From positions 1-54,408 of the forward strand of contig NZ_AYXG01000148.1 of the NCBI RefSeq assembly GCF_000564855.1: a DNA stretch of 54,408 bases, read 5' to 3'. Source of the DNA: Actinokineospora spheciospongiae (GTDB lineage: Bacteria; Actinomycetota; Actinomycetes; Mycobacteriales; Pseudonocardiaceae). Of the stretch, positions 1 to 54,408 are shown in pieces (positions within the stretch are counted from its first letter, which is position 1; each line of letters starts with the position of its first letter). A program made the position numbers and the translations under genes. The notes beneath the pieces are model-generated. The model did not search any database and had not been told where the DNA came from. It was given only the letters and a program-made list of their open reading frames with translations.

Positions 1-525
1 TACAAGGAACTGCTCGCCACCTTCGCACCCGGCACCTTCAACGCCGCCAACCTGCACCTCGGCGAGGCCATCGTGATGCCACCGCACACCGTTGCGGGCA
101 AACTGGATTACCTGTACCAGTTCAGCACCGAGATGCGTGAGTTGCGCGACTGGCGGGACGAGCACCCCGAGGACGTCCCGCACCCGATCCACCCTGAACC
201 CGGGGGGATGATTCCTTGGGCTCGGACAGCCCGCGAGGTCCTGTTGTGGGTCCGCAAACCCGGCCAGTCCCCCGACAAGTGGACCGTCGCCGTGTCCAAC
301 GGAGGCATCTGGCGGTGCGATGAACTCTTCCCGGTCGTCGAGGAGTTCGACTGCGGGGCGGTGGAATTCCTCGCGGGCCTGGTCCGCGGAACCATTGTCA
401 GCAAGGTGTTGGCCGGAGATCCGGAAAACCTGGTCGCTCCTCCGATGGCGGCTCGACACCTCTTCCAGCCGGTATCCGAGGACGACTGGTGGAGCATGTC
501 CACCATCCCGGCGGGCGACGGGTGA
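1..525 (+). CDS. SMI1/KNR4 (SUKH)-like protein, 5' end cut by window
   Basis: The reading frame is open from the first base, so the N-terminus lies outside the window. The visible part starts YKELLATFAPGTF, which resembles the early helix of SUKH proteins. It continues with an IPWARTAREVLLWV strand, a DKWTVAV strand and the FLAGLVRG helix near the end, the usual order in the family. SUKH proteins often act as immunity proteins against polymorphic toxins or as general binding domains; no toxin gene is visible here, so the role is unknown. The stop lies 10 bases before the next start, so it may share a transcript with the dehydrogenase that follows. Family assignment is from pattern recognition only. 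Confidence 0.6.
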   Translation, partial: YKELLATFAPGTFNAANLHLGEAIVMPPHTVAGKLDYLYQFSTEMRELRDWRDEHPEDVPHPIHPEPGGMIPWARTAREVLLWVRKPGQSPDKWTVAVSNGGIWRCDELFPVVEEFDCGAVEFLAGLVRGTIVSKVLAGDPENLVAPPMAARHLFQPVSEDDWWSMSTIPAGDG

Positions 526-535
526 GCGGCGCGCG

Positions 536-1564
536 ATGAGGGCGTTGGTCGTCACCGGTCCGCGCCGTGCCGAGGTGCTGGACGTGCCCGATCCCGTCGC
601 CGGGGTGGGGCAGGTGGTGGTGGACGTGGAGCGGGTGGGGGTCTGCGGGACCGATGTGGAGTTCTTCACCGGGGAGATGAGCTACCTGCACACCGGGGAC
701 GCCGCCTACCCGATGCGGTTGGGCCACGAGTGGTGCGGCGCCGTCACGGCCGTCGGCGGCGGGGTGGACCCGGTGTGGCTGGGGCGCCGGGTCACCGGGG
801 ACACCATGCTCGGGTGCGGGCGCTGCCACCGGTGCCTCGACGGGCGCCACCACGTGTGCGCGGACCGCTTCGAGATCGGGGTGCGGGGTGGGTTCCCCGG
901 TGCCCTCGCCGAGCGGCTCGCCGTCCCGGTGACCGCGCTGCACCGGCTGCCGGACTCCGTCGACGCCGCCCTCGGTGCCCTGGTGGAGCCGGGGGGCAAC
1001 GCGCTGCGCGCCGTGCTGGCCGCCGACCTGCGGCCGGGTGACCGGCTCCTGGTGCTCGGCCCCGGGACGATCGGGCTGCTCGTCGCCCGGTTCGCCCGGG
1101 CGCGCGGCGTCGAGGTGCACCTGGTGGGTCCGGCGGGCGGCGACCAGACCTTCGCGCGCGGCATGGGGTTCGCCGGGGTGTGGACCGCCGACGCGCTGCC
1201 CCCGGTGCCGTTCGACGCCGTGGTCGACGCCTCGAACTCCCCGGCGCTGCCCGCTCTGGCGGTGGAGTTGGTGGAGCCGGGCAAGCGGGTGGTCTACATC
1301 GGCCTCGCGGGTTCGCCCAGCGCGGTCGACACCCGGGTGTTGGCGCTCAAGGACGTGACCGCGGTGGGCGTCCTGGGCGCGTCCCCCGCGCTGGCGGCCA
1401 CGATCGACGCCTACGCCTCCGGGGCGGTGGACCCGCGTGACCTCGTCGCGGCCACGGTCGGGCTCGACCAGGTGGGTCGGGTGCTGTCCGGGTGGCGCCC
1501 GGTGGGGGCCGGTCCCGGGCCGAAGGTCCACGTCGATCCCCGCCGCGGCCCGTCGGCGGTCTGA
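536..1564 (+). CDS. Zinc-dependent medium-chain alcohol/glucose dehydrogenase
   Basis: A 342-residue MDR enzyme that should oxidise an alcohol or sugar with NAD(P). Catalytic zinc ligands are visible in CGTD and GHEW, followed by E in EPGGNAL. A structural zinc site is present as CGRCHRCLDGRHHVC (four Cys). The Rossmann loop is GPGTIGLL. The arrangement resembles glucose and sorbitol dehydrogenases; the substrate cannot be read from sequence. The ATG is chosen because MRALVV is the normal family start; the same frame is open far upstream but overlaps the preceding gene. It converges with the AfsR-like remnant only 3 bases downstream. Confidence 0.85.
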   Translation: MRALVVTGPRRAEVLDVPDPVAGVGQVVVDVERVGVCGTDVEFFTGEMSYLHTGDAAYPMRLGHEWCGAVTAVGGGVDPVWLGRRVTGDTMLGCGRCHRCLDGRHHVCADRFEIGVRGGFPGALAERLAVPVTALHRLPDSVDAALGALVEPGGNALRAVLAADLRPGDRLLVLGPGTIGLLVARFARARGVEVHLVGPAGGDQTFARGMGFAGVWTADALPPVPFDAVVDASNSPALPALAVELVEPGKRVVYIGLAGSPSAVDTRVLALKDVTAVGVLGASPALAATIDAYASGAVDPRDLVAATVGLDQVGRVLSGWRPVGAGPGPKVHVDPRRGPSAV

Positions 1565-1567
1565 GGG

Positions 1568-2340
1568 TCACGCGCCGAGTTGGTCCGCGACGCGCTCGGC
1601 TTCCCGTTCGCGGTGTTGGGAGCGGTACAGCTCCAGTGCCCGCTGCCAGCTCTCCCCCGCCTGCGCCCGCCCGCCCAGGGCGGCGTGGGCGTGGCCGAGG
1701 TGGTCGAGGGTGTCGGCCTCGGCGTGGCTGTCGCCCAGCAGGCGGTGCAGGTCGAGGGCGTGGCGGTGGTGGTCGAGGGCTTCGCCGTGCCTGCCGGTGC
1801 ACCGGGCGATGACGCCCGGGGTGTCGCGGACGGCGGCTTCGCGGCTGCGGTGGCCGTGGCGGCGGAACCAGGACAGGGCCGCCTCGCGGGCCACCCTCCC
1901 CTCGAAGTAGCGGCCGAGCAGGGCGAGGTACCAGCCGGTGTCGCTGAGCGCCTCGGCCTCGCGGGCCGGGTTGCCCTCCGCCGCGTACCGGCGCAGTGCC
2001 CGGGTGCTGTGGTCGAGGGCCCGTTCGTTCTCGCCGCGCTGGTGCCATACCTGGGCCAGTGCCCGGTCGGTGTGGGCCTGCTGGGTGGTGTCGCCGGTGT
2101 CCCTGGCCAGGGCGAGGGCGCGGTTGAGGTGTTCCAGAGCCTCGGCGTGCGCGCCGACCCTGGCGCACGCGGAGCCGAGGCCGCGGTGGGCGACGAGTTC
2201 CCGGGCCGGGTCGCCGAGGCGGGTGGCGGCGCCGAGGTCGAGCCGCCAGACGGCGACGTCCTCGTGCAGGTGACCGCGCTGGCGGTGGTAGGCGCTGAGG
2301 TACCAGGCCAGGTACCAGGCGCCGACGGTGCTCCCCGCGG
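1568..2340 (-). pseudogene. C-terminal TPR remnant of an AfsR/SARP-type regulator
   Basis: The minus strand encodes about 255 residues of tetratricopeptide repeats typical of the C-terminal third of AfsR-type regulators: AWYLSAYHRQRGH, then units such as GLGSACARVGAHAEALEHL and LGHAHAALGGRAQAGESW. The DNA-binding, BTAD and NB-ARC parts that should precede it are missing. Upstream of the recognisable homology the other strand carries a lectin tail that ends the similarity abruptly near position 2335. An in-frame ATG exists at 2413, but the extra residues look like antisense of the lectin. I call it a truncated remnant left by a rearrangement; a small expressed TPR protein is the alternative. 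Confidence 0.65.
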
Positions 2341-2510
2341 GCATGTGGGACTGCCACGGCGGCCCCAACCAGAAGTGGTACTCCCTGGGTGCGGACATCC
2401 GGTCGCTGTACAACAGCCGGTGCCTGGAAATCCTGAACTACAACAACAACAACGGTGCCCCGGTGGGCATGTGGGACTGCTACATCGGCGGCAACCAGCT
2501 CTGGTACTGA
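2328..2510 (+). pseudogene. C-terminal tail of a ricin-type beta-trefoil lectin protein
   Basis: About 55 residues carry the repeating WDC..(G)xNQxWY pattern of ricin B lectin (CBM13-like) domains: GMWDCHGGPNQKWY and, 41 residues later, GMWDCYIGGNQLWY at the very C-terminus. Such tails end secreted glycosidases, proteases and chitosanases. The signal peptide, catalytic domain and the rest of the trefoil are absent, and homology starts right at the AfsR fragment boundary. The natural stop codon and a strong terminator follow, which shows the 3' end of the gene is intact and only the 5' part was lost. Confidence 0.7.
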
Positions 2511-2550
2511 CCGGCCCCCGGAGGTCCGGCTCCACCCTGACCGAACTCCG

Positions 2551-2584
2551 ACGAAGGCCCGACGCCCCGGCGTCGGGCCTTCGT
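2551..2584. terminator. Rho-independent terminator after the lectin remnant
   Basis: A 14-bp perfect stem (2551-2564 with 2571-2584) closes on CCCCGG, which can pair further, and is followed by a short T-rich stretch. It is also positioned to end transcription of the minus-strand PPK2 gene. Confidence 0.8.
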
Positions 2585-2652
2585 TGTGTGCGATTCGCTG
2601 ACCGGGTGGAAATCATGTGGACAATCGCCGAAGCGGCGGCCCGCACCGCCAA

Positions 2653-3660
2653 TCAACCCGCGTGGACCCGCCGTCCGGGGTGCTCGCCGGGACCGTGGTC
2701 GGCCGCCGGGCCCGCCGCCAGCGGGGTCGGGGTCAGGTCGGTGTCGTCCTCCCCCGCCTCCAGCAGGGTGGCGGCCGGGCCGACGATGCGCGGGTCCGGG
2801 CTGCCGATGGTCTCCGGGTTCCGGTCGCTGTAGTCGAAGCGGGCCAGGACGCTGCGCATCGCCTCGACGCGGGCGCGCTTCTTGTCGTTGCTCTTGACCA
2901 CGGTCCACGGCGCCTGCTCGGTGTCGGTGGCGCGGAACATCTCCACCTTCGCCTTGGTGTAGGCGTCCCACCGGTCCAGGGACTCGATGTCGTTAGCGCT
3001 GAGCTTCCACTGCCGGACCGGGTCGACCTGGCGGATGATGAACCGGGTGCGCTGCTCCGCCCGCGACACCGAGAACCACAACTTGACCAGCAGCACCCCG
3101 TCGTCGACGAGCATCCGCTCGAAGGCGGGCGCCTGGCGGATGAACCGGTCGTACTGCTCCTGGTCGCAGTAGCCCATCACCCGCTCCACGCCCGCGCGGT
3201 TGTACCAGGACCGGTCGAACATGACGATCTCACCGGCGGTGGGCAGGTGGGTGACGTAGCGCTGGAAGTACCACTCCCCCTGCTCGCGGTCGGTCGGCTT
3301 GCCCAGTGCCACGACCCGGGCGCCACGGGGGTTGAGGTGCTCGGTGAACCGCTTGATGGTCCCGCCCTTGCCCGCCGCGTCGCGCCCCTCGAACACGATG
3401 ACCATGCGCCCGCCGGTGTCCTTGACCCAGTACTGCAACTTCAGCAGTTCGATTTGCAGCAGGCGCTTGGTGTGGTTGTACTCCGCCCGCGTCATGCGCT
3501 CGTCGAGCGGGTAGTTCTCCCGCCAGGTCTCGACGGCGCTCCCGTCCTCGCGGATGAGCACCGGATCGTCGTCGTCGGAGAACTCCACGCGCAGCTTCGT
3601 GCGCAGCTCCGGGAACACCTCGGCCGCGTCGACCCCGTCGTTCATCACGAAACCAGACAT
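2653..3660 (-). CDS. ppk2: Polyphosphate kinase 2
   Basis: A 335-residue cytoplasmic PPK2 that transfers phosphate between polyphosphate and nucleoside diphosphates. Walker A is FEGRDAAGKGG, the lid region is NPRGARVVALGKPTDREQ, Walker B is MFDRSWYNRAGVERVMG, and WKLSANDIESLDRW follows as usual for single-domain PPK2. The start MSGFVMNDG is chosen because the open frame upstream runs into the divergent promoter region; a second Met is five codons in. The C-terminal 45 residues are Pro/Gly-rich and likely disordered. The gene is divergent from the heme-oxygenase-fold gene across about 217 bases. Confidence 0.92.
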   Translation of the reverse strand: MSGFVMNDGVDAAEVFPELRTKLRVEFSDDDDPVLIREDGSAVETWRENYPLDERMTRAEYNHTKRLLQIELLKLQYWVKDTGGRMVIVFEGRDAAGKGGTIKRFTEHLNPRGARVVALGKPTDREQGEWYFQRYVTHLPTAGEIVMFDRSWYNRAGVERVMGYCDQEQYDRFIRQAPAFERMLVDDGVLLVKLWFSVSRAEQRTRFIIRQVDPVRQWKLSANDIESLDRWDAYTKAKVEMFRATDTEQAPWTVVKSNDKKRARVEAMRSVLARFDYSDRNPETIGSPDPRIVGPAATLLEAGEDDTDLTPTPLAAGPAADHGPGEHPGRRVHAG

Positions 3661-3877
3661 ACCCGACCGCGCCGGAACCCACACCCCGATCGGACCGCCC
3701 GGTTCCCCACACCGACACCCCGAGCACAGGCAGGCACCGATCGCCCACCGACGGGTGTCGCGGCGCCACCTGTTCCCGTGATGCCCCCGGGGCAAACCAT
3801 GACGCGTTCGGCGATTGCCGCCCGCGGGCGCGGGGTATCCACTGCGGACGGAGTACACCGACGGGGCTGGAGAGACC

Positions 3878-4867
3878 GTGACAATCCTTGACGTGCGCAC
3901 CTCGGGACTGCCCGCGGCGCGCGGACCCCTGTCCGAGGCCGTCGCCGAGGTGTTGCGGGAGCCCGCAGGCACCGCGCTCCCGACGCCGGGGGACGCCGAC
4001 CCGCTGGGCGCGGACCTGCAACTCGCCTTGGCCCTCTGCTACGAATTGCACTACCAGGGCTTCCCCGGTGTCGACCCCCGGTGGGAGTGGGACCCGGAGC
4101 TACTGGGCTTCCGGGCGCGGCTGGAAGCCCTGTTCGAGGGTGCGCTGCGCGACCGGGTGAGCGGTGGTGCGGACATCGCGGGCGAGTTCGACGACCTGCT
4201 GGTCGAGCACCTGCCGGGCAGCGGTCTGAGCCACCACCTGGTCGCCGACGGCACCTGGGAGCAGATGCGGGAGTTGTTCGCGCACCGCTCGATCTACCAC
4301 CTCAAGGAGGCCGACCCGCACGCCTGGGTCATCCCCCGGCTCTCCGGGGTCGCCAAGGCCGCGCTGGTGGCGGTGGAGTTCGACGAGTACGGCGGCGGCC
4401 GGGCCGACCGGATGCACTCGCGGCTGTACGCCGACCTGCTCACCGCCGCCGGTCTGGACGCGGGCTACCTGCACTACGTCGACCACGTGCCCGCCGCCAC
4501 GCTGGCCACGGTCAACATGATGTCGATGTTCGGCCTGCACCGGCGCCTGCGGGGGGCGCTCGTCGGGCACTTCGCCGCCGCCGAGATCACCACCGGCCCC
4601 AGCGCGCAGCGGATGGACAAGGCCCTCGCCCGCTTCGACGCCCCCGCCGCGTGCCGCTTCTTCTACACCGAGCACGTCGAGGCCGACGCCGTGCACGAGC
4701 AGGTGCTCCGCCACGACGTGGTCGGCGGCCTGGTCGAGGCCGAACCGGAACTCGCCGCCGACGTCGTCTTCGGCATCCAGGCGACCGACCTGCTGGAACA
4801 GGACTTCGCCGATCACGTCCTCGGCGCCTGGAACTCCGGCGGGACCTCGCTCCTGCTGCCCCTGTGA
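3878..4867 (+). CDS. Iron-containing redox enzyme (heme-oxygenase-like diiron fold)
   Basis: A 329-residue member of the actinobacterial 'iron-containing redox enzyme' family, which has the heme-oxygenase-like helical fold. Candidate metal ligands are in the helices ELFAHRSIYHLKEADPHAW, AVEFDEYGGG, MHSRLYADLL and FYTEHVEADAVHEQ. The GTG start has a GGAG box about six bases upstream. A CDGSH iron-sulfur gene lies 23 bases downstream and a FAD enzyme follows, so the three probably form one transcript handling redox chemistry. The substrate is unknown. Homologous-fold enzymes oxidise fatty acids or amino acids, but nothing here specifies which. Confidence 0.75.
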   Translation: MTILDVRTSGLPAARGPLSEAVAEVLREPAGTALPTPGDADPLGADLQLALALCYELHYQGFPGVDPRWEWDPELLGFRARLEALFEGALRDRVSGGADIAGEFDDLLVEHLPGSGLSHHLVADGTWEQMRELFAHRSIYHLKEADPHAWVIPRLSGVAKAALVAVEFDEYGGGRADRMHSRLYADLLTAAGLDAGYLHYVDHVPAATLATVNMMSMFGLHRRLRGALVGHFAAAEITTGPSAQRMDKALARFDAPAACRFFYTEHVEADAVHEQVLRHDVVGGLVEAEPELAADVVFGIQATDLLEQDFADHVLGAWNSGGTSLLLPL

Positions 4868-4890
4868 CCCGCTCCCGGGAGAGGAAGCCC

Positions 4891-5088
4891 ATGGCGAAGC
4901 CGACGCGACAGGTGTCCCTGGAGCTCGACGGTCCGGTGCTGGTGGAAGGACCGGTCGACCTGCGCACCCCGGACGGTAAGGTCGTGCACTCCGACCGCTT
5001 CATGGTCGCCGTCTGCACCTGCAAGCGCAGCAAGACCTTCCCGCTCTGCGACACCAGCCACCGGCGGAAGGTCCGCGACGACCAGTGA
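4891..5088 (+). CDS. CDGSH-type 2Fe-2S protein
   Basis: A 65-residue protein with the complete CDGSH ligand set: C42-x-C44-x8-C53-x3-H57 (CTCKRSKTFPLCDTSH). It binds a 2Fe-2S cluster with three Cys and one His ligands and acts in electron or cluster transfer. A GAGAGGAAG Shine-Dalgarno precedes the ATG. It sits directly after the heme-oxygenase-fold enzyme and is a plausible electron donor for it, which is inference from order and spacing. Confidence 0.9.
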   Translation: MAKPTRQVSLELDGPVLVEGPVDLRTPDGKVVHSDRFMVAVCTCKRSKTFPLCDTSHRRKVRDDQ

Positions 5089-5112
5089 GCGGACACCTGT
5101 GAAGGGAGAACC

Positions 5113-6693
5113 GTGGTCGACGCGGTCGTGATCGGTGCGGGCCCCAACGGGCTGGTCGCCGCGAACCTGCTCGCGGACGCGGGTTGGGACGTGCTGGTAC
5201 TGGAGGCGGCGGCCGAGCCGGGCGGCGCCGTCAAGACGGCCGAACTCACCGTGCCCGGTTTCCGGCACGACCTGTTCAGCGCGTTCTACCCGCTGGGCGC
5301 GGCGTCCCCGGTGCTGCGCGAACTGGACCTGGAGGCCCACGGCCTGCGCTGGGAGCACGCACCCGACGTGCTCGCCCACCTCTTCCCGGACGACCGGGTG
5401 GCGGTGCTGTCGCGCGACGTGGAGCGGACGGCGGCCTCGGTCGACGCGTTCAGCGCGGGTGACGGCAAGGCGTGGCGCGGGTTGTTCCGGCACTACCTCG
5501 ACATCCGCGAGGACCTGCTGGCAGCCGTGCTGCGCCCGTTCCCCCCGGTGCGGGCGGGTCTGGGTCTGCTGCGCACCCTCGGCCTGGGTGGCGCGCTGCG
5601 CGACGCGCGGGTGCTGACCATGCCGTCGCGGCGGTTCGGGCAGGAGGTGTTCGGCGGTGAGGGCGCCCGGGTGCTGCTGGCGGGCAACGCCCAGCACACC
5701 GACCTCGGGCCGGACCAGGCGGGCAGCGCGGTGTTCGGCTGGTTGCTGAGCATGTTGGCCCAGGACGTCGGCTTCCCCGTTCCCCGGGGTGGGGCGGGCG
5801 GGTTGATCGACGCCCTGGTGGCCCGGTTGCGGGCCAAGGGCGGGCGGGTCGAGTGCGGTCGGCCGGTGACGAAGGTGCACGTGGCGGGCGGTCGCGCGCT
5901 CGGCGTGCGCACCGCTGACGGCGAGGACGTCCGGGCCACCCGGGCGGTCGTGGCCGACGTGCCCGCCCCGGCGCTGCTGCTGGACCTGGTGGGCGCGGAC
6001 CTGCTGCCCGCCAGCCTGGTGCGCGACCTGCGCCGGTTCGACTGGGACGACGCCACGATCAAGGTCGACTGGGCGCTGTCGGAGCCGATCCCCTGGCGCT
6101 CCCGGGACGCGGCCGGGGCGGGCACCGTGCACCTGGGGGTCGACCTGGACGGCTTGGCCGCGGCGAACAACGACCTGGACCGCGGCCGGGTTCCGGAGCA
6201 CCCGTTCCTGCTGCTCGGGCAGATGACGACCGCCGACCCCACCCGCTCCCCCGCGGGCACCGAGACGGCCTGGGCCTACACCCACGTGCCGCGCGACGAC
6301 CAGTGGTCCGCGCAGCGCTTGGCGGCGAAGGCGGAGGAGTTCGAGGCGCTCATCGAGCGGCACGCCCCCGGGTTCCGCGACCTGATTATCGGCCGGTCGG
6401 TGGCGGGCCCGGCGGACCTGGAGCGGGCCAACCCCAGCCTGGTCGAGGGTGCCATCAACCAGGGCACCTCGGGCATCCACCAGCAGTTGATCTTCCGCCC
6501 GACCCCGGGGCTGTCCCGGCCGGACACCGTGGTGGAGAACCTGTTCCTCGCGGGCGCCTCCGCTCACCCGGGCGGTGGGGTGCACGGTTCCGCCGGGGCG
6601 AACGCCGCCCGCGCCGCCCTCGCGTCCCGCTCCTGGTACGGCCCGCTGTACCGGGCGGGGATGCGCGGGGTCCAACGCGCGCTGCACGCCTGA
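5113..6693 (+). CDS. FAD-dependent oxidoreductase, phytoene dehydrogenase-like
   Basis: A 526-residue flavoenzyme of the phytoene desaturase/PYROXD2 group. The N-terminus VVIGAGPNGLVAANLLADAGW is the dinucleotide-binding fold, followed by E at the end of the second strand (LVLEAAAEPGGAVKT). The C-terminal FAD motif is NLFLAGASAHPGGGVHGSAG. No carotenoid synthase is nearby, so a carotenoid role is unsupported. The position after the diiron-type enzyme and CDGSH protein suggests a shared oxidation pathway. GTG start with AGGGAG upstream. A bidirectional terminator follows the stop. Confidence 0.85.
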   Translation: MVDAVVIGAGPNGLVAANLLADAGWDVLVLEAAAEPGGAVKTAELTVPGFRHDLFSAFYPLGAASPVLRELDLEAHGLRWEHAPDVLAHLFPDDRVAVLSRDVERTAASVDAFSAGDGKAWRGLFRHYLDIREDLLAAVLRPFPPVRAGLGLLRTLGLGGALRDARVLTMPSRRFGQEVFGGEGARVLLAGNAQHTDLGPDQAGSAVFGWLLSMLAQDVGFPVPRGGAGGLIDALVARLRAKGGRVECGRPVTKVHVAGGRALGVRTADGEDVRATRAVVADVPAPALLLDLVGADLLPASLVRDLRRFDWDDATIKVDWALSEPIPWRSRDAAGAGTVHLGVDLDGLAAANNDLDRGRVPEHPFLLLGQMTTADPTRSPAGTETAWAYTHVPRDDQWSAQRLAAKAEEFEALIERHAPGFRDLIIGRSVAGPADLERANPSLVEGAINQGTSGIHQQLIFRPTPGLSRPDTVVENLFLAGASAHPGGGVHGSAGANAARAALASRSWYGPLYRAGMRGVQRALHA

Positions 6694-6714
6694 TCCTCCT
6701 GCCCGCAACGCGAT

Positions 6715-6750
6715 TCGGCGCTCGTCCCGGTGGATCGGGACGAGCGCCGA
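6715..6750. terminator. Bidirectional hairpin terminator
   Basis: A 15-bp perfect inverted repeat (6715-6729 with 6736-6750) with a 6-base loop lies between two convergent genes. It probably ends transcription from both sides. Confidence 0.8.
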
Positions 6751-6773
6751 GTTCGCTGTGGACGGTGTTGCGG

Positions 6774-7217
6774 TCAGTCCCCGCTGCGGCGCAGGGCGAG
6801 GTCGGAGAGCCTGCTCAGCGCCTCGACGTTGCGCGGTTTCAGCAGCGCGTCCTGCACCGGCTTGGGCAGCAGCCGCGCGGGACCGCTGCGGGCCTGCTCG
6901 ACCATCCGCATGCGCGTGCGCGCCGGGCCCTGGGGCTCCAGTTCCAACCGGACCAGGGCCTCACCGGTCGGCCAGGCGCGGGCGGTCAGCTCGATCATGC
7001 GGCCCGGGTCGACCCGCACCACCTCGGTGGTGTCGTCGATGGTCACCGGCCACGCGCCCACGCTGTGGTGGATGCGCGTGCCCAGGGCGGGCCAGCCCGC
7101 GTCGACCTTGCGGATGTGCGAGGCACCGACCACCCACCCGGCGTAGCTCCACCCGTCGGCGATGACGCCCCACACCTGGGACACCGGGGCATCGACGTCT
7201 CTCGTCACTTCGGCCAT
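6774..7217 (-). CDS. SRPBCC (START-like) family protein
   Basis: A 147-residue single-domain SRPBCC protein. The start MAEVTRDVDAPVSQVWGVIADG is the first strand and helix of the helix-grip fold. GWPALGTRIHHSVG, VRVDPGRMIELTAR and ARTRMRMVEQA are the following strands, and PVQDALLKPRNVEALSRL is the long C-terminal helix. Such proteins bind lipids or hydrophobic ligands; no ligand can be inferred. It is unrelated to the aromatase/cyclase further right apart from sharing the fold. Divergent from the small membrane protein gene. Confidence 0.8.
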   Translation of the reverse strand: MAEVTRDVDAPVSQVWGVIADGWSYAGWVVGASHIRKVDAGWPALGTRIHHSVGAWPVTIDDTTEVVRVDPGRMIELTARAWPTGEALVRLELEPQGPARTRMRMVEQARSGPARLLPKPVQDALLKPRNVEALSRLSDLALRRSGD

Positions 7218-7305
7218 GCCACAGAAATACCCCGCCGTGGGCAGGTCAACCCTGCCGGAGGAGCACCGCCCGGTGCCGTTGATCGCACCCACGGGTCACC
7301 CACAC

Positions 7306-7331
7306 GTGTCATCGCCACCGACAGGGGGTAC
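7306..7331 (+). promoter_or_regulatory. Possible stress-sigma promoter (GTGTC-N15-GGGTAC)
   Basis: A GGGTAC hexamer, the usual -10 of actinobacterial SigB/SigF-type promoters, lies 15 bases after GTGTC. It is upstream of the 50-residue membrane protein. The -35 is a weak match, so this is tentative. Confidence 0.3.
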
Positions 7332-7375
7332 GTGAACTGTGATCGCGTACCGGACGCACCAGGGTTGGAGCAGAC

Positions 7376-7528
7376 ATGCCTCGGGTTCAACAGCACCGCC
7401 GCCGCCTGCCGGGGAGCTGGTTCCGCACCACCACGGTGCAGAGCCACTACCGCCGCTCGCCCGCCTTGATCCCCACGGTCATCGCCGTGGTCCTCGGGCT
7501 GATCCTGTTGGCGGTACTCATCTTCTGA
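7376..7528 (+). CDS. Small single-pass membrane protein, 50 residues
   Basis: A short gene with an ATG preceded by TTGGAG. The product is a basic N-terminus (QQHRRRLPG, HYRRSP) followed by a hydrophobic stretch (residues ~31-50, VIAVVLGLILLAVLIF) that ends the protein. The topology should be N-in with a single membrane helix. I do not recognise a family. It is followed by a clean terminator, so it is likely monocistronic. Confidence 0.6.
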   Translation: MPRVQQHRRRLPGSWFRTTTVQSHYRRSPALIPTVIAVVLGLILLAVLIF

Positions 7529-7571
7529 CCGCGCGCGTGGTTCCCGGCGACCTCGCGGACCTCGCGCGAGC

Positions 7572-7602
7572 CGATCCCCCGACGCCCCGCGTCGGGGGAT
7601 CG
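7572..7602. terminator. Bidirectional hairpin terminator
   Basis: A 13-bp perfect stem (7572-7584 with 7590-7602) with a 5-base loop lies between the small membrane protein and the convergent homocysteine methyltransferase gene. Confidence 0.75.
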
Positions 7603-7607
7603 CGCGT

Positions 7608-8519
7608 TCAGCCGGGCCGCTCGGCGCGGAGGAGGTCGGCCACCCCGGCGATGAGTTCCGGGCCCACGCGGCAGCACCCGCCGATCACCGACGCCCCATC
7701 GGCCGCCCACCCCCGCGCCGCCGCCGCGTCGAAGCGCGCCGCACCGGTCCAGGTGCCGGTCCAGTCCTCGCCGCTGTTGGGGTAGACCACGACCGGCTTG
7801 TCCACGACCCGCCGGGCGGTGCGGATCGCGCCGGGCACGTCCTGCGGGCGGCAGCAGTTGACGCCGACCGCGATCACCTCGTCCACGCCGTCGACCACCG
7901 CGAACGCCTCGTCGAGCGGTTGCCCGGCGCGGGTGCGGTCGCCGTCGACGGTGTAGCTCACCCAGGCGGGCACGCCGAGTTCCCGCACCAGGTCGACCAG
8001 GGCTTCGGCCTCGTCGACGTCCGGCACGGTCTCCACCGCCAGCAGGTCCGCGCCCGATCCGGCCAGGACTTCCAGCCGCGGGCGGTGCCAGGCCCGCAAC
8101 TCCGCGACCGTCTTGCCGTAGCGGCCCCGGTACTCCGAACCGTCGGCGAGCACAGCGCCGTACGGCCCGACCGATGCCGCGATCCAGCGCTGCCCCCCGT
8201 CGCCCGCGACCTCCTGCCGGGCCGCGTCGGCGAGTTCGACGCTGCGGCGGAGCAGGGCCGCGGTGTCGTCGAAGCCCAGACCCCGGGCGGCGAAACCGGT
8301 GAAGCTCGCCTGGTAGCTGGCGGTGGTGGCGATCCGCGCGCCCGCCCGGAAGTACGCCGCGTGGGCGGCCACGACCTCCGCCGGGGAGTCGACCAGCAGC
8401 CGGGCCGACCACAGCGGGTCGGACAGGTCGTTGCCCCGCCGCTCCAACTCGGTGGCCAGCCCACCGTCCGCGACGACGATCCCCGGGCCCGACAGCACGG
8501 GGTGGGTTCGGGGGATCAA
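7608..8519 (-). CDS. Homocysteine S-methyltransferase
   Basis: A ~303-residue enzyme that methylates homocysteine using S-methylmethionine or S-adenosylmethionine (MmuM type). It shows VVADGGLATELERRGNDLSDPLWSA at the N-terminus and the zinc ligands C in GVNCC and GGCC near the end (VNCCRPQD; IGGCCRVGP). The TTG start overlaps the TGA of the upstream phosphotransferase gene (TTGA) and has a G-rich box six bases before it, so translation is probably coupled. A GTG seven codons downstream is the alternative but lacks a ribosome site. Confidence 0.88.
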   Translation of the reverse strand: MIPRTHPVLSGPGIVVADGGLATELERRGNDLSDPLWSARLLVDSPAEVVAAHAAYFRAGARIATTASYQASFTGFAARGLGFDDTAALLRRSVELADAARQEVAGDGGQRWIAASVGPYGAVLADGSEYRGRYGKTVAELRAWHRPRLEVLAGSGADLLAVETVPDVDEAEALVDLVRELGVPAWVSYTVDGDRTRAGQPLDEAFAVVDGVDEVIAVGVNCCRPQDVPGAIRTARRVVDKPVVVYPNSGEDWTGTWTGAARFDAAAARGWAADGASVIGGCCRVGPELIAGVADLLRAERPG

Positions 8520-9451
8520 CCGAGGCCCCCCGCGAACTCGCTCCCGCGCCACTCGGCGACCATCGGCTGCAAGCCCTCGACCAGGAGCGGCATTTCCGGC
8601 GCCAGGGCCAGGAAGCTGAGCATCTGCAGGTCGCGCAGCGCCACCATGGCCCGCAGCAGGCGGGGGTCGGCAGGCCGCAGGCCGAGCGGGGCAGCGGCGG
8701 CGTCGTAGGCGGCCAGCGCCCGCGCGCCGACGTGGGTCAGGTCCCACTCGACCGGGCCGAGCATCACGTGCTCGAAGTCGCAGTGGTACACGCGGTCCGG
8801 GGTCTCGATCAGGTTGTGGTAGGGCGCGTCGCCGTGGACCGGTTGGAGGGTGGCGTCGGGGAACTCGGCCCGGAACGCGTCCGCGGAGGTGGTGAGCGGG
8901 CCCAGGACCGCCCACTCCCGCCGGGCGCGGTCGACGTCCTCGGGGGCCAGCAGGTCCGGGCGGTCGGCCAACTGGTGGAACCCGTCCTCCACGCCATGCT
9001 CCAGCGCCGCGAACAGGCGCGGCTCACCCGGGTAGTCGCGCAGCACCGAGTGCAGCCGGGCGGTCAGCGCGACCTGCTCGGGCAGGTCCAGTGTGGACTC
9101 GGTGACGCCGTCGACCCGTTCCCAGAACGTCATCGCGAACCCGCCGTGGCGAACCGGTTCGGCGGGCACGAGCGGGCTCGGGACGACGGTGGGCGCGCCG
9201 CGCCCGGCCAGCCACGCCGTCACGGCGAGTTCCGCCCGCTGGTAACCCGCCCGCACGGCGGGGGTGACCGCCCTCGGGACGACCACCGGCACCCTGGCCA
9301 CCACCGGCGCCGGGTCGAGCCGCACGACCACGGAGAACACGTCGTGCAGCACCCGCGCGTCGCGCACCGTGAGGCCCAGCCCGCGCGCGGCGGCCACGGC
9401 GGCGTCGCGGGCCCGGCCGGATCGGGCGGCGCGGTCCCCTTCGGTGAACAC
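8516..9451 (-). CDS. Aminoglycoside phosphotransferase (APH)-family kinase
   Basis: A 311-residue APH/choline-kinase-fold protein. The catalytic loop is LQPVHGDAPYHNLIE (Asp in HGD, Asn in HNL), followed by the metal-binding YHCDFEHVMLGPVEWDL. The N-lobe strand VVARVPVV carries the expected small-residue pattern. Such enzymes phosphorylate hydroxyls of small molecules; antibiotic resistance is not implied. It is translationally coupled to the homocysteine methyltransferase, which suggests a shared metabolic role. The GTG start has GGTGGTGGG upstream. Confidence 0.85.
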   Translation of the reverse strand: MFTEGDRAARSGRARDAAVAAARGLGLTVRDARVLHDVFSVVVRLDPAPVVARVPVVVPRAVTPAVRAGYQRAELAVTAWLAGRGAPTVVPSPLVPAEPVRHGGFAMTFWERVDGVTESTLDLPEQVALTARLHSVLRDYPGEPRLFAALEHGVEDGFHQLADRPDLLAPEDVDRARREWAVLGPLTTSADAFRAEFPDATLQPVHGDAPYHNLIETPDRVYHCDFEHVMLGPVEWDLTHVGARALAAYDAAAAPLGLRPADPRLLRAMVALRDLQMLSFLALAPEMPLLVEGLQPMVAEWRGSEFAGGLG

Positions 9452-9595
9452 CCCACCACCGTAGCCGGGCCCGTCCGGGGTCGTCCCGAACGCGACCGGC
9501 GGCCGGTGGTCCGAGTGGGCGGCGGTGCGCGGAATCCACCCCGGGCCGGACACGCCCTGTGCCACACTGGCCCGCGTCCGCACCCGGGGTTACAG

Positions 9596-9715
9596 GTGGA
9601 CCCGAAAGCCGCCGCGCAGGCCGCCATCGGGGTGATCGTGGTCGTCCCCGTCCTCCGCCGGTGTGCGGGCCACCCTCGCGACCCGAACGCCGGACGAACG
9701 GAACCCGCCAAGTGA
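9596..9715 (+). CDS. Candidate short ORF upstream of the SPFH lipoprotein
   Basis: A 39-codon frame starting GTG with GGGG six bases upstream encodes a short Ala/Val-rich segment (AAAQAAIGVIVVVPVL) then a polar tail. Its stop overlaps the next start as GTGA, the coupling pattern used repeatedly in this window. The hydrophobic stretch is short for a membrane helix. It may equally be untranslated leader. Confidence 0.3.
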   Translation: MDPKAAAQAAIGVIVVVPVLRRCAGHPRDPNAGRTEPAK

Positions 9716-10596
9716 GAACCCGCGCCTTAGCCCCGTCGCTGCTGATCCCGGCCCTCCTGCTGGTGGGCTGCTCCATCGCCAACCCGACCTCCAGCGAGGT
9801 GTCCCTGCAGTACGGCGCGGGCCCGTTCGACTCCCGCAAGTTCGTCGAGTGCGAGACCGCCCGCGACGTCTCCGACGTCAACGACGACCACTACTACTAC
9901 CCCTCCGGCCAGCGGGACTTCACCTTCGGCGACGGCGAGGGGCTCGACGCCGCGGCGCTCACGTCCACCACCCAGGACTCCCAGGAGATCAAGGTGACGG
10001 GCACGGTGAAGTTCACCCTCAACACCGACTGCGCCCAGTTCACCGACCCCACCGGCAAGGTGTGGCCGGGCGGGAAGCTGCAGATGTTCCACGAGCTGAT
10101 CGCCTACAAGTACGAGGCCGCCCCCACCGACGGCGGCGAGCAGATGGAGGAGGGCTGGTCGGAGCTGCTGCGCAACTACGTCGGTGCCGCCCTCGACCGG
10201 GCCACCGACAACGAGGCCCTCAAGTACCCGTGGCAGAAGCTCTACACCGACACCGCCGCGAAGGCGCAGTGGGAGAAGGACGTCCTGGAGCAGTTGCCGG
10301 ACATCCTGCGGTCGCTGACCCAGGGCGTGGACCTGATCACCATCAACAGCGTGCTGCTGCAGAAGCCGGGCATCCAGGCCGCGCTGGTGCAGGGGCTCAC
10401 CGAGAAGCAGGCCGCCGAGCTGCGCGGGCAGGCGGTGGAGGTCGACAAGCAGGCCGCGGCCTCGTTCCCGGGCGGGATCGTCGCCTACCAGCAGTACCAG
10501 CAGCAGCAGGCGGTGAACCAGGCCATCAAGGACGGCAAGGTGCAGGTGCTCCCGGTCCCCCAGGGCTCACCGGTGATCGTGTCCCCCACGAAGTAG
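9712..10596 (+). CDS. SPFH/band-7-type lipoprotein
   Basis: A 294-residue protein with a lipoprotein signal peptide: basic start, hydrophobic LLIPALLLVGC with lipobox LVGC, so lipid-anchored outside the membrane after Cys ~19. The body resembles actinobacterial SPFH-domain proteins: GAGPFDSRKF early, EIKVTGTVKFTLN strand, then a helix-rich region AKAQWEKDVLEQLP and the Gln/Ala-rich C-terminal AYQQYQQQQAVNQAI. SPFH proteins scaffold membrane microdomains. GTG start is chosen from the signal peptide. It converges with the anti-sigma-like ATPase gene. Confidence 0.7.
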   Translation: MRTRALAPSLLIPALLLVGCSIANPTSSEVSLQYGAGPFDSRKFVECETARDVSDVNDDHYYYPSGQRDFTFGDGEGLDAAALTSTTQDSQEIKVTGTVKFTLNTDCAQFTDPTGKVWPGGKLQMFHELIAYKYEAAPTDGGEQMEEGWSELLRNYVGAALDRATDNEALKYPWQKLYTDTAAKAQWEKDVLEQLPDILRSLTQGVDLITINSVLLQKPGIQAALVQGLTEKQAAELRGQAVEVDKQAAASFPGGIVAYQQYQQQQAVNQAIKDGKVQVLPVPQGSPVIVSPTK

Positions 10597-10614
10597 CCGG
10601 GGGCCGGGCCGCGC

Positions 10615-10998
10615 TCAGCCTGCGGAGTTCAGCCGCGCCCAGACCGTCTTGCTCGCGAGGTGGCGGTGGATGCCCCAGCAGTCGCAGAGCTTCGACACGA
10701 GCAGCAGGCCCCGGCCGCGGTGGGCGGAGGTGGAGAGGGCGCGCTCGACCGGCACGGAACCCGGGGTGGCGTCGTCCACCTCGACGCGGATCGTGTGGTC
10801 CTCGCGGGCCAGGCGGACGCTGCGCGGGCCGGTGGCGTGCTCGCGGGCGTTCGTGGCGAGTTCGGTGATGACCAGTTCGACGTCACTGAGGGTTGTCGGG
10901 TCCAGACCTTCCAGCACCCGGCGGGACCAGTCGCGGACAGTGCCCAGCGAGGGCGGGTCGGGCGAGTCGAGCTGCATTTCGTATGTCGGGGTCGACAT
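10615..10998 (-). CDS. RsbW-like anti-sigma regulatory ATPase
   Basis: A 127-residue stand-alone GHKL ATPase of the HATPase_c_2 group. The N box is ELVITELATNAREHA (Glu and Asn present), the G1 region is VDDATPGS and the G2 region is HRGRGLLLVSKL. Proteins of this type bind sigma factors or anti-sigma antagonists in partner switching. The gene lies 102 bases downstream of the PAS-SpoIIE phosphatase gene on the same strand, an obvious partner candidate. ATG with GGAGAA before it. No sigma factor is encoded in the window. Confidence 0.85.
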   Translation of the reverse strand: MSTPTYEMQLDSPDPPSLGTVRDWSRRVLEGLDPTTLSDVELVITELATNAREHATGPRSVRLAREDHTIRVEVDDATPGSVPVERALSTSAHRGRGLLLVSKLCDCWGIHRHLASKTVWARLNSAG

Positions 10999-11100
10999 GG
11001 TTCTCCTCTCTGTGATCGCCACTCGACGCGACGCGAGGAGGACGGTGACCTCGATCGGGTACCCAGGCGGCCCGGGTGCACACTTATCGCCCGCGCGGCC

Positions 11101-12294
11101 TCACCCCGGCGGCGCGGGGGCGGCCGGGACGCTGATCGCGAGGACCGCGGCGTCGTCCTCCAGGCCCGCGCCGAAGTCGGCCAGCAGGCGGCGCGCCGCG
11201 TGGACGACGGCGGGCGCCGTGCTGGGGGCCAGTCCCGCCGCGAAGGTCAGCAGGGCGGCCTCCTCGTAGCGCTCCCGGTCCCGGCCGGTGTGGGCCTCGG
11301 TGAGCCCGTCGGTGTAGAGCAGCAGGGTGTCGCCGGGGCCCAGGTGCACGGTGACGGTGGTGATGGTGGCCTCCGGCAGGACGCCGATGAGCTGCCCGCC
11401 CGGGGTGGGCAGGTAGTCGACGGTGCCGTCGGCGCGCAGCAGCAGCGCGGGCGGGTGCCCACCGCTGGCCAGGGTCACCGCGTAGCCGTCGCCGTCGGGG
11501 GTGAGCAGGCCGAAGATGACCGTGCAGAACCGGGCCAGGCTGCCGCTCTCCTGGTTGAGCACGGTGTTGAGGTTGGTCAGCACGGCGGCGCAGTCGGTGT
11601 TGTAGACCGCCGCCGCGCGCAGGGTGTAGCGGGTCAGCGAGGTGATCGCCGCCGCCTCCGCGCCCTTGCCGCACACGTCGCCGAGGAACAGCCCCCACCG
11701 GTGCTCGGTGAGCGGGAACAGGTCGTAGAAGTCGCCGCCGACCTCGTCGGCGCTGGCGTGGTGGTAGTGCGCGGCGACCTCCGTGCCCGGCGGTGCGGCG
11801 AGCACCGGGGGCAGCAGCGTGCTCTGCAGGGTCGTGGCCAGCCACTGGACGCGGTCGCGCTCGGAGTCGGCGGCCTTGCGGGCGCGCAGCAACTCCTCCT
11901 CGTAGGCCCGCCGCTCGCGCGCGTCGAACAGGGTGATGCGGATGAGCAGCGGCTTCCCGTCGGCGCCTGCCTTGACGGTGGCGGTCAGCAGCACCGGCAA
12001 CCGGGCGCCGTCGGCGGTCCTGACCTGCACGGCGATGCCGTTGACCTCGCCGTGCACCAGCAGCAGCGGGGACAGGTGCGTCTCGTGGTAGATCCGGTCG
12101 CCGACCGGGAGCAGGTCCGCGAAGCGGCGGCTGCCGACCAGGTCCGCGCGGGTGCGACCCAGCCAGCGCAGCAGTGTCGCGTTGACCTTGACGATGAGGC
12201 CGTCCGGTCGGGTGGACAGGTGGCCGACGGGGGCGTGCTCGTAGATGTCCTCGGCGTCGTCCGCCGGCGGCAGGACCGGCTCCGGGACGTCCAC
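11101..12294 (-). CDS. PAS-domain SpoIIE-type protein phosphatase
   Basis: A 397-residue PP2C-type phosphatase. A PAS domain occupies residues ~15-130 (IYEHAPVGHLSTRPDG, RTRADLVGSRRFADLLP), then a linker helix (RERRAYEEELLRARKAADSERDR), then the SpoIIE/PPM domain with metal motifs GGDFYDLF, GDVCGKGAEAA, YTDGLTEA and DDAAVLAI. It should dephosphorylate a STAS anti-sigma antagonist in response to a small ligand or redox signal at the PAS domain. The GTG start is followed by acidic residues. The downstream RsbW-like gene is a likely partner. Confidence 0.9.
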   Translation of the reverse strand: MDVPEPVLPPADDAEDIYEHAPVGHLSTRPDGLIVKVNATLLRWLGRTRADLVGSRRFADLLPVGDRIYHETHLSPLLLVHGEVNGIAVQVRTADGARLPVLLTATVKAGADGKPLLIRITLFDARERRAYEEELLRARKAADSERDRVQWLATTLQSTLLPPVLAAPPGTEVAAHYHHASADEVGGDFYDLFPLTEHRWGLFLGDVCGKGAEAAAITSLTRYTLRAAAVYNTDCAAVLTNLNTVLNQESGSLARFCTVIFGLLTPDGDGYAVTLASGGHPPALLLRADGTVDYLPTPGGQLIGVLPEATITTVTVHLGPGDTLLLYTDGLTEAHTGRDRERYEEAALLTFAAGLAPSTAPAVVHAARRLLADFGAGLEDDAAVLAISVPAAPAPPG

Positions 12295-12670
12295 CGCACA
12301 ACCTCACAGATCGTCCCGGGGGCCGGGACACCGGCTCGCGGGTGTCGGGGAGCCACCCGGTCGGCTGTGGACGCACGGTAACAGGCCCGCGCCCGGTCGC
12401 GTCGGGGCGACGGCGGCGCCGGGCACCGCGGCGCCACCGGGGCCGGGCCGCACCGCCGCGCCCGCGCCATTCCGGCGGGGTGCCGGGAATCCGGAAGACA
12501 ACGCATTTTCGCGGGTTAAACGTCGATCAAGGACCTCACCCGATTCTCACACGTCCGGATGAAGACCAGGAAAGAGGACTTGCGCCGCCGAGTCGCGCAG
12601 GTAGTTTCAATAGCGCAGGCCGAGAACGGCGGCACTTAATACTGAATACCTACAACATCGGGAGACAACA
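12295..12670. other. Divergent intergenic region, no gene seen
   Basis: 376 bases between the divergent phosphatase and secreted-protein genes. The half nearest the secreted gene is visibly more AT-rich and holds a possible promoter. I see no conserved hairpin or RNA gene. Confidence 0.5.
12580..12607 (+). promoter_or_regulatory. Possible promoter of the secreted His/Asp-rich protein
   Basis: TTGCGC and TAGTTT are separated by 16 bases, followed by a leader of roughly 60 bases to the ATG. A plausible vegetative-type promoter; the -10 is a weak match. Confidence 0.3.
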
Positions 12671-13084
12671 ATGCGAAGCATCACGCGGATGGTCGTCGGC
12701 AGCCTCATCGCGATCCCGCTGACGGTCGGTGCGGCCGGAATGGCCCTCGCGGATGACTACAGCGCCAGCTCGGCCACGGCGGGCCCCAACGGCACGTACG
12801 CCGACCGCGTCGTCAGCGCCGTCGACGACGAGGGCAACGCCTTCTACCTGCGCCAGCAGGTCGCCACCGGTCCGGGTGGCGCCAGCAGCAACACGGTCGC
12901 GGCCTACGCGGGCGACGACCACCCCCACCACCACAACCACCACGGCAACTACAACAACGACGACGACGAGGACTACGACGGCGACGACCAGGGCGCCGCC
13001 TTCCTGTGGTCCTCGAACGTGGCGGGCCCCAACGGCGCCTCGTCGGCGGAGATCGCCTCCAGCGCGGGCGACTGGGACAACTGA
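12671..13084 (+). CDS. Small secreted His/Asp-rich protein
   Basis: A 137-residue exported protein of no family I recognise. The signal peptide is MRSITRMVVGSLIAIPLTVGAAGMALA, with cleavage expected after ALA at residue 27. The mature part contains two similar segments, ATAGPNGTYADRVVSA and NVAGPNGASSAEIASSA, flanking a central low-complexity stretch (residues ~81-107) of His, Asn and Asp. That His/Asp patch could bind divalent metals, which is inference. GGGAGACAAC precedes the ATG and a very strong terminator follows, so it is a monocistronic, probably well expressed gene. Confidence 0.8.
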   Translation: MRSITRMVVGSLIAIPLTVGAAGMALADDYSASSATAGPNGTYADRVVSAVDDEGNAFYLRQQVATGPGGASSNTVAAYAGDDHPHHHNHHGNYNNDDDEDYDGDDQGAAFLWSSNVAGPNGASSAEIASSAGDWDN

Positions 13085-13142
13085 CCCACACCGGGTCTGT
13101 GTCGCCGTGATCCGCACTGAGCGGGATCGCGAAAAGCGTTAG

Positions 13143-13182
13143 AACTCCGGGCGAGCCGAACGGCTCGCCCGGAGTTATTTTT
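13143..13182 (+). terminator. Strong intrinsic terminator
   Basis: A 16-bp perfect stem (13143-13158 with 13161-13176) is followed by ATTTTT. This is the most canonical terminator in the window and belongs to the secreted His/Asp-rich gene. Confidence 0.92.
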
Positions 13183-13380
13183 CGTCGTCACCCACAGGGA
13201 TACCATTCGCACCTCCTGATTCTTCCGACACTTCTCCGCCCCGCCGTCGGCGGAGGCGCGGAAAGCCGGGAGCGAGGGGCACGCCCAGATCTCCGGGGAA
13301 AGGGAGCCGAGGTCATTCCGGCCCCACCTCGCGGTGCGGGAACCGCCCACGGCGGCCGGTGCCCACGCCGCCGACGGGGC

Positions 13381-14649
13381 TCAGGGCGTGGACGTGATCC
13401 AGGGCGCGGCGGCCCGGTCGGGCTCGGACGCGTGCTTGTGCCGGATCGCGAGCAGCGTGATGTCGTCGGTGGCGGGCCGGTCGCCGACGAGGGCGGCCAT
13501 GATGCGGACGCAGGCCCGCTCCGGCGACACCGGGGTCACCACCCGCCGGAGGGTTTCCAGGCGGCTGTCCAGGTCCAGCTCGCGGCGCTCGACCAGGCCG
13601 TCGGTGTAGAAGGCGATCAGGGCGCCGAACGGGATGTCGGCGCGGGCGCTGCGGCGCCCGGTGATGGCCAGGCCGTAGCCGACCGGCGGGCCGAGGGGGG
13701 CGTCGACGAACGCGGTCTCCCGCCCCGGCACGGCGATCAGGGGCGGGAGGTGGCCCGCCAGGGCCAGGTCCATGCGGCCGGTCGCCGTCTCGACGACCGC
13801 GTAGGCGACCGTGGCCATGCCGTGGCCCGCGAAGTGGGTGGCCTTGCGGTCGAGCTTGCCCAGCACCTCCGCGGGGTCGGTGAACTCCAGGGCGTAGGCG
13901 CGCAGGGCGCTGCGCAGGCGCCCCATGACGATGGCCGCGGCCAGCCCGTTGCCCGCCACGTCACCGACGACCAGGCCGATGCGCCCGCCGGGGAGGTCGA
14001 ACACGTCGTACCAGTCGCCGCCGACGCCGCTCTCGGCCCCGGTGACGTAGCGGGCGGCCAGGTCCCAGTCCGGGGAGGTCGGCAGGAGGCCGGGCAGCAG
14101 GCTGTCCTGCAACATGGCCGCCGCGGCCCGCTCCGACCGCGACCGGTGCGTGTGCGCGGCCATCGCCAGCCGGTCCGCGACGAGTTGCAGCAGGTCGACC
14201 TCCTCGTCGGCGAACCGGCGGGGTGTGGTGCTGCCGACGTGCAGCACCCCGACCACCTCGCCCTGGGTCACCATGGGCACGCCCAGCAGCGCCCGCAGGC
14301 CCCGCTCCCACAGCAGCGGGTTGACCACCGTGGACTCGTCGACGTGGTCGAGCGCCACCGGCTCGCGCTCCCGGGCGACCCGCCCGGCGAACCCCGTCCC
14401 CACCGGGATGCGGACGCCCTGGAAGACCTCCTCCTCCAGGCCCGAGGTCGCCTTGGCCACCAACTGCTCACCGCGGACGTCGAGCAGGAGGATGGTCGCG
14501 GTGTCGACGGCGAACAGCTCGCGCACCCGCCACACCATCACCTCGAACAGCTTGTCCAGGTCCAGGTCCCGCAGCGCCGTGTCGGTGATCGCCTCGAGCA
14601 CGCGCAGCCGCACGTCCGGACCGCGGCCACCACCCATCGCCAACCCCAT
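13381..14649 (-). CDS. GAF-domain SpoIIE-type protein phosphatase
   Basis: About 422 residues. A GAF domain (residues ~25-165: TALRDLDLDKLFEVMVWRV, IPVGTGFAGRVAREREPV, LRALLGVPMV, GVLHVGS) is followed by the SpoIIE/PPM domain with MLQDSLLPGLLP, GGDWYDVF, GDVAGNGLAAA, FYTDGLVERR and DDITLLAI. It should dephosphorylate a STAS antagonist in response to a ligand bound at the GAF domain. Two nearby ATGs compete: 14649 has AGGG at good spacing and 14637 has GGGG; I took the longer. The gene is divergent from the stressosome operon across 226 bases, which suggests linked function. Confidence 0.9.
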   Translation of the reverse strand: MGLAMGGGRGPDVRLRVLEAITDTALRDLDLDKLFEVMVWRVRELFAVDTATILLLDVRGEQLVAKATSGLEEEVFQGVRIPVGTGFAGRVAREREPVALDHVDESTVVNPLLWERGLRALLGVPMVTQGEVVGVLHVGSTTPRRFADEEVDLLQLVADRLAMAAHTHRSRSERAAAAMLQDSLLPGLLPTSPDWDLAARYVTGAESGVGGDWYDVFDLPGGRIGLVVGDVAGNGLAAAIVMGRLRSALRAYALEFTDPAEVLGKLDRKATHFAGHGMATVAYAVVETATGRMDLALAGHLPPLIAVPGRETAFVDAPLGPPVGYGLAITGRRSARADIPFGALIAFYTDGLVERRELDLDSRLETLRRVVTPVSPERACVRIMAALVGDRPATDDITLLAIRHKHASEPDRAAAPWITSTP

Positions 14650-14875
14650 CCCACGCCCTACGGTGCACATCGGGTGAACAGCACAAGCGCGTGGCAATCG
14701 CCGTGTGAGCTGATACCGGACGTCCCACCCTACCTCCCGGCGGGCGCGTCACCCTCGACGCCGCACCGCGGCGCGACCCCGGCGACCGGCCCCGCGCGGA
14801 CACGGGCGCGGCACCGGGTGCGGCCGGAGCGGGCGAGGCTAAGCTGCCGCGAGTCGAAGGTTCGAGGAGGCGTTG

Positions 14876-15727
14876 ATGACGGTTGCGGCAGGGCGCGACG
14901 ACGGGATCTCGGGGCTGCTGCGATCGTCCGCGCGGTCCCTCACCGAGCGCTGGGTGGAGCTGACCGCCGCACCGCTGCGCGGCCGGGTCAGCCGGGCCGA
15001 GTTGGAGCGCGAGCTGGGCGAGCTGTTCGAGGCTTTCCTGGCGGCGGTCGAGACCGGCAGCCGCGACGTCGACGACGAGGCGTACGCCGAGGTGCGGGCG
15101 CTGCTCTCGGAGCTGTCGCGGCGGCGGGCGCGGGCGGGCTTCACCCCGACCGAGACCGCCACCGGCGTCTTCTCGCTCAAGCGGGCCGTGTTCGAGGTGA
15201 TCGAGGGCGATGAGGGCGCGGGCATCGCCGAGCTGGTGACCGTCTCCCAGCTCCTCGACGCGCTGGGGCTGTGGACGTTCGAGGCCTACGCCAAGGCCCG
15301 CGAGGAGGTCATCGACGAGCAGGCCGCGCAGTTGCTGGAGCTGACCACGCCGGTGGTCAAGCTGTGGGACGGGGTGCTGGCGGTGCCGCTGGTCGGCACG
15401 CTGGACTCCGGGCGCACCCAGGTGGTGATGGAGAAGCTGCTGGAGTCGCTGGTCAACACCGGCGCCGAGCACGCCATCATCGACATCACCGGGGTCCTGG
15501 CGGTCGACACCCAGGTCGCCCAGTACCTGCTCAAGACCGCCACCGCGGCGCGGCTGATGGGCGCGGAGTGCACGATCTCCGGCATCCGCCCGCACATCGC
15601 GCAGACCATCGTGGAGCTGGGCATCGAGTTCGGCGACATCACCACCAAGGCATCCCTGGCCGACGCGCTGCTGCACGCGCTGCGGCGCTCGGGCGTCGAC
15701 GTGGTGCGCGGTCGGACCGGGCGCTGA
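14876..15727 (+). CDS. rsbR: RsbR-type stressosome protein
   Basis: A 283-residue RsbR paralogue. Residues 1-150 are an all-helical N-terminal sensor domain of the RsbRD type rather than a globin. Residues ~155-275 are the STAS domain. The two threonines that RsbT phosphorylates in Bacillus correspond by pattern to T181 (LDSGRTQVVMEKLL) and T212 (TGVLAVDTQVA). AGGAGG precedes the ATG. First gene of a tightly packed operon; its stop is one base before rsbS. RsbR and RsbS together form the stressosome core that sequesters RsbT. Confidence 0.93.
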   Translation: MTVAAGRDDGISGLLRSSARSLTERWVELTAAPLRGRVSRAELERELGELFEAFLAAVETGSRDVDDEAYAEVRALLSELSRRRARAGFTPTETATGVFSLKRAVFEVIEGDEGAGIAELVTVSQLLDALGLWTFEAYAKAREEVIDEQAAQLLELTTPVVKLWDGVLAVPLVGTLDSGRTQVVMEKLLESLVNTGAEHAIIDITGVLAVDTQVAQYLLKTATAARLMGAECTISGIRPHIAQTIVELGIEFGDITTKASLADALLHALRRSGVDVVRGRTGR

Positions 15728-15728
15728 C

Positions 15729-16136
15729 GTGGAGCGCATCCCCATCCTCAAGATCGGCGACGTGCTGCTGGTCTCCATCCAGATCGACCTGCAGGACCGC
15801 GACGTGCTCGCGTTGCAGGAAGACCTGTCCGAGCAGATCTGCGACACCGGCGCCCGGGGTGTGGTCATCGACATCTCCGCGGTCGACATCGTCGACTCGT
15901 TCATCGGCCGGATGTTCGCCACCATCGCCTCCACCTCGCGGCTGTTCGACGCCACCACCGTGGTCGTCGGCATGCGCCCGGCGGTGGCGATCACGCTGGT
16001 GGAGCTGGGGCTGACGCTGGGCAACGTGCGCACCGCGCTCAACCTGGAGAAGGGCCTGGCGATCCTGCGCCAGATCGGCGGTACCCGCTCCGACGTCCTC
16101 GGCCGCGCCGACGACGACCAGCCGGTCGACCGGTGA
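15729..16136 (+). CDS. rsbS: RsbS stressosome STAS protein
   Basis: A 135-residue single STAS-domain protein (PILKIGDVLLVSIQIDLQD at the start). The phosphorylatable serine is S57 in VDIVDSFIGRMF, which corresponds to S59 of Bacillus RsbS. It forms the stressosome core with RsbR and binds RsbT until phosphorylated. GTG start. Its stop overlaps the rsbT start as GTGA, so the two are translationally coupled. Confidence 0.95.
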   Translation: MERIPILKIGDVLLVSIQIDLQDRDVLALQEDLSEQICDTGARGVVIDISAVDIVDSFIGRMFATIASTSRLFDATTVVVGMRPAVAITLVELGLTLGNVRTALNLEKGLAILRQIGGTRSDVLGRADDDQPVDR

Positions 16137-16540
16137 CCGCCGCGGCGGCGATCGAGCTGCCGATCGGCGCGGACGAGGACATCGTGCGGATCAGGCAACT
16201 GGTGCGCACCAGGGCACAGGAGGCCAAGCTGTCGCTGGTCGACCAGACGAAGGTCGTCACCGCCGCCAGCGAACTGGCCCGCAACACCCTGACCTACGGC
16301 GGCGGCGGGCGGGTCGTGATCGACATGCCCACCAACGGCAGACGGGTCGGCATCCGCGCCCGGTTCATCGACGAGGGTCCTGGCATCCCCGACCTCGACC
16401 TGGCCCTGACCGAGGGCTGGACCAGCGGCAAGGGCATGGGCCTGGGCCTCAGCGGCAGCCGCAGGCTGGTCGACGAGTTCACCCTGGACACCGAGGTCGG
16501 CCGGGGCACGACGGTGACCATCGTCAAGTGGTCGCGGTGA
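16133..16540 (+). CDS. rsbT: RsbT serine/threonine kinase
   Basis: A 135-residue GHKL kinase. The N box is VVTAASELARNTLTYG (E47, N51), the G1 box is DEGPGIPD, and the G2 box is GKGMGLGLSGSRRL. It phosphorylates RsbR and RsbS on stress, is released, and activates a downstream phosphatase. Operon context with rsbR and rsbS makes the assignment firm. GTGA overlaps lie at both ends. Confidence 0.95.
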   Translation: MTAAAAIELPIGADEDIVRIRQLVRTRAQEAKLSLVDQTKVVTAASELARNTLTYGGGGRVVIDMPTNGRRVGIRARFIDEGPGIPDLDLALTEGWTSGKGMGLGLSGSRRLVDEFTLDTEVGRGTTVTIVKWSR

Positions 16541-17544
16541 CCGCCGAGCCCCCGGTGACCGAGGATGTCGCCTGGTTCCGGATCGACGACCGGGTCACCG
16601 CGGGCACCGCGCGCCGGGCCGCGGCGGCCCTGGCCGAGCGGCTGGGGTTCTCCGGCAGCCGGGGCGCCGAGGTCGGGCTGGCGACGATGGAACTGGCCTC
16701 CAACCTGCACAAGCACGCCGACCGCGGCTCGCTGCTGCTGCGGGAGGTGCGCACCGGGGACACCTCGGCGGTCGAGGTGGCCACCGTCGACCACGGCCCG
16801 GGGATGTCGAGCACCGGGCTGGCCTTCCTCGACGGGCACTCCACCACCGGCACGCTGGGCATCGGGCTGGGCGCGGTGCGCAGGCTCGCCGACGCCACCG
16901 CGGTGCGCTCCGGCCCGGACGGCACGGTCCTGACCGCGCTGTTCACCCCGGGCCCCGGGCCGGTGCCGCGGGAGCCGTTCGCCGGGGTGACCAGGCCGAT
17001 GACCGGTGAGGGGGCCTGCGGCGACGCCTACGCGGTCCGCCGCGACGGCGGCAGGCTCGGGCTGCTGCTGTGCGACGGGTCCGGGCACGGCCCGCTCGCG
17101 GCCACCGCGTCCGCCCTGGCGGTGCGGGCGTTCCTGGGCTCGGCGCCGACCGCGCCGGACGCGATGGTGCGCCGCCTGCACGAGGCGATGTCCGGCAGCC
17201 GGGGCGGGGCGGTGGCCGTCGCCGAACTGGACCAGGACCGGGGTGTGGTGCGCTACGCGGGCCTGGGCAATATCGGCGGGTCGGTGGTGGCCGAGCGCAG
17301 GCGCGGCATGGTGTCGCTGCCCGGGATCGCCGGGTACCAGGCCCGCTCGGTGCGGATGTTCGAGTACCCGCTGCCACCGGGCGCGGTGGTGGTGCTGCAC
17401 TCCGACGGGCTCACCGACCGGTGGGAGCTGGCCCCCGGCCTGGGCGCGCACCCGCCGCTGGTGGTCGCGCTGACCCTGCTGCGTGACGCCGGGGTGCGCC
17501 GCGACGACGCGAGCGTGCTGGTGGCCCGGGCGGAGCGGGCATGA
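16537..17544 (+). CDS. RsbT-like ATPase fused to RsbX-like phosphatase
   Basis: About 335 residues with two domains. Residues ~10-130 are a GHKL ATPase with an intact N box (LATMELASNLHKHA) and DHGPGMSS. Residues ~150-335 are a compact PP2C domain of the RsbX type (GDAYAVRRDGGRLGLLLCDGSGHGPLAA, LHSDGLTDRWEL, DDASVLVA). RsbX resets the stressosome by removing phosphate from RsbR and RsbS. The fusion would place a kinase-like and a phosphatase activity in one chain. The GTG at 16537 overlaps the rsbT stop as GTGA; a GTG three codons earlier also exists. Confidence 0.9.
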   Translation: MTAEPPVTEDVAWFRIDDRVTAGTARRAAAALAERLGFSGSRGAEVGLATMELASNLHKHADRGSLLLREVRTGDTSAVEVATVDHGPGMSSTGLAFLDGHSTTGTLGIGLGAVRRLADATAVRSGPDGTVLTALFTPGPGPVPREPFAGVTRPMTGEGACGDAYAVRRDGGRLGLLLCDGSGHGPLAATASALAVRAFLGSAPTAPDAMVRRLHEAMSGSRGGAVAVAELDQDRGVVRYAGLGNIGGSVVAERRRGMVSLPGIAGYQARSVRMFEYPLPPGAVVVLHSDGLTDRWELAPGLGAHPPLVVALTLLRDAGVRRDDASVLVARAERA

Positions 17545-19241
17545 CGGCCGGGGGGAAGCCGACCAGCCTGCTGCGGCTGACGCTGTCGGGTGGGCAGTCG
17601 GTGTTCCAGCTCCGCCAGTGCGGCCGGGAGGTCGCGGCGGCGGTGGGGCTGGAGTTCCAGGACCGGATCAGGGTGGCCACCGCGCTCAGCGACCTCGGGC
17701 GCATCCTGCTCACCGGGGAGGTGCCGCTGGTGGTGGAGTTCGAGGTGACCGACCACGCGCTCCGGGTGCGGTTGCGGACCGCGGCCAAGGGGAACGAGGC
17801 CGACCAGCCGGGCTGGAAGACCGCGCAGCGCCTGCTCGACGAGTTCGCCGCCGAGGAGGCGGACCTCGCGCTGACCATCACCGTCACCAAGAACCTGCCG
17901 CCGGGAGCCCCCGCGCTCAGCGGCAAGCAGTTGACCCGCCTGCGGGAGGTGGTGGACGCGCTCACCGGCCGGGAGGCCGCCGACGAGTTGCGGACGCAGA
18001 ACGAGGAACTGCTGGCGACGCTGGACGCCCTGGAGGCCAAGCGCCGCGAGCTGGTGCACGTCAACGAGGAGCTGGAGGAGACCAACCGCGGCGTGATGGC
18101 GCTCTACAGCCAGCTCACCGAGGAGCTGGAGGAGACCAACCGCGGTGTCGTCGCCCTCTACGCCGAGCTGGACAACAAGACGATCGAGCTGAACCGGGCC
18201 AGCACGGCCAAGAACCGGTTCTGGTCCAACGTCAGCCACGAGGTGCGCACCCCGGTCAACGCCATCGTCGGCCTGGCCCGGCTGCTGCTGGGCCCCGGCG
18301 CCGACCCGCTGACCGACGACCAGCGCCGCCAGCTCGAGCTGGTCGAGCGCTCGGGGGCGGGGCTGCTGGCACTGGTCAACGAGCTGCTGGACGTGGCCAA
18401 GGCCGAGTCCGGCAGGCTGGTCCCGGTCCTCGCCCCGGTCGACCCCCGGCTGCTGTTCGCGCAGGTGCGGGACATGTTCGTGGCCACCGCGACCTCCGGG
18501 GTCGACCTGGTCTTCGTCGAGGCACCCGCGGCGACGCTGGTGACCGACGAGAAGCTGCTCGTCCACATCCTGCGCAACCTGGTCTCCAACAGCCTCAAGT
18601 TCACCGAGCGGGGCAGCGTCCGCGTCGCGGTCGAGGTCGACGCGGGCGGCGACTGGGTGTTCCGGGTCACCGACACCGGCATCGGCATCGACGCCGAGCA
18701 CCTCGACCACGTCTTCGAGGAGTTCCACCAGGTGCCCAACCCGTTGCAGGCGCGCAGCCCCGGCACCGGCCTCGGCCTGCCGTACGCGCGCACCCTGGCG
18801 CAGGTGCTCGGCGGCTCGCTGGAGCTGAGCAGCCAGGCGGGGGTGGGCACCGAGGTGACCGTGCGGCTGCCCAGCCCGGAGCCGCTGCCCGACGTCGGCA
18901 CGGTGCTGGTGGTCACCGACGACGACACCCTGCGCGGTCGCCTGACCAGCGTCGTGGCGGCGCTCGGCGACGGCCCCTGCGTCCCGGTCGCCCCCGCCGA
19001 CCTGGCCGCCGCGGTCACCTCCGAGCGGCCCGGGCTGGTGGTGCTCGACCTGGCGCCCCCCGAGGCGGACGCCCTGCTGGACGCGCTGGTCGCGGCGGGG
19101 ATCGCCGTCGTGGCGCTGTCCGCGGCGGAAGCGGTACCGTCTGACGACGGCGAGGAGGCACCGGTGGCCACGCTGCACAAGTCCCGCCTCTCGACGGACT
19201 CGGTCCGGGAGGCGATCCGGCGAGCACTGGCGGACCTGTGA
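17541..19241 (+). CDS. Hybrid histidine kinase with degenerate RsbT-like N-terminus
   Basis: 566 residues, no membrane segment, so cytoplasmic. Residues ~10-120 resemble RsbT (FQDRIRVATALSDLGRIL), but the N-box Asn and the glycine boxes are missing, so ATP binding there is unlikely. A coiled coil follows (~150-215) with a duplicated 18-residue unit. Then comes the HisKA domain with H233 in FWSNVSHEVRTP, the ATPase (NLVSNSLKFT, DTGIGID, GTGLGLPYA), and a reduced receiver (LVVLDLAPPEAD, LHKSRLS). The start overlaps the previous stop as ATGA. The likely partner is the next gene's receiver. Confidence 0.9.
   Translation: MTAGGKPTSLLRLTLSGGQSVFQLRQCGREVAAAVGLEFQDRIRVATALSDLGRILLTGEVPLVVEFEVTDHALRVRLRTAAKGNEADQPGWKTAQRLLDEFAAEEADLALTITVTKNLPPGAPALSGKQLTRLREVVDALTGREAADELRTQNEELLATLDALEAKRRELVHVNEELEETNRGVMALYSQLTEELEETNRGVVALYAELDNKTIELNRASTAKNRFWSNVSHEVRTPVNAIVGLARLLLGPGADPLTDDQRRQLELVERSGAGLLALVNELLDVAKAESGRLVPVLAPVDPRLLFAQVRDMFVATATSGVDLVFVEAPAATLVTDEKLLVHILRNLVSNSLKFTERGSVRVAVEVDAGGDWVFRVTDTGIGIDAEHLDHVFEEFHQVPNPLQARSPGTGLGLPYARTLAQVLGGSLELSSQAGVGTEVTVRLPSPEPLPDVGTVLVVTDDDTLRGRLTSVVAALGDGPCVPVAPADLAAAVTSERPGLVVLDLAPPEADALLDALVAAGIAVVALSAAEAVPSDDGEEAPVATLHKSRLSTDSVREAIRRALADL
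18066..18173 (+). repeat. 54-bp tandem duplication inside the histidine kinase
   Basis: Two direct 54-base units encode EELEETNRGV(M/V)ALY plus four residues each. The first 26 bases of the two units are identical. The duplication lengthens the coiled coil before HisKA by 18 residues, about five heptad-like turns, and keeps the frame. Confidence 0.9.
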
Positions 19242-20836
19242 CGACTGTGAACCGCGTCGACCCGGACGCCCCCGCGCGCATCCTGGTGGTCGACGACACC
19301 GAGGCCAACCGCTACATCACCGGTGGCTGGCTGCGCCGCGCCGGGCACGAGGTGCTGGAGGCCGCCACCGGCCGCGCCGCCCTGGACACCGTCCGCGACG
19401 AGGTCGTCGACCTGGTGATCCTGGACGTGAACCTGCCGGACATGAGCGGCTTCGACGTGTGCGAGGTGCTCAAGGGCGACGCGGCCACCGCGGCGATCCC
19501 GGTGGTGCACGTGTCGGCGAGCCACGTCGAGGCGGGCGACCGCGCCACCGGCCTGACCCGGGGCGCGGACGCCTACCTCAGCGAACCGATCGATCCCGGC
19601 GAGTTGCAGGCCACGGTGAAGGCGGCGCTGCGCTACTACCGGGCCCGCGCGGCGGCGGAGAACCTGGCGGGCAGGCTGAGCAGGCTCACCGAGGCCGGGC
19701 TGGAGATCAACACCGCCCGCACCTTCCCCGCCCTGCTCGCCGCCGCGGTGCGCGGGGCGACGGCGGTCCTGGGCCAGCCGGTGACGGTCCTGGTCGTGCT
19801 GCCCAGCGGCGCGCACCTGTGGGGCTGCGGCGAGGGGCCGGACAGGCCGGTCACCACCCGGGCCGAGCACCCCGACCCGCTGGTGCCGCAGTGGCGGGCC
19901 ACCCCGGGGCCACCGCGGTCCGCACTGGACCCCACCAACACCGTGCAACTGGTCACCTTCACCGACCCCGGCGAGCAGTGGCCCGCGGCGGAGGTCACCG
20001 CCGCCGTCGTGCACACCGACCCCGAGCAGCCCGCCACCTGCGTGGCCCTGCCCGCGGCGGCGGTCACCACCGGCGAGGAACGCGACCTGCTGATCCAGCT
20101 CGGCCAGACCACCGCCGTCGCCGCCCGCGGCCTGCTCGCCTACACCGACGAGCACGACATCGCCCTGTCGCTGCAGCGCAGCCTGCTGCCGAGCCGCCTG
20201 CCGGTCGTGCCCGGCCTCACCATGGCCGCCCGCTACGTCCCCGCCTCCAGCGTCGCCCAGGTCGGCGGCGACTTCTACGAGGTCACCGAGCTCGACACCG
20301 GTGTGCTGGTGGCCATCGGCGACGTCACCGGCCACTCGATCGAGGCGGCGACGGTCATGGGCGAGGTCCGGCACGCCCTGCGCGCCTACGCCATCGAGGG
20401 CCACACCCCCACCGAGATCATCGCCCTGCTCAACGCGATGGTCTGCCGCTTTCACCCCACCGGCCTGACCACGCTGTGCCTGATCCTGCTCGACCTGGCG
20501 GCGGAAACCGCCACCATCGCCAACGCGGGCCACATCCCGCCCCTGCTCATCGACGACGAGCACGCCGCCTACCTGCCCCTGCCCGGCGCGATCCTCGGCA
20601 TCGAGGTCCCCCGGCCCGAGGCCACCACCATCGCGTTCCCCAAGGGCTCCACGATCGTGCTGATGACCGACGGGCTCGTCGAGCGCCGGGCCGTTCCCCT
20701 CGACGACGACCTGGAGACCCTCCGCGCGTCCATGGACCCCGGTGAGCAGCCGGAAGCCGTCTGCCGCCGCCTCCTGGCCACCTTCGGCCGGGACAAGGAC
20801 GACGACATCGCCCTGGTGGTCCTGCGCCGCACCTGA
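19238..20836 (+). CDS. Response regulator with SpoIIE-type phosphatase output
   Basis: 532 residues. The receiver (~14-130) has acidic residues in VVDD and phosphoacceptor D63 in VILDVNLPD; the usual switch lysine is replaced (LSEPIDP where family members have KP). A GAF-like middle region (~145-300) leads to the PP2C domain with LQRSLLPSRLP, GGDFYEVT, GDVTGHSIEAA, MTDGLVERR and DDIALVVL. It should dephosphorylate a STAS antagonist when phosphorylated by the preceding kinase, joining a two-component system to the stressosome. GTGA overlap with the kinase gene. Confidence 0.93.
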   Translation: MTTVNRVDPDAPARILVVDDTEANRYITGGWLRRAGHEVLEAATGRAALDTVRDEVVDLVILDVNLPDMSGFDVCEVLKGDAATAAIPVVHVSASHVEAGDRATGLTRGADAYLSEPIDPGELQATVKAALRYYRARAAAENLAGRLSRLTEAGLEINTARTFPALLAAAVRGATAVLGQPVTVLVVLPSGAHLWGCGEGPDRPVTTRAEHPDPLVPQWRATPGPPRSALDPTNTVQLVTFTDPGEQWPAAEVTAAVVHTDPEQPATCVALPAAAVTTGEERDLLIQLGQTTAVAARGLLAYTDEHDIALSLQRSLLPSRLPVVPGLTMAARYVPASSVAQVGGDFYEVTELDTGVLVAIGDVTGHSIEAATVMGEVRHALRAYAIEGHTPTEIIALLNAMVCRFHPTGLTTLCLILLDLAAETATIANAGHIPPLLIDDEHAAYLPLPGAILGIEVPRPEATTIAFPKGSTIVLMTDGLVERRAVPLDDDLETLRASMDPGEQPEAVCRRLLATFGRDKDDDIALVVLRRT

Positions 20837-20885
20837 GGGCGCGGCGCCCACCGCGGAATGTCGGTCCATCCCGGATACTGGAACC

Positions 20886-21947
20886 GTGACCGCGCCCCTG
20901 CTCAACCCGACCCGCATCTACGTGGAGCCCGCCGCCGCCGAGCTGCCGCGCGGCCGGGCCGTGCTGGAGCGCTTCCCCGACGCCGAGCGCGTGGAGGTCG
21001 AGAGCCACTGGCGCATCCCGGAGCTGCACGGCGACGAGGCCAACGCCCGGCGCTGGGTGCGGATCAAGCGGGAGGCGCTGGTGCTGGGGGTCAAGAAGTC
21101 CCTCGCCGCCCGCCCCAACGGCCGCTCCGCCGACTTCATCGCCCCGTCGACGGCCAACGGGTGCGCCATGGCCTGCGCGTACTGCTACGTGCCCCGCCGC
21201 AAGGGCTACTCCAACCCGATCACCGTCTTCGCCAACATCGAGCAGATCACCGGCTACCTGGCCCGGCACATCGCCCGCCAGGGCCCCAAGCCCGCCCCGG
21301 ACCAGTGCGACCCGCACGCCTGGGTCTACGACATCGGCGAGAACTCCGACTGCTCGGCCGACGCCCTGGTCAGCGACAACGTCCGCGACCTGGTGGCGCT
21401 CTTCCGCACCCAGCCGACCGCGAAGGCGTCCTTCGCCACCAAGTACGTCAACCGCGACCTGCTCGACTGGGACCCGGCGGGCCGCACCCGCGTCCGCTTC
21501 TCCCTGATGCCCGAGGCCACGGCGAAGCTGCTCGACATCCGCACCACCCCGGTCCCCGAGCGCCTGGCCGCCATCGACGACTTCGTCGCGGCGGGCTACG
21601 AGGTCCACCTCAACCTCAGCCCCGTCGTCGTGCACGACAACTGGCTCGCCGACTGGCGCGAACTGCTCACCACCCTGGGCGAGGCCACCTCCCCCACCAC
21701 GAAGGCCCAGCTCGCCGCCGAGGTCATCATGCTCACCCACAACCTGGCCCTGCACGAGGTGAACCTCGCCTGGCACCCGCGCGCGGAAGACCTCCTGTGG
21801 CAGCCGCGCCTGCAGGAACCCAAGCGCAGCGAGAACGGCGCCGCGAACGTGCGCTACCGCGCGGGCCTCAAGCGCCAGTTCCTCGACCAGTTCCTCGCCC
21901 TCGTCACCGAGTGCGCCCCGTACCTGCGCGTCCGCTACGCCTTCTGA
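20886..21947 (+). CDS. Spore photoproduct lyase-family radical SAM protein
   Basis: 353 residues with the radical SAM cluster motif C93-x3-C97-x2-C100 (CAMACAYCY). In spore formers this family reverts the UV spore photoproduct in DNA. C156 in GENSDCSADAL is placed like the hydrogen-donor cysteine of Bacillus SplB, by pattern only. Actinomycetes do not make endospores, so the substrate here is uncertain. It follows the stressosome operon after 49 bases and may be cotranscribed, which would fit a stress or UV response. Confidence 0.85.
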   Translation: MTAPLLNPTRIYVEPAAAELPRGRAVLERFPDAERVEVESHWRIPELHGDEANARRWVRIKREALVLGVKKSLAARPNGRSADFIAPSTANGCAMACAYCYVPRRKGYSNPITVFANIEQITGYLARHIARQGPKPAPDQCDPHAWVYDIGENSDCSADALVSDNVRDLVALFRTQPTAKASFATKYVNRDLLDWDPAGRTRVRFSLMPEATAKLLDIRTTPVPERLAAIDDFVAAGYEVHLNLSPVVVHDNWLADWRELLTTLGEATSPTTKAQLAAEVIMLTHNLALHEVNLAWHPRAEDLLWQPRLQEPKRSENGAANVRYRAGLKRQFLDQFLALVTECAPYLRVRYAF

Positions 21948-22055
21948 TCCGCTCGGCGGACCCCTCCCGTCAGGTGAAACCCCCTCGGCGATGTGTCACC
22001 GGCCCAGCGCCGGGTAGACGTAGCGGAATGCCGACGTCGAGGAAGAGGGACCGAC

Positions 22056-23276
22056 ATGAGCGCAGCCGAGCCCACCGCGGCTCTGCGGGGCATCCGGGTG
22101 ATCGACATGGCGGCCGTGGTGATGGGCCCGTACGCGGCGCAGATCCTCGGTGACTTCGGCGCCGACGTGATCAAGGTCGAGCCACCGGCCGGGGACATGA
22201 CGCGCTTCACCCACCCGCAGCGGCACGAGGGCATGGGCGCGCTGGCCCTCAACGTCAACCGCAACAAGCGCAGCCTGTCGCTGGACCTCAAGTCCGCCGA
22301 GGGCCGGGAGGTGTTCCTGGACCTGGTGCGCAGCGCCGACGTGCTGATCACCAACACCCGACCGGGCGGGCTGCGGCGGCTGGGGTTGGACTACGAATCG
22401 CTCGCCGCGGTCAACCCGAGGCTGGTGTACTGCTCCGCGCAGGGTTTCCGCGGGAACTCGGACCGGGCCGACCACGCGGCCTACGACGAGATCGTGCAGT
22501 CCGGGTCCGGCCTCGCCGACCTGATGCGCCGGGCCACCGGGACGCCCACCTACGTGCCGACCATCCTGGCGGACAAGGTGTGCGCGCTGACCATCGTCTA
22601 CGCCGCGCTGATCGCGGTGATCCACCAGCGCGCCACCGGTGCGGGCCAGCACGTCGAGGTGCCGATGACCGACACCATGCTCGCGTTCAACCTGGTGGAG
22701 CACCTGGCCGGGCAGACCTTCGAGCCGCCTGCCGGGCCGGTGGGGTTCCCGCGCTCGCTGTCGGCGGGTCACCGCGCGATGTCCACAGCGGACGGCTGGG
22801 CGTGCATCATCCCCTACACCCCCCGCGACATCCGCAACTTCTTCACCGCGATCGACCGGCCCGACCTCGCCGGGGACGAGCGGTTCGCCACCTCCGGGCA
22901 GCTCGCCCGGCACTACTCCGACCTCTACGAGCTGATCGAGCAATTGGCGCCGGAGCGGACCACGGCGCAGTGGGCGCGGATCTGCGCCGACAACAGCATC
23001 CCCTTCTCCCCCGTGCTCGACCTCGACCACGCCGCCGAGGACCCGTACTTCACCGAGGGCGGTCTGCTGTCGGTGGCCGAGCACCCGACCGAGGGGGCCT
23101 ACCGCGTGGTCGGCAACCCGCTGGCGTTCTCCGAGACCCCGCCGACGATCCGCAGCCACACCCCGGCGCTCGGCCAGCACACCACCGAACTGCTCACCGA
23201 ACTCGGCTACGACGCCGAGGCGATCGCCGACCTGGTGGCCAAGTCCGTGGTCGGCACGCCGGGGACCGGCGCGTGA
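22056..23276 (+). CDS. CaiB/BaiF family CoA transferase
   Basis: A 406-residue class III CoA transferase that activates a carboxylic acid to its CoA thioester. The N-terminus LRGIRVIDMAAVVMGPYAAQILGDFGADVIKVEPPAGD is classic; the catalytic Asp is expected in YDEIVQSGSG by family pattern. It opens a four-gene run with GTGA overlaps. The acid substrate is unknown. The ATG is chosen over upstream codons because of the GGAAGAGGG box. Confidence 0.9.
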   Translation: MSAAEPTAALRGIRVIDMAAVVMGPYAAQILGDFGADVIKVEPPAGDMTRFTHPQRHEGMGALALNVNRNKRSLSLDLKSAEGREVFLDLVRSADVLITNTRPGGLRRLGLDYESLAAVNPRLVYCSAQGFRGNSDRADHAAYDEIVQSGSGLADLMRRATGTPTYVPTILADKVCALTIVYAALIAVIHQRATGAGQHVEVPMTDTMLAFNLVEHLAGQTFEPPAGPVGFPRSLSAGHRAMSTADGWACIIPYTPRDIRNFFTAIDRPDLAGDERFATSGQLARHYSDLYELIEQLAPERTTAQWARICADNSIPFSPVLDLDHAAEDPYFTEGGLLSVAEHPTEGAYRVVGNPLAFSETPPTIRSHTPALGQHTTELLTELGYDAEAIADLVAKSVVGTPGTGA

Positions 23277-24028
23277 GCACCGGGCGGCTGACGGCCGCGG
23301 ACATCGTGGCGGCGGGCACCACCCCGCTCACCGCGCCGCCCTACGCGCGGGTCCGCCGCAGGTTCACCGACCGCGAGTACCTCAACGTCGTCTACCGCAC
23401 CGACCCGGACGCCCTGCGGCGGGTCGTGCCCGAGCCGCTGGAGGTCGAGGACGACCTGGTGCGGTTCGAGGTGATGCGGATGGGCGACGTCCCGGGTTTC
23501 GGGCCGTACACCGAGTGCGGGCAGGCGATCCCGGTGTCCTTCGACGGCGAGCGCGGCGAGTACCTGCACGCGATGTACCTCGACAGCTTCGCGGGCACCG
23601 CGGCGGGCCGCGAGAGCAGCGCCTACCCGAAGGGGCCGGGCAAGCCCGCGTTGCGGGTCGAAGAAGGGGCGCTGGTCGGCACCCTGGACGTCGGGTCGCT
23701 GCGGGTCGCCGCCGCGACCATGGCCTACAAGCACCGGCCGATGGACCTCGCCGAAGCCGGAGCGCAGATCACCGTGCCCACGTTCATGGTCAAGATCGTG
23801 GCGGGCTACGGCCCCCGGCCGCAGGTGTGCGACCTGGTGCGCACCCGGATCACCGACGTCGTCGTGCACGAGGCCTGGTCCGGCCCGGCCCGGCTGCACC
23901 TGTTCGAGCACGTCCTGGCGCCGCTGGCCGACCTGCCGGTGCGGGAGGTCGTGGCCGCGTCGCACGTGCGCACCGACCTGACCCTGGAACCGGTGCACCC
24001 GGTGCACGACTACCTGGAGGACCTGTGA
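23273..24028 (+). CDS. Acetoacetate decarboxylase-family enzyme
   Basis: 251 residues. The Schiff-base lysine is K120 in SSAYPKGPGKP and the conserved Glu is in GPYTECGQ (E81). Enzymes of this family decarboxylate beta-keto acids or perform aldol-type chemistry. GTGA overlaps lie on both sides. Next to a hydroxyacyl dehydrogenase it could remove CO2 from the 3-keto acid that enzyme makes. Confidence 0.88.
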   Translation: MSTGRLTAADIVAAGTTPLTAPPYARVRRRFTDREYLNVVYRTDPDALRRVVPEPLEVEDDLVRFEVMRMGDVPGFGPYTECGQAIPVSFDGERGEYLHAMYLDSFAGTAAGRESSAYPKGPGKPALRVEEGALVGTLDVGSLRVAAATMAYKHRPMDLAEAGAQITVPTFMVKIVAGYGPRPQVCDLVRTRITDVVVHEAWSGPARLHLFEHVLAPLADLPVREVVAASHVRTDLTLEPVHPVHDYLEDL

Positions 24029-24972
24029 GCGCCGACTCCCCCGGCACGGTCGCGGTGATCGGGGCGGGCACCATCGGGCTGTCCTGGGCCGTCCTGTTCG
24101 CCGCGCACGGTTGGTCGGTGCACATCCAGGACCCGCGGCCCGACCTGGAAGAGGCGGTGGCCGGGGGCCTGCGCCAGTTCGCCCCGACGCTGCTCGAACC
24201 GGTGGCGGCCGAGGTGCTGGAACGGCGGGTGCGGGTGCACACCGAACTGGGCGCGGCGGTGAACACGGTGGACCTGGTGCAGGAGAACGGCCCCGAGGAC
24301 CTGGGGTTCAAGCAGCGGCTGTTCGCCGACCTCGCTGCCGCCGCCCCGGCGGGCGCGCTGCTCGCCTCCTCCACCTCCGGCCTGCAACCCAGCGACATCG
24401 CCGAACACCTCGCCGACGCCGCCGCCGCGCGCGTGGTGGTGGCCCACCCGTTCAACCCGCCGCACCTGCTGCCGCTGGTGGAGGTCGTGGCGGGCAGCCG
24501 GACCTCCCCGGACGCCGTCGAGCGGGCCATGGCCCTGTACCGGGGTCTGGGCAAGGTCCCGGTGCACGTGCGCAAGGAGACGCCCGGGTTCGTCGCCAAC
24601 CGCCTGCAGTCGGCCATGTTCCGCGAGGCCGTCGACCTGGTGCTGCGCGGCGTGGTCACCCCGGCCGAACTGGACACGGTGGTCACCGAGTCGGTGGGGC
24701 CGCGCTGGGCGACCGGCGGCCCGTTCCTGAGCTACCACCTCGGCGGTGGCCCCGGCGGTTTCCGGCACTTCCTGGAACACCTCGGCCCCGGCATGGCCCG
24801 CCGCTGGCGCGACCTCGGCACACCCGAACTCACCGACGAGGTCATCGCGCGGCTCGTCGAGGCCACCGAGGGCGCCTACGCCGGGCAGGACTACGCGGAC
24901 CTGACCCGCGCCAGGGACCTGCGGGAGATCGCCGTCCTCAACGCCCGCGCGCAGGCGCGGACCGACACCTGA
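24025..24972 (+). CDS. 3-hydroxyacyl-CoA dehydrogenase-family enzyme (lambda-crystallin/carnitine dehydrogenase-like)
   Basis: A 315-residue NAD enzyme: VAVIGAGTIGLSWAVLFAAHGW, catalytic His in VVAHPFNPPHLLPLVEVV, and ETPGFVANRLQSAMFREAVDLV. The HPFNPPHLLPLVEVV form is typical of the L-carnitine dehydrogenase and lambda-crystallin branch, which oxidise free 3-hydroxy acids rather than CoA esters. GTGA overlap with the decarboxylase gene supports a two-step oxidative decarboxylation. A distant resemblance to ActVI-ORF1 exists, but the operon context is catabolic. Confidence 0.87.
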   Translation: MSADSPGTVAVIGAGTIGLSWAVLFAAHGWSVHIQDPRPDLEEAVAGGLRQFAPTLLEPVAAEVLERRVRVHTELGAAVNTVDLVQENGPEDLGFKQRLFADLAAAAPAGALLASSTSGLQPSDIAEHLADAAAARVVVAHPFNPPHLLPLVEVVAGSRTSPDAVERAMALYRGLGKVPVHVRKETPGFVANRLQSAMFREAVDLVLRGVVTPAELDTVVTESVGPRWATGGPFLSYHLGGGPGGFRHFLEHLGPGMARRWRDLGTPELTDEVIARLVEATEGAYAGQDYADLTRARDLREIAVLNARAQARTDT

Positions 24973-24986
24973 CCGAGAGGAACACC

Positions 24987-26213
24987 ATGAGCGCCGTGCA
25001 GAGCAGCGCGAGCACCTTCCCCCGCAGCGGCGACCGGCACTTCGAGACGCTGACCGGTGACTTCTTCGGCTTCGAGAACCTGCTCGCGGAGGACGAGCGC
25101 GACATCGTCATGCGGGTGCGGGAGTTCCTGCGCACCGAGGTCGAACCGATCGCCAACGACCACTGGTCCCGCGCGGAGTTCCCCTTCCAGATCATCGACG
25201 GCCTGCGCGCCCTGGACATCGCGGGCCTGCGGTACGAGGGCCTGGCCGCGCACTACGGCACCCGGCTGCTCAGCGGCTTCCTCGCGCTGGAGATCAGCAG
25301 GGCCGACCCGTCGATCAACACCTTCTACGGCGTGCACACCGGTCTGGCGATGGGCAGCATCAACCGGTGCGGCTCCGACGAGCAGCGCGAGCGCTGGCTG
25401 CCCGCGATGGCCCGGATGGAGAAGATCGGGGCCTTCGCGCTCACCGAACCGCACGGCGGCTCCGACGTGGCGGGCGGCCTGGAGACCACGGCCCGCCGCG
25501 AGGGCGACGAGTGGGTGCTCAACGGGGAGAAGCGGTGGATCGGCAACGCCACCTTCGCCGACCTCGTCGTGGTCTGGGCCCGGGACGAGGCCGACCACCA
25601 CGTCAAGGGGTTCGTCGTGGCGAAGGGCACCCCCGGCTTCTCCGCCACCAAGATCGAGGACAAGGTGGCCCTGCGCACGGTGCAGAACGCCGACATCGTG
25701 CTGACCGACTGCCGGGTCGCCGAGCGGGACCGGTTGCAGCGCGCCGAGAGCTTCCGCGACACCGGCGACGTGCTGCGGCTGACCCGCGGCGGGGTCGCCT
25801 GGGGCGCGGTCGGCTGCATGATGGCCGCCTACGAACTGGCCCTGGCCTACGCCACCGAGCGGGTCCAGTTCGGCCGCCCGATCGCCAAGTTCCAGCTCAT
25901 CCAGGACCACCTGGCCACCATGGTCGGCAACGTCACCTCCTCGCTCGCCCTCGTGGTCAGCCTGGCCCAGTTGCAGGACCACGGCGTCAACAAGGACGAG
26001 CACTCCGCCCTGGTGAAGTCCGTGGTCACCACCCGCATGCGGGAGACCGTGGCGCTGGCCAGGGAAGTGCTGGGCGGCAACGGAATCCTGCTCACCAACA
26101 ACGTGGCCCGCTTCTTCGCCGACGCGGAGGCGCTCTACTCCTACGAGGGCACCCGCGAGATCAACCAGCTCATCGTGGGCCGGGCGATCACCGGCATGGG
26201 CGCCTTCGTCTGA
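24987..26213 (+). CDS. Acyl-CoA dehydrogenase, glutaryl-CoA dehydrogenase-like
   Basis: 408 residues. The FAD/substrate motifs are GAFALTEPHGGSDVAG, WIGNATFAD and the C-terminal YSYEGTREINQLIVGRAITG. The Glu in YEGT matches the catalytic base position of glutaryl-CoA dehydrogenase rather than the usual medium-chain position. It may therefore combine dehydrogenation with decarboxylation, though that is inference. ATG with GAGAGGA upstream, 14 bases after the preceding gene; last gene of the operon. Confidence 0.9.
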   Translation: MSAVQSSASTFPRSGDRHFETLTGDFFGFENLLAEDERDIVMRVREFLRTEVEPIANDHWSRAEFPFQIIDGLRALDIAGLRYEGLAAHYGTRLLSGFLALEISRADPSINTFYGVHTGLAMGSINRCGSDEQRERWLPAMARMEKIGAFALTEPHGGSDVAGGLETTARREGDEWVLNGEKRWIGNATFADLVVVWARDEADHHVKGFVVAKGTPGFSATKIEDKVALRTVQNADIVLTDCRVAERDRLQRAESFRDTGDVLRLTRGGVAWGAVGCMMAAYELALAYATERVQFGRPIAKFQLIQDHLATMVGNVTSSLALVVSLAQLQDHGVNKDEHSALVKSVVTTRMRETVALAREVLGGNGILLTNNVARFFADAEALYSYEGTREINQLIVGRAITGMGAFV

Positions 26214-26228
26214 CCGGCCCGGCCGGGC

Positions 26229-26258
26229 GCCGACCCCGCCGCCGGGGACGGGGTCGGC
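26229..26258. terminator. Hairpin between convergent genes
   Basis: A 10-bp perfect stem (26229-26238 with 26249-26258) with a 10-base loop lies between the acyl-CoA dehydrogenase and EF-hand genes. Plausible bidirectional terminator. Confidence 0.55.
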
Positions 26259-26273
26259 CACCCGCGGGTCGGA

Positions 26274-26834
26274 TCAGGCGAAGGACCGCCCCATCCACCA
26301 GTTGCCCGGGGCACCCGGGTCGGTGCTCGACCAGAACTCCACGCAGGCGCTGGTGAACTCCTCGGCGGTGAGGTGGCCGTCGCCGTCGATGTCGAGGTGC
26401 GCGAACGCCTCGGTGGCCTCGGCCTCGGTCAGGCCGGGGAAGTGCCCGCGCTGGAACGCCAGGTACTCGGCGGGGCTCACCCGGCCGTCGGCGTCGGTGT
26501 CGGCCACGGCGAGGAACGCCCGGGCCAGCGCGCCCACGCTCGCCCGCGCGGCCTCCGGGTCGTCGGTCAGCGAACCGGTGGAGGCCAGGAACTGCTCGCG
26601 CGAGATCGAGGTCCCCCCGCCGGGGATGTGCGGCAGGTGCAGCTCGCGCCACACCCGCAGGTAGGCGTCGACGATCTCCTGCTCCTTCGGCGAACCGGGG
26701 GCGTGCCCGAGGGCCTCGGCGGCCCGCTTGCCCATCAGGACGTGGTCCTGCTCGGTGAGCAGACCGTCCCCGTCGACGTCCAGGTGGTCGAACCCGTGGT
26801 TGATCTTGGCTTTGAGCAGGTCGTTGACCGGCAT
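26274..26834 (-). CDS. EF-hand calcium-binding protein
   Basis: 186 residues of the calerythrin/CabB type. Canonical loops are DVDGDGLLTEQD (first hand), DTDADGRVSPAEY (third) and DIDGDGHLTAEEF (fourth). The second hand, around GTSISREQFLAS, is degenerate. It is probably an intracellular calcium buffer or sensor. The start MPVNDLLKAKI matches family length; the open frame upstream lies in noncoding DNA. Monocistronic as far as visible. Confidence 0.92.
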   Translation of the reverse strand: MPVNDLLKAKINHGFDHLDVDGDGLLTEQDHVLMGKRAAEALGHAPGSPKEQEIVDAYLRVWRELHLPHIPGGGTSISREQFLASTGSLTDDPEAARASVGALARAFLAVADTDADGRVSPAEYLAFQRGHFPGLTEAEATEAFAHLDIDGDGHLTAEEFTSACVEFWSSTDPGAPGNWWMGRSFA

Positions 26835-26991
26835 GGGGCCTCCGTACGCGATCGGTTGGCGGACGGCACACAGGATGGTGCCGCCGGTCGCGGCCGGACA
26901 ACGGCCGATCGGGTTCCCGGGCGCCCCGATCGGGTGGACGTGGCTCCGACAGCCGGGCGCGGCCGGTCGGCCGGTCCGCACCGGGGCGGGA

Positions 26992-27765
26992 TCACCAGGG
27001 CACGACCACGTCCACCGAACCGTCACCGTCACCACTGCCCCGGAACGATCCGGTGGGACCGTCCTCGGGCAGCAGGGCCAGTCGGACCGGGACTTCGGCA
27101 CCCTGCTCCGGGGTGAGCACGCCGCGGCTGAAGGGCGAGCGGGAGTTGAGGTCGGTGGCGACCAGGCCGGGGTTGGCCGCGTTGACCTTGATGCCCGCTC
27201 CGCGCAGCGCGTTCGCGTACACGAGGGTGACCGCGTTGAGGGCCGCCTTGGAGGAGCTGTAGGGCAGCAGGCCGCGGGTGGAGATGGGGTTCTCCGGGTC
27301 GCTGAGCAGGCTCAGCGACCCCAGCGGGCTGGAGATGTTCACCACCCGCGCGTTGGCCGAGCGGCTGAGCAGCGGGATGAACGCGTTGGTCACCGCGACC
27401 GTGCCGAACACGTTGACCTCGAACGCGGCGCGCATGTGCTCCGCGGTGATCTCCGCCGTGGGGATTCCCCACTCGACCACGACCCCGGCGTTGTTGACCA
27501 GGACGTCGAGCCTGCCGTGCTCGGTCCCGATCCGCTCGGCGGCCGCCTCGACCTCCTCCTGGACCGTCACGTCGATCCGGGTGAACCGGGCGTCGAGCCC
27601 ATCGGCCCGGAGTTCCCGCTCGGCCGCGCGGCCCCGCTCCTGGTCCCTGGCCCCGAGGTGGACGGTCATCCCCACCTCGCCGAGCCGCCGGGCGATCCGC
27701 AGCCCGATCCCCTTGTTCGCACCTGTCACCAGGGCCACCTCACCCCGGTACGGACCGTCGATCAT
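26992..27765 (-). CDS. Short-chain dehydrogenase/reductase
   Basis: A 257-residue classical SDR with VALVTGANKGIG (cofactor loop), NNAG, Ser in VVNISSPLG, and the YSSSK active-site pair. The insertion SLLSDPENPISTRGLLPY before the Tyr and the tail GDGDGSVDVVVPW resemble carbonyl-reductase-like SDRs. Substrate unknown. ATG with GAGGAAGG upstream. Divergent from the LuxR-type regulator, which may control it. Confidence 0.88.
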   Translation of the reverse strand: MIDGPYRGEVALVTGANKGIGLRIARRLGEVGMTVHLGARDQERGRAAERELRADGLDARFTRIDVTVQEEVEAAAERIGTEHGRLDVLVNNAGVVVEWGIPTAEITAEHMRAAFEVNVFGTVAVTNAFIPLLSRSANARVVNISSPLGSLSLLSDPENPISTRGLLPYSSSKAALNAVTLVYANALRGAGIKVNAANPGLVATDLNSRSPFSRGVLTPEQGAEVPVRLALLPEDGPTGSFRGSGDGDGSVDVVVPW

Positions 27766-27859
27766 CGCGTGGCCTTCCTCTGGAATCCCCCGGAACGCGC
27801 AGGGGTCACCCCTCCTGCGAACACGAGTCCACCAGTGGAGAAGCGGCCAGGCCACTAGC

Positions 27860-27887
27860 CTTCCGACTGGTTTAACCTAACCGGAAG
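27860..27887. promoter_or_regulatory. Imperfect inverted repeat between SDR and LuxR genes
   Basis: CTTCC...GGTT (27860-27872) pairs with AACC-GGAAG (27879-27887), with a 4-base interruption in the left arm. It sits in the divergent control region and could be an operator; no binding protein can be named. Confidence 0.3.
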
Positions 27888-27926
27888 AGTGGTGAGCGGT
27901 GAGCCGTGGGTAACTAGCATGAACCC

Positions 27927-29270
27927 ATGACACCAGGGGGATGGGCGGAACCACAGCGGGTGCTGGCCGCGGCGGGCCAGGTGCTGCGGGCGCCGCTGCG
28001 GCAGATCCTCGCGACCCTGTCCGAGGTCACCGCGGACTTCCTCCCGCACACCGCCCTGGTGATGCTCTCCGGCGACTGCCCCAAGACACCGATGTGGGCG
28101 CACGGGGACGCCGCGCTCGTCGGCGAGGTGACCACCGTCGAGCTGACCAGGCTCTCCACCCTCGTCGACGTCGGCACCCCCTGGGTCGGGGAAGCCACCC
28201 TCGCGGGCTCCCCCCGGCCCGTCCTCGCGGTGGCCTCGGCGCCGTCGGGTTCCGCCGGGGCACTGCTGGCCGTGCTCACCACCGGCGACCACCCGGCCGC
28301 CGCTCCCCCGGTGGTGCAGGCGCTGTGGGACCTGGTCACCAGCCGCATCCTTGACCTGCTGCCCGCGGCGGTGCCGGTCAGCACGCCGTGGATCGCCAAC
28401 AGCGAGCGGGCCAGGGTCATCGCGGGCCTGACCGACGCGCACGCCACCACGCTGACGGCCCTGCTGGGCGTGCTGCGCAGCCGCGGCCTCGACGACCGGA
28501 CCGCGCGCCGGACGGCCGTCGACCTCGTGGCCTCGGCGATGGTCGAACTGCGGGCCACCGACGACGACGACCCGGCGCCGCACGAGGAGGTGGTCGGCGA
28601 CGCATACGGCAGGCTCTCCGACATGCTGGGCCTGCTGTCGCGCTACGGCGGCGTGGCCCTGGACTTCTCCCCCGTGGCCTGCCGGAACCGGCTGATCCCC
28701 GCCGACATCGCCCGCACCGCCCGCGCGGTCATCCGCGGCACCGTGCTGACCATGCTCGAACAGGGCGGGGTCAACCGCATCCGGGTCTGCTGGGAGGTCG
28801 AGGACACCGAGCTGCGCAGCACGGTGCGCGACGACGGCCCGGGGACGCTGGCCGCGGAGGCGCTCACCGTGCACCGCCTCACCGACCGGGTGGCGGCGCA
28901 CAACGGCAGCCTGCACGTCGACTCGGTCCCGGAGTGGGGCACGATCGTGACCGTGCGGCTCCCGCTGGCCGCCCCCGACCTGTCCCACGGCGACCAACCC
29001 CTGGGCGTGCTCAACCCGAGGGAGTTGGACGTGCTGGAACACCTGGTCAACGGGCACCGCAACCGGGTGATCGCCGAGCACCTGCACATCAGCGAGCACA
29101 CGGTGAAGTTCCACGTGGCGAAGATCCTCAAGAAGCTCGACGTCGACTCCCGCGGCGAGGCCGCCGCGGTCGCCAGGGCCGCGGGCTTCCCCGCCGAGCC
29201 CTCGCTGGTGGGCTCGCCGAACCTGCCCGCGCAGGCCGCGTGGCCCACCCCGAGCCGCTTCACGTCCTGA
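27927..29270 (+). CDS. LuxR-family regulator with ATPase-like domain
   Basis: 447 residues. Residues ~1-150 resemble a GAF-type sensor. Residues ~260-355 resemble a histidine-kinase ATPase (RDDGPGTLAAEAL, GSLHVDSVPEWGTIVTVRLP), but no HisKA His is visible and the N box is degenerate. The C-terminus is a LuxR DNA-binding helix-turn-helix (LNPRELDVLEHLVNGHRNRVIAEHLHIS, HTVKFHVAKILKKL). Sensing, nucleotide binding and DNA binding would be in one chain. Its 3' end overlaps the convergent oxidoreductase gene by 11 bases. It may regulate the divergent SDR or the polyketide cluster. Confidence 0.85.
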   Translation: MTPGGWAEPQRVLAAAGQVLRAPLRQILATLSEVTADFLPHTALVMLSGDCPKTPMWAHGDAALVGEVTTVELTRLSTLVDVGTPWVGEATLAGSPRPVLAVASAPSGSAGALLAVLTTGDHPAAAPPVVQALWDLVTSRILDLLPAAVPVSTPWIANSERARVIAGLTDAHATTLTALLGVLRSRGLDDRTARRTAVDLVASAMVELRATDDDDPAPHEEVVGDAYGRLSDMLGLLSRYGGVALDFSPVACRNRLIPADIARTARAVIRGTVLTMLEQGGVNRIRVCWEVEDTELRSTVRDDGPGTLAAEALTVHRLTDRVAAHNGSLHVDSVPEWGTIVTVRLPLAAPDLSHGDQPLGVLNPRELDVLEHLVNGHRNRVIAEHLHISEHTVKFHVAKILKKLDVDSRGEAAAVARAAGFPAEPSLVGSPNLPAQAAWPTPSRFTS

Positions 29271-30204
29271 GCACGACCTTGCCCAGGGCGGACCCGGTGG
29301 CGATCAGTTCGTGGGCGCGCGCGGCGTCGGCCAGCGCGACGACGTGCCCGACGTGGACCCGCAGCCGCCCGGAGTCCACCAGGTCCGCGAGCGCCGCCAA
29401 CCCCGCGCTGTCCGGTTCCGCGGTGACGCCCGCGAACCGCAGGCCGCGCCCGGCCGCGCGCGCGGCCAGCCCGGCGTCGGTCATCTCCACGATGGTCACC
29501 AGCAGCCCGCCGGGCCGCAGCACGTCCAGCGACCGGACCGCGGTGTCACCGCCCACCGTGTCCAGCACGACGTCCACCCCCGCGACCACCTCGGCGAAGT
29601 CGGCGGCGCGGTGGTCGATCACCTCGTCGGCCCCCAGGTCCCGGACGAAGTCGTGCTTGGCGGCGCTCGCCGTGGCGATGACCGTGGCGCCCCTGGCCCT
29701 GGCGACCTGGACCGCCAGGTGGCCCACCCCGCCACCGCCGCCGTGGACCAGGACGGTCTGACCGCGGCGGACACCGGCGGTGTCCACCAGCGCCTGCCAC
29801 GCGGTCAGCCCGGCGAGCGGCAGCCCCGCGGCCCGCACGTGGTCGATCGTCGCGGGTTTGCGGGCCAGTTGCCTCGACGGCGCCGTGACGTACTCGGCGT
29901 ACCCGTTGGCGGCGCGCGGAATCCACGGCATCCCGTAGACCTCGTCGCCGGGGGCGAACCGGTTCACCCCCGGCGAAACGGACTCGACCACCCCGGAGAC
30001 GTCCCAGCCGACGGTGAACGGCGGCTCGCCGAGCAGGGGGATCGCCCCGGAGCGCACGTGGGCGTCGATCGGGTTGACCCCGGCGGCGACCACCCGGACG
30101 AGCACCTCGTTCAGCAGCGGCCGGGGCCGGTCCACCTCGGTGAGTTCCAGGACGTCCGGCCCGCCGAACGACCGCTGGGTGACCGCGCGCATCGTGCTCG
30201 TCAC
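29260..30204 (-). CDS. NADPH:quinone oxidoreductase-type MDR enzyme
   Basis: A 314-residue zinc-free MDR reductase: MRAVTQRSFGGPDVLELTEVD at the start, AGVNPIDAHVRSG, and the NADPH loop VLVHGGGGGVGHLAVQ. Last gene of the minus-strand polyketide operon, overlapping the SnoaL-like stop as GTGA. In the actinorhodin cluster an MDR enoyl reductase (ActVI-ORF2) acts on the pyran ring; a similar tailoring role is possible but unproven. The GTG four codons before the first ATG is chosen from the overlap. Confidence 0.87.
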   Translation of the reverse strand: MTSTMRAVTQRSFGGPDVLELTEVDRPRPLLNEVLVRVVAAGVNPIDAHVRSGAIPLLGEPPFTVGWDVSGVVESVSPGVNRFAPGDEVYGMPWIPRAANGYAEYVTAPSRQLARKPATIDHVRAAGLPLAGLTAWQALVDTAGVRRGQTVLVHGGGGGVGHLAVQVARARGATVIATASAAKHDFVRDLGADEVIDHRAADFAEVVAGVDVVLDTVGGDTAVRSLDVLRPGGLLVTIVEMTDAGLAARAAGRGLRFAGVTAEPDSAGLAALADLVDSGRLRVHVGHVVALADAARAHELIATGSALGKVVLRT

Positions 30205-30599
30205 CGGACCCCCTGCACCAGTTCGTCGAGGGTGGCGCCCTCGGGGACCGCCTGCCCCACGTCCCAGTGCTCCACCAGCAGGCCGTCGCGGACCCGCCAG
30301 ATGTCCACCACGATCACCGGCGGCACGCCGGGCGCGACCCGGATGACACCGTGGGTCCAGACCAGGTCGTCCTCCGCGACCGCGCGCAGGACCGTCAGCG
30401 AGAAGTCGGGGAACGGGGTCGCCGCCATCTCCTTGAACGTCTCCACCGTCCGCTCCCTGCCGACCCCGACCCCGTGGTGGTGGTTGGCGAAGTCCTCGGC
30501 GAGCATCAGCTTCGCGTTGTCGAAGTCCTTCTTGTTGTAGAACGCGTCGATGTAGTCCGCGACGAGCTTCTTGTTCGCCACAAGGGAATCGGATGACAT
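30201..30599 (-). CDS. SnoaL-like (NTF2-fold) protein
   Basis: A 132-residue cone-fold protein: LVADYIDAFYNKKDFDNAKLML, the FANHHHGVGVGRE strand, TPFPDFSLTVLRAVAEDD and VVDIWRVRDGLLVEHWDVGQ. Family members include SnoaL-type polyketide cyclases and many small isomerases. Located between the O-methyltransferase and MDR genes in the polyketide operon, so a cyclisation or aldol step in tailoring is a reasonable guess. A GAGGAGACCCGC region precedes the ATG. Confidence 0.82.
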   Translation of the reverse strand: MSSDSLVANKKLVADYIDAFYNKKDFDNAKLMLAEDFANHHHGVGVGRERTVETFKEMAATPFPDFSLTVLRAVAEDDLVWTHGVIRVAPGVPPVIVVDIWRVRDGLLVEHWDVGQAVPEGATLDELVQGVR

Positions 30600-30665
30600 G
30601 CGGGTCTCCTCGTTCGGGGGTGCGGGGTGGGAGCGACCGTACCGGGAACGGTGCGCTCGGAAGGG

Positions 30666-31688
30666 CTATTTGATCCCGATGACGATGGAATCGGGCCCGA
30701 TCAGGTGTTCCGACCACGAACGGCTGAACCCCGCCTCGGCCATCCAGCCCGTGCACTCGGCCGCGGTGTAGCCGAAGCCGCCGTCGGTGACCACCAGCAT
30801 GGTCAGGCTCATCAGCAGTGCGAACGCGTTCTCCGAGCGGTCGTCGTCGACGAGCGAGTCGTAGACGATCACCGCGCCGCCCTCGGGGAGCGCGTCCCAC
30901 GCCTTCCGCAGCAGGAGCTTCTTCTTCTCCAGGTCCCAGTTGTGCAGGACGTGGCCGAAGGTGATGACGTCGGCGCGCGGGAAGTCGTCGGTGAAGAAGT
31001 CGCCGCCGACGAACGCCAGCCGGTCCCGCAGCCCGTTCTCCGCCGCGTACTCCTCGAACACGGGCGCGGCAGCGGGCAGGTCGAAGCCGATCCCGCTCAG
31101 GTGGGGGTTGGCCAGCAGGACCTGGACCACCAGGTCCCCCTGCGCGGTACCCAGGTCGGCGACGGTCCCGTAGTCCTTCCAGGGCACCTGCCGGGCGATC
31201 CTGGTGTTCGCCGCGTGGCTGATCCCGGTCATGGACGCGAGGAACTGCTTGAGCCGCACCGGGTCGGCGTAGAGCGCGTCGTAGGTGTCGAGGTCACCGT
31301 CGGCGGACTCGTCGTGCGCGGCGCCGGTCCGCAGCGAGTCGGTGAGGTCGGCCCAGATGCGGTAGAGCCGCCCGTTGGCCATGTCCAGCATGCCGCCCGA
31401 GTGCGCGTAGGCGGGCTTGGCGCGGTCGAGGTGGGCGGCTGTCTCCTCGGTGTTGTGGTAGACGTCGTCGACCCGGCGCAGGAACCCGAGGGCCACCAGC
31501 GCGTCGAGGAAGTCGCGCGCCCCGCGCGGGTGCAGGCCCAGCCGCTCGCGCAGTTCGACGAGACCGGCCGGTCGCACGGCCAGTTCGGTGAACACACCGA
31601 GTTCGACGGCGCTCAGCAGCGTCTTCGACGCCTGGAACCCCATGCCGGTCCGCATGATCGCCTCGGCGGTGGGCTGTGGTCGGGTCAT
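30666..31688 (-). CDS. SAM-dependent O-methyltransferase
   Basis: 340 residues of the acetylserotonin/hydroxyneurocristin-type methyltransferase family common in aromatic polyketide clusters. A winged-helix dimerisation region (~15-100) precedes the SAM-binding motif [16 protein letters not shown], then [25 protein letters not shown]. The HNWD segment holds the usual catalytic-region His. It probably methylates a phenol of the polyketide. 48 bases separate it from the upstream oxygenase gene on the same strand. Confidence 0.9.
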
Positions 31689-31736
31689 CCTGTTCTCCTC
31701 GGGTCGTCGATCGGGGTGGCTGTGCCCGGCGTGCGG

Positions 31737-32885
31737 TCAGCCCGCGGGCTCGCAGGCGGTCCTGGTGTAGTTGCGGGCGGCGGGCTCGAACTGGAGCGCC
31801 TGGTGCGTGGAGATCGAGTTGACGTCGCGCCAGAGCCGCTGGAGCAGGCCGTCGGCCACCTGGCCGCCGGTCCCCGCGGCGCGGAAGATCCGGTTGACCG
31901 CCCCGGTGAGCACGTCGATGGCGAACGCGGCGTCGCGGGCGCCGCGGGCGACCTCCGCGGGGGTGACGTCCCCCCGGTCGGCCACGTCGGCGATGCGCTC
32001 CAGCAGCAGCCCGACGGCATCGATCTCGGCGGACGAGCGCGCCAGCACGGATTCCCAGGTGGCCAGGTTCCCCTGCGCCCCGGGCGCCCCCGGGAGAACC
32101 GGCGCGTCGCGGACCTTGCGGGCGACGTGGGCGGACAGCAGCGCGAGGGCACCGCGCGCCGCACCGAGCGCGGGGACGACGAAGGTCAGGCCGTTGACCG
32201 CGGGCAGCGGTGCGACGGGGGCGGCCGGTTCACCAGCCGGGTCCACCGGGCGACCCGCGAACACGGTCTCCCGACCCACGACCCGGTGCGCGGGGACGAA
32301 GACGTCCTCCAGCACGGCAGTGTTGCTGCCGGTCGCCTGCATCCCCACGCTGAACCAGGTCTCCTCCACCCGGCACGCCTCCCGCGGCACGGCCACCAGC
32401 TTCAACACGGGCTCCCCGTCGACCAGCACCTTCGCGCACAGGACCGCCCACTCGGCGAACTCGATCCCGCTCAGGTACGGCCACCGGCCCGACACCCGCC
32501 AGCCGCCCCGTTCGGCGACGGCCTCGCCGAACGGGAGCACCGAGCAGACCACGGCGGTGTCCGGCCCGTCGGCCCAGAACTCGCGCCGCGCCGCCTGCGG
32601 GAACAGCGCGAGGAACCTGGGGGTGCTCGCGAAGAGGGACGCGCACCAAGCCGTGGCGGGGCACCGCTCACCGATCAGCGCGACCGCGGGCAGCAGTTGC
32701 CGGAACGTGCCGTCCCGCCCGCCGAAACCGGCCGGGACGAAGTGCCGCAGGAAGCCCGCTCCGAGCACGGCCTCGAACACCTCCGGGCCGAGCCGCCGCT
32801 GCCGGTACATCTCGGCGGAGAGCCCGGACGCGACCTCGGCGACGTCCACCGCGGCGGTGGAGAGGGGAACCTCGTTTTCCGGCAT
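31737..32885 (-). CDS. Acyl-CoA dehydrogenase-like flavin oxygenase, paralogue 1
   Basis: 382 residues with the acyl-CoA dehydrogenase fold of two-component flavin-dependent oxygenases (HpaB and ActVA-ORF5 group): [50 protein letters not shown], and the C-terminal RLWRDVNSISTHQALQ with its conserved His. It lacks the acyl-CoA dehydrogenase catalytic Glu motif. It needs reduced flavin, which the flavin reductase two genes upstream could supply. Likely role: aromatic hydroxylation or quinone formation. Closely related to the gene at 38378, with shared motifs throughout. Confidence 0.88.
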   Translation of the reverse strand: MPENEVPLSTAAVDVAEVASGLSAEMYRQRRLGPEVFEAVLGAGFLRHFVPAGFGGRDGTFRQLLPAVALIGERCPATAWCASLFASTPRFLALFPQAARREFWADGPDTAVVCSVLPFGEAVAERGGWRVSGRWPYLSGIEFAEWAVLCAKVLVDGEPVLKLVAVPREACRVEETWFSVGMQATGSNTAVLEDVFVPAHRVVGRETVFAGRPVDPAGEPAAPVAPLPAVNGLTFVVPALGAARGALALLSAHVARKVRDAPVLPGAPGAQGNLATWESVLARSSAEIDAVGLLLERIADVADRGDVTPAEVARGARDAAFAIDVLTGAVNRIFRAAGTGGQVADGLLQRLWRDVNSISTHQALQFEPAARNYTRTACEPAG

Positions 32886-32924
32886 CTGCTGTGTCCTCGT
32901 CCTTCTGGCGCGGGAATGGCTCTT

Positions 32925-34832
32925 TCACGACAGTTCGTGGTCATCGGGGTCCACCTCGTGGGTGCGCTGCCAGTACTCCTGCGCGGAATAGGGCCAGTTC
33001 ACCGCCGAACGCCCGCCCTCGTTGTACCAACCGCCCACCTTCGACCAGCCCCACGCGCGGTTCCGGTTCCCCGAGTCGATCCACTCGTTGTAGCGGTCGT
33101 GGACGTCGCGGCGCACCTGGATCGCGCTCTTGCCGCTCTCCAGCAGCAACCGGATCGCGTCGAGGACGTACGACGTCGCGCACTCGGAGAAGTAGACGAT
33201 GCTGCCGCCCTGACCGACCAGGTTGGTGTTGGGGCCGTAGAGGCAGAACAGGTTGGGGAAGTCCGGCACCGCGATGCCGAGGTAGGCGCGCGGTGCGCCG
33301 TTCCAGGTCTCGTGCAGGTCGACGCCCGCCCGCCCGGTCACCACCATCGGGGCCAGGAAGTGCGACGCCCGGAACCCGGTGGCGAAGACCAGCACGTCGA
33401 CGTCGACGGCCGCACCGCCCGCGACCACCCCGGTCGGGGTGATCCGCTCGATGGGTTCGGTCACCAGCCGCACGTCGTCCCGCTTCAGCGTGGCGATCCA
33501 GCGGCCGTTGTCCCGGAGGACGCGCTTGGCGCCGACCGGGTACCTCGGGATCACGGCGTCCCGGAGTTCCGGCGCGTCGGCCAACTGCGCTTCCATGGCC
33601 GCGGCCAGGCCCGCCCGCAGGTCCTCGTTCAGCGCCGAGACCGCGCGCTCCGTCGGCGGGTGGTCCGGGTCGACGACCCACCCCTCCAGGATTCCCCGCA
33701 ACCCGGGGGCGAAGAGCCAGAACCGGTGCCACCGGCCGTAGTGGGGCAGGTGGCGGTGGAGCCAGTGCGCGCCCGCGGGCACCGGGTCGTGGTAGTGCGG
33801 GGTCGGGCGCAACCACGGCGGGGTGCGCTGGAACACGACCACCTCGGCCGCCACCCCGGCGATCTCCGGGATGAACTGGTAGGCGCTCGCCCCGGTCCCG
33901 ATCACGGCGACGCGCTTGCCCGCCAGGTCGACCGAGTGGTCCCAGGCCGCCGAGTGGAACGCGGTCCCGGCGAACGCGTCGCGGCCGGGGATGTCCGGGG
34001 TGCTCGGCCGGTTGAGCTGCCCCACCGCGCTGATGACGACGTTGCAGGTGTCCGTCCGCTCCCCGTCGGGCCCGCTCGTGCCCAGGTGCCACAGGGAGTC
34101 CCGCTCGTCCCAGCGCATCGTGCCCACCTCGACGCCGTACCGGACGTGCTCGCCGACGCCGGACTCCTCCGCGAACGCCCGGAGGTAGTCCAGCACGTCG
34201 TCGCGGGTGCTGAAGTGGTCGGGCCAGTCGGCCCTCGGGGCGAACGAGTAGTCGTAGAGGTGGCTGGCCACGTCGGTGCGGCAACCGGGGTAGGTGTTCT
34301 CGAACCACGTCCCGCCGAGGTCGGGGTTCTTCTCGTAGACCACGAAGGGCACCCCGGCCTCGGCGAGGCGGCGGGCCGCGAGCAACCCGCTGAAACCGGC
34401 ACCGATGACGGCGACGCGGAAGCCCGCCGGCGGCGAGAGTTCGGCGAAGGTCCAGCGGGGCGCTCGCGGGTCCTCGCCGGGGAGCGCGAACCCCTCGGCG
34501 AGCAGTGGCAGCAGTTCCGCGGTGTCGGTCCCCATGGCCCACGTGGTGATCGCGCGCAACAGGTCGTCGCCCGGGGGCCGCACCTCCTGCCCACGGAGCC
34601 GGCGAAGCGCCAGGAACGCCCTCTCCCGCAGCGATTCCTGTTGTTCCGGGGTCAGCCCGCCCTGGGGCGCGAACAGCCACCCCGGGCTCCGGGGGAGTTC
34701 GCCCAGCAGCGACACGTCCCCGGTCAGGTGGGCGACGGTCATCACCAGCGCCGGGATCTCCGCGTCCACCAGGTGCTCGCGCAGGGTGTCCTCGTCGAGG
34801 TCGGGGAAACTAGCCCGTGCCACGGGTTCCAC
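32925..34832 (-). CDS. Class B flavin monooxygenase, Baeyer-Villiger type with N-terminal extension
   Basis: 635 residues. FAD motif GAGFSG at 144-149, NADPH motif GTGASA at 312-317, and between them the Baeyer-Villiger fingerprint F287-x-G-x3-H293-x3-W297-D. Residues 1-135 precede the FAD domain and give the length and layout of 4-hydroxyacetophenone monooxygenases. It should insert oxygen next to a ketone using NADPH. The start lies inside the flavin reductase gene (23-base overlap), so the two are probably translationally coupled. Confidence 0.9.
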   Translation of the reverse strand: MEPVARASFPDLDEDTLREHLVDAEIPALVMTVAHLTGDVSLLGELPRSPGWLFAPQGGLTPEQQESLRERAFLALRRLRGQEVRPPGDDLLRAITTWAMGTDTAELLPLLAEGFALPGEDPRAPRWTFAELSPPAGFRVAVIGAGFSGLLAARRLAEAGVPFVVYEKNPDLGGTWFENTYPGCRTDVASHLYDYSFAPRADWPDHFSTRDDVLDYLRAFAEESGVGEHVRYGVEVGTMRWDERDSLWHLGTSGPDGERTDTCNVVISAVGQLNRPSTPDIPGRDAFAGTAFHSAAWDHSVDLAGKRVAVIGTGASAYQFIPEIAGVAAEVVVFQRTPPWLRPTPHYHDPVPAGAHWLHRHLPHYGRWHRFWLFAPGLRGILEGWVVDPDHPPTERAVSALNEDLRAGLAAAMEAQLADAPELRDAVIPRYPVGAKRVLRDNGRWIATLKRDDVRLVTEPIERITPTGVVAGGAAVDVDVLVFATGFRASHFLAPMVVTGRAGVDLHETWNGAPRAYLGIAVPDFPNLFCLYGPNTNLVGQGGSIVYFSECATSYVLDAIRLLLESGKSAIQVRRDVHDRYNEWIDSGNRNRAWGWSKVGGWYNEGGRSAVNWPYSAQEYWQRTHEVDPDDHELS

Positions 34833-35319
34833 CTCCCGCCGTGACCGGGTTCGGGTCGAGCGTGGCGAACCGGCGGTCGAAGTAGATCGCGGGTGGGCCC
34901 GCGGCGGCCAGCACCTGGTCGACGACCTCCCCGACGACGATCACGTGGTCCCCCGCGTCGTGCCGCTGGTGCGTCCGGCACTCGACGGCGCCCAACGCGT
35001 CCTCGACGATCGGCGCCCGGTCGTCGGCGGGCGCGAAACCGCCCCCCGCGAACTTGTCGGCCAGCCTGGTGGCGAACCGGCGGGCGAGGTCGGTCTGCTC
35101 CGCGCGCAGGATGCTGACCGCGAACCGCTCCGCGCGGGCGAAGACCGGGAAGCACCTCGACGACCTGGCCAGGCACACCAGGACCAGCGGCGGGGTGAGC
35201 GAGACCGAGCAGAAGGAACTGACGGTCATGCCGTGCGGGGTGCCGTGCTCGTCGCGGGTCGTGACGATGGCGACCCCGGCGGGGAGCCGGGCGAGCACGT
35301 CCTTGAAGTCGTCGGCCAT
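34810..35319 (-). CDS. NAD(P)H:flavin reductase
   Basis: A 169-residue FMN-binding split-barrel reductase: LPAGVAIVTTRDEHGTPHGMTVSSFCSVSLTPPLVLVCLA, then FAVSILRAEQ and DHVIVVGEVVD. This is the ActVB/HpaC type that releases reduced flavin for a partner oxygenase. It is the only flavin reductase of this type in the cluster, while two oxygenases of the matching class are present. It lies 15 bases downstream of the ACP gene. Confidence 0.93.
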   Translation of the reverse strand: MADDFKDVLARLPAGVAIVTTRDEHGTPHGMTVSSFCSVSLTPPLVLVCLARSSRCFPVFARAERFAVSILRAEQTDLARRFATRLADKFAGGGFAPADDRAPIVEDALGAVECRTHQRHDAGDHVIVVGEVVDQVLAAAGPPAIYFDRRFATLDPNPVTAGGGTRGTG

Positions 35320-35334
35320 GGCCTGCCCGCCCGG

Positions 35335-35592
35335 TCAGCTCGTCCGCACGAGGGCGTCGTTGACCAGGTCGAGCACCTCGCGCGGGGTGCGCAGTTCGGC
35401 CATGCGCTCCTCGGGGACCCGCACCCCGTACTCCGCCTCGATCCTGGCCGCGGTCTCCATCAGCGCGAGGGAGTCGTAGCCGAACTCCTCGAAGTCCCGG
35501 TCCTGGCGGTCGGCGGTCAGCGCCTCGCCGTCGGCCTCGCCCGCGCACTCGACCAGCACGCGGCGGAGGTCGTCGATGGTCATCCTGCTCAT
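35335..35592 (-). CDS. Type II polyketide acyl carrier protein
   Basis: An 85-residue ACP. Phosphopantetheine attaches at S41 in FEEFGYDSLALME, and the following helix is RIEAEYGVRVPEE. Translation starts inside the CLF stop (ATGA). A second Met lies three codons in. AGGAGC precedes the start. It carries the growing chain for the KS-CLF heterodimer. Confidence 0.95.
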   Translation of the reverse strand: MSRMTIDDLRRVLVECAGEADGEALTADRQDRDFEEFGYDSLALMETAARIEAEYGVRVPEERMAELRTPREVLDLVNDALVRTS

Positions 35593-36860
35593 GTTCGCTC
35601 CTGTGGTTGTCGCGGTCTCCGCGGCGCCGGGGTGCGCGGTCCGGGCACCGCGCGGACGACGACAGCGGAGTTGAACCCCCACCGGCCCCTGGCCAGCACC
35701 AGGGCGGTGGTCACCTCGTGGTGGCGGGGAACCCCGCGCACCAGGTCGATCCGGTAGTCCTCCGGCACCTCGGCGGTGCCGGGTGTCGGTGGGATCACCC
35801 CGTCCCGGATGGACAGCAGGGCGTCGGCGACGTCGACCGGGCCGCCACCGGAGTACATCCGGCCGGTCAGCGCCTTCGGCGCGGTGACGGGCACCGCGAA
35901 CGGCCCGAACAGCCCGCTGATGGCGGCGGCCTCGGCGCGGTCCAGCTCGGGCACCCCGGAGGCGTCGGCGAACACCACGTCGACCTGGTCCGGGGTGAGG
36001 CCCGCGTCGGCGAGCGCCGACTCCGCCGCCCGGCGCAGCCCCGGCGGTCGCGGCGAACCGGGCGGCGGGTCGAACGTCGTGGCGTAGCCCGCGATCTCGC
36101 CGTAGACCTGCCGCGCTCCCCTGGCCGCCGCGGCGGACGCGGTCTCCAGGACGAGGATCGCCCCGCCCTCGCCGGGGACGTACCCGCAGGCGTCGACGTC
36201 GAAGGGGCGGTAGGCGCGGTGCGCGTCGGTCGCGGTGCTGAGCCGCCCACTGGCGATCTGCGCCACCCAGCCCCACGGGTCGAGGGCCGAGTCGACGCCC
36301 CCGGTGACCACCATCGGGGTGCCCCGCCGGATGGTCCGGCGGGCGTGGCCGATGGCGTCGAGTCCGCCCGCCTGTTCGGCGACCAGCGCGGAACTGGGTC
36401 CGCGGAACTGATTGCGGATGGAGATCTGACCCGTGTTCACCGCGTAGAACCAGGCGAAGGACTCGTAGACGCTCACCGCGGCGGACCCCCGGGTCCACAG
36501 CTTCCGGAACTCCCGGTGGGTGAACTCGAAACCACCGGTGGCGTTGGAGGTGACCACACCCGTGTCGTAGTCGGCGAAGAACCCCTCGTCGATCTCCGCG
36601 TCCGCCAGCGCCCAATCCGCGGCCACCAGCGCGAGCTGGGTGGAGATGTCGGTCTGCGGCAGCAGCCTGCTCGGCAGGTGCCGCGCCGCGTCGAAGTCGT
36701 CGACCTGACCGGCCAGCCGGACCGGGTACCGCGAGACGTCGAACCGCGACAGGGTGGCGATCCCGCTGCGGCCCGCCAGCGTCGCCGCCCAGTGCTGCTC
36801 CAGCCCGGACCCGTTCGGTGCCAGCAGGCCGATCCCGGTGACGTAGACCCCCTCGCTCAC
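35589..36860 (-). CDS. Chain length factor (KS-beta)
   Basis: A 423-residue KS homologue in which the catalytic Cys is replaced by Gln (Q163 in ALVAEQAGG), the mark of a CLF. Residues that gate the polyketide tunnel in the actinorhodin CLF (F109, T112, F116) are matched here by F111, T114 and F118 in [10 protein letters not shown] with a constant offset of two, as for the Gln. This predicts an octaketide (C16). The C-terminal ~20 residues are an Arg/Pro-rich tail. GTG start overlapping the KS-alpha stop (GTGA). Confidence 0.95.
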
Positions 36861-38122
36861 CTGGACCCCCCGGTCCGGCGCAGGACCATCGCGCTCTGGA
36901 AGCCGCCGAAGCCGCTGCCGACGGTGAGCACGCTGTCCAGCCTCTTCTGCCGGGCGGTCAGCGGGACGTAGTCGAGGTCGCACTCCGGGTCGGGCACGCG
37001 CAGGTTCGCCGTCGGCGGCACCACGTCGTTCACCATGGCCAGGGCGCAAGCGGCGATCTCGATCGAGCCGATCGCGCCGAGCGAGTGCCCGACCATCGAC
37101 TTGATCGAGCTGATCGGCGTCCGCCGGGCGTGCTCGCCGAGGCTGCGCTTGTACGCCGCGGTCTCGTGGCGGTCGTTCTGCTTGGTGCCGGACCCGTGCG
37201 CGTTGATGTAGTCGATCGCCGTCGGGTCGATCCTGGCCTCGTCGAGCGCCACCGTCACGGCCTCGGCGAGTTCGCGGCCGTCGGTCTTCAACCCGGTCAT
37301 GTGGTAGGCGTTGCACCGCGTCGCGTAGCCGGAGATCTCGGCGTAGACGCGCGCGCCGCGCCGCCTGGCGCGCTCGTGCTCCTCCAGGACGAACACGGCG
37401 GCGCCCTCGGCGAGGACGAACCCGGTGCGGGTCCGGTCGAACGGCCGCGAGGCGTGCTCCGGGTCGTCGTTGTTCGGCGTGGTCGCCTTGATCGCGTCGA
37501 AGCAGGCGACAACGATCGGGGTGATCGGCGTGTCCGAGGCCCCGGCCAGCACCACGTCGGCGCTGCCCTCGCGGATCAACTGGCACCCGTGGCCCACCGA
37601 GTCGATGCCCGAGGTGCACCCGTTGGACACCATGGTCACCGGGCCCTCCGCACCGACGGTCCAGGCCACCTCGGCGGGCATCGCGCTCGGGACCAGGTAG
37701 TCGAACATGTGCGGGGACAGGTTGGTGTGGTCGACCAGCCAGTTGCGGCCGCTGTCGGACAGCACCAGGTACTCCTGTTCGAGGCTGGTCGCCGAGGCCA
37801 CCGCGCTGCCGAGGCTGACCCCCACCCTGGTGGGGTCGAAGTCCTCGAACTCCAGGCCGCTGTCGGCCACCGCCTCCCCGGCGCACACGACGGCGAGCTG
37901 CGCGGCCCGGTCCATCCGGCGGACCTCCAGCGGGGACAGCCCCTCGTGCTCGGGGGCGAAGTCCACCTCCCCCGCGACCCGGGACCGGTAGGCCGACGGG
38001 TCGAAGAAGGAGATCCGGCGCGTGGCGGTGCGCCCCGCGGTCAACAGGTCGAGGAATTCCTTCGTCCCGTTGGCACCCGGCGTGCGCACCCCGATGCCGG
38101 TGATCACCACCCGGCGGTTCAC
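36857..38122 (-). CDS. Ketosynthase (KS-alpha)
   Basis: 421 residues with the full active site: C169 (SNGCTSGID), H309 (NAHGSGTK), K341 and H346 ([10 protein letters not shown]), at the same numbers as actinorhodin KS. It condenses malonyl units on ACP together with the CLF. GTG start ([11 protein letters not shown]); the frame is open far upstream, but that lies in the promoter region and over the divergent gene. First gene of a nine-gene minus-strand operon. Confidence 0.96.
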
Positions 38123-38144
38123 CGCGCACCACCCGGTGGCACCT

Positions 38145-38166
38145 GAGCTGTTGGACCGATCATCGG
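38145..38166. promoter_or_regulatory. Shared 13-mer plus palindrome upstream of KS-alpha
   Basis: GAGCTGTTGGACC (38145-38157) recurs exactly upstream of the SARP/flavodoxin intergenic region. It overlaps by two bases with CCGATCATCGG (38156-38166), a perfect palindrome. The site is 23 bases before the KS-alpha start codon. Candidate pathway-regulator site. Confidence 0.45.
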
Positions 38167-38377
38167 TGTGACCCCCTTCCAAGGCGGACGCCAGCGTCGC
38201 CACCGGTACTAGTGGGACGGTCGGGCCGTGGTTGGCCGGTGCGGTCGATCCGGTGCGCCCCAGCGAAAGCCCAGCGGGACCCGAGCGGCGGCGGTGAGCA
38301 TCCGGGGGCGGGCCGGGACGGAACCGGCCGTGCCGCGGCTCCCCCGAGCCGAACCCGCCAGCCGAGGAGCGAACCGG

Positions 38378-39520
38378 ATGGACCTGGAATCGACGCCGAC
38401 CCCCCTGCTCACCGCGGCCGGGGAGGTGGCGGTCGCGGCGGCGCGGTGCGCCCCCGGCGCGGAAGCCCGGCGCAGGCTCGACCCCGAGGTGGTCAAGTCG
38501 TTGGTGGTGGCCGGGTTCCCCCGGCACTTCGTGCCCGCGGAGTGCGGCGGGAACCCGGGCACCTTCCTGGAGTTGAACCGGGCGGTGAGCGCGGTCGGCG
38601 AGGGCTGCACCGCCACCGCGTGGTGCGCGTCGCTGGCCGCGCACGTGTCGCGGATGGCGGCGCACCTGCCCGCCGAGGGCTACCGCGAGGTCTGGGCGGA
38701 CGGCCCCGACGCGCTGCTCGTCGCGTCGCTGACCCCGGCCGGTCGCGCCGAGACCGCGCCCGGCGGCTACCGGCTGACCGGCAAGTGGCCCTTCGTCAGC
38801 GCCATCGACCACGCCGAGTGGGCGCTGCTGGCCTCGACGGCGGACGACGGCCGCGCCAGGGTCTTCGCCGTGCCGCGCTCGGCCTGGCGCACCGCGGACA
38901 CCTGGGAGAACGTCGGCATGGCCGCCACCGGCAGCAACACGGTGCTCGTCGAGGACGTCTTCGTCCCGGCGGCGCGCACCGTCAGCCGCGACGACCTGTT
39001 CGCCGGTCGCGCGACCGACTCCGACGCCCCGTGCCACGCGGTGCCGATGCAGTCCACCACGATGATGTTCGCGGTGCCCGCGCTCGGTGCCGCCAAGGGC
39101 GCGCTGAAGTCCTGGGTGGACCACGTGACCCCGAGGATTCGGGCCGCGGCGGCGGCACCGGCGCCCGCCCTGCCGGGGATGCCGACGTTCAACCGGGCCG
39201 CCCACGACGTGGTCCTGACCCGCAGCGCGGCCGAGATCGACGCCGCCGAGCTGCTGCTCGAACGGGCCGCGGTCACCGCCGACCTCGGGCCCGCGATCAC
39301 GGTGCTGGACACCACGCGCACCTGGCGCGACTGCGCGGTGGCCACCGAATCCCTGGTGGCGGTGGTGAACCGGCTGTTCCGCGCCGTGGGGACCACCGGG
39401 CAGAACTCGGCCAACCCGGTCCAGCGGTTCTGGCGCGACGTCAACTCCCTGGCGGGCCACCAGGGCCTCCAGGTCGAGTCCGCGTCGACCGCCTACGCGC
39501 ACCAGGTGATCCGGGTGTAG
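38378..39520 (+). CDS. Acyl-CoA dehydrogenase-like flavin oxygenase, paralogue 2
   Basis: A 380-residue paralogue of the oxygenase at 31737: [65 protein letters not shown]. It belongs to the same two-component class and depends on externally reduced flavin. GAGGAGCG lies upstream of the ATG. It opens a four-gene plus-strand operon divergent from KS-alpha, so both operons probably share control elements in the 255-base gap. Confidence 0.88.
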
Positions 39521-39574
39521 CGGCGATCCCCGGAACCGGAGTGCCCCACGAAGAGGATCGGAGACGGATCTGCC

Positions 39575-40660
39575 ATGACGACGAACCGGCGTACCGCCAC
39601 GCAGGGCATCCCCGGGGCCGCGGGCCCGGACGCGGCCCCGGCGCCCACCGCGCGGGCGAGCGCCCCACCCGCGCCGTTCCGGGTCGTCTGGGACGACTTC
39701 TCCCGGGGCCTGCGCACCGAGGGGCCGGACGCGAAGTGGGTGCACCTGCCGTTCGGTCCCACCACCGGGCGCGACGGCGTCATCACCACGTCGCCGCGCG
39801 GCCTGCGGGTCCGTTCCTCCGGGATCAACCCGGCGACCGGTGAGCCCGCCTTCACCGCCACCGTGGCCCAGGACGACCCCGGCGGTTTCCCCGGCACGCT
39901 CGACCACGTCAAGTGGCTGGTCTACGCCAACAGGACGTCCTCGGGCGGAACGCTCGGCTTCGACACCGGACCCGGGTACGAACTGTCCTGCGAGACCAAC
40001 CTGTCGGGCCGGACGTACGGCGTCGGTCGACACCCCTTCGGCGCGCGGGTGCCCAGTGCCGAGGACGACCCCCGGCTGGCCTCCGCGGCGCTGGCCATGC
40101 AGGACCTGGCAACGGACGTCGCCTTCGAGTTCGCCCTCACCAACGAGAGCGTCTACGCCTACTACGAGCGGCTGCCCAACAGCCGCGGCGCGCTCGGGAA
40201 CTACGCCTCCTTCCTCTACGCGATCCCGGTCGGGCGGCGATCACCGGACCAGACGCACCACCTCAGGCTCGCCCACGACCACTCGCGCGGCCTGGTCCGC
40301 TGGTTCCTCGACGGCCGGGAGGTCTTCCGGCTCGACCGGATCGGCCACCACCTGCCGCCTGCGCTGCGCCGCCACCTGGTGCAGGACCACGGTGGCGTCG
40401 AGGAGACGGTCCGGCCGGACCAGCTCGCCGTCGGGATGGGGCTGTTCAACTTCCTCGACGGGGCCGCACCCGGCCGCCCCGGCTCCGGCCTGGTGCGGCT
40501 GAGCACCGCCACCGACTACTACTACGACCCGGTCACCGGCCCGCCCACCCCGCTGACCTTCGCCGACGACCGCAGCCTGGAGGCGAACCGCCTGTTCGGC
40601 CAGGGAGCCTCCCTGCGGATGGACCGGCTCGTGGTCGCGCACCGGCCCGCCGCGTGGTGA
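39575..40660 (+). CDS. Conserved protein of unknown function (DUF6081-like?)
   Basis: 361 residues, no signal peptide. After a disordered Ala/Pro/Thr-rich start (~35 residues) comes [45 protein letters not shown], then [30 protein letters not shown] and a C-terminal [13 protein letters not shown]. The strand-rich pattern and [10 protein letters not shown] resemble concanavalin-like glycan-binding folds. I recall similar actinobacterial proteins labelled DUF6081 but cannot verify this. Its stop overlaps the lipocalin-like start (GTGA), so it belongs to the tailoring operon. Confidence 0.6.
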
Positions 40661-41085
40661 CGGCGGTGGCGACCGACGCCCTCGCCGCCGCACTGGCCGG
40701 GGCCTGGCGGCTCGACGCCTACGTCGACGTGACCGACGGGCTGGTCGAGGAGGGCCCGCTCGGCCCCACCCCCGCGGGCCTGCTCATCTACACCGGTTGC
40801 GGCCGGGTGTCGGTGAGCATGATGCGGACCGATCCCGGTCCGCCCGCGCCGGGCGGTCAGGTGGTCCGCTTCATGGGCTACGCGGGCACGTGGTGGCTGG
40901 TGGGGCGCCACGTCGTCCACCAGGTCGACGTGGCGTCGCACGACTACCTGGTGGGCACCCGCCAGGTGCGCGACCTCGCGCTCGACGGCGACCTGCTCAC
41001 CCTGTCCGGTCAGACACCGCCGGGCGCGGGACCGCCGCGCAGGCGGGTGCTGACCTGGCGCCGCGCGACCGGGGGGCCGCGATGA
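40657..41085 (+). CDS. Lipocalin-like domain protein
   Basis: 142 residues: LAGAWRLDAYVDVTDG (the GxW of lipocalins), GLLIYTGCGRVSVSMMR, VVRFMGYAGTWWLVGRHVVHQVD, and LDGDLLTLSGQT. These match the small lipocalin-like domain found in several polyketide and terpenoid clusters, where members act as isomerases or cyclases or only bind product. The function here is unknown. GTGA and ATGA overlaps on either side tie it to its neighbours. Confidence 0.8.
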   Translation: MTAVATDALAAALAGAWRLDAYVDVTDGLVEEGPLGPTPAGLLIYTGCGRVSVSMMRTDPGPPAPGGQVVRFMGYAGTWWLVGRHVVHQVDVASHDYLVGTRQVRDLALDGDLLTLSGQTPPGAGPPRRRVLTWRRATGGPR

Positions 41086-42011
41086 CCCACGACTTCGACC
41101 CGGACCTGGCCGACGCCGCACCGCGGCTGCGACCGCTCGACTACGCGGACCCGGTCTCGGCGCGGGCCGCCCTGCGCGCGGTCATGGCCCGGCAGCCGCG
41201 CCACGAGCCGGTGTCGGAGGTGCTGGTGCGGGACCAGACCGTCCCGGGGCCGGTCGGGGCCCCCGGGGTGGTGGTGCGGCTGCACCGCCCGGCGGCCCGG
41301 GTCGACCCGCTGCCCGCGCTGGTCTTCCCGCACTGGGGCGGGTTCGTGACCGGCGACCTGGACACGGTGGACACCGCGGCCACCCGGATCGCCGACCTCG
41401 TCGGCGCGGTCGTGGTGTCCCCCGACTACCGCCTGGCGCCGGAGCACCCGTACCCGGCCGGGCTGGAGGACTGCTACGCGGCGCTGGAGTGGACGGTGGC
41501 CGAGGCCGCCGCGCTGGGGGTCGACGCAGACCGGGTCGCGGTGGGCGGCTTCAGCGCGGGCGGAGCGCTGGCGGCGGGGCTCGCGCTGCTCGCCAGGGAC
41601 CGGTCCGGCCCCCGGGTGTGCTTCCAGTACCTGCTGTTCCCCCAGTTGGACGACCGGCTCACCACCCCCTCGGCGCGTTCCTTCGTGGACACGCCGATGC
41701 TGGACCGCCGGAGCCTGGAGTTGAGCTGGGGCCACTACCTGGGGGGAGCGGCGGCTTCGGGCCACGCCGCGCCCGCCCGCGCCGAGGACCTGTCCGGGCT
41801 CCCGCCCGCCTTCGTCGGGGTGTGCGAGTACGACCCGCTGCGCGACGAGGGCATCGATTACGCCCACCGGTTGGCCGCCAGCGGCGTGGAGGCCGAGCTG
41901 GCGCACTACTCCGGCGCGTTCCACGGCTCGATCGGCCTCGCCCACGCGGCGTCCTCGCGGCGGATGATCGCCGACCAGGTCACCGCGCTGCGCCGCGCAC
42001 TGCACCCCTGA
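41082..42011 (+). CDS. Alpha/beta hydrolase, hormone-sensitive-lipase type
   Basis: 309 residues. Nucleophile Ser in GGFSAGG, acid in YDPLRDEG, His in GAFHGS; LAPEHPYPAGLEDCYAAL is typical of the HSL group. The oxyanion motif HGGG is changed to HWGG (FPHWGGFVTGD), an unusual substitution that may alter specificity. Last gene of the plus operon, followed by a terminator. It may hydrolyse an ester or lactone made by the Baeyer-Villiger enzyme. Confidence 0.87.
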   Translation: MTHDFDPDLADAAPRLRPLDYADPVSARAALRAVMARQPRHEPVSEVLVRDQTVPGPVGAPGVVVRLHRPAARVDPLPALVFPHWGGFVTGDLDTVDTAATRIADLVGAVVVSPDYRLAPEHPYPAGLEDCYAALEWTVAEAAALGVDADRVAVGGFSAGGALAAGLALLARDRSGPRVCFQYLLFPQLDDRLTTPSARSFVDTPMLDRRSLELSWGHYLGGAAASGHAAPARAEDLSGLPPAFVGVCEYDPLRDEGIDYAHRLAASGVEAELAHYSGAFHGSIGLAHAASSRRMIADQVTALRRALHP

Positions 42012-42045
42012 CGCGCCACCGGGCGGCAGGAGCACCGGGAACCCG

Positions 42046-42079
42046 CGGGGTGCCCGGGTCACCCGACCCGGGCACCCCG
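42046..42079. terminator. Hairpin terminator after the hydrolase
   Basis: A 14-bp perfect stem (42046-42059 with 42066-42079) with a 6-base loop lies between convergent genes. No U-tract, as is common in actinomycetes. Confidence 0.75.
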
Positions 42080-42114
42080 CCCCGACCTCTGCCCGCCGCC
42101 GCGGCGGGCGCCGG

Positions 42115-42693
42115 TCAGATCGAGAGCCTGGCCCGGCTCAGCAGCAGCGCGTGGTCGGCGACCCGGCGGCCGAGGTGGGCCGCGGTGAGCAGGTCCGCCT
42201 CGCTCATGGCCTCCGGCCCCTGGTCCCCCGGGCACCGCCCCATGGCGCCCAGCCAGCCACCGAGCCGATTCAGCTCGGTCTCGGCCGTGCCGGGCGGCAG
42301 GTCGAGGTTCACCCAGTGCATCCCGTGCTGGGCGGCCAGGATGGTGAAGTACTGGAGCGTGTTCAGCTTGTCACCGCTCATCGCCCCGGAGGTGGTGAAG
42401 CCCGCGGCCACCTTGTCCTTCCACGCCTGGGCGAACCAGCGCCCGCTGGTGGCGTGCGCGAAGGTGTGGAACTGCGGGCTCGCCGACCCCATGTAGGTGG
42501 GCGAGCCGAAGATCATGGCGTCCGCCGCGTCGAGCCGGGCCCACTTGTCCTCGGTCAGTTCGTCGAGCGTGAGCAGCTCCGCGGCGACGCCGTCGACGGA
42601 GGCCGCGCCGTCGCACGTCGCCTCGGCCATCCTGGTCGTGTGCCCGTAGCCGCTGTGGAAGGCGACGACGACCGAGACCGTCTTGGCGGTCAT
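42115..42693 (-). CDS. Flavodoxin-fold NAD(P)H:quinone reductase (WrbA-like)
   Basis: 192 residues. FHSGYGHTTRMAEA is the FMN phosphate loop, and FGSPTYMGSASPQFHTFAH and AAGFTTSGAMSGDK are the isoalloxazine loops of the WrbA/flavodoxin family. It reduces quinones by two electrons. In a cluster that makes aromatic quinones this could protect the host or act in tailoring. GGGAAAACAC precedes the ATG. It is divergent from the SARP gene across 413 bases. Confidence 0.87.
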   Translation of the reverse strand: MTAKTVSVVVAFHSGYGHTTRMAEATCDGAASVDGVAAELLTLDELTEDKWARLDAADAMIFGSPTYMGSASPQFHTFAHATSGRWFAQAWKDKVAAGFTTSGAMSGDKLNTLQYFTILAAQHGMHWVNLDLPPGTAETELNRLGGWLGAMGRCPGDQGPEAMSEADLLTAAHLGRRVADHALLLSRARLSI

Positions 42694-42805
42694 GTGTTTT
42701 CCCTTCGTGCTGCCGGTCCGGTGCGGCCGTCGGTTCGCGTCCGACGGCTCCGGGGTTTCCTCTTTCAGCCTGGCAGCTCCAACCGATTGCCAGAACTGAC
42801 CGTTC

Positions 42806-42818
42806 GAGCTGTTGGACC
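42806..42818. promoter_or_regulatory. Second copy of the shared 13-mer GAGCTGTTGGACC
   Basis: Identical to 38145-38157. Here it is preceded by TTC, giving TTCGAGCT, which resembles the TCGAG heptamers bound by SARP proteins. It lies 113 bases upstream of the flavodoxin start. Confidence 0.45.
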
Positions 42819-42837
42819 TACCCGAAAGGGGAGGCCG

Positions 42838-42885
42838 ATGTCGATTGAGCGCGACGGTCAGAACAAATACTTCCCTTTCGAGTGA
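42838..42885 (+). CDS. Candidate 15-residue peptide ORF
   Basis: ATG with AAAGGGGAGG upstream encodes MSIERDGQNKYFPFE then stop. It could be a leader peptide or chance. No modifying enzymes typical of peptide products adjoin it. Confidence 0.22.
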   Translation: MSIERDGQNKYFPFE

Positions 42886-42890
42886 ATGTG

Positions 42891-42906
42891 TGTGATTCAA
42901 GTCACA
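42891..42906. promoter_or_regulatory. CRP/FNR-family operator, perfect TGTGA-N6-TCACA
   Basis: TGTGATTCAAGTCACA is an exact match to the CRP consensus half-sites with the correct 6-base spacer. It is centred about 208 bases before the SARP start and 205 before the divergent flavodoxin start. Actinomycete CRP proteins recognise this motif, so carbon or growth-state control of the SARP is likely. Confidence 0.75.
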
Positions 42907-43106
42907 TTGCATTTCGTTGCACGCGAGATGTACTCCTCCTACCCTCGGTGAGGAAGTCTCGGACTGTCACCGCACAGCCTCTTGCCGCACAGCACTTCGT
43001 GCATGGTGCAGACAATGGCGCAGGACAGTGACAGTGTTTTCGCGAAACGTGGGTATTCGGGGATGGGTGCCCGCGCCGAGCATTTGTTTCGACCGGGGGG
43101 ATCACC

Positions 43107-43883
43107 TTGAAGTTTCACCTGTTGGGCCAATTCACCATTGAAACGGCGGAGGGAAAACTTTCCTTCCTGCCCAAATCGAAGATCACCCAGATCCTCGGCG
43201 TGCTGCTGGTGCAGAACGGCGAGACCGTCCGGGTGGACACGCTGATCGAGGAGCTCTGGGGGGAGGACGTCCCGCGCAGCGCGCTCACCACGCTGCAGAC
43301 CTACGTCTACCACGCGCGCAGGATGTTCGCGAAGATGCCGGAGGGGAAGGGGCTGCTGCTCACCAGACCGTCCGGGTACGCGGTGGACGTCGCCGACGAC
43401 GCGATCGACATCAAGGTGTTCGAGCGGCTGGTCGGCCAGGCGCGGCGGCAACTGCACGCCGGGCAGCCGGAGGCGGCGATCGAGTCCGTCGACCGGGCGG
43501 TGGCCCTCTGGCGGGGTCCGGTGCTCGCGGGCATGCCGCTGGGCAGGGTGCTCGACGCCCACGTCACCTACCTCGACGAGTTCAGGTTCTCCGCCACCGA
43601 GCTGTGGGTGGCCGCGAGCAGGCGCCTCGGCCGGGACCGGGAGGTCGTCCCCCGGCTCCGCCTGCTGGTGGCCGAGAACCCGCTGAACGAGAGCCTGCAC
43701 GCCCAGCTCATCCGCTCCCTGCACCGGTGCGGCAGGCGGGCGGAGGCGCTGGAGGCCTACCGGAACCTCTGGCGCATCCTCGACCGGGAGTTGGGCGTGG
43801 AACCGGCCCCGGAACTGCAACTGCTGCAACACGAGCTGTTGGCGACCGGGAGCGGTCACGCGCCACCGCGCATGGCGCTCTGA
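43107..43883 (+). CDS. SARP-family pathway activator
   Basis: 258 residues. The winged-helix DNA-binding domain (~1-95) is MKFHLLGQFTIETAEGKLSF, LGVLLVQNGETVRVDTLIEELWG, RSALTTLQTYVYHARRMF. The bacterial transcriptional activation domain (~100-250) follows with IDIKVFERLVGQARR, AVALWRGPVLAG and EALEAYRNLWRILDRELG. Size and layout match ActII-ORF4 and DnrI, which bind direct heptamer repeats and recruit polymerase. TTG start with GGGGGG upstream; this weak start may limit expression. Likely activator of the polyketide operons. Confidence 0.95.
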   Translation: MKFHLLGQFTIETAEGKLSFLPKSKITQILGVLLVQNGETVRVDTLIEELWGEDVPRSALTTLQTYVYHARRMFAKMPEGKGLLLTRPSGYAVDVADDAIDIKVFERLVGQARRQLHAGQPEAAIESVDRAVALWRGPVLAGMPLGRVLDAHVTYLDEFRFSATELWVAASRRLGRDREVVPRLRLLVAENPLNESLHAQLIRSLHRCGRRAEALEAYRNLWRILDRELGVEPAPELQLLQHELLATGSGHAPPRMAL

Positions 43884-43910
43884 CGCTCCGACCACGGGGG
43901 AACGGTTCGA

Positions 43911-43943
43911 CGGCGCGTGCCGGTCCTGCCGCGACACGCGCCG
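43911..43943. terminator. Hairpin between SARP and cyclase genes
   Basis: A 9-bp perfect stem (43911-43919 with 43935-43943) with a 15-base loop in a 67-base convergent gap. Moderate candidate. Confidence 0.4.
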
Positions 43944-43950
43944 CCGGGCA

Positions 43951-44694
43951 TCAGAGCATCGCCACGACCCGGGTCCACCCCGCTCCCGCGCCCGCGAGGG
44001 AGACGGGGAAGCAGGAGACCGTGAACCCCGTCGCCGCGGGGAGGTCCCCCAGGTTGGCGAGCTTCTCCAGTTGCAGGTACTCCCTGCTGCGGCCGTAGAG
44101 GTGTGCGGGCCACAGGTGGGCGCGATCGCCGGTGCGGCGGTAGTCGTCGACCATGGACCGCATCGGGCGGTCCAGGCCCCAAGCGTCGATGCCGATGACC
44201 CGCACCCCGCGCTCCACCAGGAAGGCCGTGCCCTCCCCGGTGAGGCCGGGGTAGTCGGTGAGGTAGTCGGCCGACCCCCAGAGCGCGTCCGCTCCGGTCC
44301 ACAGGAGCACCAGGTCGCCCGGGGCGAGGTCGTGCCCGGCGGCGGCCAGCGCGGCGGTCAGGTGCGCCTCGGTGATCCCCGCCCCGGCGGGCACGTGCCG
44401 CAGGTCCAGGCGCACGCCGGGGCCGTGGCACCAGTCGAGCGGCACCTGATCGATGCTCTTGGCGGGCCGCCCGCCGCTCTCCGGGCCGTAGTGCAGCGGG
44501 GCGTCCATGTGGGTGCCGGTGTGCGTGGTGAGGGTGACCGTCTCGTTGGAGATGGCCATCCCCCCGGGGAAGTCCTCCGGTCGCAGTCCGAGCACGGCCG
44601 CGGCCGCGCGGTGGTCGAGCAGGTCGACCTTGACCGGTGTCGCTTCGCTGGGGGTGTCCGTCGTGGTCACGCTGAGGTCGATGAAACGTGTCAT
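43951..44694 (-). CDS. Metal-dependent cyclase family protein
   Basis: 247 residues of the PF04199 'cyclase' family (kynurenine formamidase-like fold). The metal-binding motif is H58-TGTH62-M-D64-AP. RVIGIDAWGLDRPM and a tail with SCFPVSLAGAGAGWTRVVAML complete the family pattern. In aromatic polyketide clusters such proteins close later rings. It takes the place that the lactamase-like ActIV has in actinorhodin; no ActIV homologue is visible here. Divergent from the FAD oxidase gene. Confidence 0.88.
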   Translation of the reverse strand: MTRFIDLSVTTTDTPSEATPVKVDLLDHRAAAAVLGLRPEDFPGGMAISNETVTLTTHTGTHMDAPLHYGPESGGRPAKSIDQVPLDWCHGPGVRLDLRHVPAGAGITEAHLTAALAAAGHDLAPGDLVLLWTGADALWGSADYLTDYPGLTGEGTAFLVERGVRVIGIDAWGLDRPMRSMVDDYRRTGDRAHLWPAHLYGRSREYLQLEKLANLGDLPAATGFTVSCFPVSLAGAGAGWTRVVAML

Positions 44695-44926
44695 GCGGTT
44701 TGTCTCCTGTCCGCGATTACCGCGCCTGCGGGGTGACCGCGCGTTCGGCCCGCCGCCACGCGGGTGCGGTCGGCATCGACGGGTTCGGAGTGTGCGCGGG
44801 CTCGATCGCGGATCGCTGGGAGGCGGATCAATCCCGGCTCGCGATTCGCGGAAAGCGCCGGAACCGCGCCCGGGGATGTGTGAATGTTTCAGTGGGAAAA
44901 CAACGGATCAAGGGGGAGCGGAGAAC

Positions 44927-46483
44927 ATGCAGAACGACATAGAAAGCACTGCGACGCGCAGAAGCGCATTCGGACCGGTGACGGTGACATCCGATGATCG
45001 GCGTTATCCCGAACTGGTGGTCGGTTTCAACCGGCGGTGGGGGGCGAAGCCGGAAAGCGTCCGGCTCGTCGGGAGCGCCGAGCAGGTCGAGAGAGTGGTC
45101 CGGGAAGCCGTGCGGACCGGGAAGCGGATCTCCGTCCGCAGCGGCGGGCACTGCTACGCCGACCTGGCCTACCACGCCGAAGCCGAGATCATCATCGACC
45201 TCTCGCTGATGGACGGCATCCACTACGACCCGCACCGCAGGGCGTTCGCCGTCGAGAGCGGCGCGCAACTGGGCCACATCTACGAAACGCTGTTCCGCGG
45301 TTGGGGCGTGACGCTCCCCGGCGGGGTGTGCCCGTCGGTCGGCATCGGCGGCCACGCGACCGGCGGCGGCCACGGCCTGCTCTCGCGCCAGTTCGGCAAC
45401 GTCGCCGACCTGATCGAGGCCGTCGAGGTGGTGGTGGTCGACCGGCACGGCGACGTGCGGACCGTCGTCGCCTCGCGGCAGGACACCGGCAGGCTCAACG
45501 ACCTGTGGTGGGCCTGCGCGGGCGGGGGCGGCGGCAGCTTCGGGGTGATCACGAAGTTCTGGTTCCGCACCCGGGGCGCCACCGGGCACGACCCGGCGGC
45601 GCAACTGCCGAACCCCCCGGCCGAGGTGCTGATCAGCACCGCGTTCGCCGCGTGGGAGCAGCTCGACCAGGCCACCTTCACCGCCCTGATCCGGAACCAG
45701 TGCCAGTGGTACGTCGACCACAGCGCCCCGGACTCGCCCGGCGCCGCGCTCTGCGGCCTGCTGTTCGTCCAGCACGTCTCGACGGGCGGCATCGGGATGC
45801 TCACCCAGGTCGACGCCACGGTCCCCGGCGCGGAGGAGCTGCTGCGGGACTACCTCGACGCGGTCACCGCGGGCACCGGGATCACCGGCCCGTTCCCGTT
45901 CCGGCGGCTGCCGTGGCTGGCCTCCACCGAGACCATCGACACCAGCAACCCCACGGTCATGACCAACTCGACGCTGCGCAGCGGGATCAAGCAGGCCTAC
46001 CTGCGCGAGCGCTTCACCGACGAGCAGATCGGCGCCATCTACCGGCACATGACCAGGCGGGACTACTCCAACCCGTTCCCCGGCGCCTCGCTGCTGCAAC
46101 TCGGGGCGATGGCGGGCGGGCAGGTGAACGCCCTGGCCCCCACCGACACCGCGGTGTTCCAGCGCCGGTCCGCCCTCGTCGCGGTGCTGGAGAACTACTG
46201 GGTCACCGAGGCCGAGGACGAGGCGAACCTCGGTTGGCTGCGCGAGCTCTACGGTGAGGTGTTCGCGTCCACCGGCGGCTACCCCGTGCCCGGCGAGCGC
46301 TACGAGGGCTGCAACATCAACGCCCCCGACCCCGACATCACCGACCCGCGGTTCAACCGGTCCGGCGTGCCGTGGCACACCTTCTACTTCGGCCAGAACT
46401 ACCCGCGGCTGCAACGGGCGAAGGCCCACTGGGACCCGGGCAACCACTTCCGCCACTCGCTCTCGGTGACCGCCGACCGCTGA
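44927..46483 (+). CDS. Bicovalent FAD oxidase (berberine bridge enzyme-like)
   Basis: 518 residues. FAD attaches to H75 (RISVRSGGHCYADL) and C135 (GGVCPSVGIGGHATGGGHG), the two-link pattern of berberine-bridge/aclacinomycin-oxidoreductase-type enzymes. The BBE C-terminal element is FYFGQNYPRLQRAKAHWDPGNHFRH. Such oxidases use O2 to oxidise alcohols or aromatise rings, or couple phenols. No signal peptide. GGGGGAGCGGAG precedes the ATG. A strong hairpin follows. Confidence 0.92.
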   Translation: MQNDIESTATRRSAFGPVTVTSDDRRYPELVVGFNRRWGAKPESVRLVGSAEQVERVVREAVRTGKRISVRSGGHCYADLAYHAEAEIIIDLSLMDGIHYDPHRRAFAVESGAQLGHIYETLFRGWGVTLPGGVCPSVGIGGHATGGGHGLLSRQFGNVADLIEAVEVVVVDRHGDVRTVVASRQDTGRLNDLWWACAGGGGGSFGVITKFWFRTRGATGHDPAAQLPNPPAEVLISTAFAAWEQLDQATFTALIRNQCQWYVDHSAPDSPGAALCGLLFVQHVSTGGIGMLTQVDATVPGAEELLRDYLDAVTAGTGITGPFPFRRLPWLASTETIDTSNPTVMTNSTLRSGIKQAYLRERFTDEQIGAIYRHMTRRDYSNPFPGASLLQLGAMAGGQVNALAPTDTAVFQRRSALVAVLENYWVTEAEDEANLGWLRELYGEVFASTGGYPVPGERYEGCNINAPDPDITDPRFNRSGVPWHTFYFGQNYPRLQRAKAHWDPGNHFRHSLSVTADR

Positions 46484-46485
46484 GC

Positions 46486-46528
46486 GCCGAGGCGGTGGGG
46501 CGGGGTCCGCCCGCCCCACCGCCTCGGC
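46486..46528 (+). terminator. Strong hairpin terminator
   Basis: A 19-bp perfect stem (46486-46504 with 46510-46528) with a 5-base loop begins three bases after the FAD oxidase stop. It separates the oxidase from the aromatase/cyclase gene, which must have its own promoter or depend on read-through. Confidence 0.8.
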
Positions 46529-46634
46529 TCGGGCCCGACGGGCGCACCAGCGGAGCACGAGCAGCAGCCCCGATCATCTGCCGGGGCGGTGCCGACCCGT
46601 CCACCCAGCACCCGAGGAAGAGGCGACAGCACCG

Positions 46635-47594
46635 ATGCGAACCGAACGCGAACACCACACCGAACACCGACTGGTCGTCGCGGCGCCGCCGCGGGTCCTC
46701 TACGGCCTGGTCGCCGACGTCACCGCCTGGCCCGCCGTGTTCGGCCCGAGCGTGCACGTCCGGCACCTCGACCGGTCCGAGCGCGAGGAGCGCTTCGAGC
46801 TGTGGGCCACGGTGAACGGGGCCGTCAGCACCTGGACCTCCCGGCGCACGCTGGACCCCGGCGGGTTGCGGGTGACCTTCGACCGCGAGGTGAGCGCGCC
46901 GCCGATCGCCTCGATGGGCGGCGAGTGGCGGTTCCGCGCCCTGCCGGGGAACCGGTGCGAGGTCGTGCTGCTGCACCGCTTCACCACGACCGACGACGAC
47001 CCCGGGACCGTGGGGTGGGTCACCGCGGCACTGGACCGCAACAGCCCGGAGGAACTCGCCGCCCTGGCCCGCGTCGCGCAGTCCGGTCACCCGGTCGAGG
47101 ACGTCGTCTTCTCGTTCACCGACGCCCGGGCCCTGTCCGGCTCGGCGGCGGGCGCCTACGAGTTCGTGGCACGCGCGGACCTGTGGGCCGAGCGGCTGCC
47201 GCACGTCTCCAGGGCGGTGCTGTCCGAACCGGCCCCCGGCGTCCAGGACCTGGAGCTGGACACGGTGACGGCGGACGGCTCCCGGCACACCACCCGGTCG
47301 GTCCGGGTGTGCGGTGAAGGGGAGTGGATCGCGTACAAGCAGGTGGTCACCCCGGAGCTGCTGCACGGGCACAGTGGCCTGTGGACCTTCACCGAGGGGC
47401 CGGAGGGCGCGCTGGTGACCTCCCGGCACACGGTGGTCATCAACCCCGGGGCGGTCGGCACCGTGCTCGGAGCGGGCAAGACCGTGGCCGACGCCAAGGT
47501 GTTCGTGCGGAACGCCCTCGGCCGCAACAGCGCGACGACCATGTCCTCCGCCGCTGCCTTCGCCGCCGAGCACAGCGCCCGGTCCGGGTTTTGA
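46635..47594 (+). CDS. Didomain polyketide aromatase/cyclase
   Basis: 319 residues with two SRPBCC domains: residues ~1-150 (HRLVVAAPPRVLYGLVADVTAWPAVFGPSVHV) and ~165-310 (SGSAAGAYEFVARADLWAERLPHVSRAVL). This is the ActVII/didomain type that aromatises the first ring of polyketides reduced at C9, in agreement with the ActIII-like ketoreductase nearby. TWTSRRTLDPGGLRVTF and WTFTEGPEGALVTSRHTVVI are the paired strands. GAAGAGGCGAC lies upstream of the ATG. Confidence 0.93.
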   Translation: MRTEREHHTEHRLVVAAPPRVLYGLVADVTAWPAVFGPSVHVRHLDRSEREERFELWATVNGAVSTWTSRRTLDPGGLRVTFDREVSAPPIASMGGEWRFRALPGNRCEVVLLHRFTTTDDDPGTVGWVTAALDRNSPEELAALARVAQSGHPVEDVVFSFTDARALSGSAAGAYEFVARADLWAERLPHVSRAVLSEPAPGVQDLELDTVTADGSRHTTRSVRVCGEGEWIAYKQVVTPELLHGHSGLWTFTEGPEGALVTSRHTVVINPGAVGTVLGAGKTVADAKVFVRNALGRNSATTMSSAAAFAAEHSARSGF

Positions 47595-47713
47595 CCTGTG
47601 CAGTGGAGCGGTGGAGCGGTCGGGGCTGCGGACGCCCCGGTGGACGTCTGCGCGTCGTTCGGCGCGGACACCGCCTCGGGTGTGCCTGCCGGTCGTCGGC
47701 GGGTGCATCGCGC

Positions 47714-48334
47714 CTACTGGCCCCCGCGCAGGTAGCGGGTCACCATGGCGACCAGTTCGTTCTCGAACGTCTCGACGGGGACGGTCTGCGGAGCGGCCAT
47801 GAACCTGTGCGTGTTGATCTCCACGGTGAACAGGATGATCTGCGCGGCGGTGTCGGGGTCGCCCACGTGGATGTCGGGGTGCCGGACGAGGATGTCGCGG
47901 ACCTGGGCCGTGCGCAGCTTCTCGTGCCGGTCGATCGTGTCGTGCAGCGCCCGGGAGACCGGTGCCTCCTCGATCATCACCCGGAGCAGGCGGGGGTCGT
48001 CGCTGTGGTTGTCGATGGCGTCGCGGACGAACGCCCGGACCGTCGCCTCCAGCGTCCCCGGTGAGAGGTCGACATCGTCGGCGCTGGTCCAGGTGCCGCG
48101 GTCGATGTGCTGGACCAGGAGTTCGGCGAGGATGGCGTCCTTGTTCGGGAAGTACTGGTACAGCGAGCCGATGGAGACGTGGGCGTGCTCGGCGATGCGG
48201 TTGGTGGTGCCCGCAGCGTAGCCGTGCTGGGCGAAAACGTGAGCAGCCGCGGTGAGGATGCGCTCGCGCGTGAGCTCGGCGCGCACCTGGCGGGGCTTGC
48301 GACGTGGCTCCAAGCGGCGGTCCGTCGGTGGCAT
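47714..48334 (-). CDS. TetR-family repressor
   Basis: 206 residues. DNA-binding helices are LTRERILTAAAHVFAQHGYAAGTTNRIAEHAHVSIGSLYQYFPNKD. The C-terminal ligand domain has the TetR_C shape with RFMAAPQTVPVETFENELV. The Met after the GGGGAGG box is chosen; an upstream in-frame Met exists seven codons earlier. It is divergent from the FMN-binding protein gene, with a TGAGC-N4-GCTCA palindrome between them, so it probably represses that gene and itself. Confidence 0.92.
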   Translation of the reverse strand: MPPTDRRLEPRRKPRQVRAELTRERILTAAAHVFAQHGYAAGTTNRIAEHAHVSIGSLYQYFPNKDAILAELLVQHIDRGTWTSADDVDLSPGTLEATVRAFVRDAIDNHSDDPRLLRVMIEEAPVSRALHDTIDRHEKLRTAQVRDILVRHPDIHVGDPDTAAQIILFTVEINTHRFMAAPQTVPVETFENELVAMVTRYLRGGQ

Positions 48335-48376
48335 CGTGGTCCTCCCCGAGGGCATCGAAAGCGAGTGGAAAACATG

Positions 48377-48390
48377 TGAGCTATTGCTCA
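48377..48390. promoter_or_regulatory. TetR-type operator, TGAGC-N4-GCTCA
   Basis: A perfect 5-bp inverted repeat with a 4-base spacer (TGAGCTATTGCTCA) in the AT-rich centre of the 123-base divergent gap. Size and position fit an operator for the adjacent TetR protein. Confidence 0.6.
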
Positions 48391-48457
48391 TAATAATCTC
48401 ACCCGTTCGCGGGTTGCCTGCGGCGCGGTCGGTCCGCGCCGGGCTGAGGGGGTTCCG

Positions 48458-49576
48458 ATGCAGTTCAGCGCACTCCACCGCATGACGACGTTCGACGAGG
48501 TCGAGGCCGTCGTGGGACGACCGCCGTCGATCATCATGCTGAAGCAGGTCAGCGCCCTCGACGAGGGCTGCCGCGCCATCCTCGCGCTCTGCCCGCTGGC
48601 GGGCTTCGGTCACCGCGACGCCGACGGCGTCAGCCGCACGGCGTTCGTCGGCGGCGCACCGGGATTCGTGCGCGTCCACTCGCCGACGCGGATCTCGTTC
48701 ACCCTGCCCGACGGCGAGGCGCACGGCCCGGTGTCCTTCGTCTTCCTCCTGCCGGGCATCAGGGAAACGTTGCGCGTCAACGGTTCTGTTGCCAGGCGGA
48801 AGGGCACCGAGACGTTCGTCGACGTCCAGGAGGCGTACGTGCACTGCGGGCAGGCCGTCATCCGCTCGCGCCTGTGGCAGCCACCCGCTCCCACGCCCCC
48901 GACGCCCGGCGTCGAGGGCGACGGACCGCTGCGCGGGCCCGGTGTCGCGGACTTCCTCACCGCCGCCCCGTTCCTCGCCCTGTCCACGTGGGACGATTCG
49001 GGCGGCGGTGACACCAGCCCGCGCGGGGACCGGGACGTCGTCGCGCGGGTTCTCGACGCCCGGACGCTCGTCATCCCGGACCGCAGGGGCAACAGGCGCG
49101 CGGACAGCCTCCACAACGTCCTCCGGGACGACCGGCTCTCGTTCGCCGCCCTCGTCCCCGGCCGCACCGACGTGCTGCACGTCCGCGGCCGGGGCTCGAT
49201 CACCGACGATCCGGCGTTGTTGGAGACGATGGCGTTGCGCGGGACGCCCCCGCACGCGGCGCTGCTCGTCGACGTCGACCACGCCGAGGTGACCGCCTGC
49301 GCCGCCGTGGCGCGCTCGGGGGTGTGGACGGCGGCCACGCACCTCGATCGCCACGCGGTGCCGGATCTGATGGCGCTGGCCGGGGCCCACCTCGCCGCGA
49401 ACATGGCCGACGCCCGGAGGGGCCCGCTCGCTCGCGCGCTCAAGGCCGTCGTGGGGATTCCCGGGATCGGTCGGGTGTTGCGGCCGGTGGTGGACCGCGC
49501 CTACCGGTCCGGGCTGCGGAAGGAGGGCTACGAGGACGTCGAGGTCGGCTCACGGCGCGGCGTGCGGCTCGGGTGA
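48458..49576 (+). CDS. Pyridoxamine 5'-phosphate oxidase-like FMN-binding protein
   Basis: 372 residues. The C-terminal half is a split-barrel: FLTAAPFLALSTWDDSGGGDTSPRGD, ARTLVIPDRRGNRRADSLHNVL, VLHVRGRGSITDDP. The N-terminal half resembles a second, degenerate barrel (DGVSRTAFVGGAPGFVRVHSPTRISF, VQEAYVHCGQAVIRSRLW). The HCGQAVIRSRLW motif is typical of MSMEG1061-type FMN/F420 proteins. Probably a redox enzyme controlled by the divergent TetR gene. A link to the polyketide pathway is positional only. Confidence 0.82.
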   Translation: MQFSALHRMTTFDEVEAVVGRPPSIIMLKQVSALDEGCRAILALCPLAGFGHRDADGVSRTAFVGGAPGFVRVHSPTRISFTLPDGEAHGPVSFVFLLPGIRETLRVNGSVARRKGTETFVDVQEAYVHCGQAVIRSRLWQPPAPTPPTPGVEGDGPLRGPGVADFLTAAPFLALSTWDDSGGGDTSPRGDRDVVARVLDARTLVIPDRRGNRRADSLHNVLRDDRLSFAALVPGRTDVLHVRGRGSITDDPALLETMALRGTPPHAALLVDVDHAEVTACAAVARSGVWTAATHLDRHAVPDLMALAGAHLAANMADARRGPLARALKAVVGIPGIGRVLRPVVDRAYRSGLRKEGYEDVEVGSRRGVRLG

Positions 49577-49602
49577 TCCGCGGACCGACCTCCCGGTCCA
49601 CC

Positions 49603-49639
49603 GGCGCGGGGTCTCCACCGCCTGCGGAAACCCCGCGCC
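49603..49639. terminator. Hairpin between convergent genes
   Basis: A 10-bp perfect stem (49603-49612 with 49630-49639) with a 17-base loop lies between the FMN-protein gene and the SnoaL-like gene. Plausible bidirectional terminator. Confidence 0.5.
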
Positions 49640-49651
49640 CCGGTCAGCGGC

Positions 49652-50083
49652 TCAGTCGAAGTGGAGCCGGTCCTGCCGGACGTGCCTGGACCTGGTCAGC
49701 AGTTCGTCCCCCACCCGCACCAGCACGTCGGTCACCAGGCAACTGGGCCCGATGCGCTGGTCGCCACCCGGCCTGGTGTTGACCGTGTAGGCGTAGTAGG
49801 TCGCGCGCCAGGAACCACCCTCCCCCGGGTCGAGGACGACCATGTTGAACCAGTGCCTGCGGACCACCGGGTCGTCGTCGAAGCGCCGGTGGAACTCGAC
49901 CAGTTCCGCCACGATCCCCGCCCTGGTGGCGGCCAACTGCCCCGGCGTGTGGCTGAACTCGCCGTCCTCGGTGAAGGTCGCGGCGAAGCCCTCGAAGTCG
50001 CGGCCGTCCATCAGGTGCGTCTGCCTGGCGAGGAAGTGCACCACCTCGCCGTGGAGGTCGCGGGCGGTGTCGGTCGTGGTCAT
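49652..50083 (-). CDS. NTF2/SnoaL-like protein of the polyketide cluster
   Basis: 143 residues: VVHFLARQTHLMDGRDFEGFAATFTEDGEFSHTPGQ, LVEFHRRFDDDPVVRRHWFNMVVLDP, IGPSCLVTDVLVRVGDELLTRSRHV. The cone fold and length match SnoaL-like proteins found beside ketoreductases in benzoisochromanequinone clusters (ActVI-ORFA-like, from memory). A role in ring closure or stabilising an intermediate is likely. Divergent from the ketoreductase gene across 163 bases. Confidence 0.82.
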   Translation of the reverse strand: MTTTDTARDLHGEVVHFLARQTHLMDGRDFEGFAATFTEDGEFSHTPGQLAATRAGIVAELVEFHRRFDDDPVVRRHWFNMVVLDPGEGGSWRATYYAYTVNTRPGGDQRIGPSCLVTDVLVRVGDELLTRSRHVRQDRLHFD

Positions 50084-50123
50084 GGGTTCCTCCCGGTGCC
50101 GTGCGGAAGCCGCCACCGTGGCG

Positions 50124-50138
50124 CACCGGACTAGCGGG
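50124..50138. promoter_or_regulatory. Motif shared with the KS-alpha control region (CACCGG-ACTAG-GGG)
   Basis: CACCGGACTAGCGGG here resembles CACCGGTACTAGTGGG at 38201-38216. Both lie in divergent control regions of the polyketide cluster. It may contain a -10-like element (TACTAGT) or a regulator site. Weak by itself. Confidence 0.3.
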
Positions 50139-50246
50139 TCGCTCGAACCCCGCCCCCCGGGGCCAAGACGGGCACGACCGGACTCCGAGCGGCACCGGTC
50201 ACCGTCGTGCCGTCGCCCGCGTTCCACCACCGCGAAGGGAAGAGCC

Positions 50247-51032
50247 ATGAGCCGAGTCGACCAGCAGGTCGCGATCGTCACCGGTGCCACCAGCGGGATG
50301 GGGCTGGTCATCGCCGAACGGCTGGCCCAGCAGGGCAGGCGGGTCTACCTCTGCGCCCGGGACGCGGATCGGCTGGCCCGCACGGTGGGGTCCCTGCGGG
50401 CCCGGGGGCTCGAGGTGGACGGGAGCGCGTGCGACGTGACCTCCGCCGACCAGGTGGGGCGGTTCGTCCGCGCCGCCGTCGACCGGTACGGGCCGATCGA
50501 CGTCCTGGTCAACAACGCCGGGCGCAGCGGCGGTGGCGCCACCGCCGAGATCCCCGACGAGCTGTGGTTCGACGTCATCAACACCAACCTCAACAGCGTG
50601 TTCCTGATGACGAAGGCGGTGCTCACCACCGGCGCCATGCTGGACCGCAAGTGGGGCCGGGTGGTCAACATCGCCTCGACCGGGGGCAAGCAGGGCGTGG
50701 TGCACGCCGCACCCTACTCGGCGTCGAAGCACGGGGTGGTCGGGTTCAGCAAGGCGCTCGGGCTGGAGCTGGCCGCCACCGGCATCACCGTGAACGCCGT
50801 GTGCCCCGGGTTCGTCGAGACCCCCATGGCCGCGCGGGTGCGCGAGCACTACGCCGGGATCTGGGGGGTCGACACCGAGGAGGCGTTCGACCGCATCACG
50901 GCCCGCGTGCCGATCCACCGGTACGTGGAGTCGGACGAGGTGGCGGCCATGGTCGAGTACCTGGTCTGCGAGCGGGCCGGGGCGGTGACCGCCCAGGCGC
51001 TGAACGTCTGCGGCGGACTGGGCAACTACTAG
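50247..51032 (+). CDS. C9 polyketide ketoreductase (ActIII-like)
   Basis: A 261-residue SDR with cofactor loop VTGATSGMG and catalytic tetrad N114, S144, Y157, K161, the same numbers as actinorhodin KR. The C-terminal half (NIASTGGKQGVVHAAPYSAS, VNAVCPGFVETPMAARV, AQALNVCGGLGNY) is nearly that of ActIII. The PGG substrate-groove motif at 94-96 is SGG here. It reduces C9 of the nascent octaketide. GAAGGGAAGAG precedes the ATG. Rightmost gene of the cluster. Confidence 0.95.
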   Translation: MSRVDQQVAIVTGATSGMGLVIAERLAQQGRRVYLCARDADRLARTVGSLRARGLEVDGSACDVTSADQVGRFVRAAVDRYGPIDVLVNNAGRSGGGATAEIPDELWFDVINTNLNSVFLMTKAVLTTGAMLDRKWGRVVNIASTGGKQGVVHAAPYSASKHGVVGFSKALGLELAATGITVNAVCPGFVETPMAARVREHYAGIWGVDTEEAFDRITARVPIHRYVESDEVAAMVEYLVCERAGAVTAQALNVCGGLGNY

Positions 51033-51199
51033 AGCCCCTGGTGGGTGATCTTCGGCCCTGGTCCGCGGGGTGTTCCGCCACGCGGTGGTCGGCGGGTCGG
51101 AGAGCCGAGGTGGCGGGCGCCCGCGTCACGGCGAGTTGTCGTGGGGGTCCTTCGGCGATTCGTCGGGCATCGGACGGGGGATCGGGGCACCATCGTGGC

Positions 51200-53854
51200 G
51201 TGGACGAAGCGGAGCGACTGCGCGGCTTGTTGGGTGGGCTGCCGCTGGTGGTGTGGGAGGCGGACGCGCGGACGGGGGCGTTCACGTTCGTGTCCGAGCA
51301 CGCCGAGACCCTGTTGGGGTACCCGGTCACCCGTTGGACGGGTGACCGGGGGTTCTGGGCGTCGATCACCCACCCCGACGACCGGGCCGCGGCGGCGGAG
51401 TTCCGCGCGCGGAACGTGGCCGAGCGCGACGACTTCGAGTCCGACTACCGGGTCACCGCCGCCGACGGGCGGGTGCTGTGGGTGCACGACGTCGTCCACG
51501 TGGTCCGGGGCGCGGGGGGTGAACCGCGCACGCTGCGCGGGTTGATGGTGGACGTCACGGCGCGGCGGTTCGACGAGGACCGGGAGCGGTTCCTCGCCGA
51601 GCTGGAGTTGGCGCTGCAACCGCTGACCGACGCCGAGCAGATCATGGCCGAGGCGGCCCGCGGGCTCGGTGAGCACCTGGGCGCCGACCGGTGCGCCTAC
51701 GCCAGGGCGGAGGCCGACGAGGACCACTTCCTGATGAGCGGTGACCACGCCACCGGCCTGCCGCACCTGCCCGGCCGGTACTCGATGGCCGACTTCGGCG
51801 CGGGCTGCCTGCGGGCCATGCGCGCGGGCGAGCCGTGGGTGGTGACCGACAGCGGGACCGACCCGGCGGTCAGGGACCTCGACGCCTACCGGCTGACCGG
51901 CATCCGGGCGGTGATCTGCGTCCCGCTGCTCAAGGCGGGCCGGTTCACCGCGGCCATGGCCGTGCACCAGGCCTCGCCCCGGGCGTGGACCGACGACGAC
52001 GTCGAGCTGGTGGGCGACGTCGCCGCCCGGTGCTGGGAGTCGCTGGAGCGCGCGCACGCCGCGCGGGAGCTGCGGGAGAGCGAGCGGCGGCACCGGATGC
52101 TGTTCGAGCACGCGGCCGACGCGGTCTGGATGGCCGACCACGACCTGCGCTTGGTGGAGGTGAACCCGGCGGCGTGCGCGCTGCTCGGGCACTCCCGCGA
52201 GCGCCTGCTGTCGATGTCGGTGCCCGACCTGCTGCTGCCGGGCTCGCCGGACCGGTTGGCCGACCTGGTGGCGCGGGTGGCCACCGGGGAGCAGGTCACC
52301 GAGGTGTGGGAGGTGCGGCACGCCTCCGGCGCCACGATCTCGGTGGAGTTGAGCATCGCGGGCACCCCGGCGGGCCTGCAGGCGATCGGCCGCGACGTCA
52401 CCGCCCGCCGCGCGGCCGAGGCGGAGCGGGAGGCCGAGCTGCGCCGCGAGCACGAGATCGCCCAGGCGCTGCAGCACAGCCTGCTGCCGCGCGAGCTGCC
52501 CGACCTGGCGCGGCTGGCCACCGCGGCCCGGTACCGGTCGGGGTCGCGGCACGCGCAGACCGGCGGCGACTGGTACGAGGTGCTGCCCACCAGCCGCACG
52601 TCCGTGGCGATGGTGGTCGGCGACGTGGTCGGCAAGGGCCCGCGGGCGGCGGCGGTCATGGGCCAACTGCGCAGCGCGCTGGCCGCCTACCTGCTCGACG
52701 GCCACTCCCCCGCGTCCGCCCTCCAGCGGTTGGACCTGTTCGCGACCCGCAACCCCGGCGCGGTGGGCAGCACCTGCGCCTGCCTGCTGCTCGACTGGGA
52801 GACCGGGGTCCTGCGCTGGTCGGCCGCGGGCCACCCGCCACCGCTGGTGGTGGACGAGACGGGCGCGCGCTTCCTGACCGGCACCACCGGCACGCTCCTG
52901 GGCGCGGACGGCACGTTCACCGAGAACGAGGTCCACCTCTCCCCCGGCACCTCACTGGTGCTCTACACCGACGGCCTCGTCGAACGCCGTGACCACCTCA
53001 TCGACGACGACCTGGCCCGCCTGGCCGACCTCGTCGCCCCGCTGCACGCCCTGGACCCGGAGACCATCACCGACCGCATCACCACCGCCCTCCTGGCCGA
53101 CGGCCACGACGACGACGTGGCCCTGGTCGTCGCCCGCTACCTGCCCGCCCCCCTGAGCAGGAGGGACGTGCCCGCCACCCCGGCGGTGCTGGCCGAGGTG
53201 CGCACGGACATCAGCCGCTGGGGCGCCCTCGCGGCCCTGCCCCAGGACACCGTGATCGACCTCAACCTCATCCTGGGCGAGGCGACGGCCAACTCGGTCG
53301 AACACGCCTACCCGAACGGCGGCGGCACACTGGACTACTCGGTCACCCGAGGCGCAGGCGGCTCCCTGCGCACCCAGGTGCGCGACCGCGGGCGCTGGCG
53401 GCCACCCCCGGCGGACCCCGGCCACCGAGGCCGCGGCCTGGCCATGATCCGCAGCCTGGCGGCAACAACCATCCAGCACGGCCCAGAAGGAACCCTGATC
53501 GACGCCCGGCTCCCCACGAACACCGAAACCACACCGACCACAACGCCCCCACCACAAGTGGAGCGGACACCCACAACCCCCGACCACCGCGTGCGGATCA
53601 ACGGCGACCTCGACCTGACCGGCGCGGCCCACTGGCGCCCGGAACTGCTGGCACACGCGGCACACGGCGAACCACTGACCGTCGACCTGACCGAGGTGTC
53701 CTACCTGAGCAGCTCCGGAATGGCACTCCTGCTGGACATGGCAGCACGCACCACGGTCACGGTCCGGGTGACCGAGGGCAGCGGCCCGGCCCGAGTCCTC
53801 GGCCTCTCCGCCCTCCCCGCACATACCGTGGCAGTGGAGGTGGTGACCACTTAG
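51200..53854 (+). CDS. PAS-GAF-PAS-SpoIIE phosphatase-ATPase-STAS multidomain protein
   Basis: 884 residues, cytoplasmic. Order: PAS (~1-120, VVWEADARTGAFTFVSEHAETLLGY), GAF (~130-290), PAS (~300-405, MLFEHAADAVWMADHDLRLVEV), PP2C (~425-645, GGDWYEVL, GDVVGKGP, YTDGLVERR, DDVALVVA), RsbW-like ATPase (~665-770, LILGEATANSVEHAY, HRGRGLAMI), a Thr/Pro linker, then STAS (~795-884, LDLTGAAHW, LTEVSYLSSSGMALLLDMA). It combines phosphatase, kinase and antagonist modules of a partner switch. The GTG start is the least certain point; the frame upstream is open. Confidence 0.9.
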   Translation: MDEAERLRGLLGGLPLVVWEADARTGAFTFVSEHAETLLGYPVTRWTGDRGFWASITHPDDRAAAAEFRARNVAERDDFESDYRVTAADGRVLWVHDVVHVVRGAGGEPRTLRGLMVDVTARRFDEDRERFLAELELALQPLTDAEQIMAEAARGLGEHLGADRCAYARAEADEDHFLMSGDHATGLPHLPGRYSMADFGAGCLRAMRAGEPWVVTDSGTDPAVRDLDAYRLTGIRAVICVPLLKAGRFTAAMAVHQASPRAWTDDDVELVGDVAARCWESLERAHAARELRESERRHRMLFEHAADAVWMADHDLRLVEVNPAACALLGHSRERLLSMSVPDLLLPGSPDRLADLVARVATGEQVTEVWEVRHASGATISVELSIAGTPAGLQAIGRDVTARRAAEAEREAELRREHEIAQALQHSLLPRELPDLARLATAARYRSGSRHAQTGGDWYEVLPTSRTSVAMVVGDVVGKGPRAAAVMGQLRSALAAYLLDGHSPASALQRLDLFATRNPGAVGSTCACLLLDWETGVLRWSAAGHPPPLVVDETGARFLTGTTGTLLGADGTFTENEVHLSPGTSLVLYTDGLVERRDHLIDDDLARLADLVAPLHALDPETITDRITTALLADGHDDDVALVVARYLPAPLSRRDVPATPAVLAEVRTDISRWGALAALPQDTVIDLNLILGEATANSVEHAYPNGGGTLDYSVTRGAGGSLRTQVRDRGRWRPPPADPGHRGRGLAMIRSLAATTIQHGPEGTLIDARLPTNTETTPTTTPPPQVERTPTTPDHRVRINGDLDLTGAAHWRPELLAHAAHGEPLTVDLTEVSYLSSSGMALLLDMAARTTVTVRVTEGSGPARVLGLSALPAHTVAVEVVTT

Positions 53855-53949
53855 GACCCACGGACCGCACCACCAACACACCACAGGCCCAGCCCCAGCC
53901 ACCCGAAACCCCCACCGGCGCAGCAACAACCGGCAACCCCGACAAACCG

Positions 53950-54408
53950 CCAGCCCGACTGCGCAAACGCCCGGGTGGGCGGACGCGCCTGTCGGCCGAC
54001 CACCCCCAGAACCGGCGGCCCAGCCACCGAAATGCCCAGGTGGGCGGATGTGCTTGTCGGCCGACCACCTCCGAAACCGCTGGCCCGGCGAGCGAATGCC
54101 CGGGTGGGTGGAGGTGCTTGCCCAGCCGACCACCCCAAAGACCGCCTGCCCGGCGAGCCAATTGCCCGGGTGGGTCGATGCGATCGCCCAGCCGACCACC
54201 CCAAGAACCGGCGGCCCGGCGAGCCAACTGCCCCAGTGGGTGGATGTGCCCGCCCAGCCGACCGCCCCGAAAACCGCCAGCCCAGCCAAGCAAACGCTCG
54301 GGTGGGCGGGTGTGCTTGGCCAGCCGATCACCCCGAGAACCGCCGGCCCGGCTACGCGACTGCCCGGGTGGGTGGATGTGTTTGGCCGGGGGTGGCGATC
54401 ATGTGACA
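53950..54408. repeat. Tandem array of ~66-bp units, continuing past the window
   Basis: Seven units are anchored by CCGGGTGGG(C/T)-like cores at about 53971, 54036, 54100, 54166, 54232, 54298 and 54364, with spacings of 65, 64, 66, 66, 66 and 66. Each unit also carries a GCCGACCACCCC segment. Open frames exist on both strands because the period is a multiple of three (22 codons), but the first units break the period by 1-2 bases, which argues against coding. The region from 53855 to the first unit holds no gene I can support. Confidence 0.85.

Follow-up and report, generated by a model that had tools for sequence, protein, structure and literature searches.

An act-type polyketide cluster of Actinokineospora spheciospongiae with a PF04199 cyclase and a Baeyer-Villiger monooxygenase, esterase and lipocalin-fold protein module

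The window, the whole stretch of 54,408 nucleotides analyzed here (contig NZ_AYXG01000148.1), carries a type II polyketide cluster. Genes were called with a codon model, and families were assigned with Pfam and NCBIfam. Ketosynthase alpha (KS, 36857..38122), the chain-length factor (CLF, 35589..36860), and the acyl carrier protein (ACP, 35335..35583; PP-binding, with the Ser in YDSLA) are encoded on the minus strand. The didomain aromatase/cyclase (ARO/CYC, 46635..47594; Polyketide_cyc; best PDB relative BexL, E 3.4e-81) and the C9 ketoreductase (KR, 50247..51032) are on the plus strand. KS, CLF, and KR are 77.2%, 69.6%, and 70.0% identical to those of the actinorhodin (act) cluster of S. coelicolor, and the act proteins are their best PDB relatives (1tqy_A, E 2.9e-213; 1tqy_B, E 5e-181; 1x7g, E 1.5e-115). 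The sequence-only reading had placed C169/H309/K341/H346 in KS, F111/T114/F118 with Q163 in CLF, and N114/S144/Y157/K161 in KR. All are found at these positions. Act KS and KR carry identical residues under identical numbers, and in the alignment act CLF shares both the gate and the Q. The residues, the identities, and the closest solved relatives all support its assignment of an act-type core with a C9 ketoreductase.

The cluster is not unique and belongs to a small family, with clusters of this type in 6 of the 390 host-family genomes and 5 of the 392 genomes of Streptomyces in the searched set. Eighteen clusters were compared: 11 with a Baeyer-Villiger monooxygenase (BVMO), window included, and 7 act-type controls without BVMO. 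Presence and absence in sisters and controls refer to the stretch read around each cluster. In the KS tree (13 rows), act falls in a 10-row clade (100/99) with the window, five sisters, and three controls, and the corresponding fork of the CLF tree has 90/91; act is the sole characterized reference in both trees. The F-T-F gate is seen in act, the window, five aligned sisters, and three of four controls; the fourth control (G223) has F-T-I, and the two other type II CLFs of the host genome have F-G-L. Based on the act relationship and the CLF gate, an octaketide chain is predicted. Two further parts of an act-type, C9-reduced octaketide system, an ActIII-type KR and a didomain ARO/CYC, are in the cluster.

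The left part of the cluster encodes a short-chain dehydrogenase/reductase (SDR, 26992..27765, minus; adh_short), a LuxR-type regulator (27960..29270, plus; GerE domain), a zinc-type MDR oxidoreductase (29260..30192, minus; by Pfam), a SnoaL_2-type small protein (30201..30581, minus; by Pfam), an O-methyltransferase (OMT, 30666..31688, minus; Methyltransf_2), and an ACAD-fold, HsaA/HPAH-like two-component flavin oxygenase (31737..32885, minus; by Pfam). A flavin reductase with a putative ActVB-like role (34810..35319, minus; Flavin_Reduct, E 5.7e-46) lies to the left of ACP. To the right of KS are a second ACAD-fold two-component flavin oxygenase (38228..39520, plus), a DUF6081 protein (39575..40660, plus; PF19559, E 1.2e-94), a WrbA-like flavodoxin/quinone reductase (42115..42693, minus), a SARP regulator (43107..43883, plus; BTAD), a BBE-type oxidase of the TamL/AknOx/GilR family (44984..46483, plus; start approximate), and an NTF2-like ActVI-ORFA homologue (49652..50083, minus; 5bka, E 1.4e-35) in which the residues aligned to R76 and H78 are kept. 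The PPOX gene at 48458-49576 has no homologue among the sister clusters read.

The two ACAD-type oxygenases and the O-methyltransferase named from sequence alone are confirmed by family assignment. So is the bicovalent FAD oxidase, as the H in SGGHCY and the C in PGGVCP, presumably the flavin-linking sites, align to TamL. The extent given earlier, 29260-51032, lies inside the cluster and is too narrow. The LuxR and SDR genes at 26992-29270 are also counted as members because their homologues recur in sister clusters: luxR in five (55-71% identity), and the SDR gene in three, S. netropsis, G711, and G464, where it adjoins KR (71-75%). One of the proteins left as unknown is of a family with characterized members. 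By sequence, the DUF6081 protein (361 aa) belongs to the ActVA-3/NcnN/Aln6 oxidase family; NcnN is listed with 180 aa and DUF6081 as its best hit (PMC10697411).

The second-ring cyclase gene is exchanged in part of the family. As had been proposed, ActIV is replaced by a PF04199 cyclase (43951..44694, minus; Pfam E 1.5e-34): exactly the 4 of 11 BVMO clusters that lack a clustered ActIV gene carry PF04199, and the remaining 7 have ActIV. The window protein is 82-85% identical to those of the three sisters without ActIV in the cluster. Across the entire draft host genome, an ActIV-type query gave no hit at E<=1e-20. The window protein reads HTGTHMDAPLH, which follows what we take to be the metal-site motif of PF04199 polyketide cyclases of the OxyN kind, HxGTHxDxPxH; OxyN is presumably itself a PF04199 protein. 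Among the 18 clusters, the O-methyltransferase is found only in the 4 with PF04199. For ChdY/OxyN, a role in second-ring cyclization is proposed (PMC7749508).

Three further genes together constitute a module. The HAPMO-like type I BVMO (32925..34832, minus) has two Rossmann motifs and both BVMO fingerprints. PDB type I BVMOs align only from residue 130-141 on, leaving an N-terminal extension of ~135 residues relative to CHMO/PAMO. The Lys-Arg motif K436-R437, aligned to that of OTEMO, is invariant in 7 sequences. In a tree whose sequences include no HAPMO reference, 7 BVMOs of polyketide clusters and one other form one clade. The HSL-family esterase (41082..42011, plus; Abhydrolase_3; second-best PDB relative heroin esterase 1lzk) has Ser158/Asp251/His281, invariant in 6 aligned sequences; 5 of the 6 carry HWGG in place of the HGGG usual in HSL enzymes. 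The third member is a Lipocalin_5 barrel protein (40654..41085, plus; PF13924; predicted barrel model pLDDT 85). The Baeyer-Villiger and lipocalin-like assignments of the sequence-only reading are confirmed.

The esterase and Lipocalin_5 are both present in 11 of 11 BVMO clusters, and neither is present in any of the 7 controls without BVMO, in a comparison that ignores shared descent. Four Streptomyces clusters (G711, G464, G703, G689) were added once the pattern had been noticed, and all four agree with it. In G310, the genes for BVMO, DUF6081, lipocalin, esterase, and DUF6081 are consecutive and share one strand; neighbors overlap by 4 bp or are no more than 27 bp apart. The window has an overlap of the BVMO gene with the flavin reductase gene within the KS run, and its DUF6081, lipocalin, and esterase genes overlap one another; BVMO and esterase are ~5-10 kb apart in the four clusters with PF04199. 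An HSL-type esterase is not a usual neighbor of such BVMOs: among 41 BVMO loci flanked by 5 kb or more on each side, none has one within 5 kb. The HapE/HapD pair of 4-hydroxyacetophenone catabolism follows a BVMO plus esterase logic. A precedent for two-step ketone cleavage, BVMO then esterase, is acetone monooxygenase/AcmB (PMC6215540). Both pairs share this logic with the window cluster, but they are catabolic and do not tailor polyketides.

The earlier statement that the tailoring genes match no nameable cluster is qualified by near-collinear clusters, though by none with a known product. Streptomyces netropsis CECT 3265 (NZ_JACHJG010000011) has homologues of all 22 listed window parts, and Streptomyces G711 and G464 of 21, in nearly the same order and with the same PF04199 exchange. 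In all three, SDR adjoins KR, whereas the window SDR is on the far left; S. netropsis has extra acetyl-CoA carboxylase genes, and G711 and G464 lack DUF6081, unlike the window. Actinokineospora iranica (NZ_FMZZ01000007), G078, G310, G020, G303, G703, and G689 share the act-type core, BVMO, esterase, Lipocalin_5, DUF6081, ACAD oxygenase, and ActVI-ORFA homologue with the window, but they have ActIV instead of PF04199, no OMT, and variable SDR/MDR. The act cluster has the ActVI-ORFA and ActVA-3 families in common with the window, but it has ActIV and pyran-forming genes and is not known to contain a BVMO, an HSL esterase, or Lipocalin_5. Naphthocyclinone (ncn, S. arenae) shares DUF6081, an ACAD-type oxygenase, a flavin reductase, SARP, and an NTF2 protein, but it has the MBL cyclase NcnE, and no BVMO or HSL esterase is in Table 1 of PMC10697411.

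In the scheme proposed here, the enzyme activities, the ketone attacked, the acetate loss, and the product are all putative. KS, CLF, and ACP would build a C16 chain, KR would reduce C9, and ARO/CYC would then aromatize ring 1. The PF04199 protein (ActIV in seven sisters) would close ring 2, giving a bicyclic 2-acetyl-1-naphthol that carries a C4 side chain; the bicyclic act intermediate is presumably such a 2-acetyl-1-naphthol. BVMO would convert the aryl methyl ketone (C14-C15) to an aryl acetate and the esterase would remove the acetate, so that C15-C16 would be lost and the oxygen would remain on C14. The ACAD oxygenases with the flavin reductase would form the quinone, and SDR, MDR, OMT, BBE, and DUF6081 may finish a juglomycin-like C14 hydroxynaphthoquinone rather than a pyranonaphthoquinone. 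This route is placed first, at a little short of an even chance, and acetyl excision is rated above the ring-cleaved or rearranged product suggested earlier. The act shunt naphthoquinone (S)-NHAB is proposed to arise via C14-C15 cleavage (PMC11315284).

BVMO might instead attack the C3 side-chain ketone or a ring ketone. An unlikely, though serious, alternative is a benzoisochromanequinone pathway with late BVMO action on such a ketone and opening of the lactone or ester by the esterase, yielding a ring-cleaved or side-chain-shortened product. Features of pyranonaphthoquinone clusters are present, namely a two-component oxygenase with flavin reductase and the ActVI-ORFA homologue, and the MDR and SDR, of unproven orthology, are candidates for the enoyl reduction and 3-ketoreduction steps of such a pathway. 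The window MDR is 75-78% identical to that of three sisters, 35-42% to that of a further three, and 35-39% to the MDRs of four BVMO-free act-type clusters. An MDR is present in 7 of 11 BVMO clusters and 4 of 7 controls (Fisher p 1.0), and is thus not tied to BVMO. SDR occurs in 5 of 11 (in G689, ~38 kb from KS) and is 56% identical to one in control G223. The ActVI-ORFA homologue, whose proposed role in act is preventing C14-C15 cleavage, is in 11 of 11 BVMO clusters and 7 of 7 controls; this, the BVMO-esterase distance in PF04199 clusters, and the HWGG motif count against acetyl excision. Against a pyran, the ActVI-1-like dehydrogenase (24025-24972) is missing from all 10 sister clusters, and A. 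iranica, G078, G310, and G303 have no MDR, SDR, or ActVI-1-like homologue of the window genes in the stretch read, so that pyran formation is not evident in these four. The MDR is also missing in three Streptomyces controls, and for that reason its absence lends acetyl excision little weight.

Improbable, but conceivable, is a juglomycin-family cluster of known type, in which retro-Claisen loss of acetyl gives the C14 skeleton, BVMO is a minor tailoring enzyme, and the product may be already known. Juglomycin C of Streptomyces sp. MBT70 may have a C14 naphthoquinone skeleton in common with the window product. (S)-NHAB shows that such a skeleton can come from act intermediates (PMC11315284), and juglomycin C is linked to a cluster in that strain (PMC6175363). 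The BVMO-esterase linkage in all 11 clusters, however, favors a main-path role. Least probable is a dimer formed via the DUF6081 oxidase, as in actinorhodin/naphthocyclinone, with BVMO modifying monomer or dimer: proteins of the DUF6081 family take part in dimerization, as ncnN loss abolishes alpha-naphthocyclinone acid and actVA-3 loss leaves ~8% of actinorhodin (PMC10697411), but DUF6081 is missing in two of the three closest sisters, and no NmrA-type (ActVA-4/NcnM-like) protein is found by Pfam in the window cluster.

The acetyl-excision reading, taken as a whole, is advanced tentatively: a dedicated BVMO-esterase-lipocalin cassette, shared by Pseudonocardiaceae and Streptomyces, may excise the starter acetyl and divert a would-be pyranonaphthoquinone to a C14 hydroxynaphthoquinone, with ActIV exchanged for PF04199 in one branch. 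A three-gene module, open to direct testing, now defines a sub-family of act-type clusters, and the family offers a natural exchange of second-ring cyclase genes acting on the same kind of chain. Two of the 11 genomes are from named strains, S. netropsis CECT 3265 and A. iranica IBRC-M 10403, whose products can be searched for. The module may trim the carbon skeleton, and the product could thus represent a novel type of pigment or antibiotic. If the reading is true, these cells would make deliberate use of the C14-C15 cleavage that is proposed as a shunt in actinorhodin biosynthesis.

Codon-model gene calling and profile searches delimit a compact cluster gene set from 26992 to 51032 of the window. 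KS, CLF, ACP, a flavin reductase, the HAPMO-like Baeyer-Villiger monooxygenase (BVMO; 32925..34832, minus strand), ACAD oxygenase 1, an O-methyltransferase (OMT), a SnoaL-like protein, and an MDR reductase form a minus-strand run in which neighbouring genes overlap or are closely spaced. ACAD oxygenase 2 lies on the plus strand, upstream of three overlapping genes, for a DUF6081 protein (39575-40660), a Lipocalin_5 protein (40654..41085), and an HSL-family esterase (41082..42011). Rightward lie WrbA, SARP, the PF04199 cyclase, the BBE oxidase, ARO/CYC, a TetR regulator with an MSMEG_1061-like PPOX flavoprotein (47714-49576), an ActVI-ORFA homologue, and KR. The TetR and PPOX pair is absent from sister clusters of the same gene order. 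The ActVI-ORFA homologue (49652-50083) is related to the protein of known structure (5bka) and conserves the residues that align with R76 and H78.

The right neighbour of the cluster encodes a SpoIIE-type protein. To the left are an EF-hand protein (26274-26981), an operon for a CoA-transferase III, an acetoacetate decarboxylase, a 3-hydroxyacyl-CoA dehydrogenase (HBDH), and a FadE-like ACAD (22056-26213), a spore photoproduct lyase homologue (20886-21947), and a stress-signalling group of SpoIIE phosphatases, RsbR/RsbS/RsbT-like proteins, and a histidine kinase (11101-20836). The HBDH (24025-24972) was a candidate for an ActVI-1-type reductase belonging to the cluster and was left out, though this role is not disproved. 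None of the 10 sister clusters has a homologue, and the gene is absent at E<=1e-60 from all 12 other genomes of the genus searched; a gene of one control cluster (G223) shares 47% identity with it.

The core is closely related to that of the actinorhodin (act) system. KS, CLF, and KR are 77.2%, 69.6%, and 70.0% identical to the act proteins, which are the best PDB match for each, and all the KS, CLF, and KR residues named in the sequence-only reading are present. The CLF gate is F-T-F, in contrast to F-G-L in two further type II cores of the same genome outside the window (G000:C60:11585-12832, KS 69% to act KS; G000:C48:40235-41479, KS 62%). In 13-row trees, with act as the sole characterised reference, act groups among the window, five sister clusters, and three controls. 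The relation to act and the CLF gate point to an octaketide chain. The best PDB relative of ARO/CYC is BexL, which PMC12664062 places with ActVII among the didomain aromatases of C9-reduced systems that contain a KR.

The proposal that a PF04199 cyclase replaces ActIV agrees with the wider distribution of both genes. ActIV of Actinokineospora iranica has no match in the draft genome of the window at E<=1e-20. PF04199 homologues of 82-85% are found in S. netropsis, G711, and G464 (all Streptomyces), whose clusters all lack ActIV. The other seven BVMO clusters carry ActIV, and their genomes yield a single PF04199 match at E<=1e-20, of 48%, which lies in G020 on a contig other than that of the cluster. 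Because ActIV-like genes of 49-53% occur elsewhere in the S. netropsis, G711, and G464 genomes, help from ActIV in trans is excluded for the window only, as far as its draft genome goes. The window genome has a second PF04199 gene (G000:C48:29619-30281), 51% identical to that of the window, at ~10 kb from the KS of another type II core. In tetracycline-type pathways, a second-ring cyclase role has been proposed for OxyN and its homologue ChdY (PMC7749508).

Among named genomes, the closest BVMOs are from S. netropsis (74%), A. iranica (70%), and Dactylosporangium sucinum (62%), within the best 80 of 122 relatives. The BVMO was searched against 390 genomes of the window's family, and 22 matched at E<=1e-150. 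Six of these hold an act-type cluster (the window, A. iranica, G078, G310, G020, and G303), a count resting on 10 of the 22, with the other 12 (42-50% identity) left out. No type II core was seen around the BVMO at five places in G365, G350, G360, and G107. Among 392 Streptomyces genomes, 8 matched; act-type clusters surround the BVMO in five (S. netropsis, G711, G464, G703, and G689), three (44-45%) being left out at the BVMO locus. The BVMO clusters of act type thus number 11, including the window.

An acetyl-CoA carboxylase gene pair lies inside four of the 11 clusters (S. netropsis, A. iranica, G078, and G310; loci L112-L113, L114-L115, L116-L117, and L118) and is absent from that of the window. 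In G303 (contig C206, L122-L123), the KS, CLF, DUF6081, ACAD, and KR matches are split into several pieces, by decay or assembly error. The BVMO on a contig titled as a Klebsiella pneumoniae MAG (L083) groups with Myxococcales, and the title is probably wrong. In the plasmid collection, DUF6081 was unmatched, BVMO matches in 18 records were all below 60% identity, and CLF matches occurred in 87 records (best 66%), with no product annotation among the 20 of the 87 listed. No paper describing a cluster of this kind was found in the open-access literature.

The esterase and the Lipocalin_5 protein accompany the BVMO. Each is found in 11 of 11 BVMO clusters and in 0 of 7 act-type controls without the BVMO (tblastn, E<=1e-9; Fisher p 3e-5 for each, uncorrected for shared descent), the controls being covered over ~40 kb, so that a more distant esterase is possible there. 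The controls are four Pseudonocardiaceae clusters found via DUF6081 (G071, G388, G223, and G093) and three Streptomyces clusters found via KS at 79% (G635, G540, and G692), the latter limited to matches at E<=1e-222, with weaker act-type clusters outside the sample. Of 18 DUF6081 neighbourhoods fetched, 14 without an act-type KS in the stretch were dropped; in one of them (G391), a 44% homologue of the esterase occurs but no BVMO. Neither ActIV (7/11 versus 7/7) nor MDR (7/11 versus 4/7) differs significantly between BVMO clusters and controls.

The esterase is not a usual neighbour of HAPMO-like BVMOs: it was found within 5 kb at 0 of 41 loci, although two of these, the loci of S. netropsis and A. 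iranica, do have the esterase at a greater distance. At a Dactylosporangium locus too short to count (L011), a 32% esterase homologue adjoins the BVMO. In a quick tree of 98 rows, the BVMOs of the first seven clusters join one from Dactylosporangium in a single clade of 8 (SH-aLRT 96). A single KS or CLF clade of BVMO clusters was not borne out, with two changes for CLF and three for KS among the six of 11 clusters in the trees. Movement of the module between clusters would fit these ungrouped, poorly resolved trees.

HWGG is read in 5 of 6 aligned module esterases, at the position where HSL-family enzymes usually have HGGG. The window esterase resembles heroin esterase, its second-best PDB relative and by name an acetyl-ester hydrolase. 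The Lipocalin_5 protein has a barrel fold in the predicted model; a role read from this fold was dropped, the barrel having no PDB match at E<=1e-3.

Among the proteins listed as unknown in the sequence-only reading, the DUF6081 protein belongs to the family of ActVA-3, NcnN, and Aln6. According to PMC10697411, naphthocyclinone dimers are no longer formed when ncnN is lost, and ~8% of actinorhodin remains in the absence of actVA-3. The same study presents Aln6 as a cofactor-independent oxidase cleaving a C-C bond. The predicted model (mean pLDDT 61) resembles, with low confidence, GH16/concanavalin-type jelly rolls, a fold odd for an oxidase and only a lead. DUF6081 is ruled out as a marker of the family (9/11 BVMO clusters versus 4/7 controls, not significantly different, and biased by the four controls found through it). 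DUF6081 genes also occur in three genomes of the same genus (G016, G022, and G011; L163-L164, L168-L169, and L172-L173) with no KS/CLF homologue in 40 kb, and the family may have roles outside act-type clusters.

In act chemistry, once ring 2 has closed, C15-C16 remain as an acetyl substituent of the naphthol ring. In catabolism, the HAPMO-like enzyme and esterase HapE/HapD turn an acetyl arene into a phenol. ACMO/AcmB follow the same logic with acetone (PMC6215540), and the act shunt product (S)-NHAB is proposed to originate from C14-C15 cleavage (PMC11315284). Given this chemistry, the catabolic precedent, and the likeness to heroin esterase, the simplest use of the module would be to swap the acetyl group for a hydroxyl. 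With the acetyl group gone, the ketone required to form the pyran ring would be missing, and the SDR, MDR, and OMT added in the window branch could serve to reduce C3 and to methylate the newly introduced oxygen. Four BVMO clusters have neither MDR nor SDR homologues, which would agree with acetyl removal, but MDR absence is equally common among controls, which lowers our confidence in both readings that follow. That the BVMO and esterase deacetylate an act-type intermediate to a C14 naphthoquinone, for which we infer the substrate, the loss of acetate, and the order of steps, is a serious possibility that falls just short of probable. More tentatively, the BVMO-esterase-lipocalin cassette may represent a programmed skeleton-trimming route in type II polyketide biosynthesis.
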